From assembly GCA_017444015.1 (NCBI GenBank), contig JAFSXN010000015.1:1-51889 (forward strand): a stretch of DNA of 51,889 nucleotides, written 5' to 3'. The notes below the pieces were generated by a model. That model made no database searches and was not told the origin of the DNA. It saw only the letters and a program-made list of their open reading frames with translations. Source of the stretch: Lachnospiraceae bacterium (GTDB lineage Bacteria; Bacillota; Clostridia; Lachnospirales; Lachnospiraceae). Positions 1 to 51,889 of the stretch are shown piece after piece (position 1 is the first letter of the stretch; every line of letters starts with the position of its first letter). Both the position numbers and the translations under genes were made by a program.

Positions 1-140
1 ATTCACAGCCTTTTGGGCTGTGATAGTAACGGGTTTTGCCATTAAAAATCGCCTTCGGCGATGGGCAAAACCCATCTCAAGCCATAAGTTGTGGCCCGTA
101 ATCGCGCAGCAAGTGCGCGATTCGGCTGTGAATAGTAACG
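1..140. repeat. Structured intergenic repeat with four hairpins
   Basis: The stretch is almost entirely self-complementary. CACAGCC (4-10) pairs with GGCTGTG (16-22). GGGTTTTGCC (31-40) pairs with GGCAAAACCC (64-73), enclosing TCGCC/GGCGA (49-61). GCCA/TGGC (81-95) forms a small hairpin, and ATCGCGCA (101-108) pairs with TGCGCGAT (114-121). The left TTCACAGCC (2-10) can also pair with GGCTGTGAA (124-132), and GGCTGTGATAGTAACG (16-31) recurs nearly unchanged at 124-140. The ends resemble the arms of the 246-bp element at 3175-3420. It may continue left of the window. Function unknown. Confidence 0.6.
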
Positions 141-207
141 ACAAAACTCATAGGTATCGTAAACAAATCAAATGATATCATATAATAATTAACAGGAGAA
201 AAAGAAA

Positions 208-1296
208 ATGGAAGAGAAATTAAGAGTAGGGATCTTGGGAGCAACAGGCATGGTCGGGCAGCGTTTCATCGCTTTGCTTGCGAATCATCCATGGTTTGAG
301 GTTGTAAAGACCGCGGCCTCCAGGCGCAGCAGCGGAATGAGCTACCGGGAAGCGGTAGAAGGACGGTGGAAGATGGATACGCCGATCCCCGAAAAGGTCG
401 CGGATCTGATCGTAGAGGATGTCCAGGACGTTGCAGGGATCGCAAAGGATGTGGATTTTGTATTCAGCGCCGTGGATATGACCAAGGATGAGATCCGTTC
501 GATCGAGGAGGCCTACGCAAAGACCGAAACGCCGGTGGTATCCAATAACTCGGCTCATCGCTGGACTCCGGATGTACCGATGATCATCCCGGAGATCAAC
601 CCGGAGCATACGGATATCATCGGGGTCCAGAAAAAGCGCCTGGGTACGGTAAGAGGCTTCGTAGCCGTAAAGCCGAATTGCTCGATCCAGAGCTATACGC
701 CGGTGCTTGCCGCATGGAAGGAATTTGAGCCGACCGAGGTCATCGCTACGACCTATCAGGCGATCTCCGGAGCGGGAAAAACCTTTAAGGACTGGCCGGA
801 AATGAACGGAAACATCATTCCCTACATCAGCGGAGAAGAGGAAAAGAGTGAACAGGAGCCTCTTAAGATCTTCGGGCATATCGAAAACGGAGAGATCGTA
901 AAGGCTATAAGCCCCATCATCTCTACCCAGTGTATCCGTGTTCCCGTGCTTTACGGGCATACCGCCGCGGTGTTTGTCCGGTTTAAGAAAAAGCCGGAAA
1001 AGGAGGCGCTGATTGAGGCGATGGAGAGGTTTTCCGGTGTTCCGCAGGAGCTTAAGCTGCCAAGCGCTCCGAAGCAGTTTATCCGGTATCTGACCGAGGA
1101 TAACAGGCCTCAGGTGTCTCTGGATGTGGACTATGAGAACGGCATGGGCGTTACCATCGGCAGGCTCCGTGAGGATACGGTGTATGATTATAAGTTTGTG
1201 GGGCTTTCCCACAATACGATCAGAGGAGCGGCCGGCGGCGGTGTGCTCCTTGCGGAGCTGCTCAAGGCGAAGGGCTATATCACGAAAAAGGACTGA
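208..1296 (+). CDS. asd: Aspartate-semialdehyde dehydrogenase
   Basis: Reduces L-aspartyl-4-phosphate to aspartate semialdehyde with NADPH, the branch point to lysine/diaminopimelate, threonine and methionine, in the cytoplasm. The 362-residue protein opens with a nucleotide-binding GATGMVGQ (residues 11-18). The catalytic cysteine is Cys158 in KPNCSIQ, and the likely acid/base histidine is His251 in VLYGH. The sequence style (RRSSGMSY near the start, the NCSIQ active site) fits the archaeal/fungal-like ASADH subgroup found in many Clostridia, not the E. coli type. The start is supported by an AGGAG about 10 nt upstream, and a TATAAT (181-186) lies just before it without a convincing -35. A small PAS-like gene starts 3 nt after the stop, so the two are probably translated from one message. 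Confidence 0.93.
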   Translation: MEEKLRVGILGATGMVGQRFIALLANHPWFEVVKTAASRRSSGMSYREAVEGRWKMDTPIPEKVADLIVEDVQDVAGIAKDVDFVFSAVDMTKDEIRSIEEAYAKTETPVVSNNSAHRWTPDVPMIIPEINPEHTDIIGVQKKRLGTVRGFVAVKPNCSIQSYTPVLAAWKEFEPTEVIATTYQAISGAGKTFKDWPEMNGNIIPYISGEEEKSEQEPLKIFGHIENGEIVKAISPIISTQCIRVPVLYGHTAAVFVRFKKKPEKEALIEAMERFSGVPQELKLPSAPKQFIRYLTEDNRPQVSLDVDYENGMGVTIGRLREDTVYDYKFVGLSHNTIRGAAGGGVLLAELLKAKGYITKKD

Positions 1297-1299
1297 TCG

Positions 1300-1752
1300 A
1301 TGGAAGCTATGCTGGATGCGGGAAAGGAACAGCCCGGGCAAACCTTTGAGCGTCTGAAATATCAGAACGATCTTCTGAGCGCCATGAACGAAAGGCTCGT
1401 GGACAGTGACCGGATGTATAAGATGATCGCTAAATCCACCGGGGACCTTTATTATTACCGGAATTTCAGGCATAATATCACAGAGCTGATCGGGCCATGG
1501 GAAGAGCTTCTTAACAGGAGGCCGGATCCCCGTTCGTTCCGCTTTGAGGAGATCTTTGAGCTCCTTTATAAGGGGGAGCCCGAACTGTTTTCTGAGCGCA
1601 TCCTGAATATGGAACGCTCGGGGGAGGAGCGGGCCTCTCTGCTTCTTCGGTTTTTAAAGAATAATACAAAATATCTTTGTACAGGTACGGTCTATTATGA
1701 CGAAAAAGGAGAGCCGACCGATAAGCTGATTGGCTTTCGATGTATCGGATAG
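1300..1752 (+). CDS. Small PAS-like protein of unknown function
   Basis: A 150-residue soluble protein not recognised by name. Residues 15-40 look helical. The rest alternates short hydrophobic strands and helices and ends with GEPTDKLIGFRCIG, which resembles the last strand pair of a PAS fold (a turn followed by a short hydrophobic strand), so a stand-alone PAS-like sensor or adaptor is the best guess. No membrane segment or signal peptide is visible. Its start lies 3 nt after the asd stop, with AAGGA inside the asd end serving as ribosome binding site. The ATPase gene starts 16 nt after it. The tight spacing suggests an asd-PAS-ATPase message, and the protein may regulate or partner the ATPase. 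The PAS assignment is inference. Confidence 0.6.
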   Translation: MEAMLDAGKEQPGQTFERLKYQNDLLSAMNERLVDSDRMYKMIAKSTGDLYYYRNFRHNITELIGPWEELLNRRPDPRSFRFEEIFELLYKGEPELFSERILNMERSGEERASLLLRFLKNNTKYLCTGTVYYDEKGEPTDKLIGFRCIG

Positions 1753-1768
1753 TGCCGGAAAGGAAGCT

Positions 1769-3136
1769 ATGATCCAGGAAAGAAGCGTAGAGTACGAATA
1801 TCTGCGCGACTTTTACAACAGAGAGGAGAACCAGATCCTTGTTCTCTACGGAAATCGGTATAACGGGGCGAAGGAGTTTGTCCGCGATTTTCTGGAGGGG
1901 CTGGATCATTTCTACTATCTGGCCAGACAATGCTCCGCACAAGAGCAGGTCAACCAGTGGAAGGGGGAGCTGAAGGAGGAGTTGCCGAAGGGCACTGTCC
2001 TCGGGGATGATCTGGAGGGACTGCTTTCGGCGATGCTGAATCAGAAGTGCGTCAAGCGAGTCATCGTGATCGACGAGTTTCAGAACATCGTCCGTTCCAA
2101 TCCGGATTTTATCGAAACCCTGCTTCGGATAGCCGCAGACAAATGGAATAATCAGCCGGTGCTTTTCCTCCTTGTTTCGGAGAATTCCTTCTGGGTGGAG
2201 AATCAGATGGTGGAGAAGCTCGGAAGCTCCGCCTACGATATCGCCGGACTTCTAAAACTGAATGAGCTGAAGTTTCTGGAGATCGTCCGGCATTTTAAAA
2301 ATTATGAGCTGACGGACTGTGTCGAGGCGTATTCGATTCTTGGCGGTTTCAAGGAGTTCTGGGAGGAGTTTTCGGATGAAAAGACGATCCCCGAGAACGT
2401 CTGCGATTCCATTTTAAAAAAAGGGACGCTGCTTTATGAGCATGGCCTGAATATCTATCCGGAGGAGCTTCGGGAGCCGGCAGTCTATAATACGCTCCTT
2501 TCCGCCCTTTCCTCGGGGAGAGAAAAACTCAACGATATTTATAAGTATACCGGCTTTTCCAGAGCAAAGATCAGCGTTTATCTGAAAAATCTGATCGCGC
2601 AGGGGATCGTACGGAAGGTAAACTCCTATGATACGGCGTGCAGAGAGAATGCGCAGAAGGGGATCTATCGGATCTCGGATCCGTTTACGGAGTTCTGGTT
2701 CAAATTTGTTTTTCCCCATCTTTCAAGGCTTGGGGATCTTTCTTCGGAGGCGTTCTATCAGAAATATATCGCGCCGGAGCTTTTGAAATATACGGCGCGT
2801 TACTTTATCGAGGTCTGTTCGGAGTACCTGGAGCTGATGAACCGGATGGGGCGGCTGTCGTTTCGGTATACAAAGAAGGGCAGCTGGATCGGAAAGGTCG
2901 GAAATATTGATATCATCGCTCAGGATGAGGAGGGGCAGACTCTGGTTGCCATGTGCAGCTATGAAAAGGAACAGATGAGCTATGAGGACTACGAGTGGTT
3001 TATGTTCTGCGTAAAACAGGCAAAGCTTACGGTCAATGACTATTTTCTGTTTTCCGCGGGGACGTTTGATGAGCAGATCATCGAGGAGGCGGCGGCCAAC
3101 GAAAATATCTATCTGATCGACGCTTTAAAGCTCTGA
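1769..3136 (+). CDS. DUF234-type AAA ATPase with degenerate motifs
   Basis: The ATG at 1769 is preferred over an upstream in-frame codon at 1730 because GGAAAGGAAG lies directly before it and 1730 falls inside the preceding gene; this gives 455 residues. The layout matches the archaeal-ATPase/DUF234 family: N-terminal P-loop region, Walker B (VIVIDEFQN), a winged-helix-like segment (YTGFSRAKISVYLKNL), and a C-terminal DUF234 region (ISDPFTEFWFKF) that in relatives carries a PD-(D/E)XK nuclease-like core. The P-loop reads YGNRYNGAKEF, without the usual GK[T/S]. The nuclease-like core reads NIDIIAQDEEGQTLVAMCSY where relatives have an acidic residue and an ECK-type motif. It may therefore bind rather than hydrolyse nucleotide. 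Role unknown; relatives are often called ATP-binding proteins of mobile or regulatory context. Confidence 0.75.
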   Translation: MIQERSVEYEYLRDFYNREENQILVLYGNRYNGAKEFVRDFLEGLDHFYYLARQCSAQEQVNQWKGELKEELPKGTVLGDDLEGLLSAMLNQKCVKRVIVIDEFQNIVRSNPDFIETLLRIAADKWNNQPVLFLLVSENSFWVENQMVEKLGSSAYDIAGLLKLNELKFLEIVRHFKNYELTDCVEAYSILGGFKEFWEEFSDEKTIPENVCDSILKKGTLLYEHGLNIYPEELREPAVYNTLLSALSSGREKLNDIYKYTGFSRAKISVYLKNLIAQGIVRKVNSYDTACRENAQKGIYRISDPFTEFWFKFVFPHLSRLGDLSSEAFYQKYIAPELLKYTARYFIEVCSEYLELMNRMGRLSFRYTKKGSWIGKVGNIDIIAQDEEGQTLVAMCSYEKEQMSYEDYEWFMFCVKQAKLTVNDYFLFSAGTFDEQIIEEAAANENIYLIDALKL

Positions 3137-3174
3137 TCGTATTCTTGAAAAAAGCTCTTTAACGTGATAAAGTG

Positions 3175-3420
3175 TAACTATTCAGAACCAAGCGGATTTA
3201 TTTATACTGGTTAACGATTTTCGTTGCCGATCAACCGGACTCGCAAACGCAATTCCAGTACGTTTACTTTATCACAAACGGCAATTAATTGCGTTCGCGA
3301 GTATAAAAATGAGTGCCGAATGCTCGCATTCAGAACATCATTTTTAAATAAATCCATTTGGCGAGAAGCCAACAACGAGGAAAAACAAAGGTTTTTCCGA
3401 GTCCTGGTTCTGAATAGTTA
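3175..3420. repeat. 246-bp nested palindromic element (contains a 103-bp copy)
   Basis: This fills most of the 315-bp gap between the ATPase gene and the ABC transporter. The outer arms TAACTATTCAGAACCA (3175-3190) and TGGTTCTGAATAGTTA (3405-3420) are perfect 16-bp inverted repeats. Inside them GGATTTATTTA (3194-3204) pairs with TAAATAAATCC (3345-3355). Between these lie the 103-bp element (3203-3305) and a GAATGC/GCATTC hairpin (3318-3331). Right of the second stem are TTGGC/GCCAA (3358-3372) and GGAAAAAC/GTTTTTCC (3379-3398) hairpins. The whole could fold as a many-armed cruciform or RNA. No credible gene is present; an apparent reading frame at 3224-3433 is repeat sequence. Confidence 0.8.
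3203..3305 (+). repeat. 103-bp branched palindromic repeat, copy A
   Basis: Begins TATACTGG and ends AGTATA (terminal inverted repeats). The inner long stem is ACTCGCAAACGCAATT (from 3239) with AATTGCGTTCGCGAGT (ending 3303). Small hairpins AACGA/TCGTT and GTTG/CAAC lie left of it, and CGTTT/AAACG sits in its loop. Same length and internal order as copies B, C and D. Confidence 0.8.
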
Positions 3421-3451
3421 CCATAAAATATAAAACGCAAGGAGGTATATT

Positions 3452-4246
3452 ATGAAAAAATTAACTGTTTTGCTGCTTTCCGTTTTTACGGCGACGGCTT
3501 TGTTCGGCTGCGCAGGGGCAGCGGCGCCTCAGGGCAGCGCTTCTTCGGAGACTGCTTCGGAAACGGAGACTTCAGGCGATAACGCAGGCGGAACGCTTGT
3601 TATGGCGACCAACGCGGAATTTCCGCCCTATGAGTTCTATGACGGGGATGCCATCGTAGGGATCGACGTAGAGATCATGCAGGCTATCGCTGAGGATCTA
3701 GGGATGACGCTTCAGATCGAGGATATGGCCTTTGATTCCGTTATCACCTCCGTCCAGACTGGGAAAGCGGATATTGGCGCGGCAGGACTTACGGTAACCG
3801 AGGACAGACTGGCGAACGTCAATTTCTCTGACGCTTACGCGGAGAGCGCTCAGATGATCATCGTCAAGGAGGGCAGCGAGGTAGCCAGTCCCGATGATCT
3901 GGTCGGAAAGACGGTCGGTGTTCAGCTTGGTACGACCGGCGATATCTATGCCGAGGATATCGAGGACGCTACGGTAGAGCGCTACAACAAGGGAATGGAA
4001 GCTGTCCAGGCGCTTTCCCAGGGCAAGATCGACGCGGTCATCATCGACAGAGAGCCGGCCAAGGTCTTTGTTTCCCAGAACGAGGGAATCAAGATGCTGG
4101 ATGAGGAGTTTACGGTAGAGGAATACGCGATCGCCATCGCCAAAGATAACGAAGAGCTTTTAAACAAGGTCAACGATTCGATCGCTTCCTTAAAGAGCTC
4201 CGGAAAGCTGCAGGAGATCGCTGAAAAATATATCAATGCGGAATAA
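3452..4246 (+). CDS. Amino acid ABC transporter substrate-binding lipoprotein
   Basis: Captures a polar amino acid (family range: glutamine, cystine, histidine or arginine) outside the membrane for the adjoining ABC importer. The 264-residue protein has a lipoprotein signal with lipobox LFGC (Cys20), a Ser/Thr/Glu-rich linker to about residue 48, and a bilobed family 3 binding domain. That domain starts LVMATNAEFPPYEFYD and includes GIDVEIMQAIAEDL, the ligand-contacting region AAGLTVTEDR, and the hinge GVQLGTTGD. The start follows AAGGAGG by 6 nt. The permease follows 9 nt downstream and the ATPase overlaps the permease, giving a complete three-gene transporter. The substrate cannot be told from sequence. 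Confidence 0.92.
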   Translation: MKKLTVLLLSVFTATALFGCAGAAAPQGSASSETASETETSGDNAGGTLVMATNAEFPPYEFYDGDAIVGIDVEIMQAIAEDLGMTLQIEDMAFDSVITSVQTGKADIGAAGLTVTEDRLANVNFSDAYAESAQMIIVKEGSEVASPDDLVGKTVGVQLGTTGDIYAEDIEDATVERYNKGMEAVQALSQGKIDAVIIDREPAKVFVSQNEGIKMLDEEFTVEEYAIAIAKDNEELLNKVNDSIASLKSSGKLQEIAEKYINAE

Positions 4247-4255
4247 GGATCAGAG

Positions 4256-4945
4256 ATGAATTCTTTTGCAGAATCCTTTTATCAGAATTTTATAGAAAAG
4301 GACAGATACAAGTATATCCTGGACGGCGTGAAGAATACGCTTATCATGACCTTTCTCGCCGTCCTGATCGGTATACTGATCGGCTTTATCATAGCGGTGA
4401 TCCGCTCAACCTACGATAATACGAGGAGACTGAAGCTGCTTAACGCTCTGGCGCAGATCTATCTTACCGTGATCCGTGGCACGCCGGTGGTTTTGCAGCT
4501 TCTGATCACATATTTTGTCATATTCGCCTCGGTGAATATCTCCAAGATGTTTGTCGCTGTCATCGCCTTCGGGATCAACTCGGGGGCTTATGTCGCTGAG
4601 ATCATACGAAGCGGCATCAACTCCGTGGATATCGGGCAGTTTGAAGCCGGGCGGTCGTTAGGCTTTTCCTATAATCAGACGATGGTGAATTTCATTCTGC
4701 CCCAGGCGCTGAAAAATGTCTTGCCGGCCCTGGGCAATGAGTTTATCGTGCTTTTAAAGGAAACGTCGGTAGCCGGGTATATCGCCATGCAGGATCTGAC
4801 CAAGGGAGCTGATATCATTCGAAGTCAGACTTATTCTGCCTTTATGCCCCTTTTAATGGCGGCTGCGATCTATCTGATCTTAGTCATTATCTTCGATTAT
4901 CTGGTAAAGCGGCTGGAGAGGAGGTTGAGAAACAGTGACCACTAA
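4256..4945 (+). CDS. Amino acid ABC transporter permease
   Basis: Membrane subunit of the polar amino acid importer, 229 residues, His/Glu/Gln/Arg/opine family (HisM/GlnP type). It shows about five hydrophobic segments (roughly 25-47, 60-85, 90-112, 150-165 and 195-215). The cytoplasmic coupling loop is the EAA-like stretch [18 protein letters not shown] followed by [15 protein letters not shown], which docks onto the ATPase. The conserved [14 protein letters not shown] comes before segment 3. Only one permease gene is present, so it is expected to work as a homodimer. The last 11 nt overlap the start of the ATPase gene, indicating translational coupling. Confidence 0.93.
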
Positions 4946-5681
4946 GAATGAGACCCCTCTGATCCAGGTTTCCCATCTTCAGAAATCCTTTGAGGATCTG
5001 AAGGCTTTAAAGGATATTTCCGTTGATTTCTATCAGGGGGATGTGGCGTTTATCGTAGGTCCTTCCGGGTCCGGAAAAAGTACCTTTCTTCGCTGCCTGA
5101 ACCGTTTAGAGGAGCCGACCGGGGGTTCTATCCTCTTTGAAGGAACGGATATCTGCGCGAAGGACTGCGATATCGACAGGCACCGCCAGAAAATGGGTAT
5201 GGTCTTTCAGCAGTTCAATCTGTTCCCGCATCTGACCGTGATGCGGAATCTGACCATCGGGCCGATGAAGCTGCAGAACGTGTCCAAGGAGGAGGCGGAG
5301 AGCCGGGCGCAGGCTCTGCTTGAGCGGGTAGGCCTCGGGGACCGTGGCGATACCTATCCGAACAAGCTGTCTGGCGGGCAGAAGCAGAGGATCGCGATCT
5401 GCCGCTCCCTCTGTATGAATCCGGATGTCATGCTCTTTGACGAGCCGACCTCTGCCCTGGATCCGGAAATGGTGGGCGAGGTCTTAAATGTTATGCGTGA
5501 GCTTGCAAGAGACCATATGACGATGATCGTTGTGACACACGAAATGGGCTTTGCGAGAGAGGTTGCCAACCGGGTCCTGTTTATGGCGGACGGGGAGATC
5601 CTTGAGGAAAATACGCCGGAGGAGTTCTTCGGTGCGCCGAAGAATGAAAGACTTCAGGCATTTTTAGGGAGCGTTCTATGA
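4935..5681 (+). CDS. Amino acid ABC transporter ATP-binding protein
   Basis: Hydrolyses ATP to drive the amino acid importer, GlnQ/HisP type, 248 residues. All key motifs are intact: Walker [10 protein letters not shown] (42-50), Q-loop Gln92 in [11 protein letters not shown], signature LSGGQ (145-149), Walker B VMLFDE (165-170) with catalytic Glu170, D-loop SALD, and switch His202 in VVTHEMG. It starts at GTG, preceded by GGAGAGGAGG inside the permease end. The stop codon overlaps the ATG of topoisomerase III (ATGA), so topB is likely translated from the same message, an unusual operon partner. Confidence 0.94.
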
Positions 5682-7762
5682 GTGAGGCTGTTTCCAAAAC
5701 GGTCTTTATCGCCGAAAAGCCCAGCGTCGCGAAGCAGTTTGCGGAGGCGTTAAAGCTGAAAACAAAGAGCTACGACGGATATCTGGAATCGGAGAATACG
5801 ATCGTTACCTGGTGCGTCGGGCATCTTATCACCATGAGCTATCCCGATGCCTATGATAAAAAATATAAAAAATGGAGTTTTGCGACCCTGCCGTTTCTGC
5901 CGACAGATTATAAATATGAAGTGATCCCTTCGGCAAAGAAGCAGTACCAGATCGTCAAAAAGCTGTTAACGAGGCCGGACGTGGCGACGATCTACGTCTG
6001 TACCGACTCCGGACGGGAGGGCGAATATATCTACCGTCTGGTGGATCAGGAGGCCGGTGTCACCGGAAAAACAAAAAAACGGGTATGGATCGATTCCCAG
6101 ACGGAGGAGGAGATCCGGCGCGGGATCAAAGAAGCGAAGGACCTTTCGGAGTACGATGCTTTAGCGGATGCGGCGTATCTTCGGGCAAAGGAGGATTATC
6201 TGATGGGGATCAATTTCTCCCGCGCCCTGAGTCTGAAATACGGAGACGCGATCGCGGACTTTTTACATATGAAATTCGCTGTCGTTTCCGTAGGAAGGGT
6301 CATGACCTGTGTGCTGGGAATGGTGGTGAGAAGGGAACGGGAGATCCGGGAGTTTGTTAAGACGCCGTTCTACCGGCTGATCGCGGCAACGATCCTCTCC
6401 GGAGATGGGAACGATCCGGAGTCCCAGGGCAGCTTTCCCGCGGAATTTAAGGCGGTGGAGGGCTCCGCTTACTATCTGTCTCCAAAGCTCTATAAGGAAA
6501 ACGGCTTTAAGGAGCGGGAGGATGCAAAGAAGCTGATCGAGGAGCTGCTAAACCGCTCGCGGAAAAAGGCTGTCGTGGATTCCATCGAGCGGAAAAAGGA
6601 AAAGAAAAATCCGCCGCTCTTATATAATCTGGCGGAGCTTCAGAATCAGTGCAGCAAGCTGTTTAAGATCTCTCCCGAGGAAACCTTGCGGATCGTTCAG
6701 GAGCTGTATGAGAGGAAGTTAGTCACCTACCCCCGTACGGACGCGAGAGTGCTTTCGACGGCGATCGCAAAGGAGATCCAGAAAAATATCGGAGGGCTTA
6801 AGGCCTACCCGATCCTTTCAGAGACCGCCGAGGGAATACTTTCCACAGGGTCTTTTCAGGGTATCGCGAAAACCCGCTATGTAGACGATAAGAAGATCAC
6901 GGATCACTACGCGATCATCCCTACGGGGCAGGGACTGTCCGGGCTGTCAAAGCTGCCTGAGCTTTCGCAGAAGGTCTATGAGGTGATCGCAAGGCGGTTT
7001 CTTGGAATCTTTTTGGAGCCTGCCGAATATTTAAAAACAAGCGTTATTTTAAATATCGGCGGAGAGAAATTCTTTGCCAATTTCAAGCTGCTTGCAAAGG
7101 AAGGCTTCCTTTCCATATGGAATTATTCCTTTATAAAAAAGAAGGAAGATAATAAAGAAGAGGCCGCAAAGGACGAAAATAAGGAGCAGGAGGGTGAAGA
7201 AGCAGAGGAGATCTCCTGTGACGAAGGATTTCTTGAAAGGCTTAAGGCATTAAAGAAAGGAACTGTATTGCAGGTTTCTTCCATAGATATCAAGGAGGGA
7301 GAGACGACCCCGCCCAAGAGATATACCTCCGGTTCCATGATCCTTGCGATGGAAAACGCGGGGCAGCTCATTGAGGATGAGGAGCTCAGAGCTCAGATCA
7401 AGGGCAGCGGGATCGGAACCAGCGCTACGAGAGCGGGAATCCTGGAAAAGCTCTTTAAAAACGGCTATCTGAGGCTAAATCAAAAGACGCAGATGATAAC
7501 GCCGGAGCTTTTGGGGGAGATGATCTATGATATTGTGGCCGCCTCCATCAAGCCCATGCTCGATCCGAAGCTGACTGCCAGCTGGGAGAAGGGTCTGACC
7601 CAGGTGGCCGGGGGCGAGATCAGCGCTGACGTGTATATGGAGAAGCTGAATGATTATGTCGCAAGGCGGACGAACTCGGTACGGGCCCTGAATAATCAGG
7701 CGGGGCTTCGGAATATGTTTCAGAGGGCGGCATCAAATTACACGGAACAGCAAAAAAAATAA
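5678..7762 (+). CDS. topB: DNA topoisomerase III (type IA)
   Basis: Relaxes and decatenates DNA by single-strand passage. The 694-residue protein has an N-terminal Toprim domain ([13 protein letters not shown] with the catalytic Glu; [13 protein letters not shown] at 108-120 supplies the metal-binding acids in the TDxGREGE form seen in Gram-positive topoisomerase III). The active-site tyrosine is Tyr351 in [16 protein letters not shown] (206-210) and [13 protein letters not shown] near residue 575 are family motifs. A lysine/glutamate-rich insertion at roughly residues 485-515 is unusual. No C-terminal zinc finger is present. The start codon overlaps the stop of the ABC ATPase. The sequence looks chromosomal; nearby conjugation genes, which often accompany plasmid-borne TopB, are absent. 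Confidence 0.93.
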
Positions 7763-7793
7763 TATTCTATTAAAATAAGAAGGGGCAGGGAGT

Positions 7794-8465
7794 ATGGAAC
7801 AGTGCAGAATCGAAAATCTGTTTGATCTGAAGGAAACGATCACAAGCGAACTATTTGAAGGGCATACCTATCCATGGGAGGTCCTTCCTCTGATCGGAGA
7901 TTTTATAAGACGTCTCGGCGAGACCTTATCGCAGGAAGAATATGAAAAGCGGGGAGAGGATATCTGGGTCGCAAGATCCGCGGTGATCTTTGATACGGCT
8001 TATATCGCGGGACCCGCCATTATCGGGAAAGAGGCTCAGGTCAGGCAGGGCGCCTTTATCCGGGGAAATGCCATCGTCGGAGAGGGCACCGTCGTAGGAA
8101 ATTCTACGGAGCTGAAAAATGCGATCCTGTTCAATAAGGTCCAGGTCCCGCATTTCAACTATATCGGGGATTCAATCCTTGGATACAGAGCCCATACCGG
8201 TGCCGGGGTGATCGCCTCCAATGTCAAGCTCGACAAAAAGCCGGTGGTCGTAAAGGACGGGAAGGAGCAGATCGATACCGGCCTGAAAAAGTTCGGAGCT
8301 ATGCTCGGAGATTTCGCGGAGATCGGCTGTAATTCCGTCTTAAATCCCGGGACCGTTGTCGGACGGAATTCCATCGTGTATACATTAAGCAGTGTCCGGG
8401 GCGTGATCCCTGCGGACTCGATCTACAAAAACGCCGCGGAAATCCGGGAAAGAGAGCAGCGGTAA
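7794..8465 (+). CDS. Left-handed beta-helix acyltransferase-like protein
   Basis: A 223-residue cytosolic protein related to the C-terminal half of GlmU. Residues 1-55 are helical, and residues about 60-200 carry imperfect hexapeptide repeats such as IAGPAIIGKEA, IRGNAIVGEG and VVGNST, which build a left-handed beta-helix. GYRAHTGAGV and the loop up to KFGAMLGDFAEIGCNSVLNPGT match the acetyl-CoA/acceptor region of GlmU-like acetyltransferases. The N-terminal uridylyltransferase domain is missing, so the enzyme would be an acyltransferase only; Clostridial relatives are commonly labelled UDP-GlcNAc pyrophosphorylase-related. The start has GGGGCAGGGAG upstream, 31 nt after topB. Substrate unknown. 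Confidence 0.8.
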   Translation: MEQCRIENLFDLKETITSELFEGHTYPWEVLPLIGDFIRRLGETLSQEEYEKRGEDIWVARSAVIFDTAYIAGPAIIGKEAQVRQGAFIRGNAIVGEGTVVGNSTELKNAILFNKVQVPHFNYIGDSILGYRAHTGAGVIASNVKLDKKPVVVKDGKEQIDTGLKKFGAMLGDFAEIGCNSVLNPGTVVGRNSIVYTLSSVRGVIPADSIYKNAAEIREREQR

Positions 8466-8577
8466 AGCTGAAAGCAGGCCTTTTCGCGCTTCGCCTTAAG
8501 CAATCAGGGGCAGTTTGAATTTGTAACATTCTGTTAAAAAAAAATTAAAATTTTGGATACATAAAAAAACAAAAAAA

Positions 8578-8620
8578 TTGTAACAAATTTATAAAGAGAT
8601 GGTATAATACTTTGTATAAT
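8578..8620 (+). promoter_or_regulatory. Putative promoter of the 19-residue-repeat protein gene
   Basis: In an AT-rich stretch, TTGTAA (8578-8583) is followed after 19 bp by TATAAT (8603-8608). A second TATAAT occurs at 8615-8620. The spacing is longer than ideal, so the exact hexamers are uncertain, but transcription from here would give an untranslated leader of nearly 190 nt. Confidence 0.5.
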
Positions 8621-8631
8621 ATATCTAATGA

Positions 8632-8763
8632 GCACCTGTCTTTCAAGGTGCCATCAGATAATGAGTAAATCGCATCTTTTCAGCGATTTACGAGTCTATG
8701 TTAATTTTTTGATAATATACAACTGTTCAGTATCTTCTTAATGGTTGGGGGGAGAGCAGTTGT
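8632..8763 (+). promoter_or_regulatory. Structured 5' leader with three stem-loops
   Basis: This lies inside the 335-bp gap before the repeat-protein gene, which otherwise holds only AT-rich sequence and the putative promoter. GCACCT/AGGTGC (8632-8651) and TAAATCGC/GCGATTTA (8666-8690) are perfect stems. ACAACTG (8719-8725) pairs with CAGTTGT (8757-8763) and encloses a G-rich GGTTGGGGGGAGAG tract. No T-run follows any stem, so these are not standard terminators. No known riboswitch consensus was recognised. It may control stability or translation of the following gene. Confidence 0.5.
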
Positions 8764-8800
8764 TATATTATAAATTTTTAAGAAAAGGAAGGTATTATTT

Positions 8801-10579
8801 ATGGCAGACGAAAACAAGTCACCAAACAACTCGGGCGCGAAAAAAAATCTCCCGAATCTTCTTGACCACAAGGACATGACTGATTATGAGCGTTCTTCCT
8901 ATGAGGAACAGCTTTTAAACAGTCTGAGCAATGATGATGCCAAAATAATGGCTTCACTCCTTATGGACATCCGTGACAAGAACGACAAGGCTTTGAAGAA
9001 TGCCCAGAAGCAGTCGAAGTTCTCTCTTGGAACCTCCATCTTCTGCGCGCTGATCGTTCTGGTTCTGGCGATCGCGGTATTCTCGATCGTTCCGAGGATC
9101 ACGAGCCTTGTAGCGGACGTTCAGGGTGTAGTAGCACAGGTCAACGGTCTGATCGGCGACGTAAGCGGCCAGATCGACGGCATTGTTGGTACTCTGAATG
9201 ACACCATCGGTGAAGTTACCGGACAGCTCGACAACATCATGGGCCAGGTAGACGGAATCGTAGGTCAGGCAGACGGTATTGTAGCACAGGTGAATACGGT
9301 GGTCGGCGAGGCTGAGACTGTTATCAAGAACGCTCAGGATATCACGAATGATATCGCGGCGGCTGATATCGCAGGCATCGCAAACAACGTAGAATCCATT
9401 ACGAAGCAGGTTTCCGAAGCGAACGTAACAGAGCTTGTTGACAATACAAGCGCTTTGATCGATCAGATCTCCGCAGCGGATATCCAGGGCGTAGTAAACA
9501 ACGTGAACGGCCTTGTAGACAATGCTAACGCAACCATCGCTATGGTGAACGGCCTTGGCCTTGACAAGTTAGTTGCTAACGTAAACAGCACGCTCGACTA
9601 TGTAATGAACCTCGGACTTGAGGGACTCGTAGCACAGGCGACCGACGTACTTGCTAACGTTAACAGCCAGGTAATGGGTCTGGTAGCTCAGGTTAACGAC
9701 GTTCTCGCGGATGTAGACGCTGTTCTGAATCAGGTACTGAACGCGAAGCTCGATGAGCTTGTAAACGCTGTTAATACCATCAGCCAGCAGATCGCGAACG
9801 CGAAGATCGACGAGCTGATCAATTCGATCAACGCTCTGGTTGGCCAGATCGCATCCTCTGATCTCACAGGTGTTGTAAACAATACCAGCAGCCTGGTAGG
9901 TCAGCTGACAACGCTGGATTACAATTCGGTATTCGCAAGCGTTGACGGAATCGCTAAGGATGTTAATGCTGTATCGAGCGAAGTAGCGGCTATGAACCTG
10001 AAGGGCATTACGGATGACGTAAATACCATTACGAATCAGGTAGCAAGCAGCGACATCGACAGACTGATCGGCAACGCGGTAGCTGTTACGAACGAGGTAG
10101 CAGACATTGATATCACAGGCATCGTTGACGGTGTAAACGGAACCGTTGATACAGTCAGCGGAATCGCAACTGAGGTAGCGGCCGTAGATATCGAAGGTAT
10201 CGCGAAGGATGTTAATACGTTAGTAGACAACGGAAATGAAGCGGTTGAGACACTTGTTACTACCGGAACCGAAGCGTTAGACGCTGTTGTTGAAGCCGGT
10301 ACGAGCGCAGTAAACGATCTCTCCGTCTCCGGTGACGCAGCTGTTAAGTCTCTGACCGAGACAGGAAGCGAGAGCATTGAAGGTCTTGTGAAGTCCAGCA
10401 CTTCGGCATTGTCCGAGGCAATCTCTCAGATCGTTGAGAGCTTTGTTGAGACTATGGACAACATCAACAAGTCCGTTGACTCAGCAGTAGAATCTGCTGT
10501 ATCCAACGTACAGAACGTAGATGTAAACGCTTCTCTTGAGCAGTCGTTAGACGCGCTGTTAAACGCGTTAGGACAGTAA
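8801..10579 (+). CDS. Single-pass membrane protein with 19-residue helical repeats
   Basis: Not recognised as a named family. The 592-residue protein has a charged N-terminal segment (1-73), one transmembrane helix (about 76-98) and roughly 490 residues of Val/Asn/Ala/Asp-rich helical repeat predicted outside the cell. The repeat is a xDIxGIVNNVNxLVxQV-like unit. Its anchor hydrophobic residue recurs at 190, 209, 228, 254, 273, 317, 336, 355, 374, 400, 419, 438 and 464, so spacings are 19, or 26 (19+7), with one of 44. The outer part has one cysteine at most (Cys82 is in the membrane helix) and almost no aromatics. There is no LPXTG anchor. Codon use (GTA, GTT, AAC, GAC rich) differs from neighbours and suggests high expression. 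AAGGAAGG precedes the ATG. A long coiled or solenoid surface filament or spacer is likely; function unknown. Confidence 0.85.
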   Translation: MADENKSPNNSGAKKNLPNLLDHKDMTDYERSSYEEQLLNSLSNDDAKIMASLLMDIRDKNDKALKNAQKQSKFSLGTSIFCALIVLVLAIAVFSIVPRITSLVADVQGVVAQVNGLIGDVSGQIDGIVGTLNDTIGEVTGQLDNIMGQVDGIVGQADGIVAQVNTVVGEAETVIKNAQDITNDIAAADIAGIANNVESITKQVSEANVTELVDNTSALIDQISAADIQGVVNNVNGLVDNANATIAMVNGLGLDKLVANVNSTLDYVMNLGLEGLVAQATDVLANVNSQVMGLVAQVNDVLADVDAVLNQVLNAKLDELVNAVNTISQQIANAKIDELINSINALVGQIASSDLTGVVNNTSSLVGQLTTLDYNSVFASVDGIAKDVNAVSSEVAAMNLKGITDDVNTITNQVASSDIDRLIGNAVAVTNEVADIDITGIVDGVNGTVDTVSGIATEVAAVDIEGIAKDVNTLVDNGNEAVETLVTTGTEALDAVVEAGTSAVNDLSVSGDAAVKSLTETGSESIEGLVKSSTSALSEAISQIVESFVETMDNINKSVDSAVESAVSNVQNVDVNASLEQSLDALLNALGQ

Positions 10580-10636
10580 AACTTCAAAAAAATGTTTGGT
10601 GACACAACAAAAGAATCAAAGTGAGGATAGTTGTTT

Positions 10637-12253
10637 ATGTTAGGTGCTGATGCAATGGCAAAATGTTTGGAAACCGAGGGTGTCAAGGCCGTTTTCGGTT
10701 ACCCCGGAGTCGCGATTTGTCCATTCTTCAACAGTATGCTATCCGTAAACATCAGAAGGATCCTTGTAAGAACCGAGCAGAATGCCGCCCATGCGGCAAG
10801 CGGTTACGCAAGAATTACTGGAGGTGTCGGGGTCTGCGTTGCGACGTCAGGCCCCGGCGCCACCAATCTGATCACCGGTATCGCTACAGCCTACGCAGAC
10901 TCAATACCGCTTGTCTGTATTACCGGGCAGGTGGATTCCTCGCTTCTTGGTTCTGATGTCTTCCAGGAAGCCGATATTACCGGCGCGGCGGAGTCCTTTG
11001 TAAAGTACAGCTATCTGGTACGGAACGCTGAGGATATCCCCCGGATCTTTAAGGAAGCCTTCCATATCGCATCGACCGGGCGCAAGGGTCCTGTCCTGAT
11101 TGATGTTCCGATCGATGTTCAGAATTCAACCATTACAAAATTTAAATATCCAGAAGAAGTTAATCTGCGTACATATAAGCCAACGGTCAAGGGTCACGCC
11201 GTTCAGGTAGGGAAGGTGATCAAAGCGCTTTCCAAGGCTGAAAAACCTGTGATCTGCGCCGGAGGCGGTGTTATTTTAAGCGGAGCTGAAACAGAGCTCC
11301 GTAATTTTTCCCACAAGCACAACATTCCGGTAGTTTCCACGATGATGGGGATCTCGGCTATGTCGACAGAGGATCCCCTTTATTTCGGCATGGTCGGGAA
11401 TAACGGCAAGCCCTATGCCAACCGGGCGATGAACGAGGCGGATCTGATCATGATGATCGGCGCGAGAGTTGCGGACCGCGCGATTTCTCAGCCGGATCTC
11501 GTAACCGCCAATTCCGTTCTCGTGCATATTGACGTAGATCCCGCGGAAATCGGGAAAAACGTAGGTCCCTCCATTCCGATCGTCGGGGATATCAAGGCGA
11601 TCTTTGAGGATTTAGCTACCTATACTTTAAATGTCGACTATTCGGACTGGGTATCGGCCCTAAATGAGTATAAAAAACAGCTTCCTCCGAGGAAGAAGCC
11701 GAGACCGGAGTATGTGGATCCCGCGGAGTTTATCCGGATCCTTTCGGAGAAGCTTGATGAGGATGCGGTTTATGTGGCCGATGTCGGGCAGAATCAGATG
11801 TGGTCCTGTGGGTATCATATCGTAAAGCACGGGCGCTTTCTGACCTCAGGCGGGATGGGTACCATGGGCTATTCGATCCCGGCAGCGATCGGAGTCCGGG
11901 CGGCGGATCCGAAACGTCAGATCGTAGCGGTCTGCGGAGACGGCTCGTTTCAGATGTCGATGATGGAGCTTGCTACGATGCAGCAGCATAAGCTCCCGAT
12001 CAAGATCATCATCTTACGAAACGGCTATCTGGGACTTGTCCGGGAGTATCAGTATAATACCTATAAGGCAAATTATTCGGTCGTGGATCTGACCGGGAGT
12101 CCTGATTTTTCAAAGCTGGCTTCTGCCTATGATATTCCCTGCGTAAGAGCGGAGAATATGGAGGGGATCGAGGGGCTGATCGAGGATTTCTTAGGGATCG
12201 ACGGACCCGCGATCATGGATGTGAATATTGATCCGTTAGATATGGTAAAGTAA
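10637..12253 (+). CDS. ilvB: Acetolactate synthase, large (catalytic) subunit
   Basis: Thiamine-diphosphate enzyme that condenses two pyruvates to acetolactate, or pyruvate with 2-oxobutyrate, as the first common step of valine/leucine/isoleucine synthesis. ATG 10637 (538 residues) is chosen because GAGGA lies 9 nt upstream; a TTG two codons earlier is too close to it. Visible motifs are the activating Glu in VRTEQNAAHAASGYAR, SGPGATN, and the ThDP/Mg site GDGSFQMSMMELAT through LRNGYLGLV. The length is slightly below the usual 550-590. Only 57 nt separate it from the repeat-protein gene, with no terminator seen, and no T-box leader is visible. Two small-subunit genes and ilvC follow. Confidence 0.93.
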   Translation: MLGADAMAKCLETEGVKAVFGYPGVAICPFFNSMLSVNIRRILVRTEQNAAHAASGYARITGGVGVCVATSGPGATNLITGIATAYADSIPLVCITGQVDSSLLGSDVFQEADITGAAESFVKYSYLVRNAEDIPRIFKEAFHIASTGRKGPVLIDVPIDVQNSTITKFKYPEEVNLRTYKPTVKGHAVQVGKVIKALSKAEKPVICAGGGVILSGAETELRNFSHKHNIPVVSTMMGISAMSTEDPLYFGMVGNNGKPYANRAMNEADLIMMIGARVADRAISQPDLVTANSVLVHIDVDPAEIGKNVGPSIPIVGDIKAIFEDLATYTLNVDYSDWVSALNEYKKQLPPRKKPRPEYVDPAEFIRILSEKLDEDAVYVADVGQNQMWSCGYHIVKHGRFLTSGGMGTMGYSIPAAIGVRAADPKRQIVAVCGDGSFQMSMMELATMQQHKLPIKIIILRNGYLGLVREYQYNTYKANYSVVDLTGSPDFSKLASAYDIPCVRAENMEGIEGLIEDFLGIDGPAIMDVNIDPLDMVK

Positions 12254-12303
12254 GAATTACCATGTAATGGATTTCAGATAGATGTAAGGATAACAGACTG
12301 CGA

Positions 12304-12798
12304 ATGAAAAGGATTTATTCTGTTTTAGTAGAAAATCGCTCCGGCGTACTTGCCAAGGTAGCCGGGCTTTTTGCGAGAAGATGCTTTAATATTGACTCTC
12401 TTGCGGTGGGGGAGACCTTTGACCGGGATGTCAGCTGTATTACCATCGTTTCCTCGGGAGATAAGGGGACGCTTGAGCAGATCGAAAAGCAGCTGAACAA
12501 GAAGATCGACGTCATAAAGATCAAGACTTTCTCGGAGGCGGAGAGTTTAAGCCGCGAGCTGCTGCTTGTCAAGGTGAAATACAACAAGCATAACCGCAGG
12601 GATCTGTTCGAGATCTGTAATATTCTCGGCACAAGGATCGTCGATACCTCAAAGTCGTTAATGACGATCCAGATGTGCGATACGCCGGAGCAGACCGAGA
12701 GCTTGTTACAGATGTTAGCGGCTGCTTCGATCAGTGTCGTCGAAGTGGCAAGGACAGGAACCTTGGCGTTACAGAAATGTATTATGAGTGAGAAATAG
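12304..12798 (+). CDS. ilvN: Acetolactate synthase small (regulatory) subunit, first copy
   Basis: The 164-residue ACT-domain subunit that raises activity of the catalytic subunit and confers valine feedback inhibition. The N-terminal ACT domain starts RIYSVLVENRSGVLAKVAGLFARRCFNIDSL and ends at a VIKIKTFSEAES-like boundary near residue 77. A second ferredoxin-like domain follows, ending VVEVARTGTLAL, the conserved IlvN/IlvH finish. The gene begins 50 nt after ilvB with AAGGAT upstream. It differs clearly from the second small subunit at 12993 (different residues in the binding loop: AVGETFDRD versus TAGSTSNPG), so the two are old paralogues, not a recent duplication. Confidence 0.88.
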   Translation: MKRIYSVLVENRSGVLAKVAGLFARRCFNIDSLAVGETFDRDVSCITIVSSGDKGTLEQIEKQLNKKIDVIKIKTFSEAESLSRELLLVKVKYNKHNRRDLFEICNILGTRIVDTSKSLMTIQMCDTPEQTESLLQMLAAASISVVEVARTGTLALQKCIMSEK

Positions 12799-12824
12799 GC
12801 TCTTTCCCGGCACTGGACAAAGGT

Positions 12825-12927
12825 TATACTCGCGAACGCAATTAATTGCCGTTTCTGATAACGCAAACGTACTGAAATTGCGTTTGCGAGTCCGATTAAT
12901 CGGCACCGAAAAGCGTTAACCAGTATA
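12825..12927 (-). repeat. 103-bp branched palindromic repeat, copy B
   Basis: Same element as copy A in the opposite orientation, starting TATACTCGCGAACGCAATT and ending GTTAACCAGTATA. It lies between the two acetolactate synthase small-subunit genes, so an ilv message crossing this point would carry the folded element. GGAC/GTCC and CCCGG/CCGGG in the flanks may extend the stem. Confidence 0.8.
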
Positions 12928-12992
12928 GGTTACTGATTTAGTCCGGGCCTGGTTGTGGATTTGGTTTACATAATATTGAAAAGAGGAGCGGA

Positions 12993-13511
12993 ATGCAGAA
13001 AAAAGCGTTTCAGTTATTGGTTGAAAATAATTCCGGTGTTTTAAGCCGAATCTCCGGGCTGTTCAGCAGGAGAGGCTACAATATCGAGAGCATTACGGCG
13101 GGCAGTACCTCCAATCCCGGGATCACAAGAATCACGATCGTCGCTACGGGGGAGCCGGATATTTTAGAGCAGATCGAGAAGCAGGTGGCAAAACTGGTAG
13201 ATGTACTTTCCATCGTAGAACTTCGGGGCGAGGAGTCGGTTTACAGAGAGCTTCTCATGATCAAGATCCGGGTACTGCCGGAGCAGAGAGCGGCTGTCGT
13301 AGCGCTGACCGAGACCGATGTTTTCCGGGCGAATATCATTGATGTCGGACCGGATTCCATGATCATCGAGCTGACCGGGACGCAGAATAAGGTGGATGAT
13401 TTCATCGCTCTCGTGGACTGCTATGAGATCCTTGAGATCGCGCGGACCGGGATCGCGGGACTGACCAGAGGAACCGATAAGATTGTCCGGGTGGAATCGA
13501 AGCAGTTTTAA
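12993..13511 (+). CDS. ilvH: Acetolactate synthase small (regulatory) subunit, second copy
   Basis: A 172-residue ACT-domain regulatory subunit, closer to the mainstream IlvN/IlvH sequence: QLLVENNSGVLSRISGLFSRRGYNIESITAG with the Asn/Gly-rich effector loop, then ITIVATGEPDILEQIEKQVAKLVDVLSI, and the C-terminal domain ending EILEIARTGIAGLTRG. AAGAGGAG precedes the start. It probably supplies the main valine-sensitive regulation of IlvB. The first small subunit may replace it under other conditions or form mixed complexes. The symbol is used for convenience; which copy is the true orthologue of ilvN or ilvH cannot be settled from sequence alone. ilvC follows after 98 nt that contain a CCCCCT/AGGAGGGG bulged hairpin. 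Confidence 0.9.
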   Translation: MQKKAFQLLVENNSGVLSRISGLFSRRGYNIESITAGSTSNPGITRITIVATGEPDILEQIEKQVAKLVDVLSIVELRGEESVYRELLMIKIRVLPEQRAAVVALTETDVFRANIIDVGPDSMIIELTGTQNKVDDFIALVDCYEILEIARTGIAGLTRGTDKIVRVESKQF

Positions 13512-13606
13512 TCTTTTTCTGTTATTGACAGTAGGACCCCCTGTATTCTGATAGGAGGGGCGGTCTGTATATAGTCATTTATAATTTATTCAACAGGAGG
13601 ATGTAA

Positions 13607-14629
<1,023 letters not shown>

Positions 14630-14655
14630 GAAAATATTAAAGTATTTTTCCGAGT

Positions 14656-14694
14656 CGAAAGGCGGCCTGTTGCTTTGCAACGGGTCGTATTTCG
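14656..14694 (+). terminator. Stem-loop after ilvC, possible terminator
   Basis: CGAAA (14656-14660) and TTTCG (14690-14694) bracket an 8-bp stem CCTGTTGC/GCAACGGG (14666-14684) with a TTT loop. No T-run follows directly; a run of nine T occurs only about 40 nt downstream. It is therefore either a weak terminator or an RNA 3'-end stabiliser. Confidence 0.35.
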
Positions 14695-14776
14695 TAGAGA
14701 AGAAAATATTGAGCAGGTAATAGCAGGTTATTTTTTTTTAAGATTAATACGCTATGTAAAAGACTTCAAACTGGTG

Positions 14777-14782
14777 TATAAT
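14777..14782 (+). promoter_or_regulatory. Putative -10 box before the cytidylate-kinase-like gene
   Basis: GTGTATAAT contains a perfect TATAAT 60 nt before the ATG at 14842. No good -35 is seen 17 bp upstream (region TATGTA). A short GAATTCGTTTCC follows. Weak support. Confidence 0.35.
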
Positions 14783-14841
14783 TATCGTAAACGAGTGAAT
14801 TCGTTTCCTGTTTTCAAAAAATCAGAAAAGAAGGTTGAAGC

Positions 14842-15471
14842 ATGAATCACGTCATTACAATCAGCAGAGAATTCGGTTCCGGAGGGTCTGAGATCGCTGG
14901 AAAGCTGTCAAAGGTCTTAGGCGTTCAATATTATGACAAGGATCTTTTAAAGAGGGCGGCGGAAGAGTCGGGTATGTGTCACGAGATCTTTGAAAATCAC
15001 GACGAAAAGCCTACCAGCAGCTTTCTTTATAATCTTGTTATGGATACCTATTCGTTCAGCTACGGTTCCTCTCCCTATGTTGAAATGCCGATCAGTCATA
15101 AGGTCTTTCTGGCGCAGTTTGAGACGATAAAGAATATCGCGAAGGAAGGGCCCTGTATTATTGTCGGAAGATGCGCGGATTACGCTCTTTCCGAAATGGA
15201 GAATGTGATCAATATCTATATTCACGCTACGCTGGAAGCGCGCTGTAAGCGGATCTCCCAAAAGTATCAGCTTTCGGAGGACAAGGCCCGGGATATGATC
15301 TTAAAAAAAGATAAGCAGCGCGCCAACTATCATAATTTCTATTCCTCAAAGAAGTGGGGCAAGGCGGATTCCTATGATCTCTGTATCGACAGTCATATCC
15401 TCGGGATCGACGGAACGGTTTCCCTGATCGAAGAGTATGTAAAGCGGGTAGAGGCTCAGAAGCAAGGTTGA
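14842..15471 (+). CDS. Cytidylate kinase-like family protein
   Basis: A 209-residue P-loop protein of the Cytidylate_kin2 type common in Clostridia. It starts MNHVITISREFGSGGSEIAGKLSKVLG: the phosphate-binding loop is REFGSGGSEIA, not the classical GxxxxGKS/T, as is normal for this family. IIVGRCADYAL, the lid-like RCKRISQKYQLSEDKARDMI and a YHNFYSSKKWG motif are all family features. It probably phosphorylates a nucleoside monophosphate or a related small molecule, but the true cmk of these bacteria is usually a separate gene, so the substrate is uncertain. GAAAAGAAGG provides the ribosome binding site. The AI-2E family gene follows after 26 nt. Confidence 0.82.
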   Translation: MNHVITISREFGSGGSEIAGKLSKVLGVQYYDKDLLKRAAEESGMCHEIFENHDEKPTSSFLYNLVMDTYSFSYGSSPYVEMPISHKVFLAQFETIKNIAKEGPCIIVGRCADYALSEMENVINIYIHATLEARCKRISQKYQLSEDKARDMILKKDKQRANYHNFYSSKKWGKADSYDLCIDSHILGIDGTVSLIEEYVKRVEAQKQG

Positions 15472-15497
15472 AATAGAGGCTTAATAATCTGTAAAAC

Positions 15498-16934
15498 ATG
15501 AAGCACCTGAACAAGTTCTATATTCGAATAGCGGTTCTTGCCATCATCTGCGTCTGTATCTGCATCAGCTTTTATTTCCTGATGAAAAACGGCGCGGAAT
15601 CTTTGCTTGCCATCAAGGATCACGCCGTAAATACGATGCTTCCTTTTATTTACGGTCTGTCCTTAGCGTATATTTTAAACCCGATCATGGTAGCGACCGA
15701 AAACCGCCTGATCATACCGCTGTTTGAGCGGTCTGAACGGTGGAAGGAGAAGAAGAGCCTGATTCGCGGCATTTCCGTTTTCATAACGATCATTATCTTC
15801 TTTATTATTATCACCGGTTTGATCGTATTGATCGTTCCGCAGCTCATCGACAGTATCCAGAGTATGATCCTCAGGACTCCCTCCTATGTTTCGAGGTTAA
15901 ATAATCTGGTTTCGGATCTTCTGAAGAATAATGCGGAATTTGAGGACCTGTTCAATAATTATTCGGAGCAGTTTTCAAGATATCTGAATTCTGAGCTGCT
16001 TCCTTCGATACAGTCTATGGTTTCTTCGATCTCCGGGACGATTTTTTCCTCGGTATTCGGGATATTCTATAATCTGTTTAAATTTATTATCGGTATCATT
16101 ATCTGTATTTATCTGCTGTTTAAGAAGGAAACCTATCTGGCGCAGAGCAAGAAGATCATCTACGCGTTTTTCCCGACCGACCGGGCGAACGATATCATTA
16201 ATAACGGAAGGTTCGCCAACAGGACCTTCGGCGGCTTTTTGTCCGGAAAATTGTTCGATTCGCTGATCATCGGAATCATCTGTTTTGTATGTACTTCGAT
16301 TATGAAAATGCCCTATGCGCTTCTGATCAGCTGCTTTATCGGCGTGACCAATGTCATCCCCTTTTTCGGGCCGTTTATCGGGGCGATTCCCTCCGCCATC
16401 ATTATTTTCATCATCAGCCCGATGAAAGCGCTGATTTTTGTGGCGTTTATTTTTGTTCTCCAGCAGTTTGACGGAAATATCCTGGGACCGAAGATCCTGG
16501 GGGATTCCACCGGGCTCCCGAGCTTCTGGGTTATTTTCGCGATCACGCTGTTTGGCGGAATATTCGGCGTTCTCGGAATGTTTATCGGTGTTCCGATTTT
16601 CTCGATCATCTATGCGGTATTCAAAGCCTATATCGAATCCAGGCTGAAGAATAAGGAAATGCCTTCGGAAACAGCTTTCTACGTGGATTCCGACTTTTAT
16701 CCGGAGGGAGAATCCGGGGCGGCTAAGCCGGAGATGAGCGGAGAGCAGTTCCGGCTGAAGGACGGGATCGTCAGTGAAAAGATTTCAAATCCCCGCTATA
16801 ATAAAGGGAAGCCGATATATGAGACAAACGTGAAAGCAAAAAACGGGAAGAATCCCAGGCCTAAGGAAGTAAAGCAGGCGGTAAAAAAGGAAAATACCGA
16901 AGCTAAAGAAGCGAAAGGAGGAAGTCAGGCGTGA
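15498..16934 (+). CDS. AI-2E family transporter (PF01594-type membrane protein)
   Basis: A 478-residue polytopic membrane protein. Paired helices near the N-terminus (10-32, 45-65) are followed by one at 87-115, a long periplasm-side-like amphipathic domain (about 116-180), then six closely spaced helices (about 190-375). The C-terminal cytoplasmic tail (about 376-478) is charged and rich in Lys, Glu and Pro. The family motifs GVTNVIPFFGPFIGAIPSA and LQQFDGNILGPKILGD are clear. Members export small molecules or ions (AI-2, Na+/H+), so the substrate here is open. The ribosome binding site is weak. Its stop overlaps the GTG start of the zinc-type lipoprotein gene. Confidence 0.88.
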   Translation: MKHLNKFYIRIAVLAIICVCICISFYFLMKNGAESLLAIKDHAVNTMLPFIYGLSLAYILNPIMVATENRLIIPLFERSERWKEKKSLIRGISVFITIIIFFIIITGLIVLIVPQLIDSIQSMILRTPSYVSRLNNLVSDLLKNNAEFEDLFNNYSEQFSRYLNSELLPSIQSMVSSISGTIFSSVFGIFYNLFKFIIGIIICIYLLFKKETYLAQSKKIIYAFFPTDRANDIINNGRFANRTFGGFLSGKLFDSLIIGIICFVCTSIMKMPYALLISCFIGVTNVIPFFGPFIGAIPSAIIIFIISPMKALIFVAFIFVLQQFDGNILGPKILGDSTGLPSFWVIFAITLFGGIFGVLGMFIGVPIFSIIYAVFKAYIESRLKNKEMPSETAFYVDSDFYPEGESGAAKPEMSGEQFRLKDGIVSEKISNPRYNKGKPIYETNVKAKNGKNPRPKEVKQAVKKENTEAKEAKGGSQA

Positions 16935-17932
16935 CGACATCCTTTAGAAAGAAAATAATTTTGACTGTAACAGCCCTTCTGACAGCCGGCTTGTTAGCCG
17001 CCTGCGGAGGGGCTTCTTCTGGTATGGAAGATTCGGGAAAGAAAAAAATTGTCGCTACGATCTTTCCCGAATATGACTGGACAAGAAATATCCTGGGGGA
17101 GAATCCGGGGGGAGCGGAGTTGACGCTGCTTGTCGATAACGGGGTCGACCTGCACAGTTTCCAGCCGTCCGCCGAGGATATCTTAAAGATCTCTACCTGC
17201 GACCTGTTCATCTATGTCGGCGGTGAGTCCGATGAGTGGGTGGAGGATGTCCTGAAGGAAGCGAATAATTCCGATATGATCGTCATTGATCTGATGAATG
17301 AGCTGGGAGAGGCTGTACAGGAGGAAGAGGTCGTCGAGGGAATGGAAGCAGACGCAGAGGACGAAGAGGAGACAGAGTATGACGAGCATGTCTGGCTTTC
17401 TCTGAAAAACGCTATTCGATTCTGTGAGTCGATCTCGGATGCTCTTTGTAAACTGGATCCTGAAAATCAGGATACCTATCAAAGCAATCTCAAAGCATAT
17501 TCGGATAAACTGGCTGAGCTTGACAGAGACTATCAGGAAGCAGTCTCAGCGGGAACGACAGATACGATCCTTTTCGGAGATCGATTCCCGTTTCGTTATT
17601 TGACAGAGGATTACGGACTGAAGTATTACGCGGCCTTTGCCGGCTGCTCTGCGGAGACGGAGGCCAGCTTTAAGACGATCGCTTTTCTGGCGCAAAAGAT
17701 TGATGAGCTGTCCTTACCTGCGATCTTTACGATCGACGGTTCCGATCAACGGCTTGCAGCGTCTATTATTCAGATGACCGCTTCCAAAGATCAGGAAATC
17801 CTTGTCCTGGATTCGATGCAGTCGATTACGCTGAAAACGACCTCAAATAATACTTCTGATAATACATCAGAAACCTATCTGTCCATTATGGAAAGAAATC
17901 TCGAGGTTTTGAAAGAAGGACTAAAACTGTAG
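16931..17932 (+). CDS. Zinc/manganese-type ABC substrate-binding lipoprotein
   Basis: A 333-residue ZnuA/adhesin-family (cluster A-I) lipoprotein: signal peptide with lipobox LAAC (Cys25), then KIVATIFPEYDWTRNILG. Metal ligands expected in the family are partly present: His in GVDLHSFQPSAEDI and His in YDEHVWLSLKNA. The usual third histidine region reads LFGDRFPFRYL and the last acidic ligand is in FTIDGSDQRLA. The usual His-rich loop is replaced by a Glu/Asp-rich loop at about 133-152. GTG start, overlapping the previous stop by 4 nt. No permease or ATPase of a metal ABC system is adjacent, so partners must lie elsewhere. Confidence 0.82.
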   Translation: MTTSFRKKIILTVTALLTAGLLAACGGASSGMEDSGKKKIVATIFPEYDWTRNILGENPGGAELTLLVDNGVDLHSFQPSAEDILKISTCDLFIYVGGESDEWVEDVLKEANNSDMIVIDLMNELGEAVQEEEVVEGMEADAEDEEETEYDEHVWLSLKNAIRFCESISDALCKLDPENQDTYQSNLKAYSDKLAELDRDYQEAVSAGTTDTILFGDRFPFRYLTEDYGLKYYAAFAGCSAETEASFKTIAFLAQKIDELSLPAIFTIDGSDQRLAASIIQMTASKDQEILVLDSMQSITLKTTSNNTSDNTSETYLSIMERNLEVLKEGLKL

Positions 17933-18032
17933 AAACCGCAGGTGGAAGAGCCGACAGACAACTATTCGCAAAAGACAGCTTTAACGAATAGATTTACATC
18001 CAGCTTCAGCTGATACGCATGCCTGCATATTT

Positions 18033-18070
18033 AATAGGGGAACCGGGCATTTTCTCCCGGTTCCCCTATT
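18033..18070. terminator. Strong bidirectional stem-loop terminator
   Basis: AATAGGGGAACCGGG (18033-18047) pairs perfectly over 15 bp with CCCGGTTCCCCTATT (18056-18070) around an 8-nt loop. It lies between the zinc-type lipoprotein gene (+) and rubrerythrin (-). The T-run is poor on both sides, but the stem is very stable. Confidence 0.75.
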
Positions 18071-18083
18071 ATACTCAAATACT

Positions 18084-18186
18084 TATACTGGTTAACGTTT
18101 TTCATTGCCGATCAATCGGACTCGCAAACGCAATTCCAGTACATTCGCTTTATCATAAGCGGCAACTAATTGCGTTCGCGAGTATA
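18084..18186 (+). repeat. 103-bp branched palindromic repeat, copy C
   Basis: TATACTGGTTAACG at the left, ACTCGCAAACGCAATT pairing with AATTGCGTTCGCGAGT at the right, ending AGTATA. Same orientation as copy A. It sits between convergent genes beside a terminator. Confidence 0.8.
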
Positions 18187-18243
18187 GCTTCGCGTTTGAT
18201 CCGATTAGATGAGCAGAAACAAAACGCAAACGTCAGAGCAATT

Positions 18244-18786
18244 TTATCCGAAATATCTCTTCAGAAGTCCGGCGAAGGCCTTGCCATGTCTTGCCTCGTC
18301 CCGGCCGATCTCATGGACAATATCATGGATCGCATCGAGATTCAATTCCTTTGCCTTTTTCGCCAGATCCGCACGTCCCTGCGTTGCGCCATATTCGGCA
18401 TCTGCCCGAAGCTCCAGATTCTTCTTTGTGGAATCCGTAAGGACTTCGCCCAGTAATTCCGCGAAGTGAGCGGCATGTTCAGCCTCTTCCCAGGCGGCCT
18501 TTTCATAGAAAGCGCCAACCTCAGGATAGCCTTCTCTGGTAGCTACACGAGCCATCGCCAGATACATCCCTACTTCGCAGCATTCGCCGTTAAACATTTC
18601 CCGCAGACCCTTTTTGATCTCTTCCGGAGCGTCGGAAGCCACTCCGAGTACGTGCTCAGCTGCCCAGACCTTTTCGCCCTCCTGCTTATTGAATTTCTCC
18701 GCAGGCGCGTTACAGGTAGGACAATTTGCAGGGGGCTCATCCCCCTCATGAACATAACCACATACAGAACATACCCATTTTGCCAT
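18244..18786 (-). CDS. rbr: Rubrerythrin (N-terminal rubredoxin, 'reverse' type)
   Basis: Peroxide-scavenging non-haem iron protein of anaerobes. Residues 1-33 form a rubredoxin-like FeS4 site (two CxxC pairs: CSVC and CPTC). Residues about 50-180 form a ferritin-like four-helix domain with diiron ligands in FNGECCEVGMYL, AAWEEAEHAAHF, AEYGATQGR and GRDEARHGKAF. The rubredoxin-first order is that of reverse rubrerythrins. 180 residues. AAGGAGA lies 7 nt before the ATG. An imperfect dyad at 18823-18854 upstream may be an operator. It reduces H2O2 with electrons from rubredoxin/NADH pathways, in the cytoplasm. Confidence 0.93.
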   Translation of the reverse strand: MAKWVCSVCGYVHEGDEPPANCPTCNAPAEKFNKQEGEKVWAAEHVLGVASDAPEEIKKGLREMFNGECCEVGMYLAMARVATREGYPEVGAFYEKAAWEEAEHAAHFAELLGEVLTDSTKKNLELRADAEYGATQGRADLAKKAKELNLDAIHDIVHEIGRDEARHGKAFAGLLKRYFG

Positions 18787-18822
18787 AGTTTAAATCTCCT
18801 TTATTAATTAGATCATAGCCTT

Positions 18823-18854
18823 ATAGTAAACGTTCATTTTTTTACGTTCACTAT
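18823..18854. promoter_or_regulatory. Imperfect dyad upstream of rubrerythrin
   Basis: ATAGTAAACGT (18823-18833) and ACGTTCACTAT (18844-18854) match in 10 of 11 positions around a T-rich 10-bp spacer. It lies 37-68 bp before the rubrerythrin start in the divergent region. It does not match the PerR box. It could be an operator or a leader hairpin. Confidence 0.4.
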
Positions 18855-18931
18855 ATGTTCGCTTCTGATAGGTGTATTTTACCTTATATCCGGCATATTA
18901 TAAAGCATTTTATGCTTTTTTTAGCTTTTGG

Positions 18932-18960
18932 TTGACATAATATTATTTTGAGGTTATGAT
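18932..18960 (+). promoter_or_regulatory. Promoter of the tyrosine recombinase gene
   Basis: TTGACA (18932-18937), 17 bp, TATGAT (18955-18960): a near-consensus sigma-A promoter 42 bp before the ATG at 19002. Confidence 0.7.
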
Positions 18961-19001
18961 TTATGTCAGGTAGTAATGTATGAATAATAAGGGGTTTTAT
19001 A

Positions 19002-20057
19002 ATGTCTGATACAAATCTTACCTACCACGACCAGGTCAACGTGGATAATACGCTGCGTTTACGGGAACTGATTCCTACGCTGCCCTCCTTTTGCAGAGAC
19101 TTCTTTCTCGGTATCAAGGATACGACCGCGACGAGAACCCGGGTGGCATATGCTTACGATCTTCGGATCTTCTTTGAATTCCTGCACGAAAACAATCCAG
19201 TCTGCCGAAAAATGGAAATTACGGATTTTCCTCTTAGTCTCCTGGAGGATCTGAAGGCGATCGATATCAACGAATATATGGACTATCTTTCCTATTATAT
19301 TAAGGATGGAGAAGTCGTAACGAATGATGAGCGGGGCAAGCAGAGAAAGCTGGCCTCCTTACGGAGCATGTATAATTATTTCTGCCAGACAGAACGGATC
19401 GAAAAAAATCCGGCAGCCCTCGTTTCCATGCCAAAGCTCCACAAGAAAGAAATCATCCGCCTGGATCCGGGGGAAGTCGCGACGCTTTTAGATAACGTGG
19501 AGGACGGTGAAAACCTTACGAAAAAACAGCTGGAATTCCATAAAAAGACCCGGGTCCGGGATCTTGCTCTTCTGACCCTCCTTCTCGGAACTGGGATCCG
19601 TGTCTCCGAATGTGTGGGGCTTGATCTTAAGAACGTCGACTTTCGAAACAACGGGATCCTCGTCAAGAGAAAGGGCGGATATGAAGCCGTCGTCTATTTT
19701 GGGGACGAGGTTGAAGAGGCATTACGGGATTATCTGGAGGAACGAAAGCATATCATTCCCGCGGAAGGACACGAAAACGCTCTCTTCCTCTCGCTGCAGA
19801 ATAAAAGAATATCGGTACGGGCCGTAGAAAAGCTGGTTAAAAAATACGCTCAGACCGTAACTACGCTGAAAAAAATTACTCCGCATAAGCTCAGAAGCAC
19901 CTATGGCACCAATCTTTACAGCGAAACCGGGGATATCTATCTCGTTGCGGATGTTCTGGGTCATAAGGACGTAAATACAACGAAGAAGCACTACGCCGCA
20001 CAGGACGAGAATCGACGCAGAATGGCAGCAAATATCGTAAAGCTGCGCGAAGCCTGA
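19002..20057 (+). CDS. Tyrosine recombinase (XerC/XerD-like)
   Basis: A 351-residue site-specific recombinase with an N-terminal SAM-like core-binding domain (about 25-135) and a C-terminal catalytic domain. The active-site set is complete: Arg200 in GTGIRVSE, the lysine hairpin LVKRKGGYE near 221-229, His295 and Arg298 in HKLRST, His321 in LGHKDV, and nucleophile Tyr331 in KKHYAA. It stands alone with its own promoter, next to the lexA region. There are no phage or transposon genes and no att-like flanking repeats nearby. A housekeeping Xer-type chromosome-dimer role or a phase-variation invertase is more likely than an integrase. A dif site was not identified. Confidence 0.88.
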   Translation: MSDTNLTYHDQVNVDNTLRLRELIPTLPSFCRDFFLGIKDTTATRTRVAYAYDLRIFFEFLHENNPVCRKMEITDFPLSLLEDLKAIDINEYMDYLSYYIKDGEVVTNDERGKQRKLASLRSMYNYFCQTERIEKNPAALVSMPKLHKKEIIRLDPGEVATLLDNVEDGENLTKKQLEFHKKTRVRDLALLTLLLGTGIRVSECVGLDLKNVDFRNNGILVKRKGGYEAVVYFGDEVEEALRDYLEERKHIIPAEGHENALFLSLQNKRISVRAVEKLVKKYAQTVTTLKKITPHKLRSTYGTNLYSETGDIYLVADVLGHKDVNTTKKHYAAQDENRRRMAANIVKLREA

Positions 20058-20119
20058 AGGGGGTATGCGCCGAAGCTGTCCCGAAAGCAGGACGCTCCGG
20101 CGCAGGGTGAAACAATTCG

Positions 20120-20611
20120 TCACTGACCGTTTTCGTTTACGTTGTCGTTTACGCTTACGTCTACGTTAACGTTCGCATCTGCGTTTCCGCTTGCGTTTTC
20201 GTCTACGCTCACGTCAATACTGACATCCGCGGTACAGTAACAGGGGATAATTATGTAATTACCCGGAACCAGCGCGGTATACGTCTGAAGGTGATTGATC
20301 CGGCATACTTCTTCCATATAAGCATCCGGGGAAGCATACTCCTCCATACCATATTTTTCCGCGACCGTTTCCAGAGTATCACCAAAGTAGATCATAACGC
20401 TTTTATAGCCTGTTTTATTTCCGCTCTCCATTTCCTTCGCACCGGAGGAAGCATATATCAGACGGGTACAGGTCAGAATTCCCGTCAATAAAACGATACC
20501 GAAAATAATCGAAGCCAAAAGAACCTTTTTTCCGGAAAAGTATTTCCGGTTTTTCCGATATCGTTCGATCAAGTTTATTACTCTTCTGCCCTGTCTGAAG
20601 CTCACTGTCAT
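20120..20611 (-). CDS. LysM-domain protein, YneA-like SOS division inhibitor candidate
   Basis: ATG 20611 is preferred (GGGGG 6 nt upstream) over a TTG at 20635, giving 163 residues. The basic N-terminus is followed by one membrane helix (about residues 28-48, VLLASIIFGIVLLTGILTC) and a LysM-like module. That module runs from SVMIYFGDTLETVAEKYG, through VCRINHL, to LVPGNYIIIPCY. The Asn/Asp/Val tail (about 130-163) is built of repeated VDVSVN-type units from repetitive DNA. In Bacillus, yneA encodes a small membrane LysM protein that blocks division during the SOS response and is divergent from lexA; the same arrangement is present here, with LexA boxes in the promoter. The function by position and architecture is likely but not proven. 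Confidence 0.75.
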   Translation of the reverse strand: MTVSFRQGRRVINLIERYRKNRKYFSGKKVLLASIIFGIVLLTGILTCTRLIYASSGAKEMESGNKTGYKSVMIYFGDTLETVAEKYGMEEYASPDAYMEEVCRINHLQTYTALVPGNYIIIPCYCTADVSIDVSVDENASGNADANVNVDVSVNDNVNENGQ

Positions 20612-20664
20612 ATCTACCCCCATCGCTTTCATCAATAGCGGAAAGCCTGAAAAAATATCAAAGG

Positions 20665-20737
20665 CGAACGTCTGTTCTGATAATGATTATACGAACATCT
20701 GTTCTGGTTGTCAACCGTTTTATCGAACATTTTTTCG
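20665..20737. promoter_or_regulatory. Three LexA (SOS) boxes and LysM-gene promoter
   Basis: Box 1 CGAACGTCTGTTCT (20665-20678) and box 2 CGAACATCTGTTCT (20692-20705) fit the Gram-positive CGAAC-N4-GTTC consensus. Box 3 CGAACATTTTTTCG (20724-20737) is weaker. On the minus strand TTGACA (20714-20709), 17 bp, TATAAT (20691-20686) forms a perfect promoter for the LysM gene, and box 2 fills its spacer exactly. Box 3 is nearer lexA. Confidence 0.85.
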
Positions 20738-20770
20738 ATTTTTCTTTTCTTTTAAAAAAAACTATGTTAT

Positions 20771-20776
20771 TATAAT
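20771..20776 (+). promoter_or_regulatory. Putative lexA -10 box
   Basis: TATAAT in TTATTATAATGAAAG, downstream of LexA box 3. A poor -35 lies about 17 bp upstream in a T-rich run. Confidence 0.45.
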
Positions 20777-20783
20777 GAAAGCG

Positions 20784-20852
20784 CGGAAGGATTTTACAGG
20801 AAGCGAATGAAAATATATTCGTTTCCTATATAAGAAATCCGATCTGCCTTCA
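20784..20852 (+). promoter_or_regulatory. Long hairpin in the lexA leader
   Basis: Nested complementarity: GGAAGGATTTT with AGAAATCC...CCTTC outside, and AGGAAGCGAAT with ATTCGTTTCCT inside. It precedes the ribosome binding site (GGGGGT) of lexA. It could tune LexA translation. Confidence 0.4.
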
Positions 20853-20894
20853 TTTATTAATTCACATATTCATTCAGAAAAACGGGGGTATATC

Positions 20895-21515
20895 ATGGGA
20901 AAACGAGACGAAAGCATTACCTCGAAGCAGCAGGAGGTATTGAATTATATTAAGGAAGAAATTCTGAAGCGCGGGTATCCGCCTGCGGTGCGGGAGATCT
21001 GCGAGGCCGTCGGTCTGAAGTCGACCTCGAGTGTCCATGCTCATCTGGAGAGCCTGGAAAAGAAGGGTTTTATACGTCGTGATCCTACGAAGCCGCGCGC
21101 GATCGAGATCGTTGACGACGGATTTCAGACGATCCGGCAGGAAATGGCCTCTATCCCGATCGTCGGTACGGTTGCCGCCGGTCAGCCGATCCTTGCCGAG
21201 CAGAATATCTCCGGCTATTTCCCGCTGCCGGTCGATATGGTCCCGAACGCGGAAACCTTTGTTTTAAAGGTCAAGGGAGATTCGATGATCAATATCGGAA
21301 TATACGACGGCGATCAGATTTTTGTAGAATGTGTAAAGTCCGCCAGAAACGGCGATGTTGTCGTAGCGCTGATCGACGATTCGGCAACGGTCAAAACCTT
21401 CTATGCGGAGAACGGCCATTACCGCCTCCAGCCGGAGAATGACAATATGGCTCCGATCATTGTCGATGAAGTGCGTATTCTCGGAAAAGTCTTCGGTGTA
21501 TTCCGAAGAATGTAG
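20895..21515 (+). CDS. lexA: LexA repressor
   Basis: The SOS repressor, cleaved on RecA activation. 206 residues. The N-terminal winged helix (about 1-70) has recognition-helix sequence [19 protein letters not shown]. The C-terminal S24 peptidase domain has the Ala95-Gly96 cleavage site in GTVAAGQP, catalytic Ser130 in KGDSM and Lys167 in SATVKTF. It is divergent from the LysM gene with three LexA boxes between them, so it is autoregulated and controls the LysM gene. Confidence 0.96.
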
Positions 21516-21568
21516 AACAGGGTTGTCTGCGGGAGCCTTCAAAAGACTTCTTTTATCATATAGGAACC

Positions 21569-21684
21569 GAATTTATTTATACTTGTTAACGCAATTAACT
21601 GCAGTTTTGTATTATATAGAACCGTACGTTCACTCGTTATATATTCAATTTATCGGCAACTATTTGCGTTAATGAGTAAATTCG
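21569..21684. repeat. Diverged relative of the 103-bp repeat, copy E
   Basis: The outer CGAATTTA (21569-21576) pairs with TAAATTCG (21677-21684). The left end TATACTTGTTAACGCAATTAACTGC and right end CGGCAACTATTTGCGTTAATGAGT keep the order of the 103-bp element, but the long stem is eroded. It lies between the 3' ends of lexA and rsfS. Confidence 0.6.
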
Positions 21685-21685
21685 T

Positions 21686-22057
21686 TTACGAGATACTGTC
21701 TGCTTTCGTCCGAAGATCCTCGGGCGAGAGCTTTACTGCATCCCCCCAGATCCGTTCCAGATCATAAAAAGCTCTGGATTCCCGGTCGAAGATATGGATG
21801 ACGATATCCTGGTAATCCAGCAGGACCCAGCCGGAAGCATTCGTACCCTCGATGCTTTTGGCATGGATTTTATTCTGCGATAGCTTCTGTTCGAGCTCAT
21901 TCATCATAGCTCCGATCTGGTTTTTACTCAAACCTGTAGCAATGACAAAATAATCCGCCATAACGGAAATCTTCTGTATATCTAAAATCGAGATATCCTC
22001 TGCCTTTTTGTCCTCCAGGGCTTTTATAATGATTTGCAGCTGATCACGTATTTCCAT
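21686..22057 (-). CDS. rsfS: Ribosomal silencing factor RsfS
   Basis: A 123-residue nucleotidyltransferase-fold protein that binds L14 and blocks subunit joining under starvation. The family signature is clear: KAEDISILDIQKISVMADYFVIATG, then KSIEGTNASGWVLLDYQDIVIHIF, and FYDLERIWGDA. It follows yqeK by 36 nt on the same strand, the usual neighbour order. The start is supported by GGAAAGAG upstream. Confidence 0.94.
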   Translation of the reverse strand: MEIRDQLQIIIKALEDKKAEDISILDIQKISVMADYFVIATGLSKNQIGAMMNELEQKLSQNKIHAKSIEGTNASGWVLLDYQDIVIHIFDRESRAFYDLERIWGDAVKLSPEDLRTKADSIS

Positions 22058-22093
22058 AAACTCTTTCCTTTCAAAACGTTACTGCCGGCTCCT

Positions 22094-22711
22094 TTATATG
22101 CGGGGAGCCTCTTCTGTATCCAAAGCACTATAATATTCGTAGGTTTTCTCCGTCATCTCATCCAACGGCTGATCGGTCGTCTCAAGATATTCTAACGTAC
22201 GTTTCAGTATAAACACAAGTCCTTTATCCAGATTCTCAAACGACAGCTTTCTTATATAAGGAAGCATTTCTGTGTGGATCCGATAGGGCTCGATATAATC
22301 CGCGATAAAAATGATCTTGTCAAGCGTACTCATAGCGGGTTTTCCGGTTGTATGGCAGCGGATCGCGGACAGGACCTCCGGATCCTTTATCCCGTATCGA
22401 TGCTCCGCCAGATAAGCCCCGTATTTCGCATGCAGAAGCGAGGGGTTTTGCTCTTCGGTCAGCGATATCTCGATCCCCTTTTTCTTGCACTTTTCAAGCA
22501 GCTCTCTGTCCTTATAGCATTTTGCGCAATCGTGAAGCATTCCGGCTGTCAAAGCCTGATACAGAGAAATGTCATTGACCATAGCCAAAGCCGCTGCTGT
22601 CTGCGCGACGGAAACCGTATGACGGAACCTGGATTCCTTTAAAGAGCTCCTCATTTTCTCCTCTAAATCCCGGAGCTTTTCAAGCTCTTCTTTACATAAT
22701 ATCTCACTCAT
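22094..22711 (-). CDS. yqeK: YqeK, HD-domain Ap4A hydrolase
   Basis: A 205-residue HD-domain protein. Members hydrolyse diadenosine tetraphosphate symmetrically to ADP. Metal ligands: His31 in RFRHTVSV, His60-Asp61 in GMLHDCAK, and the later His in IRCHTTGKPAMSTLDKIIFIADYIEP, which also holds the conserved Asp. In most Firmicutes yqeK follows nadD directly; here nadD is absent and the upstream neighbour is a divergent secreted protein gene. It is probably co-transcribed with rsfS. Confidence 0.9.
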   Translation of the reverse strand: MSEILCKEELEKLRDLEEKMRSSLKESRFRHTVSVAQTAAALAMVNDISLYQALTAGMLHDCAKCYKDRELLEKCKKKGIEISLTEEQNPSLLHAKYGAYLAEHRYGIKDPEVLSAIRCHTTGKPAMSTLDKIIFIADYIEPYRIHTEMLPYIRKLSFENLDKGLVFILKRTLEYLETTDQPLDEMTEKTYEYYSALDTEEAPRI

Positions 22712-22768
22712 AGCAATAGGATTATATCGTTTTTTTATGAATTTGTCATGGAAATTTAATAATTCTAC

Positions 22769-22797
22769 TTGATTTACATAAAATTGTTTTATATAAT
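22769..22797 (+). promoter_or_regulatory. Promoter of the InlB-type secreted protein gene
   Basis: TTGATT (22769-22774), 17 bp, TATAAT (22792-22797). A perfect AACCATTT/AAATGGTT hairpin (22824-22844) follows in the leader, about 70 nt before the chosen ATG. Confidence 0.65.
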
Positions 22798-22913
22798 CAA
22801 ATATGTTCCCTCTATTTTCGGAAAACCATTTGTAAAAAATGGTTCACCTGTTTGGGGCAACGCTTTTATATGAAAAGATTAAGCACTCATTTACAACTTC
22901 GGAGGACAATCCT

Positions 22914-23876
22914 ATGATCAAAAAAATTCTGATGACTCTTGCTGCTGCGGCCTGCGCCTGTTTTTTAGCAGTCGTTCCCGTCAAGGCAGCAAATGTAACC
23001 GTAACCTTCTTTACGCCCTACAGCGTAGTTCCTGTGACCGTACCTCAGGGAACGGATCTGACCTATAAGGGACCTACGGATGTCAATGTACCGGGCTATG
23101 CCTTTATCGGCTGGAGCGTTCCGCTTGCCAATGTGCAGACGGATCTTGCGGCGATCGCGCTCTATGCGGATATCGGAACCGAATCGCAGATGGTTGCGGC
23201 CTATAACGCGCTGATTAACGCTCCTACCGGGATCTTAAGCTATACGACCGTAAATAAGGATACCATTCCGTCAGCGACCCAGAATATTAAGACGACACCT
23301 ACGCCGGTTTCAAACATCACTACGCTGACAGCGGATCAGACCTTCGTTATGAATCCGGTAGGGACTCCCGGAAAGACCTGTGTCGTAAAGTGGTATAACG
23401 GGTCTACCGGTGAGCTTTTAAAGACAGATATCGTACCCTTCGGCTCCTCTCTTCCGCAGCCGGAAACGCCCTGTATTCCCGGTCTGGAATTTGTCGGCTG
23501 GGACGGCTCATGGACAAATATCACCTCGGATCGCAGCATAACCGCCTGCTTCTATAAGACCAGAAAGCTCATCTTCAAGGACAGAAAAGGAAACGTTCTC
23601 GGAGATAAGACCATCCGTGTCACCGACAGTATCGAATCCGCGGCAGAGAATTTCAACAAGATCGACCTGGATTATAAGGTGGATCACTGGCAGATCGAAT
23701 ATTCGAGTGACGAGCTGACCGTAACTCTGACTGCTCTAGGTAATGACGATGGCGATTATTTAGAGCATGAATGCGAGGACTGCGACGGCGACTGCGGGAA
23801 CGACCCGGATGACTGCGACTGCAAATCCGACTGCCGCTGCCATAGCTGGGACAAGTATTACGGCATTGAATACTGA
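22914..23876 (+). CDS. Secreted InlB-repeat-type protein with Cys/Asp-rich tail
   Basis: ATG 22914 is chosen because GGAGGA lies upstream and a signal peptide follows (residues 1-25, MIKKILMTLAAAACACFLAV, cleavage near VKA-AN); this gives 320 residues. Two Listeria-Bacteroides/InlB B-type beta modules are visible. The first is about 27-65, ending YAFIGWS; the second is about 155-205, with CVVKWYNG and FVGWDGSW. A third beta-rich part follows. The last ~40 residues are acidic and hold seven cysteines (HECEDCDGDC, DCDCKSDCRC), suggesting metal binding or disulphide crosslinking. There is no LPXTG or membrane anchor, so it is probably released or held by the cysteine tail. It sits where nadD is expected. 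Function unknown. Confidence 0.78.
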   Translation: MIKKILMTLAAAACACFLAVVPVKAANVTVTFFTPYSVVPVTVPQGTDLTYKGPTDVNVPGYAFIGWSVPLANVQTDLAAIALYADIGTESQMVAAYNALINAPTGILSYTTVNKDTIPSATQNIKTTPTPVSNITTLTADQTFVMNPVGTPGKTCVVKWYNGSTGELLKTDIVPFGSSLPQPETPCIPGLEFVGWDGSWTNITSDRSITACFYKTRKLIFKDRKGNVLGDKTIRVTDSIESAAENFNKIDLDYKVDHWQIEYSSDELTVTLTALGNDDGDYLEHECEDCDGDCGNDPDDCDCKSDCRCHSWDKYYGIEY

Positions 23877-23893
23877 TAAAAAGCTCTTATTGA

Positions 23894-23996
23894 TATACTC
23901 GCGAACGCAATTAATTGCCGTTTTTGGTAAAGTAAACGTACTGGAATTGCGTTTGCGAGTCCGGTTGATCGGCAACGAAAATCGTTAACCAGTATA
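23894..23996 (-). repeat. 103-bp branched palindromic repeat, copy D
   Basis: Starts TATACTCGCGAACGCAATT, ends GTTAACCAGTATA; orientation as copy B. It sits between the convergent secreted-protein gene and yhbY, just before a terminator. Confidence 0.8.
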
Positions 23997-24018
23997 AATA
24001 CCTGATATTTCTTAAAAA

Positions 24019-24051
24019 GGGGGGGCATTCCACGGGATGCGCCCTCTTTTT
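24019..24051. terminator. Rho-independent terminator
   Basis: GGGGGCATTCC (about 24021-24030) pairs with GGATGCGCCC (about 24035-24044) and is followed by CTCTTTTTT. It terminates the secreted-protein gene. The A-run on the left could also serve yhbY on the minus strand. Confidence 0.75.
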
Positions 24052-24364
24052 ACGACTTACCCTGCTTTGCCCGCGGCAATTCAATTTTCGGATTATCCCT
24101 GTTTTTTCGATATAAAACGATCTTGCGTCCGATTACCTGGACCAACGTCGAGCGGGTCCGCTCCGAAACCATCTCCGCAACCTCGTTCGGATCGTCAAAA
24201 CAGTTCTTTAAAAGTCCAACTTTAATAAGCTCTCTGGCGTCGATCGCCTCATCAACGGCCTGAACCACTTCCGGGGTGACTCCTTCTTTACCGATATGGA
24301 GTACCGTTTCCTCGGTTGACGCGAGACTTCTCAGATATGCTCTCTGTTTACTTGTAAACTTCAT
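24050..24364 (-). CDS. yhbY: YhbY-type RNA-binding protein (CRM domain)
   Basis: A 104-residue CRM-domain protein that associates with pre-50S ribosomal particles. It starts MKFTSKQRAYLRSLAS; IGKEGVTPEVVQAVDEAIDARELIKVGLL contains the conserved GxxG-like loop. VQVIGRKIVLYRKN closes the domain, followed by a short basic tail. It lies 48 nt downstream of obg on the same strand, the usual arrangement. Confidence 0.93.
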   Translation of the reverse strand: MKFTSKQRAYLRSLASTEETVLHIGKEGVTPEVVQAVDEAIDARELIKVGLLKNCFDDPNEVAEMVSERTRSTLVQVIGRKIVLYRKNRDNPKIELPRAKQGKS

Positions 24365-24412
24365 TGATCTGCTCCTTATTTTTGTTTACACATACAGCAG
24401 CTGCCAGTGTGT

Positions 24413-25799
<1,387 letters not shown>

Positions 25800-25864
25800 T
25801 TGTAACCACTGTATACCGGTGTTTACCGTTACCACGTCCCCGGAATCCGAAAAAACTGTTCCGT

Positions 25865-26158
25865 TTACGCTTCCTTCTGTTCTCTGGGATAAACGCTAGC
25901 CTGCTTCTTATCCCTGCCGAGACGCTCAAATCTTACTACACCGTCAACCAGCGCGAATAAGGTATCGTCTCCTCCCCTTCCGACATTCGTTCCGGGATGG
26001 ATCTTCGTACCACGCTGTCTGTACAGAATATTACCGGCCTTCACAAACTGGCCATCGGCTCTCTTCGCGCCTAATCTCTTTGCCTCGGAATCTCTTCCGT
26101 TCTTAGTAGAACCAACTCCCTTTTTATGAGCAAAGAATTGAAGGTTAAGCTCAAACAT
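25865..26158 (-). CDS. rpmA: 50S ribosomal protein L27
   Basis: 97 residues; [21 protein letters not shown] and [24 protein letters not shown] are typical. The N-terminus [14 protein letters not shown] carries the Firmicute-specific extension that is removed at the LQFF/A motif by the cysteine protease Prp, encoded directly upstream (2-nt gap). AGGAGGT precedes the ATG. Confidence 0.97.
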
Positions 26159-26160
26159 GA

Positions 26161-26481
26161 TTATACCTCCTCAATTATCAGCTTCAAATAATCCTTACCG
26201 TATTTTTCCTGAACATCCGCAAGACCCAAAAGCATAGTATCCAATAAAAGCACACCCTTTTCATCCGGTGGCTCTCTGAACTCAAAAACAAGTCCGTCAG
26301 AAAGCTCTTCGCCAAAAACCGCATTATCTGTAAGACGCTCCAGGGCATTTGCGGTATTTATGACTAACATCGAAACAGCAGCACAGACGATATCCTTTCC
26401 GGCATCTTCAAATTCCGCATGTCCCTTAACCCGGACAGATCGAACACTGCCGTCCTGCTTTCGGATCCTTGCCTCGATCAT
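26161..26481 (-). CDS. prp: Ribosomal-processing cysteine protease Prp
   Basis: A 106-residue cysteine protease that trims the L27 N-terminus, which is needed for functional ribosomes in Firmicutes. The catalytic pair is His21 in VKGHAEFE and Cys33 in [10 protein letters not shown], at the usual spacing. Its ATG overlaps the rplU stop by 4 nt. Confidence 0.95.
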
Positions 26482-26783
26482 AGATTGATCGCGTCGATCT
26501 TTACTTCCGTGTATGCTTGTCTATGGCCGTTTTTCTTATGATAGCCGGATTTTCTCTTATACTTATAGACAATCACCTTTTTCCCACGGCCATTCGCGGT
26601 CACCGTCGCGTCTACCGATGCGGTCTTCACATCGTCGCCGACCTTCAGCGTATCGTCAGAAACAGCTAATACCTGATCGAAAGTAACCTTCTCACCTTCT
26701 TCGGCGCCGAGCTTCTCAACCCGGACTACGTCACCTTCGGATACCTTGTACTGCTTTCCGCCGGTTGCAATAATTGCGTACAT
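26478..26783 (-). CDS. rplU: 50S ribosomal protein L21
   Basis: 101 residues, starting [25 protein letters not shown], with the basic end [25 protein letters not shown] that contacts 23S rRNA. AGGAGGTG precedes the ATG. First gene of the rplU-prp-rpmA message. Confidence 0.97.
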
Positions 26784-26880
26784 TTGGCACCTCCTGTTAA
26801 ATTACTCGCTGGCTTCGGAGGAAGGTTCCCATATCATCAGAAAATCTTCGCTTTCGACCCTCACCAGGCGGCATACTCAA
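26784..26880 (-). ncRNA. L21 leader RNA (ribosomal protein leader)
   Basis: The 5' untranslated region of rplU contains a short GTCGAAAGCGA hairpin, a GGAACCTTCC stem and GAAGCCAGCGAG before the ribosome binding site. This matches in layout and wording the L21 leader found upstream of rplU in Firmicutes, which is thought to allow autoregulation by L21. Assignment is from memory of the motif. Confidence 0.6.
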
Positions 26881-26882
26881 GC

Positions 26883-26911
26883 ATGTTAGCATACCCGTTT
26901 TTGGTTGTCAA
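26883..26911 (-). promoter_or_regulatory. rplU operon promoter
   Basis: On the minus strand TTGACA (26911-26906), 17 bp, TAACAT (26888-26883) preceded by TGC, an extended -10. Strong match, about 100 nt before rplU. Confidence 0.8.
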
Positions 26912-26924
26912 CAGTGAAAATTCC

Positions 26925-28052
26925 CTATTTTACCGTGATCAGCTCATAATCCCTGGTCCCGAGACCGATCTTTTCCGCGTGCTCAAGCGTCTCCTTCCAG
27001 CGGATATTCGGATTGCTGTCCTTGAAATGATCGTGGTGATGGTGCCAGCCGGGATCCGCCAGATGATCGCCCAACTGGCTGTTTCTGATCGGCTCCGCCT
27101 TCAGGCAGAGATCCGCGCAGGCCTGATCCAGAGCCACCGGATCAAAGGAAGCCAGCATCCCGATATTCGGCAGGATCGGGGCATCGTTTTCCCCGTGGCA
27201 GTCGCAGTTTGGCGACACATCCATGATCAGGCTGATATGGAAGCATGGCTTCCCATAGCAAATCGCCGCCGTATATTCCGCCATCTTGCAGCACATCAGC
27301 TCGATGGCGCTGTCATTGATATTTTCGATCGCATCAAAGGCGCAGGCTCCGATACAGCGTCCGCAGCCCTTACAGATCTTTGGATCAATATAAGCCTTTC
27401 CGTCCTCTCCATAGAAGATCGCATCCGACCCGCATTCCCTCACGCAGCGCTTACAACCCCGACACAGAGCGGGATCGACCCGGGGCGTTCCGTCATTGTG
27501 CTGGTGCATCTTACCGGCTCTGCTTCCGCCGCCCATGCCGAGATTTTTGATCGCTCCGCCAAAGCCCGTCATTTCGTGCCCTTTAAAATGCGAAAGCGAA
27601 ATCAGGATATCCGCATCGACAAGGGCCCGTCCGATCAGGGCTTCCTTACAGTAGACGCCGTTTGGAACAGGAAGTTCTACCTCATCCGTGCCCTTCAGGC
27701 CATCTGCTATAATAACGTGACAACCCGTCGTTACCGTATTAAAGCCGTTGATCTCCGCATTCGTCAGATGATCGATGGCGTTTTTTCTGCTGCCCGGATA
27801 GAGTGTATTACAATCCGTTAAGAACGGCTTTCCTCCTAACTCCTTGACCAGATCCGCAACCACCTTGACGTAATTCGGACGCAGATAGGCGTAATTTCCT
27901 AACTCCCCGAAGTGCATCTTGATCGCGGTAAACCGTTCCTCAAAATCAATTTCCGAGATCCCCGCCCTCATACAGAGTCTTTTCAGCTTGACCCCCTGGC
28001 TCTCATCCAGCTTTGTTCTGAAATCCGTAAAATATACCTTGGCCTGTTCCAT
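26925..28052 (-). CDS. DUF362-domain ferredoxin protein
   Basis: A 375-residue cytoplasmic protein with a DUF362 fold. Two [4Fe-4S] clusters are inserted: Cys197, 200, 203 and 207 (CRGCKRCVREC) and Cys227, 230, 233 and 237 (CKGCGRCIGAC). Conserved DUF362 motifs include TDCNTLYPGSRKNAIDHL, LISLSHFKGHEMTGFGGAIKNLGMGGGSRAGK, and DFxxNCDCHGENDAP-like text near residue 275. A redox or electron-transfer role is likely, but the substrate is unknown. The following rplU promoter starts just beyond its stop codon. AAAGGAGAC precedes the ATG. Confidence 0.85.
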   Translation of the reverse strand: MEQAKVYFTDFRTKLDESQGVKLKRLCMRAGISEIDFEERFTAIKMHFGELGNYAYLRPNYVKVVADLVKELGGKPFLTDCNTLYPGSRKNAIDHLTNAEINGFNTVTTGCHVIIADGLKGTDEVELPVPNGVYCKEALIGRALVDADILISLSHFKGHEMTGFGGAIKNLGMGGGSRAGKMHQHNDGTPRVDPALCRGCKRCVRECGSDAIFYGEDGKAYIDPKICKGCGRCIGACAFDAIENINDSAIELMCCKMAEYTAAICYGKPCFHISLIMDVSPNCDCHGENDAPILPNIGMLASFDPVALDQACADLCLKAEPIRNSQLGDHLADPGWHHHHDHFKDSNPNIRWKETLEHAEKIGLGTRDYELITVK

Positions 28053-28081
28053 CGCGTCTCCTTTCGCTAATTGAATCTGCT

Positions 28082-28347
28082 TTATCCCTTCGTCTCCGCC
28101 TCTGTCGCTTTGCTCCGGAAAAATCTCTGGATATTTAACTTCTTTTTCAGCTGACAGGTCTTATCCTTACAGTTCTTGCACTGTAAGGTGCTGTTGGAGC
28201 CGTACCAGAACCGCTCCGGATGGGAGGCGTAAACGATCTCCCAGTGGATCAGAACGATCAAGGATGTAGAGAACACCAAAGACCGCGTTCAGGCTCAGCC
28301 AGAGAAGCATCACCTTCCAGGACCTTTGTTCGTTCCAGCTTCAGCAT
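28082..28347 (-). pseudogene. Decayed small membrane-protein gene
   Basis: No single frame spans it, but joined frames read as one small protein: MLKLERTKV, then MLLWLSLNAVFGVLY, then LIVLIHWEIVYASHPERFW and QCKNCKDKTCQLKKKL. This would be a basic start, two hydrophobic stretches and a CxxCxxxxC cluster. At least two frame changes are needed, at about 28310 and 28265. No ribosome binding site precedes the ATG. A 65-residue open frame (28082-28279) covers the C-terminal part. Parent family not recognised. Confidence 0.35.
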
Positions 28348-28387
28348 GTAAGCAGATCACAGCCTTTTCTTCCGCCCAAAGACATCC

Positions 28388-28585
28388 TTACGTTTCCCCT
28401 TTCATCGCTTCCTTTAACAGCATATCATGTATGGCTTTGGCCACGACCTCAGCCGGCGCTGCCTTTAACTTCTCCAGTTTCGGATCCTCACTGACAGTGG
28501 GAGCCGTAACAGAGGGCGGAACAAACGGCTTGATCACCCTTCCGCCCGGATTACTCACTGGTTTTTGTTCAGATGTCTCACGCAT
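28388..28585 (-). CDS. Small hypothetical protein after the amylase gene
   Basis: 65 residues; the Pro/Val-rich first half is followed by a helical end, DPKLEKLKAAPAEVVAKAIHDMLLKEAMKG. GGAG lies about 11 nt upstream of the ATG, and the gene begins 22 nt after the amylase stop, so it is likely co-transcribed. Its helical end loosely resembles the C-terminal helix region of the amylase (EQLQAVILKKMAGNG), so the two may share a binding partner. Weak evidence; could be spurious. Confidence 0.45.
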   Translation of the reverse strand: MRETSEQKPVSNPGGRVIKPFVPPSVTAPTVSEDPKLEKLKAAPAEVVAKAIHDMLLKEAMKGET

Positions 28586-28607
28586 ACTACTCTATCTCCG
28601 TAATGAA

Positions 28608-30293
28608 TTATCGAAAGCTCTTTGCCCAGTTCACCAGCGAATCATGCCAGATGTTTTCCTCCACATCCCTTCGCATCTGATCCGTGACATTTCCATTTCC
28701 TGCCATTTTTTTCAGGATCACTGCCTGAAGCTGCTCTATGGTCATCTGCTCATAAGGCAGATCCGGAATATCCACCTCCTCTAAAGCTGTCTTCGAGGCA
28801 TTCGTCCCAGGGACAGACTTCTTTTCTTCGGACCGTTCCTTCGGGGCTTGCTTCTCTTCTCCAGCTTGTTCCTTCGGGGTTTGCTTCTTGTCTTCAGCCT
28901 CCTCCTTCGGGGCTGGCTCCCGCTTTTTAGGAGTCAGGTGTACAACGTTATCCTCTGACCGGAGCGCATCCCCAACCGGCGCGTAGATCTCGCCGTCATT
29001 TGGCAAAAGCTCGATATTAAGTCTCTCACCCTCTGCCCTGAGCCGTTTTCCGTAAAGGAGTCCTGTGTACTCACCGGCTTCTGCCGGAACATTCACAAAA
29101 GCCTTATTATCGTCATTATTGACCGCTACGATAAGGCTCCCACGACCGAAGGCAAACTGCCTGTTTGTAAGAACAAGCTCCTTGTAATCCCCCCAGGCAA
29201 GCTCACTCCTATAATCGCTATGGATCCTCCCCAGAGCGGAAATCAGCTCCGTACAGGGATTTTTCTCATAGTCGTCCCTATGCTCCTTAAGATCAATAAA
29301 CGGACGCAGCGAAGCATCTGAGTTCCGCTCCTTTTTTCCCTCTATGCCAAACTCGCTCCCGTAATAGATCGACGGGATCCCCGGCAGTGTATACAAAAGG
29401 ATATGGACCGGGGTGAAATGCGATTTATTTCGCAGCTTCGTACTAATCCGTTCCACGTCGTGATTATCCACAAAATTATAGAGTTTTACGTGGGAGGGAA
29501 GCATATCGTTCGTACGACGTACGGTATGTGCGATCTCAAAGAAATTGTGGTCGTTCATCCCGCTGTAGAGACCCTTATGAAGCGCGTAATTCGTTACGCT
29601 GTGCAGTGTGTGTTCATTGGCCCATCGGGAATAATCCCCATGGATCACCTCTCCCATCAGCCAGAAATCCGGTTTGACATCGTCTGCCGTACGGCGCAGC
29701 TCTCTCATAAAATCAAAATCCAGCACATCCGCCGCATCCAGCCGCAGCCCGTCGATATCAAATTCCTTTACCCAGAAGCGGATCACTTCACAGATATAAT
29801 CCCGGACCGCGGGATTTTTCTGGTTCAGCTTGACCAAAAGATTATGCCCGCCCCAGTTCTCATAGGAAAAGCCATCGTTGTATTCATTATTTCCGCCAAA
29901 ATATATGTTGTACCAGTCTCTGTACGCCGAACCCTCACGCTTCTCCCTGATATCCTGAAACGCGAAAAAGTCCCGGCCCGTATGGTTAAAGACTCCGTCG
30001 AGAATGACCCGGATCCCGGACTCGTGACATTTCTTTACAAAATCCGTCAGATCCTTATTGGTTCCGAGTCTGCTGTCAAGCTTCCTGTAATCCGTCGTCT
30101 CGTAGCCATGCCCCACCGATTCAAACAAAGGACCGATATAGAGCGCATCGATCCCCAGCCTTTTCAGATGTTCGATCCACGGAATCAGCGTATTCAGTCT
30201 GTGTACCGGCTCACCGTAAGCATTCTCCTTCGGCGCGCCCGTAAGCCCCAACGGATATATATGATAGAACACCGCCTCGTCATACCAGGCCAT
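28608..30293 (-). CDS. Alpha-amylase family (GH13) glycoside hydrolase with charged tail
   Basis: A 561-residue cytoplasmic enzyme (no signal peptide). The GH13 barrel has region I ILDGVFNHTG, region II DGLRLDAADV with nucleophile Asp186, region III GEV with acid/base Glu215, and region IV FVDNHD with Asp279. The beta-sandwich domain is at about 375-435. It would act on alpha-glucan or malto-oligosaccharides such as glycogen pieces. Residues about 440-505 form a Lys/Glu/Pro-rich low-complexity linker with repeats like PKEEAEDKKQ and PKEQAGEEKQ. A compact helical segment (about 505-561) follows, which is unusual for GH13. The gene lies downstream of the degenerate HD-GYP gene. Confidence 0.88.
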   Translation of the reverse strand: MAWYDEAVFYHIYPLGLTGAPKENAYGEPVHRLNTLIPWIEHLKRLGIDALYIGPLFESVGHGYETTDYRKLDSRLGTNKDLTDFVKKCHESGIRVILDGVFNHTGRDFFAFQDIREKREGSAYRDWYNIYFGGNNEYNDGFSYENWGGHNLLVKLNQKNPAVRDYICEVIRFWVKEFDIDGLRLDAADVLDFDFMRELRRTADDVKPDFWLMGEVIHGDYSRWANEHTLHSVTNYALHKGLYSGMNDHNFFEIAHTVRRTNDMLPSHVKLYNFVDNHDVERISTKLRNKSHFTPVHILLYTLPGIPSIYYGSEFGIEGKKERNSDASLRPFIDLKEHRDDYEKNPCTELISALGRIHSDYRSELAWGDYKELVLTNRQFAFGRGSLIVAVNNDDNKAFVNVPAEAGEYTGLLYGKRLRAEGERLNIELLPNDGEIYAPVGDALRSEDNVVHLTPKKREPAPKEEAEDKKQTPKEQAGEEKQAPKERSEEKKSVPGTNASKTALEEVDIPDLPYEQMTIEQLQAVILKKMAGNGNVTDQMRRDVEENIWHDSLVNWAKSFR

Positions 30294-30394
30294 GATTTAC
30301 TCTCCCCTTCCTGTATTCTGTGCCGCAAAGCCGCAAGCCAAGTCGTCCCCGGGACTCCTTCGGTGCCTTGCCAATTCCCCGTATAGAAAAACGA

Positions 30395-31492
30395 TCAGCC
30401 CCCCACAGCCCCAACATCCACCTTGATCTGCGGACGGTTATCCGGCGTGGAAACCGTATCTATGATCTTCACCTCACGGAATACCGGAGCCTGAGATAGA
30501 TCATACATCTTATTGGAGGCAAAGCCAAGGACGATGGGCCGCTCCAGGGTCTTATCGTTCTCCCTGATTACGATCCCCTGCTCGCCGTTTGTCAGCTGTA
30601 CATAGCTGCCCACAGGCAGGATATGCAGGCTCTCCGCTAACGCCTCCACATATTTCAGCTCATATTCATCAGGATTTTCGATCATGATCTTATATGCCGA
30701 GAACGGAGATTTTGGCGCTTTATACGGCCGGACCGCAGTCAGAACATCATAGATATCCGCTACCTTTAAAATCCTGGTACCCGGAAGAAGATTCTGTTCT
30801 TCATGCTCCCATTCCGCGCCCGTATGATTCATCATATCCTTGGAAAGCTGGATCAGGTAGCGCCTCACACCCGCCGGATACGCGTAATTGTCCTTTAAAA
30901 GAGCATATCCCTTCTGCCTGGCGGCCCTCATCTCCTGCAGCTCCTCCTCGGTCAGAGCGCCGCTCTTAAAGAGAGACCCCTCCGGCGCGAGATATTTTCC
31001 GATATCATAGAAGAACGCCGCCTCTACCAGATAGCTTCGTTCCTTCATTTCCAGATTCAACTTGCCCGCGATCATAGAGGTCAGGATCGCCACATTCAAG
31101 GTATGCTTACTGACAAAATCCCGTTTCGAGCGCAGGGATTGGTTGAAGTGCATAGGCTCCTTCAGAAAACCGAATCTGCGGATGATCAGATCCACCGTCT
31201 CCTCCAGGCCGTTGATCGGCTTGCCTGCGATCAGATTCCGACAGATCTCGTCGATGACGTGGGCCTCCTTGGTCTGGAACGCTTCCATATCCAGAACCTC
31301 CTGGGATATCTCCGGAACGGGCTCCTGCTCATCCAGAACGTACAGACCAAACAGATCCAGCCTTTTGAGCTGCGCGACAACGGACGCATCTGTTTTTGTC
31401 CCACTTCCGTATAACAGCACTCCGTCCGTATTGTAGATCGGCCGGACGATACGCTCCCCCTGCTTTAAATCATTAATCTCAACAAATCTCAT
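30395..31492 (-). CDS. Degenerate HD-GYP domain protein
   Basis: 365 residues. The region about 125-265 follows the HD-GYP c-di-GMP phosphodiesterase fold (SKHTLNVAILTSMIAGKL, RILKVADIYDVLTAVRPYK), but catalytic positions are lost. The HD pair reads Tyr162-Asp163 (AAFFYDIGKYL), and the HHE...DGxGYP part reads MMNHTGAEWEHEEQN, without GYP. It probably binds c-di-GMP or serves as a scaffold and does not cleave. The N-terminal ~55 residues (GERIVRPIYNTDGVLLYGSG) resemble the small module often placed before HD-GYP domains in Clostridia. The end (about 285-360) is a beta-rich domain. AGGTG precedes the start. Confidence 0.8.
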   Translation of the reverse strand: MRFVEINDLKQGERIVRPIYNTDGVLLYGSGTKTDASVVAQLKRLDLFGLYVLDEQEPVPEISQEVLDMEAFQTKEAHVIDEICRNLIAGKPINGLEETVDLIIRRFGFLKEPMHFNQSLRSKRDFVSKHTLNVAILTSMIAGKLNLEMKERSYLVEAAFFYDIGKYLAPEGSLFKSGALTEEELQEMRAARQKGYALLKDNYAYPAGVRRYLIQLSKDMMNHTGAEWEHEEQNLLPGTRILKVADIYDVLTAVRPYKAPKSPFSAYKIMIENPDEYELKYVEALAESLHILPVGSYVQLTNGEQGIVIRENDKTLERPIVLGFASNKMYDLSQAPVFREVKIIDTVSTPDNRPQIKVDVGAVGG

Positions 31493-31605
31493 AATTACAC
31501 CTGGTGCGTTGAAACAAAAAGTAACAATTAATTATACCCTACTCGGGGAATTCCATCAAGTAGTCCTACGTCCCTCTTCTGCTGCCAAGGAGTATCGATC
31601 CACGC

Positions 31606-34600
31606 TTACGGCTGACGGAATTCATTTTCGATATGAATATCCATCTGATTAAACGGAATCGTAATATCGTTTTCGATAAAGATCCGCATGATCTCATCAT
31701 GCATAAACCTCTGAACATCAAACCGCTCGCTCTCCTCGCACATAAACCGGATACACAGATCCACTGAGCTCTCGGAGAAATTCTCTATGCCGTGACAATG
31801 CGGGATGCCTTTTAAAAAGCGGTGATCCTCATAGAGCTGTATGAATTCCGCGTTCAAAATCTTCCGGATCCGCGGAAAATCCTCTCCGTAAGGAACGGGT
31901 ATTTGATAATAGACCACGGAGTATTTCATGGATAGATTGGCAAAGGTCTTCATTTCATTGTTACAGATGATCCGGATATTCTGATTGATATCCTCATATC
32001 GGGTCGTTCTGAGTCCGATTTCCGTGACCCTGCCGCGGACATCATTGATCAGAACATAATCCCCCACGTGGATCGAACCCTCCATCACCAGGAAAATACC
32101 CGCCAGAAGATCCCCTACCAGGCTCTGGGCGCCGAGACCTACGACCACGGACAGGATCCCCGCGGATGTCAGAAGTCTTGTAGCGTCAATGCCGATCAAA
32201 AACAGGCAGTCGAAGATAACGATCAGGATCGCGGCAGCCTTGATCAGAGAGATAAACAGCTTCATTAACGTAACGCCCCGATTCCCGAACATCGAGGCGA
32301 TGAGATGGGCAATATACTCAAAGATACCGATCAGTACACCGGACAGAATAATAATACCAAAACAGGCGGACAGTGAGAAGATATGCAGTCCCCTGTCCCA
32401 CTCTCCTCCCAGGATATAGACGATCGCCGAATTGCTTCCGAAGCGGTTCGCCTCATAAAGCACCGCTCCGATAAAGACAATGCCTAAAATAATAAAGCTG
32501 TTCTTAACTAATATCTCAAACTTCCGGGTCGGAGGACTCTTTTTCCAGGCTTCAAAATGCCCGAGATGTTCAAAGACAGAAAAAGGATCATCCCTGTCTT
32601 CGTCGTCACCGATCTCCTCCAGTTCTCTTTTTCGGACAAACAACAGGTACAGAGAGATGCCAAGGATAACAGGCAGGGAGAACAGACCGCAAAAAAGCGC
32701 CGTACGAAGGCTGCCCTCGTATAGTGATTCCATGGGCATCGCTGTTGCGATATAATATTCCCCTGACTGTCTGATGCTCTGCAGGCAGCGCGTCCCGTTA
32801 AACGTCTGAAAACCGTTGTAGCTTCCGCTGAAGGCGCCTTCGGAAATACCGAGCTCAGAAGCCGTCTGATGGATCGTGGACGCGTTCGGCGCGTAGAAAA
32901 CAATATAGTCTTCTTCCTCGTCATCGTACTCAAAGCCGATCAGAAAGCCGTTGTTGGAGATCTTGGTATGTGACAGGATATATTCCGGACTGGCGGTCTC
33001 TATGATCCCGTTTTCTTCCTCGGGATCCAGCTCGATCTGCAAAAGTCCTCTGTGCTTTGTGATTTCATTGCCCTGATAGGTCCCGATCATCTGCTCCAGA
33101 TAATCGGTCAGGCTGACATATTTTGTATTTCCCTTTTCGTCAAGGCAGGTAAAGTATGTCAGGGTACAGCCGATAAACCGGGACAGCTTCCCCTCATCGC
33201 TGATCATGGCATCCTGTATCATGCTTTCCTTTTTACCGTCGAGGATATCCCAGAAAGCGTAGGACTGATCCTCCGGATTTGTGCTTAAGGAAAAATTCCA
33301 GTAATTGGAAGAGGTAGCAAGGGTCGTTCCCTGATCCGAAATCAGGTAAATGTTTTTTACAGCATTGGAGTCCTGTAACTCCCACAGCGCCCTTGAATTA
33401 TTGATAACATAGACGATATTATCATATTCATCCTTCAGGGCATCACGATTTCCATTTTCGTCAACATTTCCAAGATATTTTACGCTGTCACTCTCCTGCG
33501 AAGGCTCAAGATACTCATTCGCATGCAGGGAAACGATAAAGGATAAAAGCCCCGCCCTGCTCTCGTACTGCATATTATAGTAGTCCACAAAATCTTCTCT
33601 GAGACCTGCGCTTTTTTCCACATTATTAGCAATTTCCTCCTCGATCGCCACGGATTCCGAAAAAGCATCCGACAGCTTCATAAGGGCCTGGAAATAAAAC
33701 GCTGCGCAAAAGATAAGAAAACCGGCAGTCAGAATGATCGGCAGTACCTTTCCCGTAAGATCCCGGTTTACAATCAGCCTGCCGCCAAGCAGCTCAATCT
33801 CCCGTCTCCCATCCTCCTGCTTTGTAAAGCTCACATAAGAGACATAGGCTGACACCAGGACAATAAAAATAAGTAAGAGACAGATATTCCACACCACCAC
33901 GGAAAGGTTAAGCCCGTACATATCCCTAAGGGGAACGAGAGCGATGATATAATTATCCTGACCGTAGAGCTTAGAGGAATGCTTTCTGACAGACAGATAA
34001 CATTTTCTGCCGTCGATTCTAGCTTCTCCTTTAAACCGATCCTTTAAGATTTCCGGTCCCAGACCGACAGAAGAGGCTGTATCTCCTGCCTTATCTTCTC
34101 CGTACATGGATCCGTAGATGATCCGGTCCGCCCCGGCATCCACCATAAATACAGCTCCGTTGCTGCCTACGGTAGAAGCGTTCAGCCATGAGGAAACATC
34201 CCCCATCCGCTTTGTCGCGGTATCAACAATATCAGAAAAAAAGGCCAGCAGTATATATTTAGACCCGTCTGTCCCGTAAGTTCCGGGGATCGCCTTCCCG
34301 TAAAGATAGAGCTTGGAAGCGGTACCGCGCGAGGATGTGGAATAGGGATTATCCACAACGAGATTCTGGAGCCTGCCATCCAAAAGGTCCCGGTACTCCT
34401 CGATCGTAAGTCCGATCTCTCCGTCCGCTATGACGTTTAATCCGTTGTTATCCAGGGAGCTGGAGATCAGGATATTCGCGTCGCGGTCTGTTATAAGCAT
34501 CCATGCACAATCGACCATACTGGAATGAGTCGTGAACAGCAGCTCGCTCTGTTCCTCGGCACTCATACCTTCCAGCTTCCGGTAGGTGGATTTTGAGTAA

Positions 34601-34875
34601 GCTGTTACCAGCCCGTCCAACATAAGGGTATTGTTTTCATTAAAGTTCTCGATGAGAGCCGTAAGCTCCCTGTCATTATTGTTAAGATTGGTAAGCGTAG
34701 ACGAGAAAAACCGTTCATTGTTCTGATCCTGGGTCTGTCTGGCCTCAGTGTGCAGAAGCATCTGCAACAGAATAAAAAACAGAACAACGCATATTACGGT
34801 TACGAGCAATATCCGCCATGCCCATATCCTGTAAGTCTTTCCTGCTTTATCTTCCGTTTTATGTTTCAATTCCAT
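31606..34875 (-). CDS. MscS-family mechanosensitive channel fused to two extracytoplasmic sensor regions
   Basis: 1,089 residues. A first helix (18-42) leads to an extracytoplasmic Cache-like region (about 43-322: MLITDRDANILISSSLDNNG, GAVFMVDAGADRIIYGSMYG). Helices at 325-350 and 377-399 lead to a second such region (about 400-722: IYLISDQGTTLATSSNYW). Helices follow at 726-748, 793-812, 832-862 and 872-896. The MscS core starts with the pore helix LLTSAGILSVVVGLGAQSLVGDLLAGIFLV (901-930), then VGDYVLINDVRGRVTEIGLRTTRYED in the beta domain, and the C-terminal alpha/beta vestibule. Sensor-plus-channel in one chain suggests ligand-tuned gating, which is inference. Divergent from the FIST kinase gene. 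Confidence 0.88.
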   Translation of the reverse strand: MELKHKTEDKAGKTYRIWAWRILLVTVICVVLFFILLQMLLHTEARQTQDQNNERFFSSTLTNLNNNDRELTALIENFNENNTLMLDGLVTAYSKSTYRKLEGMSAEEQSELLFTTHSSMVDCAWMLITDRDANILISSSLDNNGLNVIADGEIGLTIEEYRDLLDGRLQNLVVDNPYSTSSRGTASKLYLYGKAIPGTYGTDGSKYILLAFFSDIVDTATKRMGDVSSWLNASTVGSNGAVFMVDAGADRIIYGSMYGEDKAGDTASSVGLGPEILKDRFKGEARIDGRKCYLSVRKHSSKLYGQDNYIIALVPLRDMYGLNLSVVVWNICLLLIFIVLVSAYVSYVSFTKQEDGRREIELLGGRLIVNRDLTGKVLPIILTAGFLIFCAAFYFQALMKLSDAFSESVAIEEEIANNVEKSAGLREDFVDYYNMQYESRAGLLSFIVSLHANEYLEPSQESDSVKYLGNVDENGNRDALKDEYDNIVYVINNSRALWELQDSNAVKNIYLISDQGTTLATSSNYWNFSLSTNPEDQSYAFWDILDGKKESMIQDAMISDEGKLSRFIGCTLTYFTCLDEKGNTKYVSLTDYLEQMIGTYQGNEITKHRGLLQIELDPEEENGIIETASPEYILSHTKISNNGFLIGFEYDDEEEDYIVFYAPNASTIHQTASELGISEGAFSGSYNGFQTFNGTRCLQSIRQSGEYYIATAMPMESLYEGSLRTALFCGLFSLPVILGISLYLLFVRKRELEEIGDDEDRDDPFSVFEHLGHFEAWKKSPPTRKFEILVKNSFIILGIVFIGAVLYEANRFGSNSAIVYILGGEWDRGLHIFSLSACFGIIILSGVLIGIFEYIAHLIASMFGNRGVTLMKLFISLIKAAAILIVIFDCLFLIGIDATRLLTSAGILSVVVGLGAQSLVGDLLAGIFLVMEGSIHVGDYVLINDVRGRVTEIGLRTTRYEDINQNIRIICNNEMKTFANLSMKYSVVYYQIPVPYGEDFPRIRKILNAEFIQLYEDHRFLKGIPHCHGIENFSESSVDLCIRFMCEESERFDVQRFMHDEIMRIFIENDITIPFNQMDIHIENEFRQP

Positions 34876-34943
34876 AACATAGTAAAGTATAGCTTTTCAT
34901 CCGCTTCTTTGCAACTTTTTTAATCATTTGTGGTATGGCAAAA

Positions 34944-34978
34944 TATCGGTTGTGATTAAGCCGATAAACTTCTATAAT
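34944..34978 (+). promoter_or_regulatory. Promoter with overlapping dyad, FIST kinase gene
   Basis: TTGTGA (34950-34955), 17 bp, TATAAT (34973-34978). An inverted repeat TATCGG (34944-34949)/CCGATA (34961-34966) brackets the -35 and could be an operator. 38 bp before the ATG. Confidence 0.6.
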
Positions 34979-35015
34979 TACTATATAGAACAATTATGGC
35001 AGGTGGGATGAGGCT

Positions 35016-37484
35016 ATGATCCAGAAAACCTTTACAGTAAAAGACTTGGATGAGCTCAGGGAGCTGGCGGATAGGATCTGTAACGATCCGGGGGTTGCAA
35101 ATGCGGCCGACCAAGTGCTTCTGACCTGGGCACAGTACTGGGACGCGGACGAATTTGCCCTGTTGCGGGAAGAGATCTACCGGCTGTTTCCCTCCTTTAC
35201 TACGATCGGATCCAACTATTACAGCTATACCGATATTCAAAACGGGACGATCGATGGGAAAAGCGCGGAACGAAGTATTATGCTCACCTTTCTTTTCTTT
35301 GAGGACGCTCACGCAACTCTTCTGCACCCCGAAACAGGTCAGCGGCAGGAAGAAGCTACCGGAAAAGAATTAAGCGGAATGCTTTCGAAGATCCCCGACA
35401 TAAAAGGGATCTATCTGGTTCCGCCCTTCTACTTCTGCTCCTCGGAGGAGATCATCAGGGAAGCCTTAAAGGGCCGCGAAGAGATCCCTGTTTTCGGGAT
35501 CAAAACCTCTCTTCTCTTTGAGTATCAGACCTTCGGGTATGAAAGCGAAGGTCCGATGTTTAAACAGCATCTCTTCGCCTTGGTATTTCACGGGCAAAAG
35601 CTGCGCCTGAGGCTGCATTACAATCTTGGTTGGACACCGATCGGCAGGATCATGCAGGTCACAAAGGAAGAAAACCCGTTTTTTGTGGACGAAATCGACG
35701 AAAAGCCGGCTTCCCATATCTATAATAAATATCTGGGGCTTCAGAATGACCAGATCATACCGGAAAATTTAAGTGAATTTCCGCTGATCATCTTTCGGGA
35801 CAACTTAAAGATCTCCCGGATCGGTATCACGGGACAGAAGGAGGGTCAGCTCGTCTTCGGAGCTCCGGTCTATCTGCACGATCAGATCAGCTTAAGCTAC
35901 GGCAATCCGGATGATCTGTTCGCGGAAATAAAAAAAGACTGTGCGGAGCTTGTTCCCTTCTCTCCGCAGGCCGGTCTGCTCATCGCCTGCGCGAACCGGA
36001 TCATGCTCTTAAAGGAACGGGAACATGAAGAGATCGAGAACTATAGGAGATTAATTCCGGAAGCTGCCGCAGTCTATGGCTATGCGGAGCTTTTCTACAG
36101 CAACGGAAAGGGCGGAGAAATGAACAGCGCCCTGGTCTCCGTAGCCTTTAGCGAGGAAAGCATTGCGGAAAATCAGGCGGAGGGTTTAACGGAGCTTACC
36201 GGAAGGCCGGACGGCGTTTCAAAACCGGAAACCATCCCGGAAAAGCAGAATAAAATCGTTCCCTTCACAGACCGATTGTCCCGATTCTTTAAGGAAATGT
36301 CCGGGGATCTGTTACAGGCTGTTCAGGCTGCGGAAACGGCAAACCGCAGTAAATCAGCTTTCTATTCCTGTATTTCCCACGAATTCCGAACGCCATTAAA
36401 CGTTATCCTCGGAATGAATGAAATGATCCGACAGGAAACCGAGACCGCTTCAGTCCGGGAATACACGGGGAATATTGAGAGCGCCGGAAAAATGCTGTTG
36501 CAGCTTGTCAATGACATCCTGGATACGGAAAAAATCGAAGCCGGAAAGATGGAAATCATTCCTTCGGATTACAATCCCAGACAGATGATCCGGGAGCTTG
36601 TGAAAATGATTTCCTTTGCTGCCAAAGAGAAGGATCTGAAGTTTTTGCTTAAGGTCGAGGGAACTCTGCCGACCTCGATGTACGGTGATGAGACGCGGCT
36701 GAGGCAGTGTATTTTAAATCTCCTGAACAATGCCGTTAAATATACAAAAAAGGGAGAAGTCTGCTTTACGGTAAGTGTCAGAAAGACAGATGAAACGCAC
36801 GCATCCCTTTATATAAACGTCCGTGATACCGGAATCGGAATAAAGCCGGAGGATGTCAAAAAGCTGAGCCAGCCCTTTACCCGGGTGGATCAGGCCAGAA
36901 ACCGCGGTATCGAGGGAACAGGTCTGGGACTTAATATTGTAAAAAATCTGCTGGAACTTATGGGCTCTTCTCTGAAAATCCAAAGTACCTATGGCGAGGG
37001 ATCCGAGTTTTCCTTCCTCGTCATTCAGGAGCTTCGAAGCCCGAACAGCACGGATACTCAGGCGGAACCCGCGCCTCGGCAAAGCGCGCAAGCCCCTGAA
37101 AGAATGGATACCGCACACGGGTCTCTGCTGGTTGTAGACGATACTCCTATGAATATCGACATAATCAAACTGTTCTTAAAGAAAAGCGGGTTGAATATCG
37201 ATTCCGCCCCCAGCGGACCTGTCGCCTTGGATATGCTTCGGAAAGCAAAGTATGACATTATATTTTTAGATCTTCGCATGCCGGATATGGATGGAATTGA
37301 GACCTTCCAACGGGCAAAAGCGGATCCAAAGTCTCTGAATCAGGATTCTGTATTTATTATGCTGACTGCCGATGACAGGGAGGAAGGCAAGGAACGCTTC
37401 TTAGCGGAGGGTTTCCACGACTTTTTAGCAAAGCCAGTCAAGATCACGGACCTGAATGCGTTAATACAGAAGTATCTGGGATGA
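35016..37484 (+). CDS. FIST-domain hybrid histidine kinase with receiver
   Basis: 822 residues, no membrane segment. Residues about 30-380 match FIST_N plus FIST_C (YYSYTDIQNGTIDGKSAERSI, GIKTSLLF; then LLIACANRIMLL and AAAVYGYAELFYSNG with MNSALVSVAFSEE), a sensory module thought to bind small ligands such as amino acids. A linker leads to the DHp helix with His455 in SHEFRTPLN, an HATPase domain (NLLNNAVKY, DTGIGI, GTGLGL) and a receiver domain with phospho-acceptor Asp752 in FLDLRMPDMDG. A soluble sensor kinase relaying to its own receiver; the output partner is unknown. Its stop is only 2 nt from the convergent HAD gene. Confidence 0.87.
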   Translation: MIQKTFTVKDLDELRELADRICNDPGVANAADQVLLTWAQYWDADEFALLREEIYRLFPSFTTIGSNYYSYTDIQNGTIDGKSAERSIMLTFLFFEDAHATLLHPETGQRQEEATGKELSGMLSKIPDIKGIYLVPPFYFCSSEEIIREALKGREEIPVFGIKTSLLFEYQTFGYESEGPMFKQHLFALVFHGQKLRLRLHYNLGWTPIGRIMQVTKEENPFFVDEIDEKPASHIYNKYLGLQNDQIIPENLSEFPLIIFRDNLKISRIGITGQKEGQLVFGAPVYLHDQISLSYGNPDDLFAEIKKDCAELVPFSPQAGLLIACANRIMLLKEREHEEIENYRRLIPEAAAVYGYAELFYSNGKGGEMNSALVSVAFSEESIAENQAEGLTELTGRPDGVSKPETIPEKQNKIVPFTDRLSRFFKEMSGDLLQAVQAAETANRSKSAFYSCISHEFRTPLNVILGMNEMIRQETETASVREYTGNIESAGKMLLQLVNDILDTEKIEAGKMEIIPSDYNPRQMIRELVKMISFAAKEKDLKFLLKVEGTLPTSMYGDETRLRQCILNLLNNAVKYTKKGEVCFTVSVRKTDETHASLYINVRDTGIGIKPEDVKKLSQPFTRVDQARNRGIEGTGLGLNIVKNLLELMGSSLKIQSTYGEGSEFSFLVIQELRSPNSTDTQAEPAPRQSAQAPERMDTAHGSLLVVDDTPMNIDIIKLFLKKSGLNIDSAPSGPVALDMLRKAKYDIIFLDLRMPDMDGIETFQRAKADPKSLNQDSVFIMLTADDREEGKERFLAEGFHDFLAKPVKITDLNALIQKYLG

Positions 37485-37486
37485 TA

Positions 37487-37987
37487 TTACGCTAATGTTA
37501 TCACGCACTCCCTGTCCTCAAAGAAGATACTTACATGCGCCGTACAGAACGGTGTCTGCGCCTCTACGGCCCGAAGAACCGTTGAATTATCGTCGATAAA
37601 TACAACCTTTACACCCTCTCCCCACTCTTTTGCGATCTGAGTTAAGACCACCGGCTTCTCACTGTGGTCCGCTACCAGATAAATATGCGAAGGGGCGATC
37701 CCGTAGTACTGATGGATCGCTTTCCGCTTCGAGGCGTCATGCTCGTGCGGTTCCATCGAAAGACAATACACTCTCGACAGATCCCGTCCCCGGAGGAATT
37801 CCCGGATCACGGGGATCCCCCTGCATCCGTTATAAATATCGATCCCCTTAAACTCCTCTTCCGTGCTCTCGTTGTCCAGTTCGTGATGAGCCCGATATTC
37901 TCCGTAATTGTAACTGATCAGCGTCCCGTCTATATCAAAGACCAGTACAGTCTCCGGGTCGTCCAATAATTCCCATATCTTTCCCAT
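37487..37987 (-). CDS. HAD-like hydrolase family protein
   Basis: 166 residues. Motif I FDIDGTL (near residue 17, both aspartates present), motif II-like VYCLSMEPH, and motif IV VVFIDDN (near 127) place it in the HAD superfamily as a small capless phosphatase-like protein. The phosphatase lysine may be in KPVVL. Substrate unknown. GGGAAAG precedes the ATG. Its end abuts the FIST kinase gene, so antisense overlap of the two transcripts is likely. Confidence 0.75.
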   Translation of the reverse strand: MGKIWELLDDPETVLVFDIDGTLISYNYGEYRAHHELDNESTEEEFKGIDIYNGCRGIPVIREFLRGRDLSRVYCLSMEPHEHDASKRKAIHQYYGIAPSHIYLVADHSEKPVVLTQIAKEWGEGVKVVFIDDNSTVLRAVEAQTPFCTAHVSIFFEDRECVITLA

Positions 37988-38108
37988 TAAAATATTCCGT
38001 TTCCCTGTTGAATATGCGCAGATTGATTAAGATTAGACATTCTTTCATTCATTTCAAATACTTCATAAGTGTTTCCTGTCGCATAATTTGCGCCACTCCA
38101 ACACCAAC

Positions 38109-38450
38109 TTATTTTACTACCACTTCACAAAAGGCTGTATTATATGGCGTCCCCTCACCCTGAGGTATAGCAGCAACCTCATAGCATCCTGGTTTTGAGT
38201 CGCTGGTCACAGATATCACTCCATTATCGTTAACTGTTATTCCGCCCGGAGAATCAATAATCTCCCATTTTACAACAGGCTGATCGGCCTTTTTCTTAGG
38301 AGTGGCAATCTTGATAGCTATAGTCTTTGCCTTCATAGCCTGATTTTGAAACCTTTAAGCCCTTTCCCTTAACACTGAATGATAAATCGTTAGCAACCGT
38401 ATTATCCTTTGTTCCGATAGCAGATAACCTTTTACCCTGCCCTGCTTCAA
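38109..38450 (-). pseudogene. Fragment of a bacterial Ig-like (Big_2-type) surface protein
   Basis: Two frames join into one Ig-like module. One reads RLSAIGTKDNTVANDLSFSV and KGKGLKVSKSG; the other, from about 38335 on, reads KTIAIKIATPKKK, VVKWEIIDSP, GVISVTSDSKPGCYEVAA and CEVVVK. A frame change occurs near 38330, and no signal peptide or start remains. It is the C-terminal end of a secreted repeat protein left after a deletion that joined it to the Pr6Pr remnant at about 38450. Confidence 0.55.
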
Positions 38451-38859
38451 GTTATAACAGATTCCGCAAGCGGCTCCGTATCTTCAAGAAACAGAAGTGA
38501 TATGACGGAAAGTAGTGGTGCCAGGAAATGATTGATCGGAGCAACATTATCCCGGAAGTAATATGAAAAACCGCCTTCGGGAGCAGCACTAATGCGGCGA
38601 TCAAAAAGGTGACTGTGAGCCCAACTGCACTGATAAAATGGATATATGTTACCATTTTGGGAATTTCTCTTCCTCTGCAAACATAATACAGACCCCATAC
38701 TGATACCAGCAGCTGAAGCACATTACTGTCAATAGTGTACCAGACAAAAAGCCCCGCCCCAAATGCAAGGATGTCATGACACAAAGCAATGACTTCCAGA
38801 ACAACAAGTATAATGTTTACAATGACATCCCATTTTTCAGCATTCCGCCTCTTCTTCAT
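38447..38859 (-). pseudogene. Frameshifted Pr6Pr-like membrane protein
   Basis: From ATG 38859 (MKKRRNAEKW) the frame encodes four hydrophobic helices, including FVWYTIDSNVLQLLVSVWGLYYV and YIHFISAVGLTVTFLIAALVLLP, a layout typical of small Pr6Pr-type membrane proteins. After KAVFHIT it becomes unlike the family, whereas the adjacent frame reads NHFLAPLLSVISLLFLE, the expected next helix. A one-base shift near 38570 is therefore likely. The protein also ends early, at an Ig-fragment junction. The start overlaps the HD-GYP end by 23 nt. Confidence 0.55.
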
Positions 38860-40303
38860 GCTTTTCCAATATGACACGCAGCTCCTCTTCCGATTCAGAG
38901 AATACCCTGACAAGCTCAGGGTCAAAATGCTTTCCGGCACCCTCCTTTATGATCTCCATCGCCTTTTCAAAAGAGAAAGGCTCCTTATAGCTCCGCCTTG
39001 ATACCAGCGCGTCAAACACATCCGCCACTGCCATAATACGGGCGGAAAGAGGGATATCCTCTCCCGCAAGACCTGCAGGGTAGCCGCTTCCGTCCCATTT
39101 CTCGTGATGATAGGCAGCAAGGTTCTTCGCTTCCTTCAGATATCCGCCGTCCGATACAAGCTGAATGGCGCTTTCTATGACTTCACTGCCCGCTGTCGTA
39201 TGACTCTTCATTATCTCAAATTCTTCGTCTGTCAGCTTTCCCGGCTTGTTCAGTATCGTATCCGAAACCTTTATCTTTCCCACATCGTGCAGCGGAGCGG
39301 AATTCCCCACATCCTCCATGAACTCATCGGTCAGCTGATCCGCATATACGCCCTCTTCCTTCATCCTCCGAAGGAGCAGCTTTACATAGGCAGCTGTCTT
39401 TCTTACATGGTCACCCGTATTCTTGTCACGGCTCTCTACCAGATCCGCCAGGACATAGATCAGCCCGCTCTGCATCTTCGAAAGAGCCTCTCCCTTTTCC
39501 CGTACCTCTTCCAGGTAGCCCACCGTCGTGGCAATGGTCTTGCACACCGCTTCATACAGGTTTTCGATTTCATCACCTGTCTGTATCCTGAGACTCTCAA
39601 TCCGCTCCACGCTGTCCTCCATGGCCTCTTCGCTGTCATAGGCGAAGCGCCTTGCGGCAAAGGTCATCGCCGCTACGGGATAGATCAGGTTATAGTCCGC
39701 GATCCAGACGCAGAGTACAAGTATGAGGATGAAGAATCCCGCAAAGAGGGACCCCACCTTCGTCAGAAAAGCGATACTGTTGAGCCGCACGTCCTCCATC
39801 TGAATATCCGCCGCCGCATAGGCTACACACTCTCCTCCCCGGTTAAAAACAGGCTCATAATCCGTAAGCAGCCACCCGTAGGTGTCCTTAGTGATCAGCG
39901 GCTCTATATACTCTCCCGCAAGGAGCTTCGGGATATACTCTGAAAAGGACGCATCAAAGGGAATTATCTCTCCGGGTTTTGCTCCCTGCGTGACCTCCGT
40001 ATCCAGATCGAATACCACATGACAGCCGTCCTCCCTGATCTGATAGACATACAGATACTCGATATCCGGTGAGGTCTCCTTTATCTTAAGCAGCCGTTCC
40101 TCGGTTCCGCTGTAGCCCTCTGCCAGTTCTCCCTCTGAGAGATATTCACTGACCTTATCCCCATCGACCGTACTGGCTGCGAGTCTTGCGACACTTACTC
40201 CGGTATCGGTATACTGCTGTATTGAATAATTCCGATACAGCAGGAAACTTATGATCGCCCTCTCGCCTGCCCCTTTCTCTTCACTCCTCCCGGATCGTTT
40301 CAA
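38837..40303 (-). CDS. HD-GYP c-di-GMP phosphodiesterase with sensor region
   Basis: Degrades c-di-GMP. 488 residues. The N-terminal extracytoplasmic-type sensor is at about 25-175 (SPDIEYLYVYQIREDGCHVVFDLD, YEPVFNRGGECVAYAAADI). A membrane helix (180-200) and a coiled linker follow, then a complete HD-GYP domain: His299 in GDHVRKTA, His339-Asp340 in PLHDVGK, HHE (399-401), DGSGYP (404-409), and AVADVFDALVSRRSYKEPF. The first membrane helix that should precede the sensor is missing or reduced to AIISFLLY (17-23), because the start is fused into the end of the upstream kinase gene (23-nt overlap). Topology of the sensor is thus uncertain. Third gene of the signalling operon. Confidence 0.88.
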   Translation of the reverse strand: MKRSGRSEEKGAGERAIISFLLYRNYSIQQYTDTGVSVARLAASTVDGDKVSEYLSEGELAEGYSGTEERLLKIKETSPDIEYLYVYQIREDGCHVVFDLDTEVTQGAKPGEIIPFDASFSEYIPKLLAGEYIEPLITKDTYGWLLTDYEPVFNRGGECVAYAAADIQMEDVRLNSIAFLTKVGSLFAGFFILILVLCVWIADYNLIYPVAAMTFAARRFAYDSEEAMEDSVERIESLRIQTGDEIENLYEAVCKTIATTVGYLEEVREKGEALSKMQSGLIYVLADLVESRDKNTGDHVRKTAAYVKLLLRRMKEEGVYADQLTDEFMEDVGNSAPLHDVGKIKVSDTILNKPGKLTDEEFEIMKSHTTAGSEVIESAIQLVSDGGYLKEAKNLAAYHHEKWDGSGYPAGLAGEDIPLSARIMAVADVFDALVSRRSYKEPFSFEKAMEIIKEGAGKHFDPELVRVFSESEEELRVILEKHEEEAEC

Positions 40304-42113
40304 GGATCTCCTTCAGGCGGCCTCCAAGCCCCCGGTACTTTTCAAGCAGCTCCTGTGTATCCCTAAGGATCGTCTCCCTGTCCCCGTTCTTTCCGGCAAG
40401 CTCCAGAGCCTTTGCAAGCCCGGAGATCTCCATGGCGCCAATAGCAAGGGACGTACTCTTCAGGGAATGGACAAGGATCGTATAAGCCCCGATATCCTCC
40501 TTATTCAGATCCTCTGAAAGCTCCGCCGCCTTCGTTTCCACCGAAGCCTGCCAGGTTTCAAGCGCAAACAGATAGTCCTCCGCGTCTCCGCAGTAGTCGA
40601 TTCCCTGCTTTAGATCAAGCTCCTCAACCTCAAACAATCCGGCACACAGCTCCCTTAACTCCCGCAGCTCGGAAAGCTCCTCTTCTTCCTCCCAATCGGA
40701 GGGGCGCTCCCCCTTTTCTTCCGATGTCTCATCCACCTTCTCCGCTGGCAGGTACCGTAACAACATTTCTTCCAGCTCCACATAATTGACCGGTTTGGTC
40801 AGATAATCGTCAAAGCCTGCGGAAAGCATCATTTCCCGATCACCCGCTACAGCGCTTGCCGTTAAGGAAATGACAGGGGTTACCTCCGCCTCCCGAGGAT
40901 ACCTTCTTTTCAGCTCCTGCAGGGTCTCGATCCCGTCCATAACCGGCATCCGGTAATCCAGAAACACCATATCATAAGACTTCTCTCCAAAACGTTTCAG
41001 GCACTCCTCCCCGCTTGAGCCGATATCGATCTGTACCCCGGTCCGCTTTAAAAGCCCCGCGAACACCTGAATGTTCATAGGCGTATCGTCAACGATCAAT
41101 ATTCTGGCCCCGTGGGTCTTAAAGCCCGCGCTCTTCTTATCCCTCTTAACCCTTTCGTGAACCGCTGCGGCAGGCTCAAAGGCTCCGATCCGCTTCCAGT
41201 CCGCCACCTCCTGACGAAGCAGAAAGGAAAAAACAGATCCCTCTCCGTAAACGCTTTCCACCTTCAATTCGCTCTCCATCATCCCGAGCATTTCCCGGGT
41301 AATGGCAAGCCCCAGACCGGAGCCCTCGATGGTACGGGTTCGTTTCGTATCGAGCCTGTCAAAAGCGGTAAACAGCTTTTCCATCTCTTCCTCTCGGATA
41401 CCGATCCCCGTATCTTTGACCGCTACATAGAGAACAATACCCTTCTGATCAAATTCCTGCAGGCGCAGGATCAGACGTACACTTCCCCGTTCGGTATATT
41501 TTACGGCATTTGTAAGGAGATTTGTGATGATCTGTTTGATCCGAAGCTCATCCCCCACAAGCTTCACCGGCAGCATCGGATCGATCTCCGCCTCAAAGGA
41601 AAGTCCCTTTGCCTGTGCCCGAAGCTCCGTCAGATTATAAAGGTCACAGAGTACGGACGAAAGCGAGTATTCGCCTGTCACTAACTCCATATGCCCCGCC
41701 TCGATCTTGCTGAAATCCAGAATATCGCTGATGATGCCTAAAAGACTGACCCCCGCCTTTTCAATATTGTGGGAATACTCCAGAACATCCGGATTTACCC
41801 CCTCCCTCTGGATCATCTCATTCATCCCTAAGATCGCCGTGATGGGAGTACGGATCTCATGGGACATATTGGACAAAAACTCTGACTTGGAACGGCTGGC
41901 ACGCTCCGCGCGTACCGCAGTCTGCTCCAGTCTCCGGTTCAGCTTGAGCATAAACGTAAGATCAACCGTCAGGAGGAGGAGCAGAAATACCACGACCGAG
42001 ACAAAAAGGAACAGATCCATCCCCCGAAACCGTATATAAAGGGTTGAAAACAGCAGAACTGCAAAAACAACAGTCAGATTTGCCAAAACGATCCATCGCT
42101 TCTTCATACGCAT
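40281..42113 (-). CDS. Hybrid histidine kinase with receiver and Hpt domains
   Basis: 610 residues. Two membrane helices (6-26 and 34-54) with almost no loop between them are followed by the DHp with His85 in SHEIRTP, HATPase (NLLTNAVKY, DTGIGI, GSGLGL), a receiver with Asp386 in FLDYRMPVMDG, an acidic linker (about 462-495), and an Hpt domain with phospho-His549 in VHSLKSTSLAIGA. Full phosphorelay parts in one chain. Lacking an input domain, it may take its signal from the upstream permease-kinase, whose gene ends 8 nt before this one; that is inference. Confidence 0.9.
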   Translation of the reverse strand: MRMKKRWIVLANLTVVFAVLLFSTLYIRFRGMDLFLFVSVVVFLLLLLTVDLTFMLKLNRRLEQTAVRAERASRSKSEFLSNMSHEIRTPITAILGMNEMIQREGVNPDVLEYSHNIEKAGVSLLGIISDILDFSKIEAGHMELVTGEYSLSSVLCDLYNLTELRAQAKGLSFEAEIDPMLPVKLVGDELRIKQIITNLLTNAVKYTERGSVRLILRLQEFDQKGIVLYVAVKDTGIGIREEEMEKLFTAFDRLDTKRTRTIEGSGLGLAITREMLGMMESELKVESVYGEGSVFSFLLRQEVADWKRIGAFEPAAAVHERVKRDKKSAGFKTHGARILIVDDTPMNIQVFAGLLKRTGVQIDIGSSGEECLKRFGEKSYDMVFLDYRMPVMDGIETLQELKRRYPREAEVTPVISLTASAVAGDREMMLSAGFDDYLTKPVNYVELEEMLLRYLPAEKVDETSEEKGERPSDWEEEEELSELRELRELCAGLFEVEELDLKQGIDYCGDAEDYLFALETWQASVETKAAELSEDLNKEDIGAYTILVHSLKSTSLAIGAMEISGLAKALELAGKNGDRETILRDTQELLEKYRGLGGRLKEILETIREE

Positions 42114-42121
42114 TTCCCCGC

Positions 42122-45034
42122 TTATCCCAGCACATCACGCAGTACATTCGTCATCACATTCACATCGATGGGCTTTGCGATGTGGGCGTTCATCCCCGCG
42201 TCCATCGCCCGCTTCACATCCTCCGAGAAAGCGTTTGCCGTCATGGCGATGATGGGGATCTTCTTCAGGCCCTCGTCGGAAAGCGCCCGGATAGCCTTTG
42301 CCGCCTCGTAACCGTTCATCACCGGCATCTGGATATCCATCAGGATCGCGTTATAATAACCCGGTCCGGCCTCCAGAAGACGTTCGAGCGCTTCCTTCCC
42401 GTTCTGTGCCGTATCGACGGAAAATCCCAGAGCGGTCAGCTGCATGACAGCGATCTCCCGGTTGATCTCCATATCCTCCGCCAACAAAAGCCGCATGGCC
42501 GAAAAATCCGCAGATATTTTGAACTCCTCTCCGGCCGGACTCTCTTCTTCCATTGCGGAAGGAGCTTCGTCCGCCTCCTGCTTTGCAAGCTCCAGACAGA
42601 TCAGAAACTCCGTACCCCGATCCTTTGCGGTTTTGACCGAGATCTCACCGTCCATCATATCCACCAGAGCCTTAGTGATCGACATTCCAAGACCTGTTCC
42701 CTGGATGCCGCTGACCGTTGTATTCTGCTCCCGTTCAAAGGCCTCAAATACCTTTGCCGCAAACTCCTCGCTCATCCCGATCCCGCTGTCCGCAACACGC
42801 AGCTCAAACCTTGCCCGGCCCGGACTGTCGCAGGCTGCTTCCCTGGCCGTTACGGAAACGGTCCCGCCCTCCGGCGTAAACTTATAGGCGTTGCTCACAA
42901 GATTTAAAAGAATCCGGTTCAGACGGTTCTTATCGCAGTACACATACGGGTTTTGTACATGAGATGTATCTACAAAAAAATCTATCTTCTTTTCCGCCAT
43001 CTGGGTAGCAAACAGATCCTTCACCTCGTTCAGGGTCTTTTTCAGATCTACCGCGATCAGCTCAAGCTCCATTTTCCCGCTCTCGATCCGGCTCATTTCC
43101 AGCACATCGTTGATCAGCGCAAGGAGATGAGCGCTCGAGCCCTTGATCTTTTTCAGGTATTCCCGCATCTGTTCAGGGGATACCCCCTCCTGCTCCGCCA
43201 GGTTCGTATAGCCGATGATGGCGTTCATCGGAGTCCGGATATCATGGGACATATTGGATAAGAACACGGTCTTTGCGCGGTCGCTCTCCTGCGCCCGGGC
43301 CTTTTCAAGCTCCATTTCCTTTTCCCGTCTTGACATGGTCATATAGATGCTGAACATAATCGCAAGGCTGGCAATGATGAGAAGCATCTGGATAATACTG
43401 TTGCGGACCAGTACGTGATCCACATACAATAGCTGCTCCTGCATATATTCCTCGGTTCTCAAAACCGTCTGCGGATCACTCTCCGTATTCAGCTCCCGGT
43501 AGTATTCATTGATATTCCCCACGACCGTTTTTGTCATATCATCCGTCGCCTGTCTGACCCACATAAGAGAGGTAAAAAAGATCAGGAACAGCAATCCGAT
43601 CCATACCACGACAGACCTGCCGAAGCGCTTTTTCTGATCCTTCGCAAAGACATACCGAAAATACGCAAACCCCAGAATACTCCAGGCAGCAAGGATCAGG
43701 TAGGACTCCGTAGACAGGGCCCCTGCCGACCAGGCCATAAAGTAAAAGAAGAAAACAAGCGCCATGCAAAAGCCGAAAAGCCCTGTGAACCGGACCTTCC
43801 TGTTCCCCTCTTTTTTTGCGCTAAGATACGCCGCCATGGAGCTGTAGCCGTAGGCGACCGTCGCTCCTACCGTAGTGACATCCACGATCCAGCCGATGGC
43901 CGTTCTCCCAAGGAGCGGGATAAAAAGAGAAATGAGCGTCAGGAACCGGAAAGCGTTTTTCGGGCTGCCCTCCTCGTTCTCTGCGCAAAACCATTCCGGC
44001 AGGATCCCTTCCTCCGCCATGGTCTTCATCAGGCAGGCTGCCGCGATAAAATCACCGATGAGACCGGTTACGATGCCGGAAAGAGCCGCGATCCCAAGGA
44101 TCACCACGCCCACCGTTCCCATGGCTCTTTCCGCGGCATAAAACGTCGGGAGCCCTCTTAACCCGGTCTCACCCCCAAGGTTTGCGATATAGGCAGTCCA
44201 TCCGTCATATTCGGAGGGCGCAGCCACAGCCGCCATCCCCACAAGCGCGATATAGGAAAAGGCTCCGGCGATAAGAGCCGCAAGGAAGATCCCTTCCGTC
44301 TTCTTTAAGGAGAAACGGAAATCCCCGGTATAGTTTGTTACCGATTCAAAGCCCACAAAGGCCCAGGGCGAGAGGGCAACGATCGTCAGGATCTGACGGA
44401 GCGGAAAAGTGCCCGGCGCAAAGGGGGGCAAGCGCCGGACATCAGAAAAATTTCCTTTTAATACAGCGAAAAAGCAGATCAGGATACCGGATAACAGAAG
44501 AAAAGCAAACAAAATCTGGATGCCAGCGGCAAGTTTTTTCCCCCGGATACAGACCAGTCCGCAGATCAGTAAGGCAAGAACAGACAGCAGAACCTCCCCG
44601 AGAAACACATCATAGCCAAGGATCCGGTAATGAAAGCCAAACTGGAACATCGTCCCCAGAAGATTCTTGCTGATCAGTCCCAGCGCGGAAGCGTTCGCCC
44701 AGATGATCGCTACATATACGAGCGCCAGAAACCATGCGCTTAAGAATCCGTGATCATAGCCGAAGATCCTGAGCATTACCCCAAGTATCCCCTTCTCCTC
44801 CGGATATTTATTGATAAGGTAATGATAATTGACGCCGATCACATACATCACAAGAGCGCCGAGCAGGATCCCTGTAAGGGTTCCAAGAGGACCCGCCTGC
44901 GGTAAAAACGTAGTTCCCGGCATGACAAAGGAACCCCACCCCACGGCGCAGCCAAAGGACAGTGCCCAGACCGCAAGCGGCGTGAGATAAGGCCCCTGCA
45001 GTATTGTTTCTTTTTCGCTCATTTCTGTATTCAT
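42122..45034 (-). CDS. Amino acid permease (APC) fused to hybrid histidine kinase
   Basis: 970 residues. The first ~490 residues form an APC-superfamily transporter of about twelve helices (PYLTPLAVWALSFGCAVGWGSFVMPGT at helix 1, with the unwound Gly-rich region; ALSPWAFVGFESVTN near 220-233; GIAALSGIVTGLIGDFIAA near 314-331). An extracytoplasmic piece (about 495-545), one more helix (547-567) and a coiled linker follow. The kinase has His597 in SHDIRTPMNAIIGY, HATPase (NLVSNAYKF, DSGIGM, GTGLGM) and a receiver with Asp900 in ILMDIQMPVMNG. It would sense, or carry, an amino acid and signal directly. GGGAGGT precedes the start. Confidence 0.9.
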   Translation of the reverse strand: MNTEMSEKETILQGPYLTPLAVWALSFGCAVGWGSFVMPGTTFLPQAGPLGTLTGILLGALVMYVIGVNYHYLINKYPEEKGILGVMLRIFGYDHGFLSAWFLALVYVAIIWANASALGLISKNLLGTMFQFGFHYRILGYDVFLGEVLLSVLALLICGLVCIRGKKLAAGIQILFAFLLLSGILICFFAVLKGNFSDVRRLPPFAPGTFPLRQILTIVALSPWAFVGFESVTNYTGDFRFSLKKTEGIFLAALIAGAFSYIALVGMAAVAAPSEYDGWTAYIANLGGETGLRGLPTFYAAERAMGTVGVVILGIAALSGIVTGLIGDFIAAACLMKTMAEEGILPEWFCAENEEGSPKNAFRFLTLISLFIPLLGRTAIGWIVDVTTVGATVAYGYSSMAAYLSAKKEGNRKVRFTGLFGFCMALVFFFYFMAWSAGALSTESYLILAAWSILGFAYFRYVFAKDQKKRFGRSVVVWIGLLFLIFFTSLMWVRQATDDMTKTVVGNINEYYRELNTESDPQTVLRTEEYMQEQLLYVDHVLVRNSIIQMLLIIASLAIMFSIYMTMSRREKEMELEKARAQESDRAKTVFLSNMSHDIRTPMNAIIGYTNLAEQEGVSPEQMREYLKKIKGSSAHLLALINDVLEMSRIESGKMELELIAVDLKKTLNEVKDLFATQMAEKKIDFFVDTSHVQNPYVYCDKNRLNRILLNLVSNAYKFTPEGGTVSVTAREAACDSPGRARFELRVADSGIGMSEEFAAKVFEAFEREQNTTVSGIQGTGLGMSITKALVDMMDGEISVKTAKDRGTEFLICLELAKQEADEAPSAMEEESPAGEEFKISADFSAMRLLLAEDMEINREIAVMQLTALGFSVDTAQNGKEALERLLEAGPGYYNAILMDIQMPVMNGYEAAKAIRALSDEGLKKIPIIAMTANAFSEDVKRAMDAGMNAHIAKPIDVNVMTNVLRDVLG

Positions 45035-45081
45035 TCAGACCTCCCGATATGGCAACGGCACCGAAAACATGCGTTTGCCAT

Positions 45082-45132
45082 ACAGTTTGCTCAAACTGTC
45101 TACAGTATAACAAATACAGGGCTTTATAGCAA
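45082..45132 (-). promoter_or_regulatory. Promoter and dyad of the permease-kinase operon
   Basis: On the minus strand TTGCTA (45132-45127), 17 bp, TATACT (45109-45104). A perfect palindrome ACAGTTTGCTCAAACTGT (7-bp arms, 45082-45099) covers the expected start point, a good operator position. Confidence 0.6.
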
Positions 45133-45141
45133 ACCCCGGAC

Positions 45142-45230
45142 GCAAACCGCTGTCAGCGGAGAACTGTAAACAGACAGCGGACAACGAGCGTTTGCTTGAA
45201 AAGACAGGCTTCGTATTGTAAAATGCGAAG
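45142..45230. repeat. Nested inverted repeats
   Basis: GCAAAC (45142-45147)/GTTTGC (45190-45195) enclose the perfect pair CCGCTGTC (45147-45154)/GACAGCGG (45173-45180). CTTCGTATT/AATGCGAAG (about 45208-45229) forms a separate hairpin. Upstream of the permease-kinase promoter. It could be a small structured element or the remains of one. Confidence 0.45.
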
Positions 45231-45274
45231 TAACTGTTCAGAAAACCAAGGGTTTCAGATCAGTTTCAATATGA

Positions 45275-45488
45275 AATGGAACGGTATCGCTTCAGTCCGG
45301 AAATAACAGCACGACCTTCTGCAATCTCTACACCGCGGACGGTCATTCCCTGACGAACCAGATCCTCGGTGGTCTGGCAAATGAAGATAATCTTCTGACG
45401 GCTCTGTCTCAGGCGGATTTTGAAGACGGCTACCGTCTTCAAACCCTTAAGGAGGATTTTGCCAACGCTTCCGATGGGGTTATTTCCT
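45275..45488 (+). other. Orphan open frame, possible coding remnant
   Basis: A stop-free plus-strand frame without a start codon reads like protein (HSLTNQILGGLANEDNLLTA, then LKEDFANASDGVISF). It runs into the antisense of the PepSY gene. No family recognised; probably a fragment of a lost gene. Together with the dyads at 45082-45230 this accounts for the 454-bp gap. Confidence 0.25.
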
Positions 45489-46106
45489 TTAGTCATCGAC
45501 ATCAATATCCTTTGAGAGGATCGCACCGGAAGCCGCATGGATATCATATTCGTATTCCATTCCATCAGCCGTATAAAACTCCACCTCGTAAACCTGGACG
45601 CCGTCCTCCCGATCCAGCTTGGCTTTACTAAAAACCACCTTATCCGCCGAAAAGCCGGCATCCGTCAGAGCAATAGTCTTAGCCTGCTCGATACTGACAG
45701 AGCCGGACTCCCTGTTTTTATTCCTGTTTTTATTCCTCTTTTCAGGCTGCGCGGTTTTGGGGGCAGGATTCTTCCTGCCCATTTTATCTGTAGCTTTCCT
45801 AGCGGCCTTTTCAATCTCCTTTTCTATAATTTTTCCGTTCGTTGAATTGATCGTATACTCATACTTCATCCCATCGGAAATAAAATCCACTTCATAAACA
45901 TAAAAACCATTTTCAAAATCGAAATCCGTCTGCAGCATTTCCACGTCATCAGCAGATATTCCGGCATCTATCAATGCAAAGTTCTGTGCGTTTTCCTCCG
46001 TGATTGCACTGCTTTTTGCAATCTTCCCCGCCGCGAATACGCTGCCAGCACTGAACATCGAAATTCCTGCAATGATCAATCCCGCCACAATAAGTTTCCT
46101 TTTCAT
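45489..46106 (-). CDS. Secreted protein with two PepSY domains
   Basis: 205 residues. Signal peptide 1-25 (IVAGLIIAGISMFSAGSVFAA). PepSY module 1 is at about 37-95 (ENAQNFALIDAG, FYVYEVDFISDGMKYEYTINSTNGKII). A basic linker at about 98-130 is rich in Lys/Arg/Asn (KRNKNRNKNR). PepSY module 2 is at about 135-200 (EQAKTIALTDAG, VQVYEVEFYTADGMEYEYDIHAASGAIL). PepSY modules are known as protease-inhibitory or ligand-binding parts of envelope proteins. It follows the two-component system genes by 18 nt and is probably their partner or target. Confidence 0.88.
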   Translation of the reverse strand: MKRKLIVAGLIIAGISMFSAGSVFAAGKIAKSSAITEENAQNFALIDAGISADDVEMLQTDFDFENGFYVYEVDFISDGMKYEYTINSTNGKIIEKEIEKAARKATDKMGRKNPAPKTAQPEKRNKNRNKNRESGSVSIEQAKTIALTDAGFSADKVVFSKAKLDREDGVQVYEVEFYTADGMEYEYDIHAASGAILSKDIDVDD

Positions 46107-46124
46107 ACTGTCTCCTTTCTCTGG

Positions 46125-47525
46125 TCAAACCTTATCCCATAGTATCCGGAAGGTACTTCCTATATTTAATTCGCTTTCTACAAGGATTTCAGCCTTATGT
46201 ATTTCAGATATTCTTTTAACGATTGAAAGGCCCAATCCCGTACCCTGAACCGTTCTTGAGGCATCCCCCCGATAAAAGCGATCAAAGATTCTTTCCTTAC
46301 TCGCCTCTTCTATTCCAATCCCATCATCCTTAACCGTCAGGACGGCTTTCCCGTTATCACTATGTAGTGTGATCCAGATATGTCCGTTCTCTCTTCCGTA
46401 GCGATACGCATTACTCAAAAGGTTTTGGATCAGCCTTCGCACTAATTCGGGATTTCCGGATATCTTTATATCTTCTGTAAGCTCTGCGGATACTGTAATA
46501 CCTTTGTTTTCTTCCGATACAGGCTGCCCAATGACTTCTTTTACGATCTGCGAAAGAGATAATGCCTCAAAGGGATAGAGCTCAGGTCGTTGGTCGATTC
46601 TTGTATAGGACAACATATCCTCGATCAGCGCACTCATCCGCTCCGCCTGCTTTTGTACCGTTTGAAAAGCCTCTGTGTATTCCCGGATACCCCTTTCTTT
46701 TTCCAGAATATATTCACTCTGTGTAAGAATTACTGTGGCAGGCGTCCTCAGCTCATGGGAAACATCTGAGGTAAACTGCCTTTCGGTCTCAAAGGAATGC
46801 TCTAAGCGGTTCAGCATCATATTAAAGGCTCTGGCCAGTCGACCGATCTCATCATTGTTGGGTCCGTGGTCGATCCGTTTGCTCAGATCCTCTCCGGCCG
46901 AAATCTTTTCCGCCGCATTCTCGATCCTCTGTAAGGGTGAAAGCAGTTTTGCAATCATGACAGATCCTGAGAGAATCGAAAGCAATGCAAGGAAAGGGAG
47001 AATAATCAGCAAAAGTCTTGTAATATCCTTTAGCTGCAGCAATTCCCTGCTTTCCGGAACGATCCCCCGGATCCAAAGCGCTCGGCCATCCGGCAGATCA
47101 ATGGCAAGGCATCTGTCATAGATATCATACTGTACATTATCATATTTCGTATTCCAGAGATAGGTTCCTTCAAACCTTACGTCCGGCATCTGCCTGGACA
47201 ACGGATTCTCTCCGTAGAGCATCCTTCCATCCTCTGTATACAGAGCCGTATGAACATCCTGGATCACCTCCATAAAGTCCAGATCAATCTCTAAAAAACC
47301 ATCCTCATAGGGGATATAAATATTTGCATCCGTATCCTCCCTGTCATCAACATAACGGATCTTATCGGTATTCTCTTCTACCGTACTGATAAGGTAATTA
47401 CGGATCGTGCTCTGAAGAACCATCCCGCTGCTGAAGCGCATTGCTAAAAATGCAAAGCCCAGAACTACGGTAAGGATGACAGAAAACCAGAAGGTGAGCT
47501 TGAACGGGATACTTCTGTTTTTCAA
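46125..47525 (-). CDS. Sensor histidine kinase of an OmpR-type two-component system
   Basis: 466 residues. Helix 1 (9-29), an extracytoplasmic sensor (about 33-168), helix 2 (170-194), HAMP (about 193-246), DHp with His257 in DVSHELRTPATVI, and HATPase (NLLSNAYRY, DDGIGI, GTGLGL). The domain order fits the PhoR/BaeS type. Its ATG overlaps the response-regulator stop (ATGA). The signal is unknown; the PepSY gene directly downstream suggests cell-envelope sensing. Confidence 0.92.
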   Translation of the reverse strand: MKNRSIPFKLTFWFSVILTVVLGFAFLAMRFSSGMVLQSTIRNYLISTVEENTDKIRYVDDREDTDANIYIPYEDGFLEIDLDFMEVIQDVHTALYTEDGRMLYGENPLSRQMPDVRFEGTYLWNTKYDNVQYDIYDRCLAIDLPDGRALWIRGIVPESRELLQLKDITRLLLIILPFLALLSILSGSVMIAKLLSPLQRIENAAEKISAGEDLSKRIDHGPNNDEIGRLARAFNMMLNRLEHSFETERQFTSDVSHELRTPATVILTQSEYILEKERGIREYTEAFQTVQKQAERMSALIEDMLSYTRIDQRPELYPFEALSLSQIVKEVIGQPVSEENKGITVSAELTEDIKISGNPELVRRLIQNLLSNAYRYGRENGHIWITLHSDNGKAVLTVKDDGIGIEEASKERIFDRFYRGDASRTVQGTGLGLSIVKRISEIHKAEILVESELNIGSTFRILWDKV

Positions 47526-48199
47526 CTCCTTTCCCTCCTGAAAACGTATCCGCTTCCCCGCACGGTGTGTATCAGCTTTTCTTCAAATCCACTATCAATC
47601 TTTTTTCGAAGAAAACTGATATAAACATCAACTACATTCGTCCCGCCCTCATAATCAAGATTCCAGACATGATCCTCTATTTTCTCCCTGGAAAGCACAA
47701 TGCCAGGATTCTGCATCAGAAAGGAAAGCAGGGAGAATTCCTTTGTAGAAAGTTCAATTTCCTTATCCCCTCTTGTTACGGTATGCGCTGCCAGATCCAG
47801 AGACAGATCCCCTTCCCTGAGGATACTTCCTGTCGTTTTTGTATTTCGTCTGACAAGCGCCCGGACTCTGGCTAGAAGTTCACTGATAGCAAACGGCTTT
47901 ATCAGATAATCGTTCGCTCCAATATCCAGACCGCGGACTCTGTCCTCAACGGCATCTCGGGCGGTCAGAAAAAGGATCGGTACTTCATTGCCCTTTCCCC
48001 TGATTTCAGCTACAACAGAGAACCCGTCGCGCTTTGGCATCATAATATCCAGTATGGCGCCGTCATATTCCACCGAGTCTAAATATTCCAGTGCGGTTTC
48101 TCCGTCATAGCAGCTGTCTACGCTGTAACCCTCCTCTGACAGCCGTTTCGTCAGAATCGTATTTAAGTCTTTTTCGTCCTCCGCAAATAAAAGTCGCAT
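47522..48199 (-). CDS. OmpR/PhoB-family response regulator
   Basis: ATG 48199 (225 residues) is preferred to an ATG four codons earlier because GGGGGAT lies just before it. The receiver starts MRLLFAEDEKDL; phospho-acceptor Asp51 is in AILDIMMPKRDG, with FLTARDA and YLIKPFAISELL. The winged-helix DNA-binding domain is at about 125-222 (ELSTKEFSLLSFLMQNPGIVLSREKI, VDVYISFLRKKID, IHTVRGSGYVF). It works with the overlapping kinase gene. Confidence 0.93.
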   Translation of the reverse strand: MRLLFAEDEKDLNTILTKRLSEEGYSVDSCYDGETALEYLDSVEYDGAILDIMMPKRDGFSVVAEIRGKGNEVPILFLTARDAVEDRVRGLDIGANDYLIKPFAISELLARVRALVRRNTKTTGSILREGDLSLDLAAHTVTRGDKEIELSTKEFSLLSFLMQNPGIVLSREKIEDHVWNLDYEGGTNVVDVYISFLRKKIDSGFEEKLIHTVRGSGYVFRRERS

Positions 48200-48234
48200 T
48201 CTATCCCCCATAGCTCCGTTTTCATAGTAAATGA

Positions 48235-49401
48235 CTATATATCGTACTCATAATAGTATGGATGTACGGAATTATCCAGCTCATAAAAGACCAGAACCGC
48301 ATCCGGCTGAAAGGAATCGATCAACTCAGCGCCCACCGGTCCATCCACAGAACAGACCTGACCGTAGGAGATATCCAGAAACGGACAGACTGCCTTCCCA
48401 AAGGAATCGGAAATGACTAAGATCTTCTTATCATTACGGGACAGATGGTTGATAAAATTGCCCTGGGAATCCGACAGTACACTGTCATAGGTCAGTCTTG
48501 AGTTCAGATCTCTGTGCTTTAAGGCTTCTGTATCGATCAACAGCTCTTCATAGCTTCCCTGATGCTTTTTATCCATATCCGTCAGAAAGGTTTCAAATTG
48601 GGGTACAATCAGGTCAAAGTCATCGACCCCCGCAAAGAATCGTCCGGTTCTCTGTCCCGCCGATCCCAGATGCCAGTCCGGGTAGGTTGTGATCTTATAA
48701 TTATCCAGTGTCTTAACGGCCGGGTCCACCTCACAGGATAAGCCTGCTTCAAGGAAATCCGTAAATTTCTGATATGCGTAAAAGCCCATCTCTGTCGTCC
48801 AGTGGTGGTCCGTTTTATACATCATATCATACTGGCTGATCCCGTCCTTATAAAGCTCCTCTCTGAAGTCTATTACCGTTACTCCGCCATCTTTCAGGAG
48901 GTCTTTCAGCTTGTCCCAGTTTTCGTTTCCAAAATCCGCTGTTCCTTCCGGCAGCTCTGATGGTTCATATTTACTGTTGCTCGTCAAAGTGATCGCATAG
49001 GCAAACAGAATATCTTTCTCTTCCAGATAATTCTTAAACCGTATGATATTCTCCGCATTGGTTTGAATGATCGCGTCACCGGCAAAATCTCCCGGCATTA
49101 TAAGGTGTCCATTGTCAAGCTTTACAACTCCGTTCATTTCCCTTTGCCCGAAAACGTTTCGCATTCCTCCGTTCATATTTAAAAACCAAAGCTTTTGATA
49201 GAAGGAACTGGCAAAATCTGTTTCAAAACGGCTCCCCAGATCAGCCGACCACTCATTCAATGATTTCAGATCGTTTACATAGTAATTCATAAGGCTTGAA
49301 AAGCTTAAAAAACCAAGCAGCACGATCAGCAAACCAAACAAAATGATATATAGATATCGGCGGAGCTTTTCTGCAATCTGCAGAACAAAATATTGCAGCA
49401 T
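48235..49401 (-). CDS. DHHW/AlgJ-like SGNH-type protein
   Basis: 388 residues. One N-terminal membrane helix (about 15-38, LYIILFGLLIVLLGFLSFSSLM) anchors an extracytoplasmic SGNH-like domain. Conserved blocks are MYKTDHHWTTEMGFYAY (the DHHW motif), VISDSFGKAVCPFLD (the serine block) and FQPDAVLVFYELDN near the end. Such proteins partner an MBOAT acyltransferase to O-acetylate a polysaccharide outside the cell, as AlgJ/AlgX do with AlgI. The MBOAT gene lies 15 nt upstream. The target glycan is unknown; candidates are cell-wall polymers or an exopolysaccharide. Confidence 0.88.
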   Translation of the reverse strand: MLQYFVLQIAEKLRRYLYIILFGLLIVLLGFLSFSSLMNYYVNDLKSLNEWSADLGSRFETDFASSFYQKLWFLNMNGGMRNVFGQREMNGVVKLDNGHLIMPGDFAGDAIIQTNAENIIRFKNYLEEKDILFAYAITLTSNSKYEPSELPEGTADFGNENWDKLKDLLKDGGVTVIDFREELYKDGISQYDMMYKTDHHWTTEMGFYAYQKFTDFLEAGLSCEVDPAVKTLDNYKITTYPDWHLGSAGQRTGRFFAGVDDFDLIVPQFETFLTDMDKKHQGSYEELLIDTEALKHRDLNSRLTYDSVLSDSQGNFINHLSRNDKKILVISDSFGKAVCPFLDISYGQVCSVDGPVGAELIDSFQPDAVLVFYELDNSVHPYYYEYDI

Positions 49402-49416
49402 AGAATGGATTCTCCT

Positions 49417-50841
49417 CTAAAAGTTATAGTAAATAAACGGATTATGGGCTCCTAATATTTCAAAGGACACTGCCCAGAGAAACAGCAGCCCGTAAATCAC
49501 CGGTTGTAAAATCGCCTTTACTCCTACTGCAAGGGTATTAGTCGATAGTCTTTTCTGTAAAAGCTCTCCCCAGGGAACACAGAAAAACAGACCAAGCAGG
49601 AAAAACACGCCATACTCCCGAACCATCCGCATGATCTCCGTATCAACCGAAAGTCTCCCCGCAGAAAGTCCCAGCATTCCCTTTATATATAGGATAGCCC
49701 GTTTGATTCCCGGGCTGTTAAATAAGACCCATCCGAAATTGATGGATAACAATGTTGTTATTCGCCAAAACACAGAAACTACGGTTCCTTTTTTTTCAGG
49801 CTGTATCAGGAACTTTTCCATACAGAGCATAGCGAAAAACCAAAAGCCCCATACAACAAAGGTGATATTCGCGCCGTGCCAGAGTCCTGTCAGAAGCCAG
49901 ACTATAAGCAGGTTTAGGATATGCCTGGGTAAGGAGACCCTGGAGCCGCCAAGAGGAATATACACATAATCCCGAAACCATCTTCCCAGAGAAATATGCC
50001 ACTTGCGCCAGAATTCCGTAACAGAACCGGATAGATACGGATAGTTAAAGTTTTCCTCAAAGGAAAAACCAAACAGCTTTCCCAGGCCGATTGCCATATC
50101 GGAATACGCTGAAAAATCATAGAAAATCTGAAGGCTGAAGCTGATGGAACCGATCCAGAGCATCAGAGGGTTGGTGTGATCCGGATTCGCTGCCCAGACC
50201 TCCTCTGATATGACCGCAAGGTGATTGGCCAGAATAATCTTTTTGGAAAAGCCCAATAAAAAACGTCGGAAGCCATCCGAAAAGCCCTGAAGCGTTACCC
50301 TCCGCTTTACAATCTGATCTTCGATCGTCGAATAGCGGACGATCGGACCGGCGATAAGCTGCGGAAAAAAAGAAATATACAGAGCAACAAACAGGGGATT
50401 TCTCTGAACCTTTACCTTTCCGTTATAAACATCAATACAGTAAGATAAGGCCTGAAACGTAAAGAACGAAATACCGATCGGCAGAGGTATGGGAGAAAAA
50501 TACAACTGTGTGTGAAAAACCGTATTTATCACGCCTACGGTATAATTCAGATATTTAAAAACAAAGAGAAGGGACAGATTGAAAATAATATCTGAGATCA
50601 GAAGACTTCTTTTATATACCAGCCTGCCACGATTCTGCATAACATCCATCCCAACCGCAAACGCATAGTTTACCGCGATGGATACAAGCATTACGAAAAC
50701 AAACCGAGGCTCTCCATAGGCATAGAAAATCAGACTCGCAATCAGAAGAAGATAGTTCCTGTATTCTTCCTTTGCCAGAAAATAAAGAATAACAACGACC
50801 GGCAGAAAAATAAACGTAAAGATCAAACTGGAAAAAACCAT
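49417..50841 (-). CDS. MBOAT-family O-acyltransferase (AlgI-like)
   Basis: 474 residues, about eleven membrane helices. The MBOAT core is clear: IGISFFTFQALSYCIDVY, FFPQLIAGPIVRY, FSLQIFYDFSAYSDMAIGLGKLFGF, EFWRKWHISLGRWFRDYVYIPLGG, and the catalytic His in WLLTGLWHGANITFVVWG. It transfers acyl groups, usually acetyl from acetyl-CoA, across the membrane to the partner DHHW protein encoded next. A CTTTCGGG/CCGGAAAG imperfect dyad lies just upstream of its start. Confidence 0.93.
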   Translation of the reverse strand: MVFSSLIFTFIFLPVVVILYFLAKEEYRNYLLLIASLIFYAYGEPRFVFVMLVSIAVNYAFAVGMDVMQNRGRLVYKRSLLISDIIFNLSLLFVFKYLNYTVGVINTVFHTQLYFSPIPLPIGISFFTFQALSYCIDVYNGKVKVQRNPLFVALYISFFPQLIAGPIVRYSTIEDQIVKRRVTLQGFSDGFRRFLLGFSKKIILANHLAVISEEVWAANPDHTNPLMLWIGSISFSLQIFYDFSAYSDMAIGLGKLFGFSFEENFNYPYLSGSVTEFWRKWHISLGRWFRDYVYIPLGGSRVSLPRHILNLLIVWLLTGLWHGANITFVVWGFWFFAMLCMEKFLIQPEKKGTVVSVFWRITTLLSINFGWVLFNSPGIKRAILYIKGMLGLSAGRLSVDTEIMRMVREYGVFFLLGLFFCVPWGELLQKRLSTNTLAVGVKAILQPVIYGLLFLWAVSFEILGAHNPFIYYNF

Positions 50842-50958
50842 AACTCTCTTTCCGGAATCCCGAAAGTTTTAGTGATTTACTCATTGCGGCAAAGTGTAAA
50901 AAATCTGAGTTTGCTTTTAATATACTGTCTGATTATTAAATAATCATTAAATAGCTTT

Positions 50959-51048
50959 TCATATTGGCTCATCCGCCCTGTATACAAAGAATCCTCCCGG
51001 CATATTTTCCCCAAATTGCCGTATAGAGTCCGGTACCTGATTGTTCAT
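50959..51048 (-). pseudogene. Truncated PAS-domain start (signalling-protein remnant)
   Basis: A strong GGGAGAAGAGG precedes an ATG that encodes only 29 residues before a stop, including FGENMPGGFFVYRADEP. This is the typical opening of a PAS domain in Clostridial GGDEF/EAL proteins, where many more residues should follow. The rest of the gene is gone. Confidence 0.5.
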
Positions 51049-51089
51049 GCCTCTTCTCCCTCTATCATTATCCTTTCTGACAGCATTCA

Positions 51090-51278
51090 TCATTCTCTGA
51101 AAGTCGACAGCTTTACTCCGTAAACGGCTGAATCTTCCGGTTTCGCCTTATAGCCGTCCCTGTTCTCCCACATATAGTATTCTTCCCCAACTGTCCATCT
51201 ATAAAGCCGAAGTATCCATCGCTTCCCATTTCTTTCGTCCATAAGTCGATAGAATCTCTGATCCTCATTGTTCTCCAA
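51090..51278 (-). CDS. Possible small hypothetical protein or remnant
   Basis: 62 codons from a TTG; aromatic- and Trp-rich (RWILRLYRWTVGEEYYMWENRDGYKAKPED), protein-like composition, but no clear ribosome binding site. It lies among decayed genes. Could be a fragment; not recognised. Confidence 0.25.
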   Translation of the reverse strand: MENNEDQRFYRLMDERNGKRWILRLYRWTVGEEYYMWENRDGYKAKPEDSAVYGVKLSTFRE

Positions 51279-51476
51279 AACAGCTATCCGCTTTCAAGTC
51301 CTTAAGAGAAGACCTTAAGCGAGAAGCCATGGAGAGAAATCAGCGGTCAAAAATGCTCAGTCAATTTTACAATTATTACAATTTATGAATCATTCGTAGC
51401 TCCTTTAGAACACTTTAGAACGATATACGTACTGATGATAATTATATGTGAAAAAATGTTATCGTCTACCTCTCAC

Positions 51477-51503
51477 AAGACACAGGGACGATTCCTTTGT
51501 CTT
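51477..51503. repeat. REP-like palindrome 1
   Basis: AAGACA (51477-51482) pairs with TGTCTT (51498-51503) around an imperfectly symmetric CAGGGACGATTCCTT. The second copy at 51714 is a related sequence on the opposite reading (GAACCGTCCC). Confidence 0.55.
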
Positions 51504-51713
51504 ATATAGATATCTGGTCCTGCAAACAGTATAACTTCATTTACAATATCTAAATTGAAAATTTACCGCAATGTATTAAACGTTCATGTAGATAGGATTA
51601 CAATGATAACACAACATCTCGGAGCTTAGGCTCCGGGCTGTCTTGTAATTCATTCACTGTTCAACGGTTAATGACATATTTCTTTATCATAATTCATTCA
51701 CTATAGCTATGGA

Positions 51714-51736
51714 AGACAGAGAACCGTCCCCTGTCT
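51714..51736. repeat. REP-like palindrome 2
   Basis: AGACAG (51714-51719)/CTGTCT (51731-51736) around AGAACCGTCCC, followed by a CCCCTGTCTCCC direct repeat. It lies 38 bp before the EAL gene stop codon, on its 3' side. Confidence 0.55.
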
Positions 51737-51774
51737 CCCCTGTCTCCCTTCTTTATTCCTCCATTTCAGCCACG

Positions 51775-51889
51775 TCATTTCCTATATGTTCTATTTCTCA
51801 GCCTTTCTTCAAAGTCAGACGACGGCATAGGTCTGTCGTAATAGAAGCCCTGAATTATAAAGCATCCGGCACTGTTTACAAACTTAAGC
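51775..51889 (-). CDS. C-terminal end of an EAL-domain protein (partial)
   Basis: The last 37 codons of a gene that begins beyond the window. IIQGFYYDRPMPSSDFEERL matches the conserved ending of EAL c-di-GMP phosphodiesterase domains (QGYxxxRPMPxxEFE). Cut by the window edge; domains before EAL cannot be seen. Confidence 0.7.
   Translation of the reverse strand, partial: LKFVNSAGCFIIQGFYYDRPMPSSDFEERLRNRTYRK

Follow-up and report, generated by a model that had tools for sequence, protein, structure and literature searches.

A 103-bp palindromic repeat in a Lachnospiraceae genome is probably a young, non-autonomous MITE-like element

Main finding

The window analysed here is the whole 51,889-nucleotide stretch at positions 1 to 51,889 of contig JAFSXN010000015.1 (Lachnospiraceae bacterium, assembly GCA_017444015.1). 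It carries four copies of a 103-bp hairpin-rich repeat, for which the first-pass annotation had offered two readings: a non-autonomous element, or a structured RNA or processing signal with selection on its stem. Taken as a whole, the repeat is best explained as a young, non-autonomous, MITE-like element, probably moved by an enzyme of the IS630 type. The first reading was borne out by the many copies, sets of which are identical, TA-bounded insertions of 101 bp (paralogous empty sites and restored reading frames), a mostly intergenic distribution and absence from the relatives searched. The copies are the product of a small mobile DNA that spread in a recent burst through the genome of an uncultured gut bacterium, and together with the paralogous empty sites they allow insertion to be read at the level of single bases.

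Copies in the window and their structure

The four 103-bp copies were confirmed in position, length, ends (TATACT...AGTATA) and orientation (two copies in each); they align without gaps, with a mean column identity of 95%. A fifth, diverged relative has a left end of the same type (TATACT.G..AACGCAATTAA) and the right end GCGTTAATGAGTAAA. The features are as follows:

3203..3305, minus strand (left to right on the minus strand): element copy 1, 103 bp, from sequence and alignment
12825..12927, plus strand: element copy 2, 103 bp, with 29 exactly identical places genome-wide (itself counted)
18084..18186, minus strand: element copy 3, 103 bp, whose subfamily has 10 identical copies, located between znuA (plus strand) and a rubrerythrin gene (minus strand)
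23894..23996, plus strand: element copy 4, 103 bp, from sequence and alignment
21578..21680, plus strand: fifth, diverged relative, 103 bp when counted to GTAAA
12825..12839, plus strand: left terminal inverted repeat of copy 2, imperfect, with 12 of 15 bases matching its right-hand counterpart; its outer TA is either duplicated target or the element's own
12913..12927, minus strand: right terminal inverted repeat of copy 2
12828..12843, plus strand: outer arm of the 16-bp stem of copy 2
12876..12891, plus strand: inner arm of the 16-bp stem of copy 2, which repeats the left end in inverted form, internal to the element
12850..12869, plus strand: small hairpin within the loop of the stem of copy 2
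12892..12917, plus strand: two small hairpins in the right part of copy 2, from the consensus fold

The stem and hairpin order was as first annotated: the 16-bp stem pairs element columns 4-19 with 52-67, the inner CGTTT/AAACG hairpin pairs columns 26-30 with 41-45, and the two small hairpins lie towards the end opposite the stem. The G-T-tolerant differences attributed to the stem proved to be a single G-T pair (columns 10/61) that is fixed, occurring in 41 of the 43 distinct 103-mers. The lowest-energy fold of copy 2 differs from this arrangement and pairs the two ends. Folding z-scores were -3.7 to -4.5 on both strands, a similarity that is expected from an inverted repeat in DNA.

Copy number and distribution

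The assembly containing the window (3.77 Mb, 201 contigs, 94.12% complete, 5.54% contamination) was searched with a 29-base core of the element, allowing up to 3 mismatches. At least 165 places matched (76 + 89), so the window does not hold the only copies in the genome; a reversed control pattern matched at 0 places, and chance is therefore excluded. The genome-wide count by covariance model that had been suggested gave at least 150 matches in the assembly.

From the stretches around the copies, 178 distinct places were collected, of which the blast query spanned 147 from end to end; 154 were near-full-length, and the 24 partial or degenerate places were excluded from the flank, context and frame counts. 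The near-full-length copies measured 103 bp (147), 110 bp (5) or 104 bp (2). Identical copies among the 147 full-length places formed groups of 29, 26, 19, 13, 10, 6 and 5 members. Being short (below about 200 bp), repeated, near-identical and interspersed, the copies are in these respects MITE-like, and the set stems from a recent burst of several source sequences, which were presumably active not long ago.

Outside the source genome, none of 40 other genomes, 24 from the genus and 16 from the order, gave a match at E 1e-4 (Infernal, stricter filters), and the 20-base left end (up to 1 mismatch) was absent from all 391 other genomes of the order that were searched, against 179 matches in the source genome. 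When named genomes were searched for the exact 20-mer, at least five stretches from at least three MAGs were recovered among the matches listed: Lachnospiraceae MAG RUI380, an Eubacteriales MAG and a red-deer Lachnospiraceae MAG. The last carries 15 diverged copies by the model, 12 of them 102-103 bp long (model coordinates), with the same left end, the inner inverted copy of that end and the right end CGTTAATGAGTATA. Two copies of this MAG are without the left TATA, and the third base of the right flank, read by eye, is T in 9 of the 12 copies with a readable right end. The other two genomes holding the 20-mer (G427 and G428) gave no model match, although one stretch from them contains a 103-bp TATACT...AGTATA segment. 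Judged by these relatives, the host of the window would be a gut Lachnospirales-like bacterium. Viral contigs (searched with the exact 20-mer), plasmids and phages yielded no match to the element.

Insertion unit and empty sites

Empty sites were either paralogous or deduced from the reading frame. Paralogous filled and empty sites differed by exactly 101 bp, i.e. one extra TA plus 99 bp, in three kinds of pairs: AAACGAATTTAT-TA-AATTCGTTT, AAACGAATTAAA-TA-AATTCGTTT and AAACGAATTTATT-TA-ATTCGTTT. A second repeat family (cgtAAACGAATT...AATTCGTTTacg) has 14 of the 154 copies inside its palindromes, and a CTCAA(A/T)TCC palindrome holds four more; filled and empty members of the same palindrome match, in three variants, once 101 bp are taken out of the former. 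In all, palindromes of another repeat family account for 18 of 154 copies, and 136 lie elsewhere. Hairpin tips were considered as a general target and rejected: mean palindromicity was 6.78, against 6.54 for shuffled sequences, over 153 testable sites, and 11 sites scored at least 10 (2.1 expected).

When 101 bp were removed, reading frames of at least 600 nt spanned the junction at 13 of 140 sites; control removals of 99, 100, 102 and 103 bp gave 4, 7, 5 and 6 such sites, respectively. Given this background of 4-7 sites, some 6-9 of the 13 may be genuine interruptions. An OppB-like permease gene was among the restored frames: residues 1-303 of the joined protein align to PDB 8z21_A (E. coli OppB, E 3.6e-75), and the alignment is gap-free at the junction after the 101-bp removal. 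With at least one gene broken, the element shapes its genome. Of the empty sites that the first-pass annotation had proposed to look for, the paralogous ones were thus found and an orthologous one at the oppB locus was not: in one genus search, two other genomes aligned there over 116 and 296 bases (76% and 67%), leaving the junction uncovered. The one extra TA in the three pair kinds and the 101-bp frames are compatible with a target duplication, but the TA may be the element's own, and AA exceptions exist.

Genomic context and the reading as an RNA signal

For the context counts, simple ORF calls made in the analysis served as gene calls, and edge sites near contig or stretch ends were excluded (17 in the gene-context count, 14 in the stop-to-stop test). 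Copies lay within genes in 15 of 137 cases, against 1017 of 1500 random points, and in stop-to-stop frames in 30 of 140 cases, against 770 of 1141 random TAs. The intergenic copies were in tandem (76), convergent (27) or divergent (19) contexts, which matches random intergenic points (312, 97 and 72; p = 0.86). Between tandem genes, 40 copies had the same orientation as the genes and 36 the opposite one, and the neighbouring gene ends were 130 3' and 114 5' ends. The copies avoid genes, without favouring gene ends. All four window copies indeed come after the 3' end of a plus-strand gene, as had been observed, copies 3 and 4 being between convergent genes (znuA/rubrerythrin and an unnamed gene/yhbY-obg, respectively), but no such preference was found genome-wide; four look-alike gene-end hairpins within one window can be a sampling effect.

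A structured RNA, or a signal for mRNA processing or termination, kept by the host at gene ends would agree with the strong folding (z about -4) and with the lower variation of stem columns among distinct copies (0.020, against 0.090 for loop columns). Both strands fold equally well, however, and the balance of tandem orientations and of flanking 3' and 5' ends is not that of a gene-end signal. The many intergenic copies were also not accompanied by the compensatory changes expected of such a family: among the 43 distinct 103-mers, 0 of the 16 stem pairs had a two-sided change that kept pairing. Mutations private to young copies hit the stem at roughly the expected frequency, with 4 of 17 in copies with up to 2 differences (5.3 expected, p = 0.61) and 4 of 23 in copies with up to 4 differences (7.1 expected, p 0.18). 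A crude tally (4 of 45 changes in the stem) looks like avoidance, but it counts subfamily differences as mutations. The stem is read as conserved among active source copies and drifting neutrally once inserted. The element was also missing from the 40 relatives searched, and the window gave 0 Rfam matches at gathering scores. On the gene context, the orientation, the lack of compensatory changes and the neutral private mutations, the RNA-signal reading was rejected as highly improbable.

Flanking sequences and candidate mobilisers

The element is bounded by TA on both sides, and its flanks are not symmetric. On the left, the dinucleotide was TA in 153 of 154 copies and CA in one; on the right, it was TA in 148, AA in 3, TG in 2 and TT in 1. 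The right flank reads TA-AAT: T occupies its third position in 132 of 154 copies, against 57 in the mirrored left flank, and it begins with AAT in 83 of 154, against 6 of 154 on the mirrored left (p 2e-24). Three of 133 young copies kept the left TA and had AA on the right, where 0.19 would be expected at one site; from the private mutation rate, the probability of at least three such copies was 0.0009, in a test made after the fact. The diverged window copy (21578-21680) likewise ends in GTAAA.

The observation that no transposase is seen held for the window genes looked at and did not extend to the genome, in which a DDE_3 search found one gene, assigned to IS630 by NCBIfam. It consists of two overlapping ORFs, one above the curated cut-off (119.9 bits) and the other below it (76.1 bits), and its ends read TATAGTAAACGAATTAA on both sides. 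Element and IS630 have in common the TA-bounded end form TATA(C/G)T...AACG: with a 3-base gap, only 1% and 0.45% of shuffles (TATA fixed) align as well. The IS630 ends are about 3 bases shorter than those of the element and internally different. The IS630 protein was found in 1 of 37 genomes of the genus, which is the source genome. Used as a DNA query, the whole IS630 matched itself and, over short lengths, end-like palindromes. Y1_Tnp (PF01797) had 0 matches in the genome (94% complete), and 5 of 14 control genomes matched.

The similar TA-bounded ends and the missing Y1 match favour an IS630-type enzyme, and on these sequence comparisons an IS630-like enzyme appears the likeliest mobiliser. 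An enzyme of this kind (Tc1/mariner-like), perhaps encoded by a sister element that the assembly has lost, would then move the element, and the hairpins would serve the movement of active copies rather than the host. The element may have arisen when a left-end palindrome, which also exists as a free 70-bp form, was joined to a right-end hairpin. Several observations count against the IS630 step: an autonomous element with the element's own ends (TATACTCGCGAACG / CGTTAACCAGTATA) was not found in this 94% complete genome of 201 contigs, the IS630 reading frame is split, the target is one-sided and the AA copies exist. The one-sided preference does not fit, since a symmetric enzyme acting on equal IS630 ends would leave the element unoriented. 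Among the other holders of the 20-base end, the red-deer MAG has one IS630, with other ends, and G427 and G428 have neither an IS630 hit nor an R1 match.

The flanks keep another explanation alive, in which 101 nt (TATACT...AGTA) would move as a single strand by one end, beside TAAAT and without duplication, in the manner of IS200/IS605, PATEs or REPINs. In this model, the target TAAAT on the right corresponds to ATTTA on the other strand, and the hairpins are recognition sites. The right-flank AAT bias, the three young AA copies, the GTAAA end of the diverged copy, the hairpins near both ends and the red-deer copies without left TATA all suit such movement; the genome without a PF01797 hit and the presence of terminal inverted repeats speak against it, and the constant left TA is predicted by a TA target too. 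It is accordingly held to be quite unlikely. Movement by another DDE enzyme or by some other transposase, neither IS630 nor Y1, is compatible with the missing autonomous copy, the genome-wide transposase searches having covered DDE_3 and Y1, but it leaves aside the TA-bounded TATA(C/G)T...AACG ends common to the resident IS630, and is thought unlikely. Equally doubtful is a miniature element resembling SMR-A, common to several gut Lachnospiraceae, which would carry terminal inverted repeats and insert in fixed orientation beside a one-sided, unduplicated TAAAT through an as yet unrecognised enzyme. With a one-sided target and a missing partner, the question of the mover enzyme is directly testable.

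Comparison with known systems

Published repeats were compared by their descriptions, as given in the portions of the cited texts that were available. The IS630-mobilised MITE-like element favoured here is nearest to RUP, a 107-bp, hairpin-rich repeat of about 110 copies with terminal inverted repeats like those of IS630-Spn1 and a TA target, whose movement is ascribed to an IS630 enzyme acting in trans (PMC2229807, PMC3049150). By description, with sequences uncompared, the small size, terminal inverted repeats, TA target and hairpins are alike, whereas here no IS630 sharing the element's ends was found and the preferred target lies on one side. An autonomous partner is expected of a MITE without being obligatory, and for many of them none is known (PMC2229807).

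Correia/NEMIS and ERIC repeats are likewise small, TA-ended and mobile, with terminal inverted repeats and hairpins (PMC2229807); their descriptions set them apart by host and sequence. SMR-A elements of Haloquadratum walsbyi (about 110 bp) have inverted terminal repeats, reportedly leave no target duplication and enter the palindromes of other repeats (PMC3119063), as do 18 of the 154 copies here; the palindrome preference is reported to be strong in SMR-A, whereas the other 136 copies here lie elsewhere. PATEs and REPINs depend on Y1-type enzymes (PMC3119063, PMC3116915). The likeness to PATE/IS200-IS605 and REPIN/RAYT systems lies in hairpins near both ends and a short conserved target on one side (TA AAT, right), but PATEs are described as being without the inverted terminal repeats that this element has, and its genome is without a Y1 hit. 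In the portions of the literature retrieved (PMC10969869 among the sources), no Lachnospiraceae MITE of such a kind was described, and one may still be in print. With a candidate mobiliser of the IS630 type, the element is assigned to a new family of MITEs, a kind already known, and not to a new type of RNA signal.

Second repeat family

The second palindromic repeat family, into copies of which some of the 103-mers are inserted, has the core order TGCGCA-stem-TAAGGAA-hairpin-stem'-GCGCA. A model of the family gave 34 matches at E 0.05 in a search of 87 loci, and no copy lies inside the window. Example copies are located as follows:

L116:1656-1710, second-family copy
L062:1838-1896, second-family copy
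L091:1908-1965, second-family copy
L067:9038-9094, second-family copy
L014, near 1711-1857, second-family copy

Part of the copies are directly preceded by terminator-like hairpins, and TATACT/AGTATA-ended hairpin arms are found on others (146-150 bp). Six loci were checked against Rfam, with no match to the family. Pairing in the stem is kept while its sequence differs from copy to copy, with two-sided changes at 9 of the 14 stem pairs (16 rows). Covariation among 27 distinct rows, in an alignment fitted to the model, was 0.513 vs 0.172 in shuffles, and none of 500 shuffles scored as high. The structure of this family looks to be under selection. At L067:8710-9012, a T-box leader-like match scored 76.2 bits, below the gathering score of 93.

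Half-palindromes and ends of the 103-mer

Two palindromes, one of 70 bp (left half) and one of 45 bp (right-end type), may have joined to give the 103-mer. In the second family the latter forms an arm (L075:9034, L103:111); the former occurs free:

L024:1167-1236, 70-bp palindrome with perfect ends, composed solely of the 103-mer left half

Two near-identical element copies from the red-deer MAG (L178, L179) lack the left TATA, with TTTT and CCTG in its place, and both retain an intact right end.

Features within the window

12304-12798 and 12993-13511, pair of neighbouring genes for the acetolactate synthase small subunit
28818-28918, tandem array of three 33-bp repeats

Copy 2 of the 103-mer sits between the two acetolactate synthase genes.

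IS630

L061:1356-2556, single IS630 with TATAGTAAACGAATTAA ends

The insertion site of this element is the end of an Exo_endo_phos ORF, and the end of the IS630 itself is similar to the AAACGAATT palindromes of the second repeat family.
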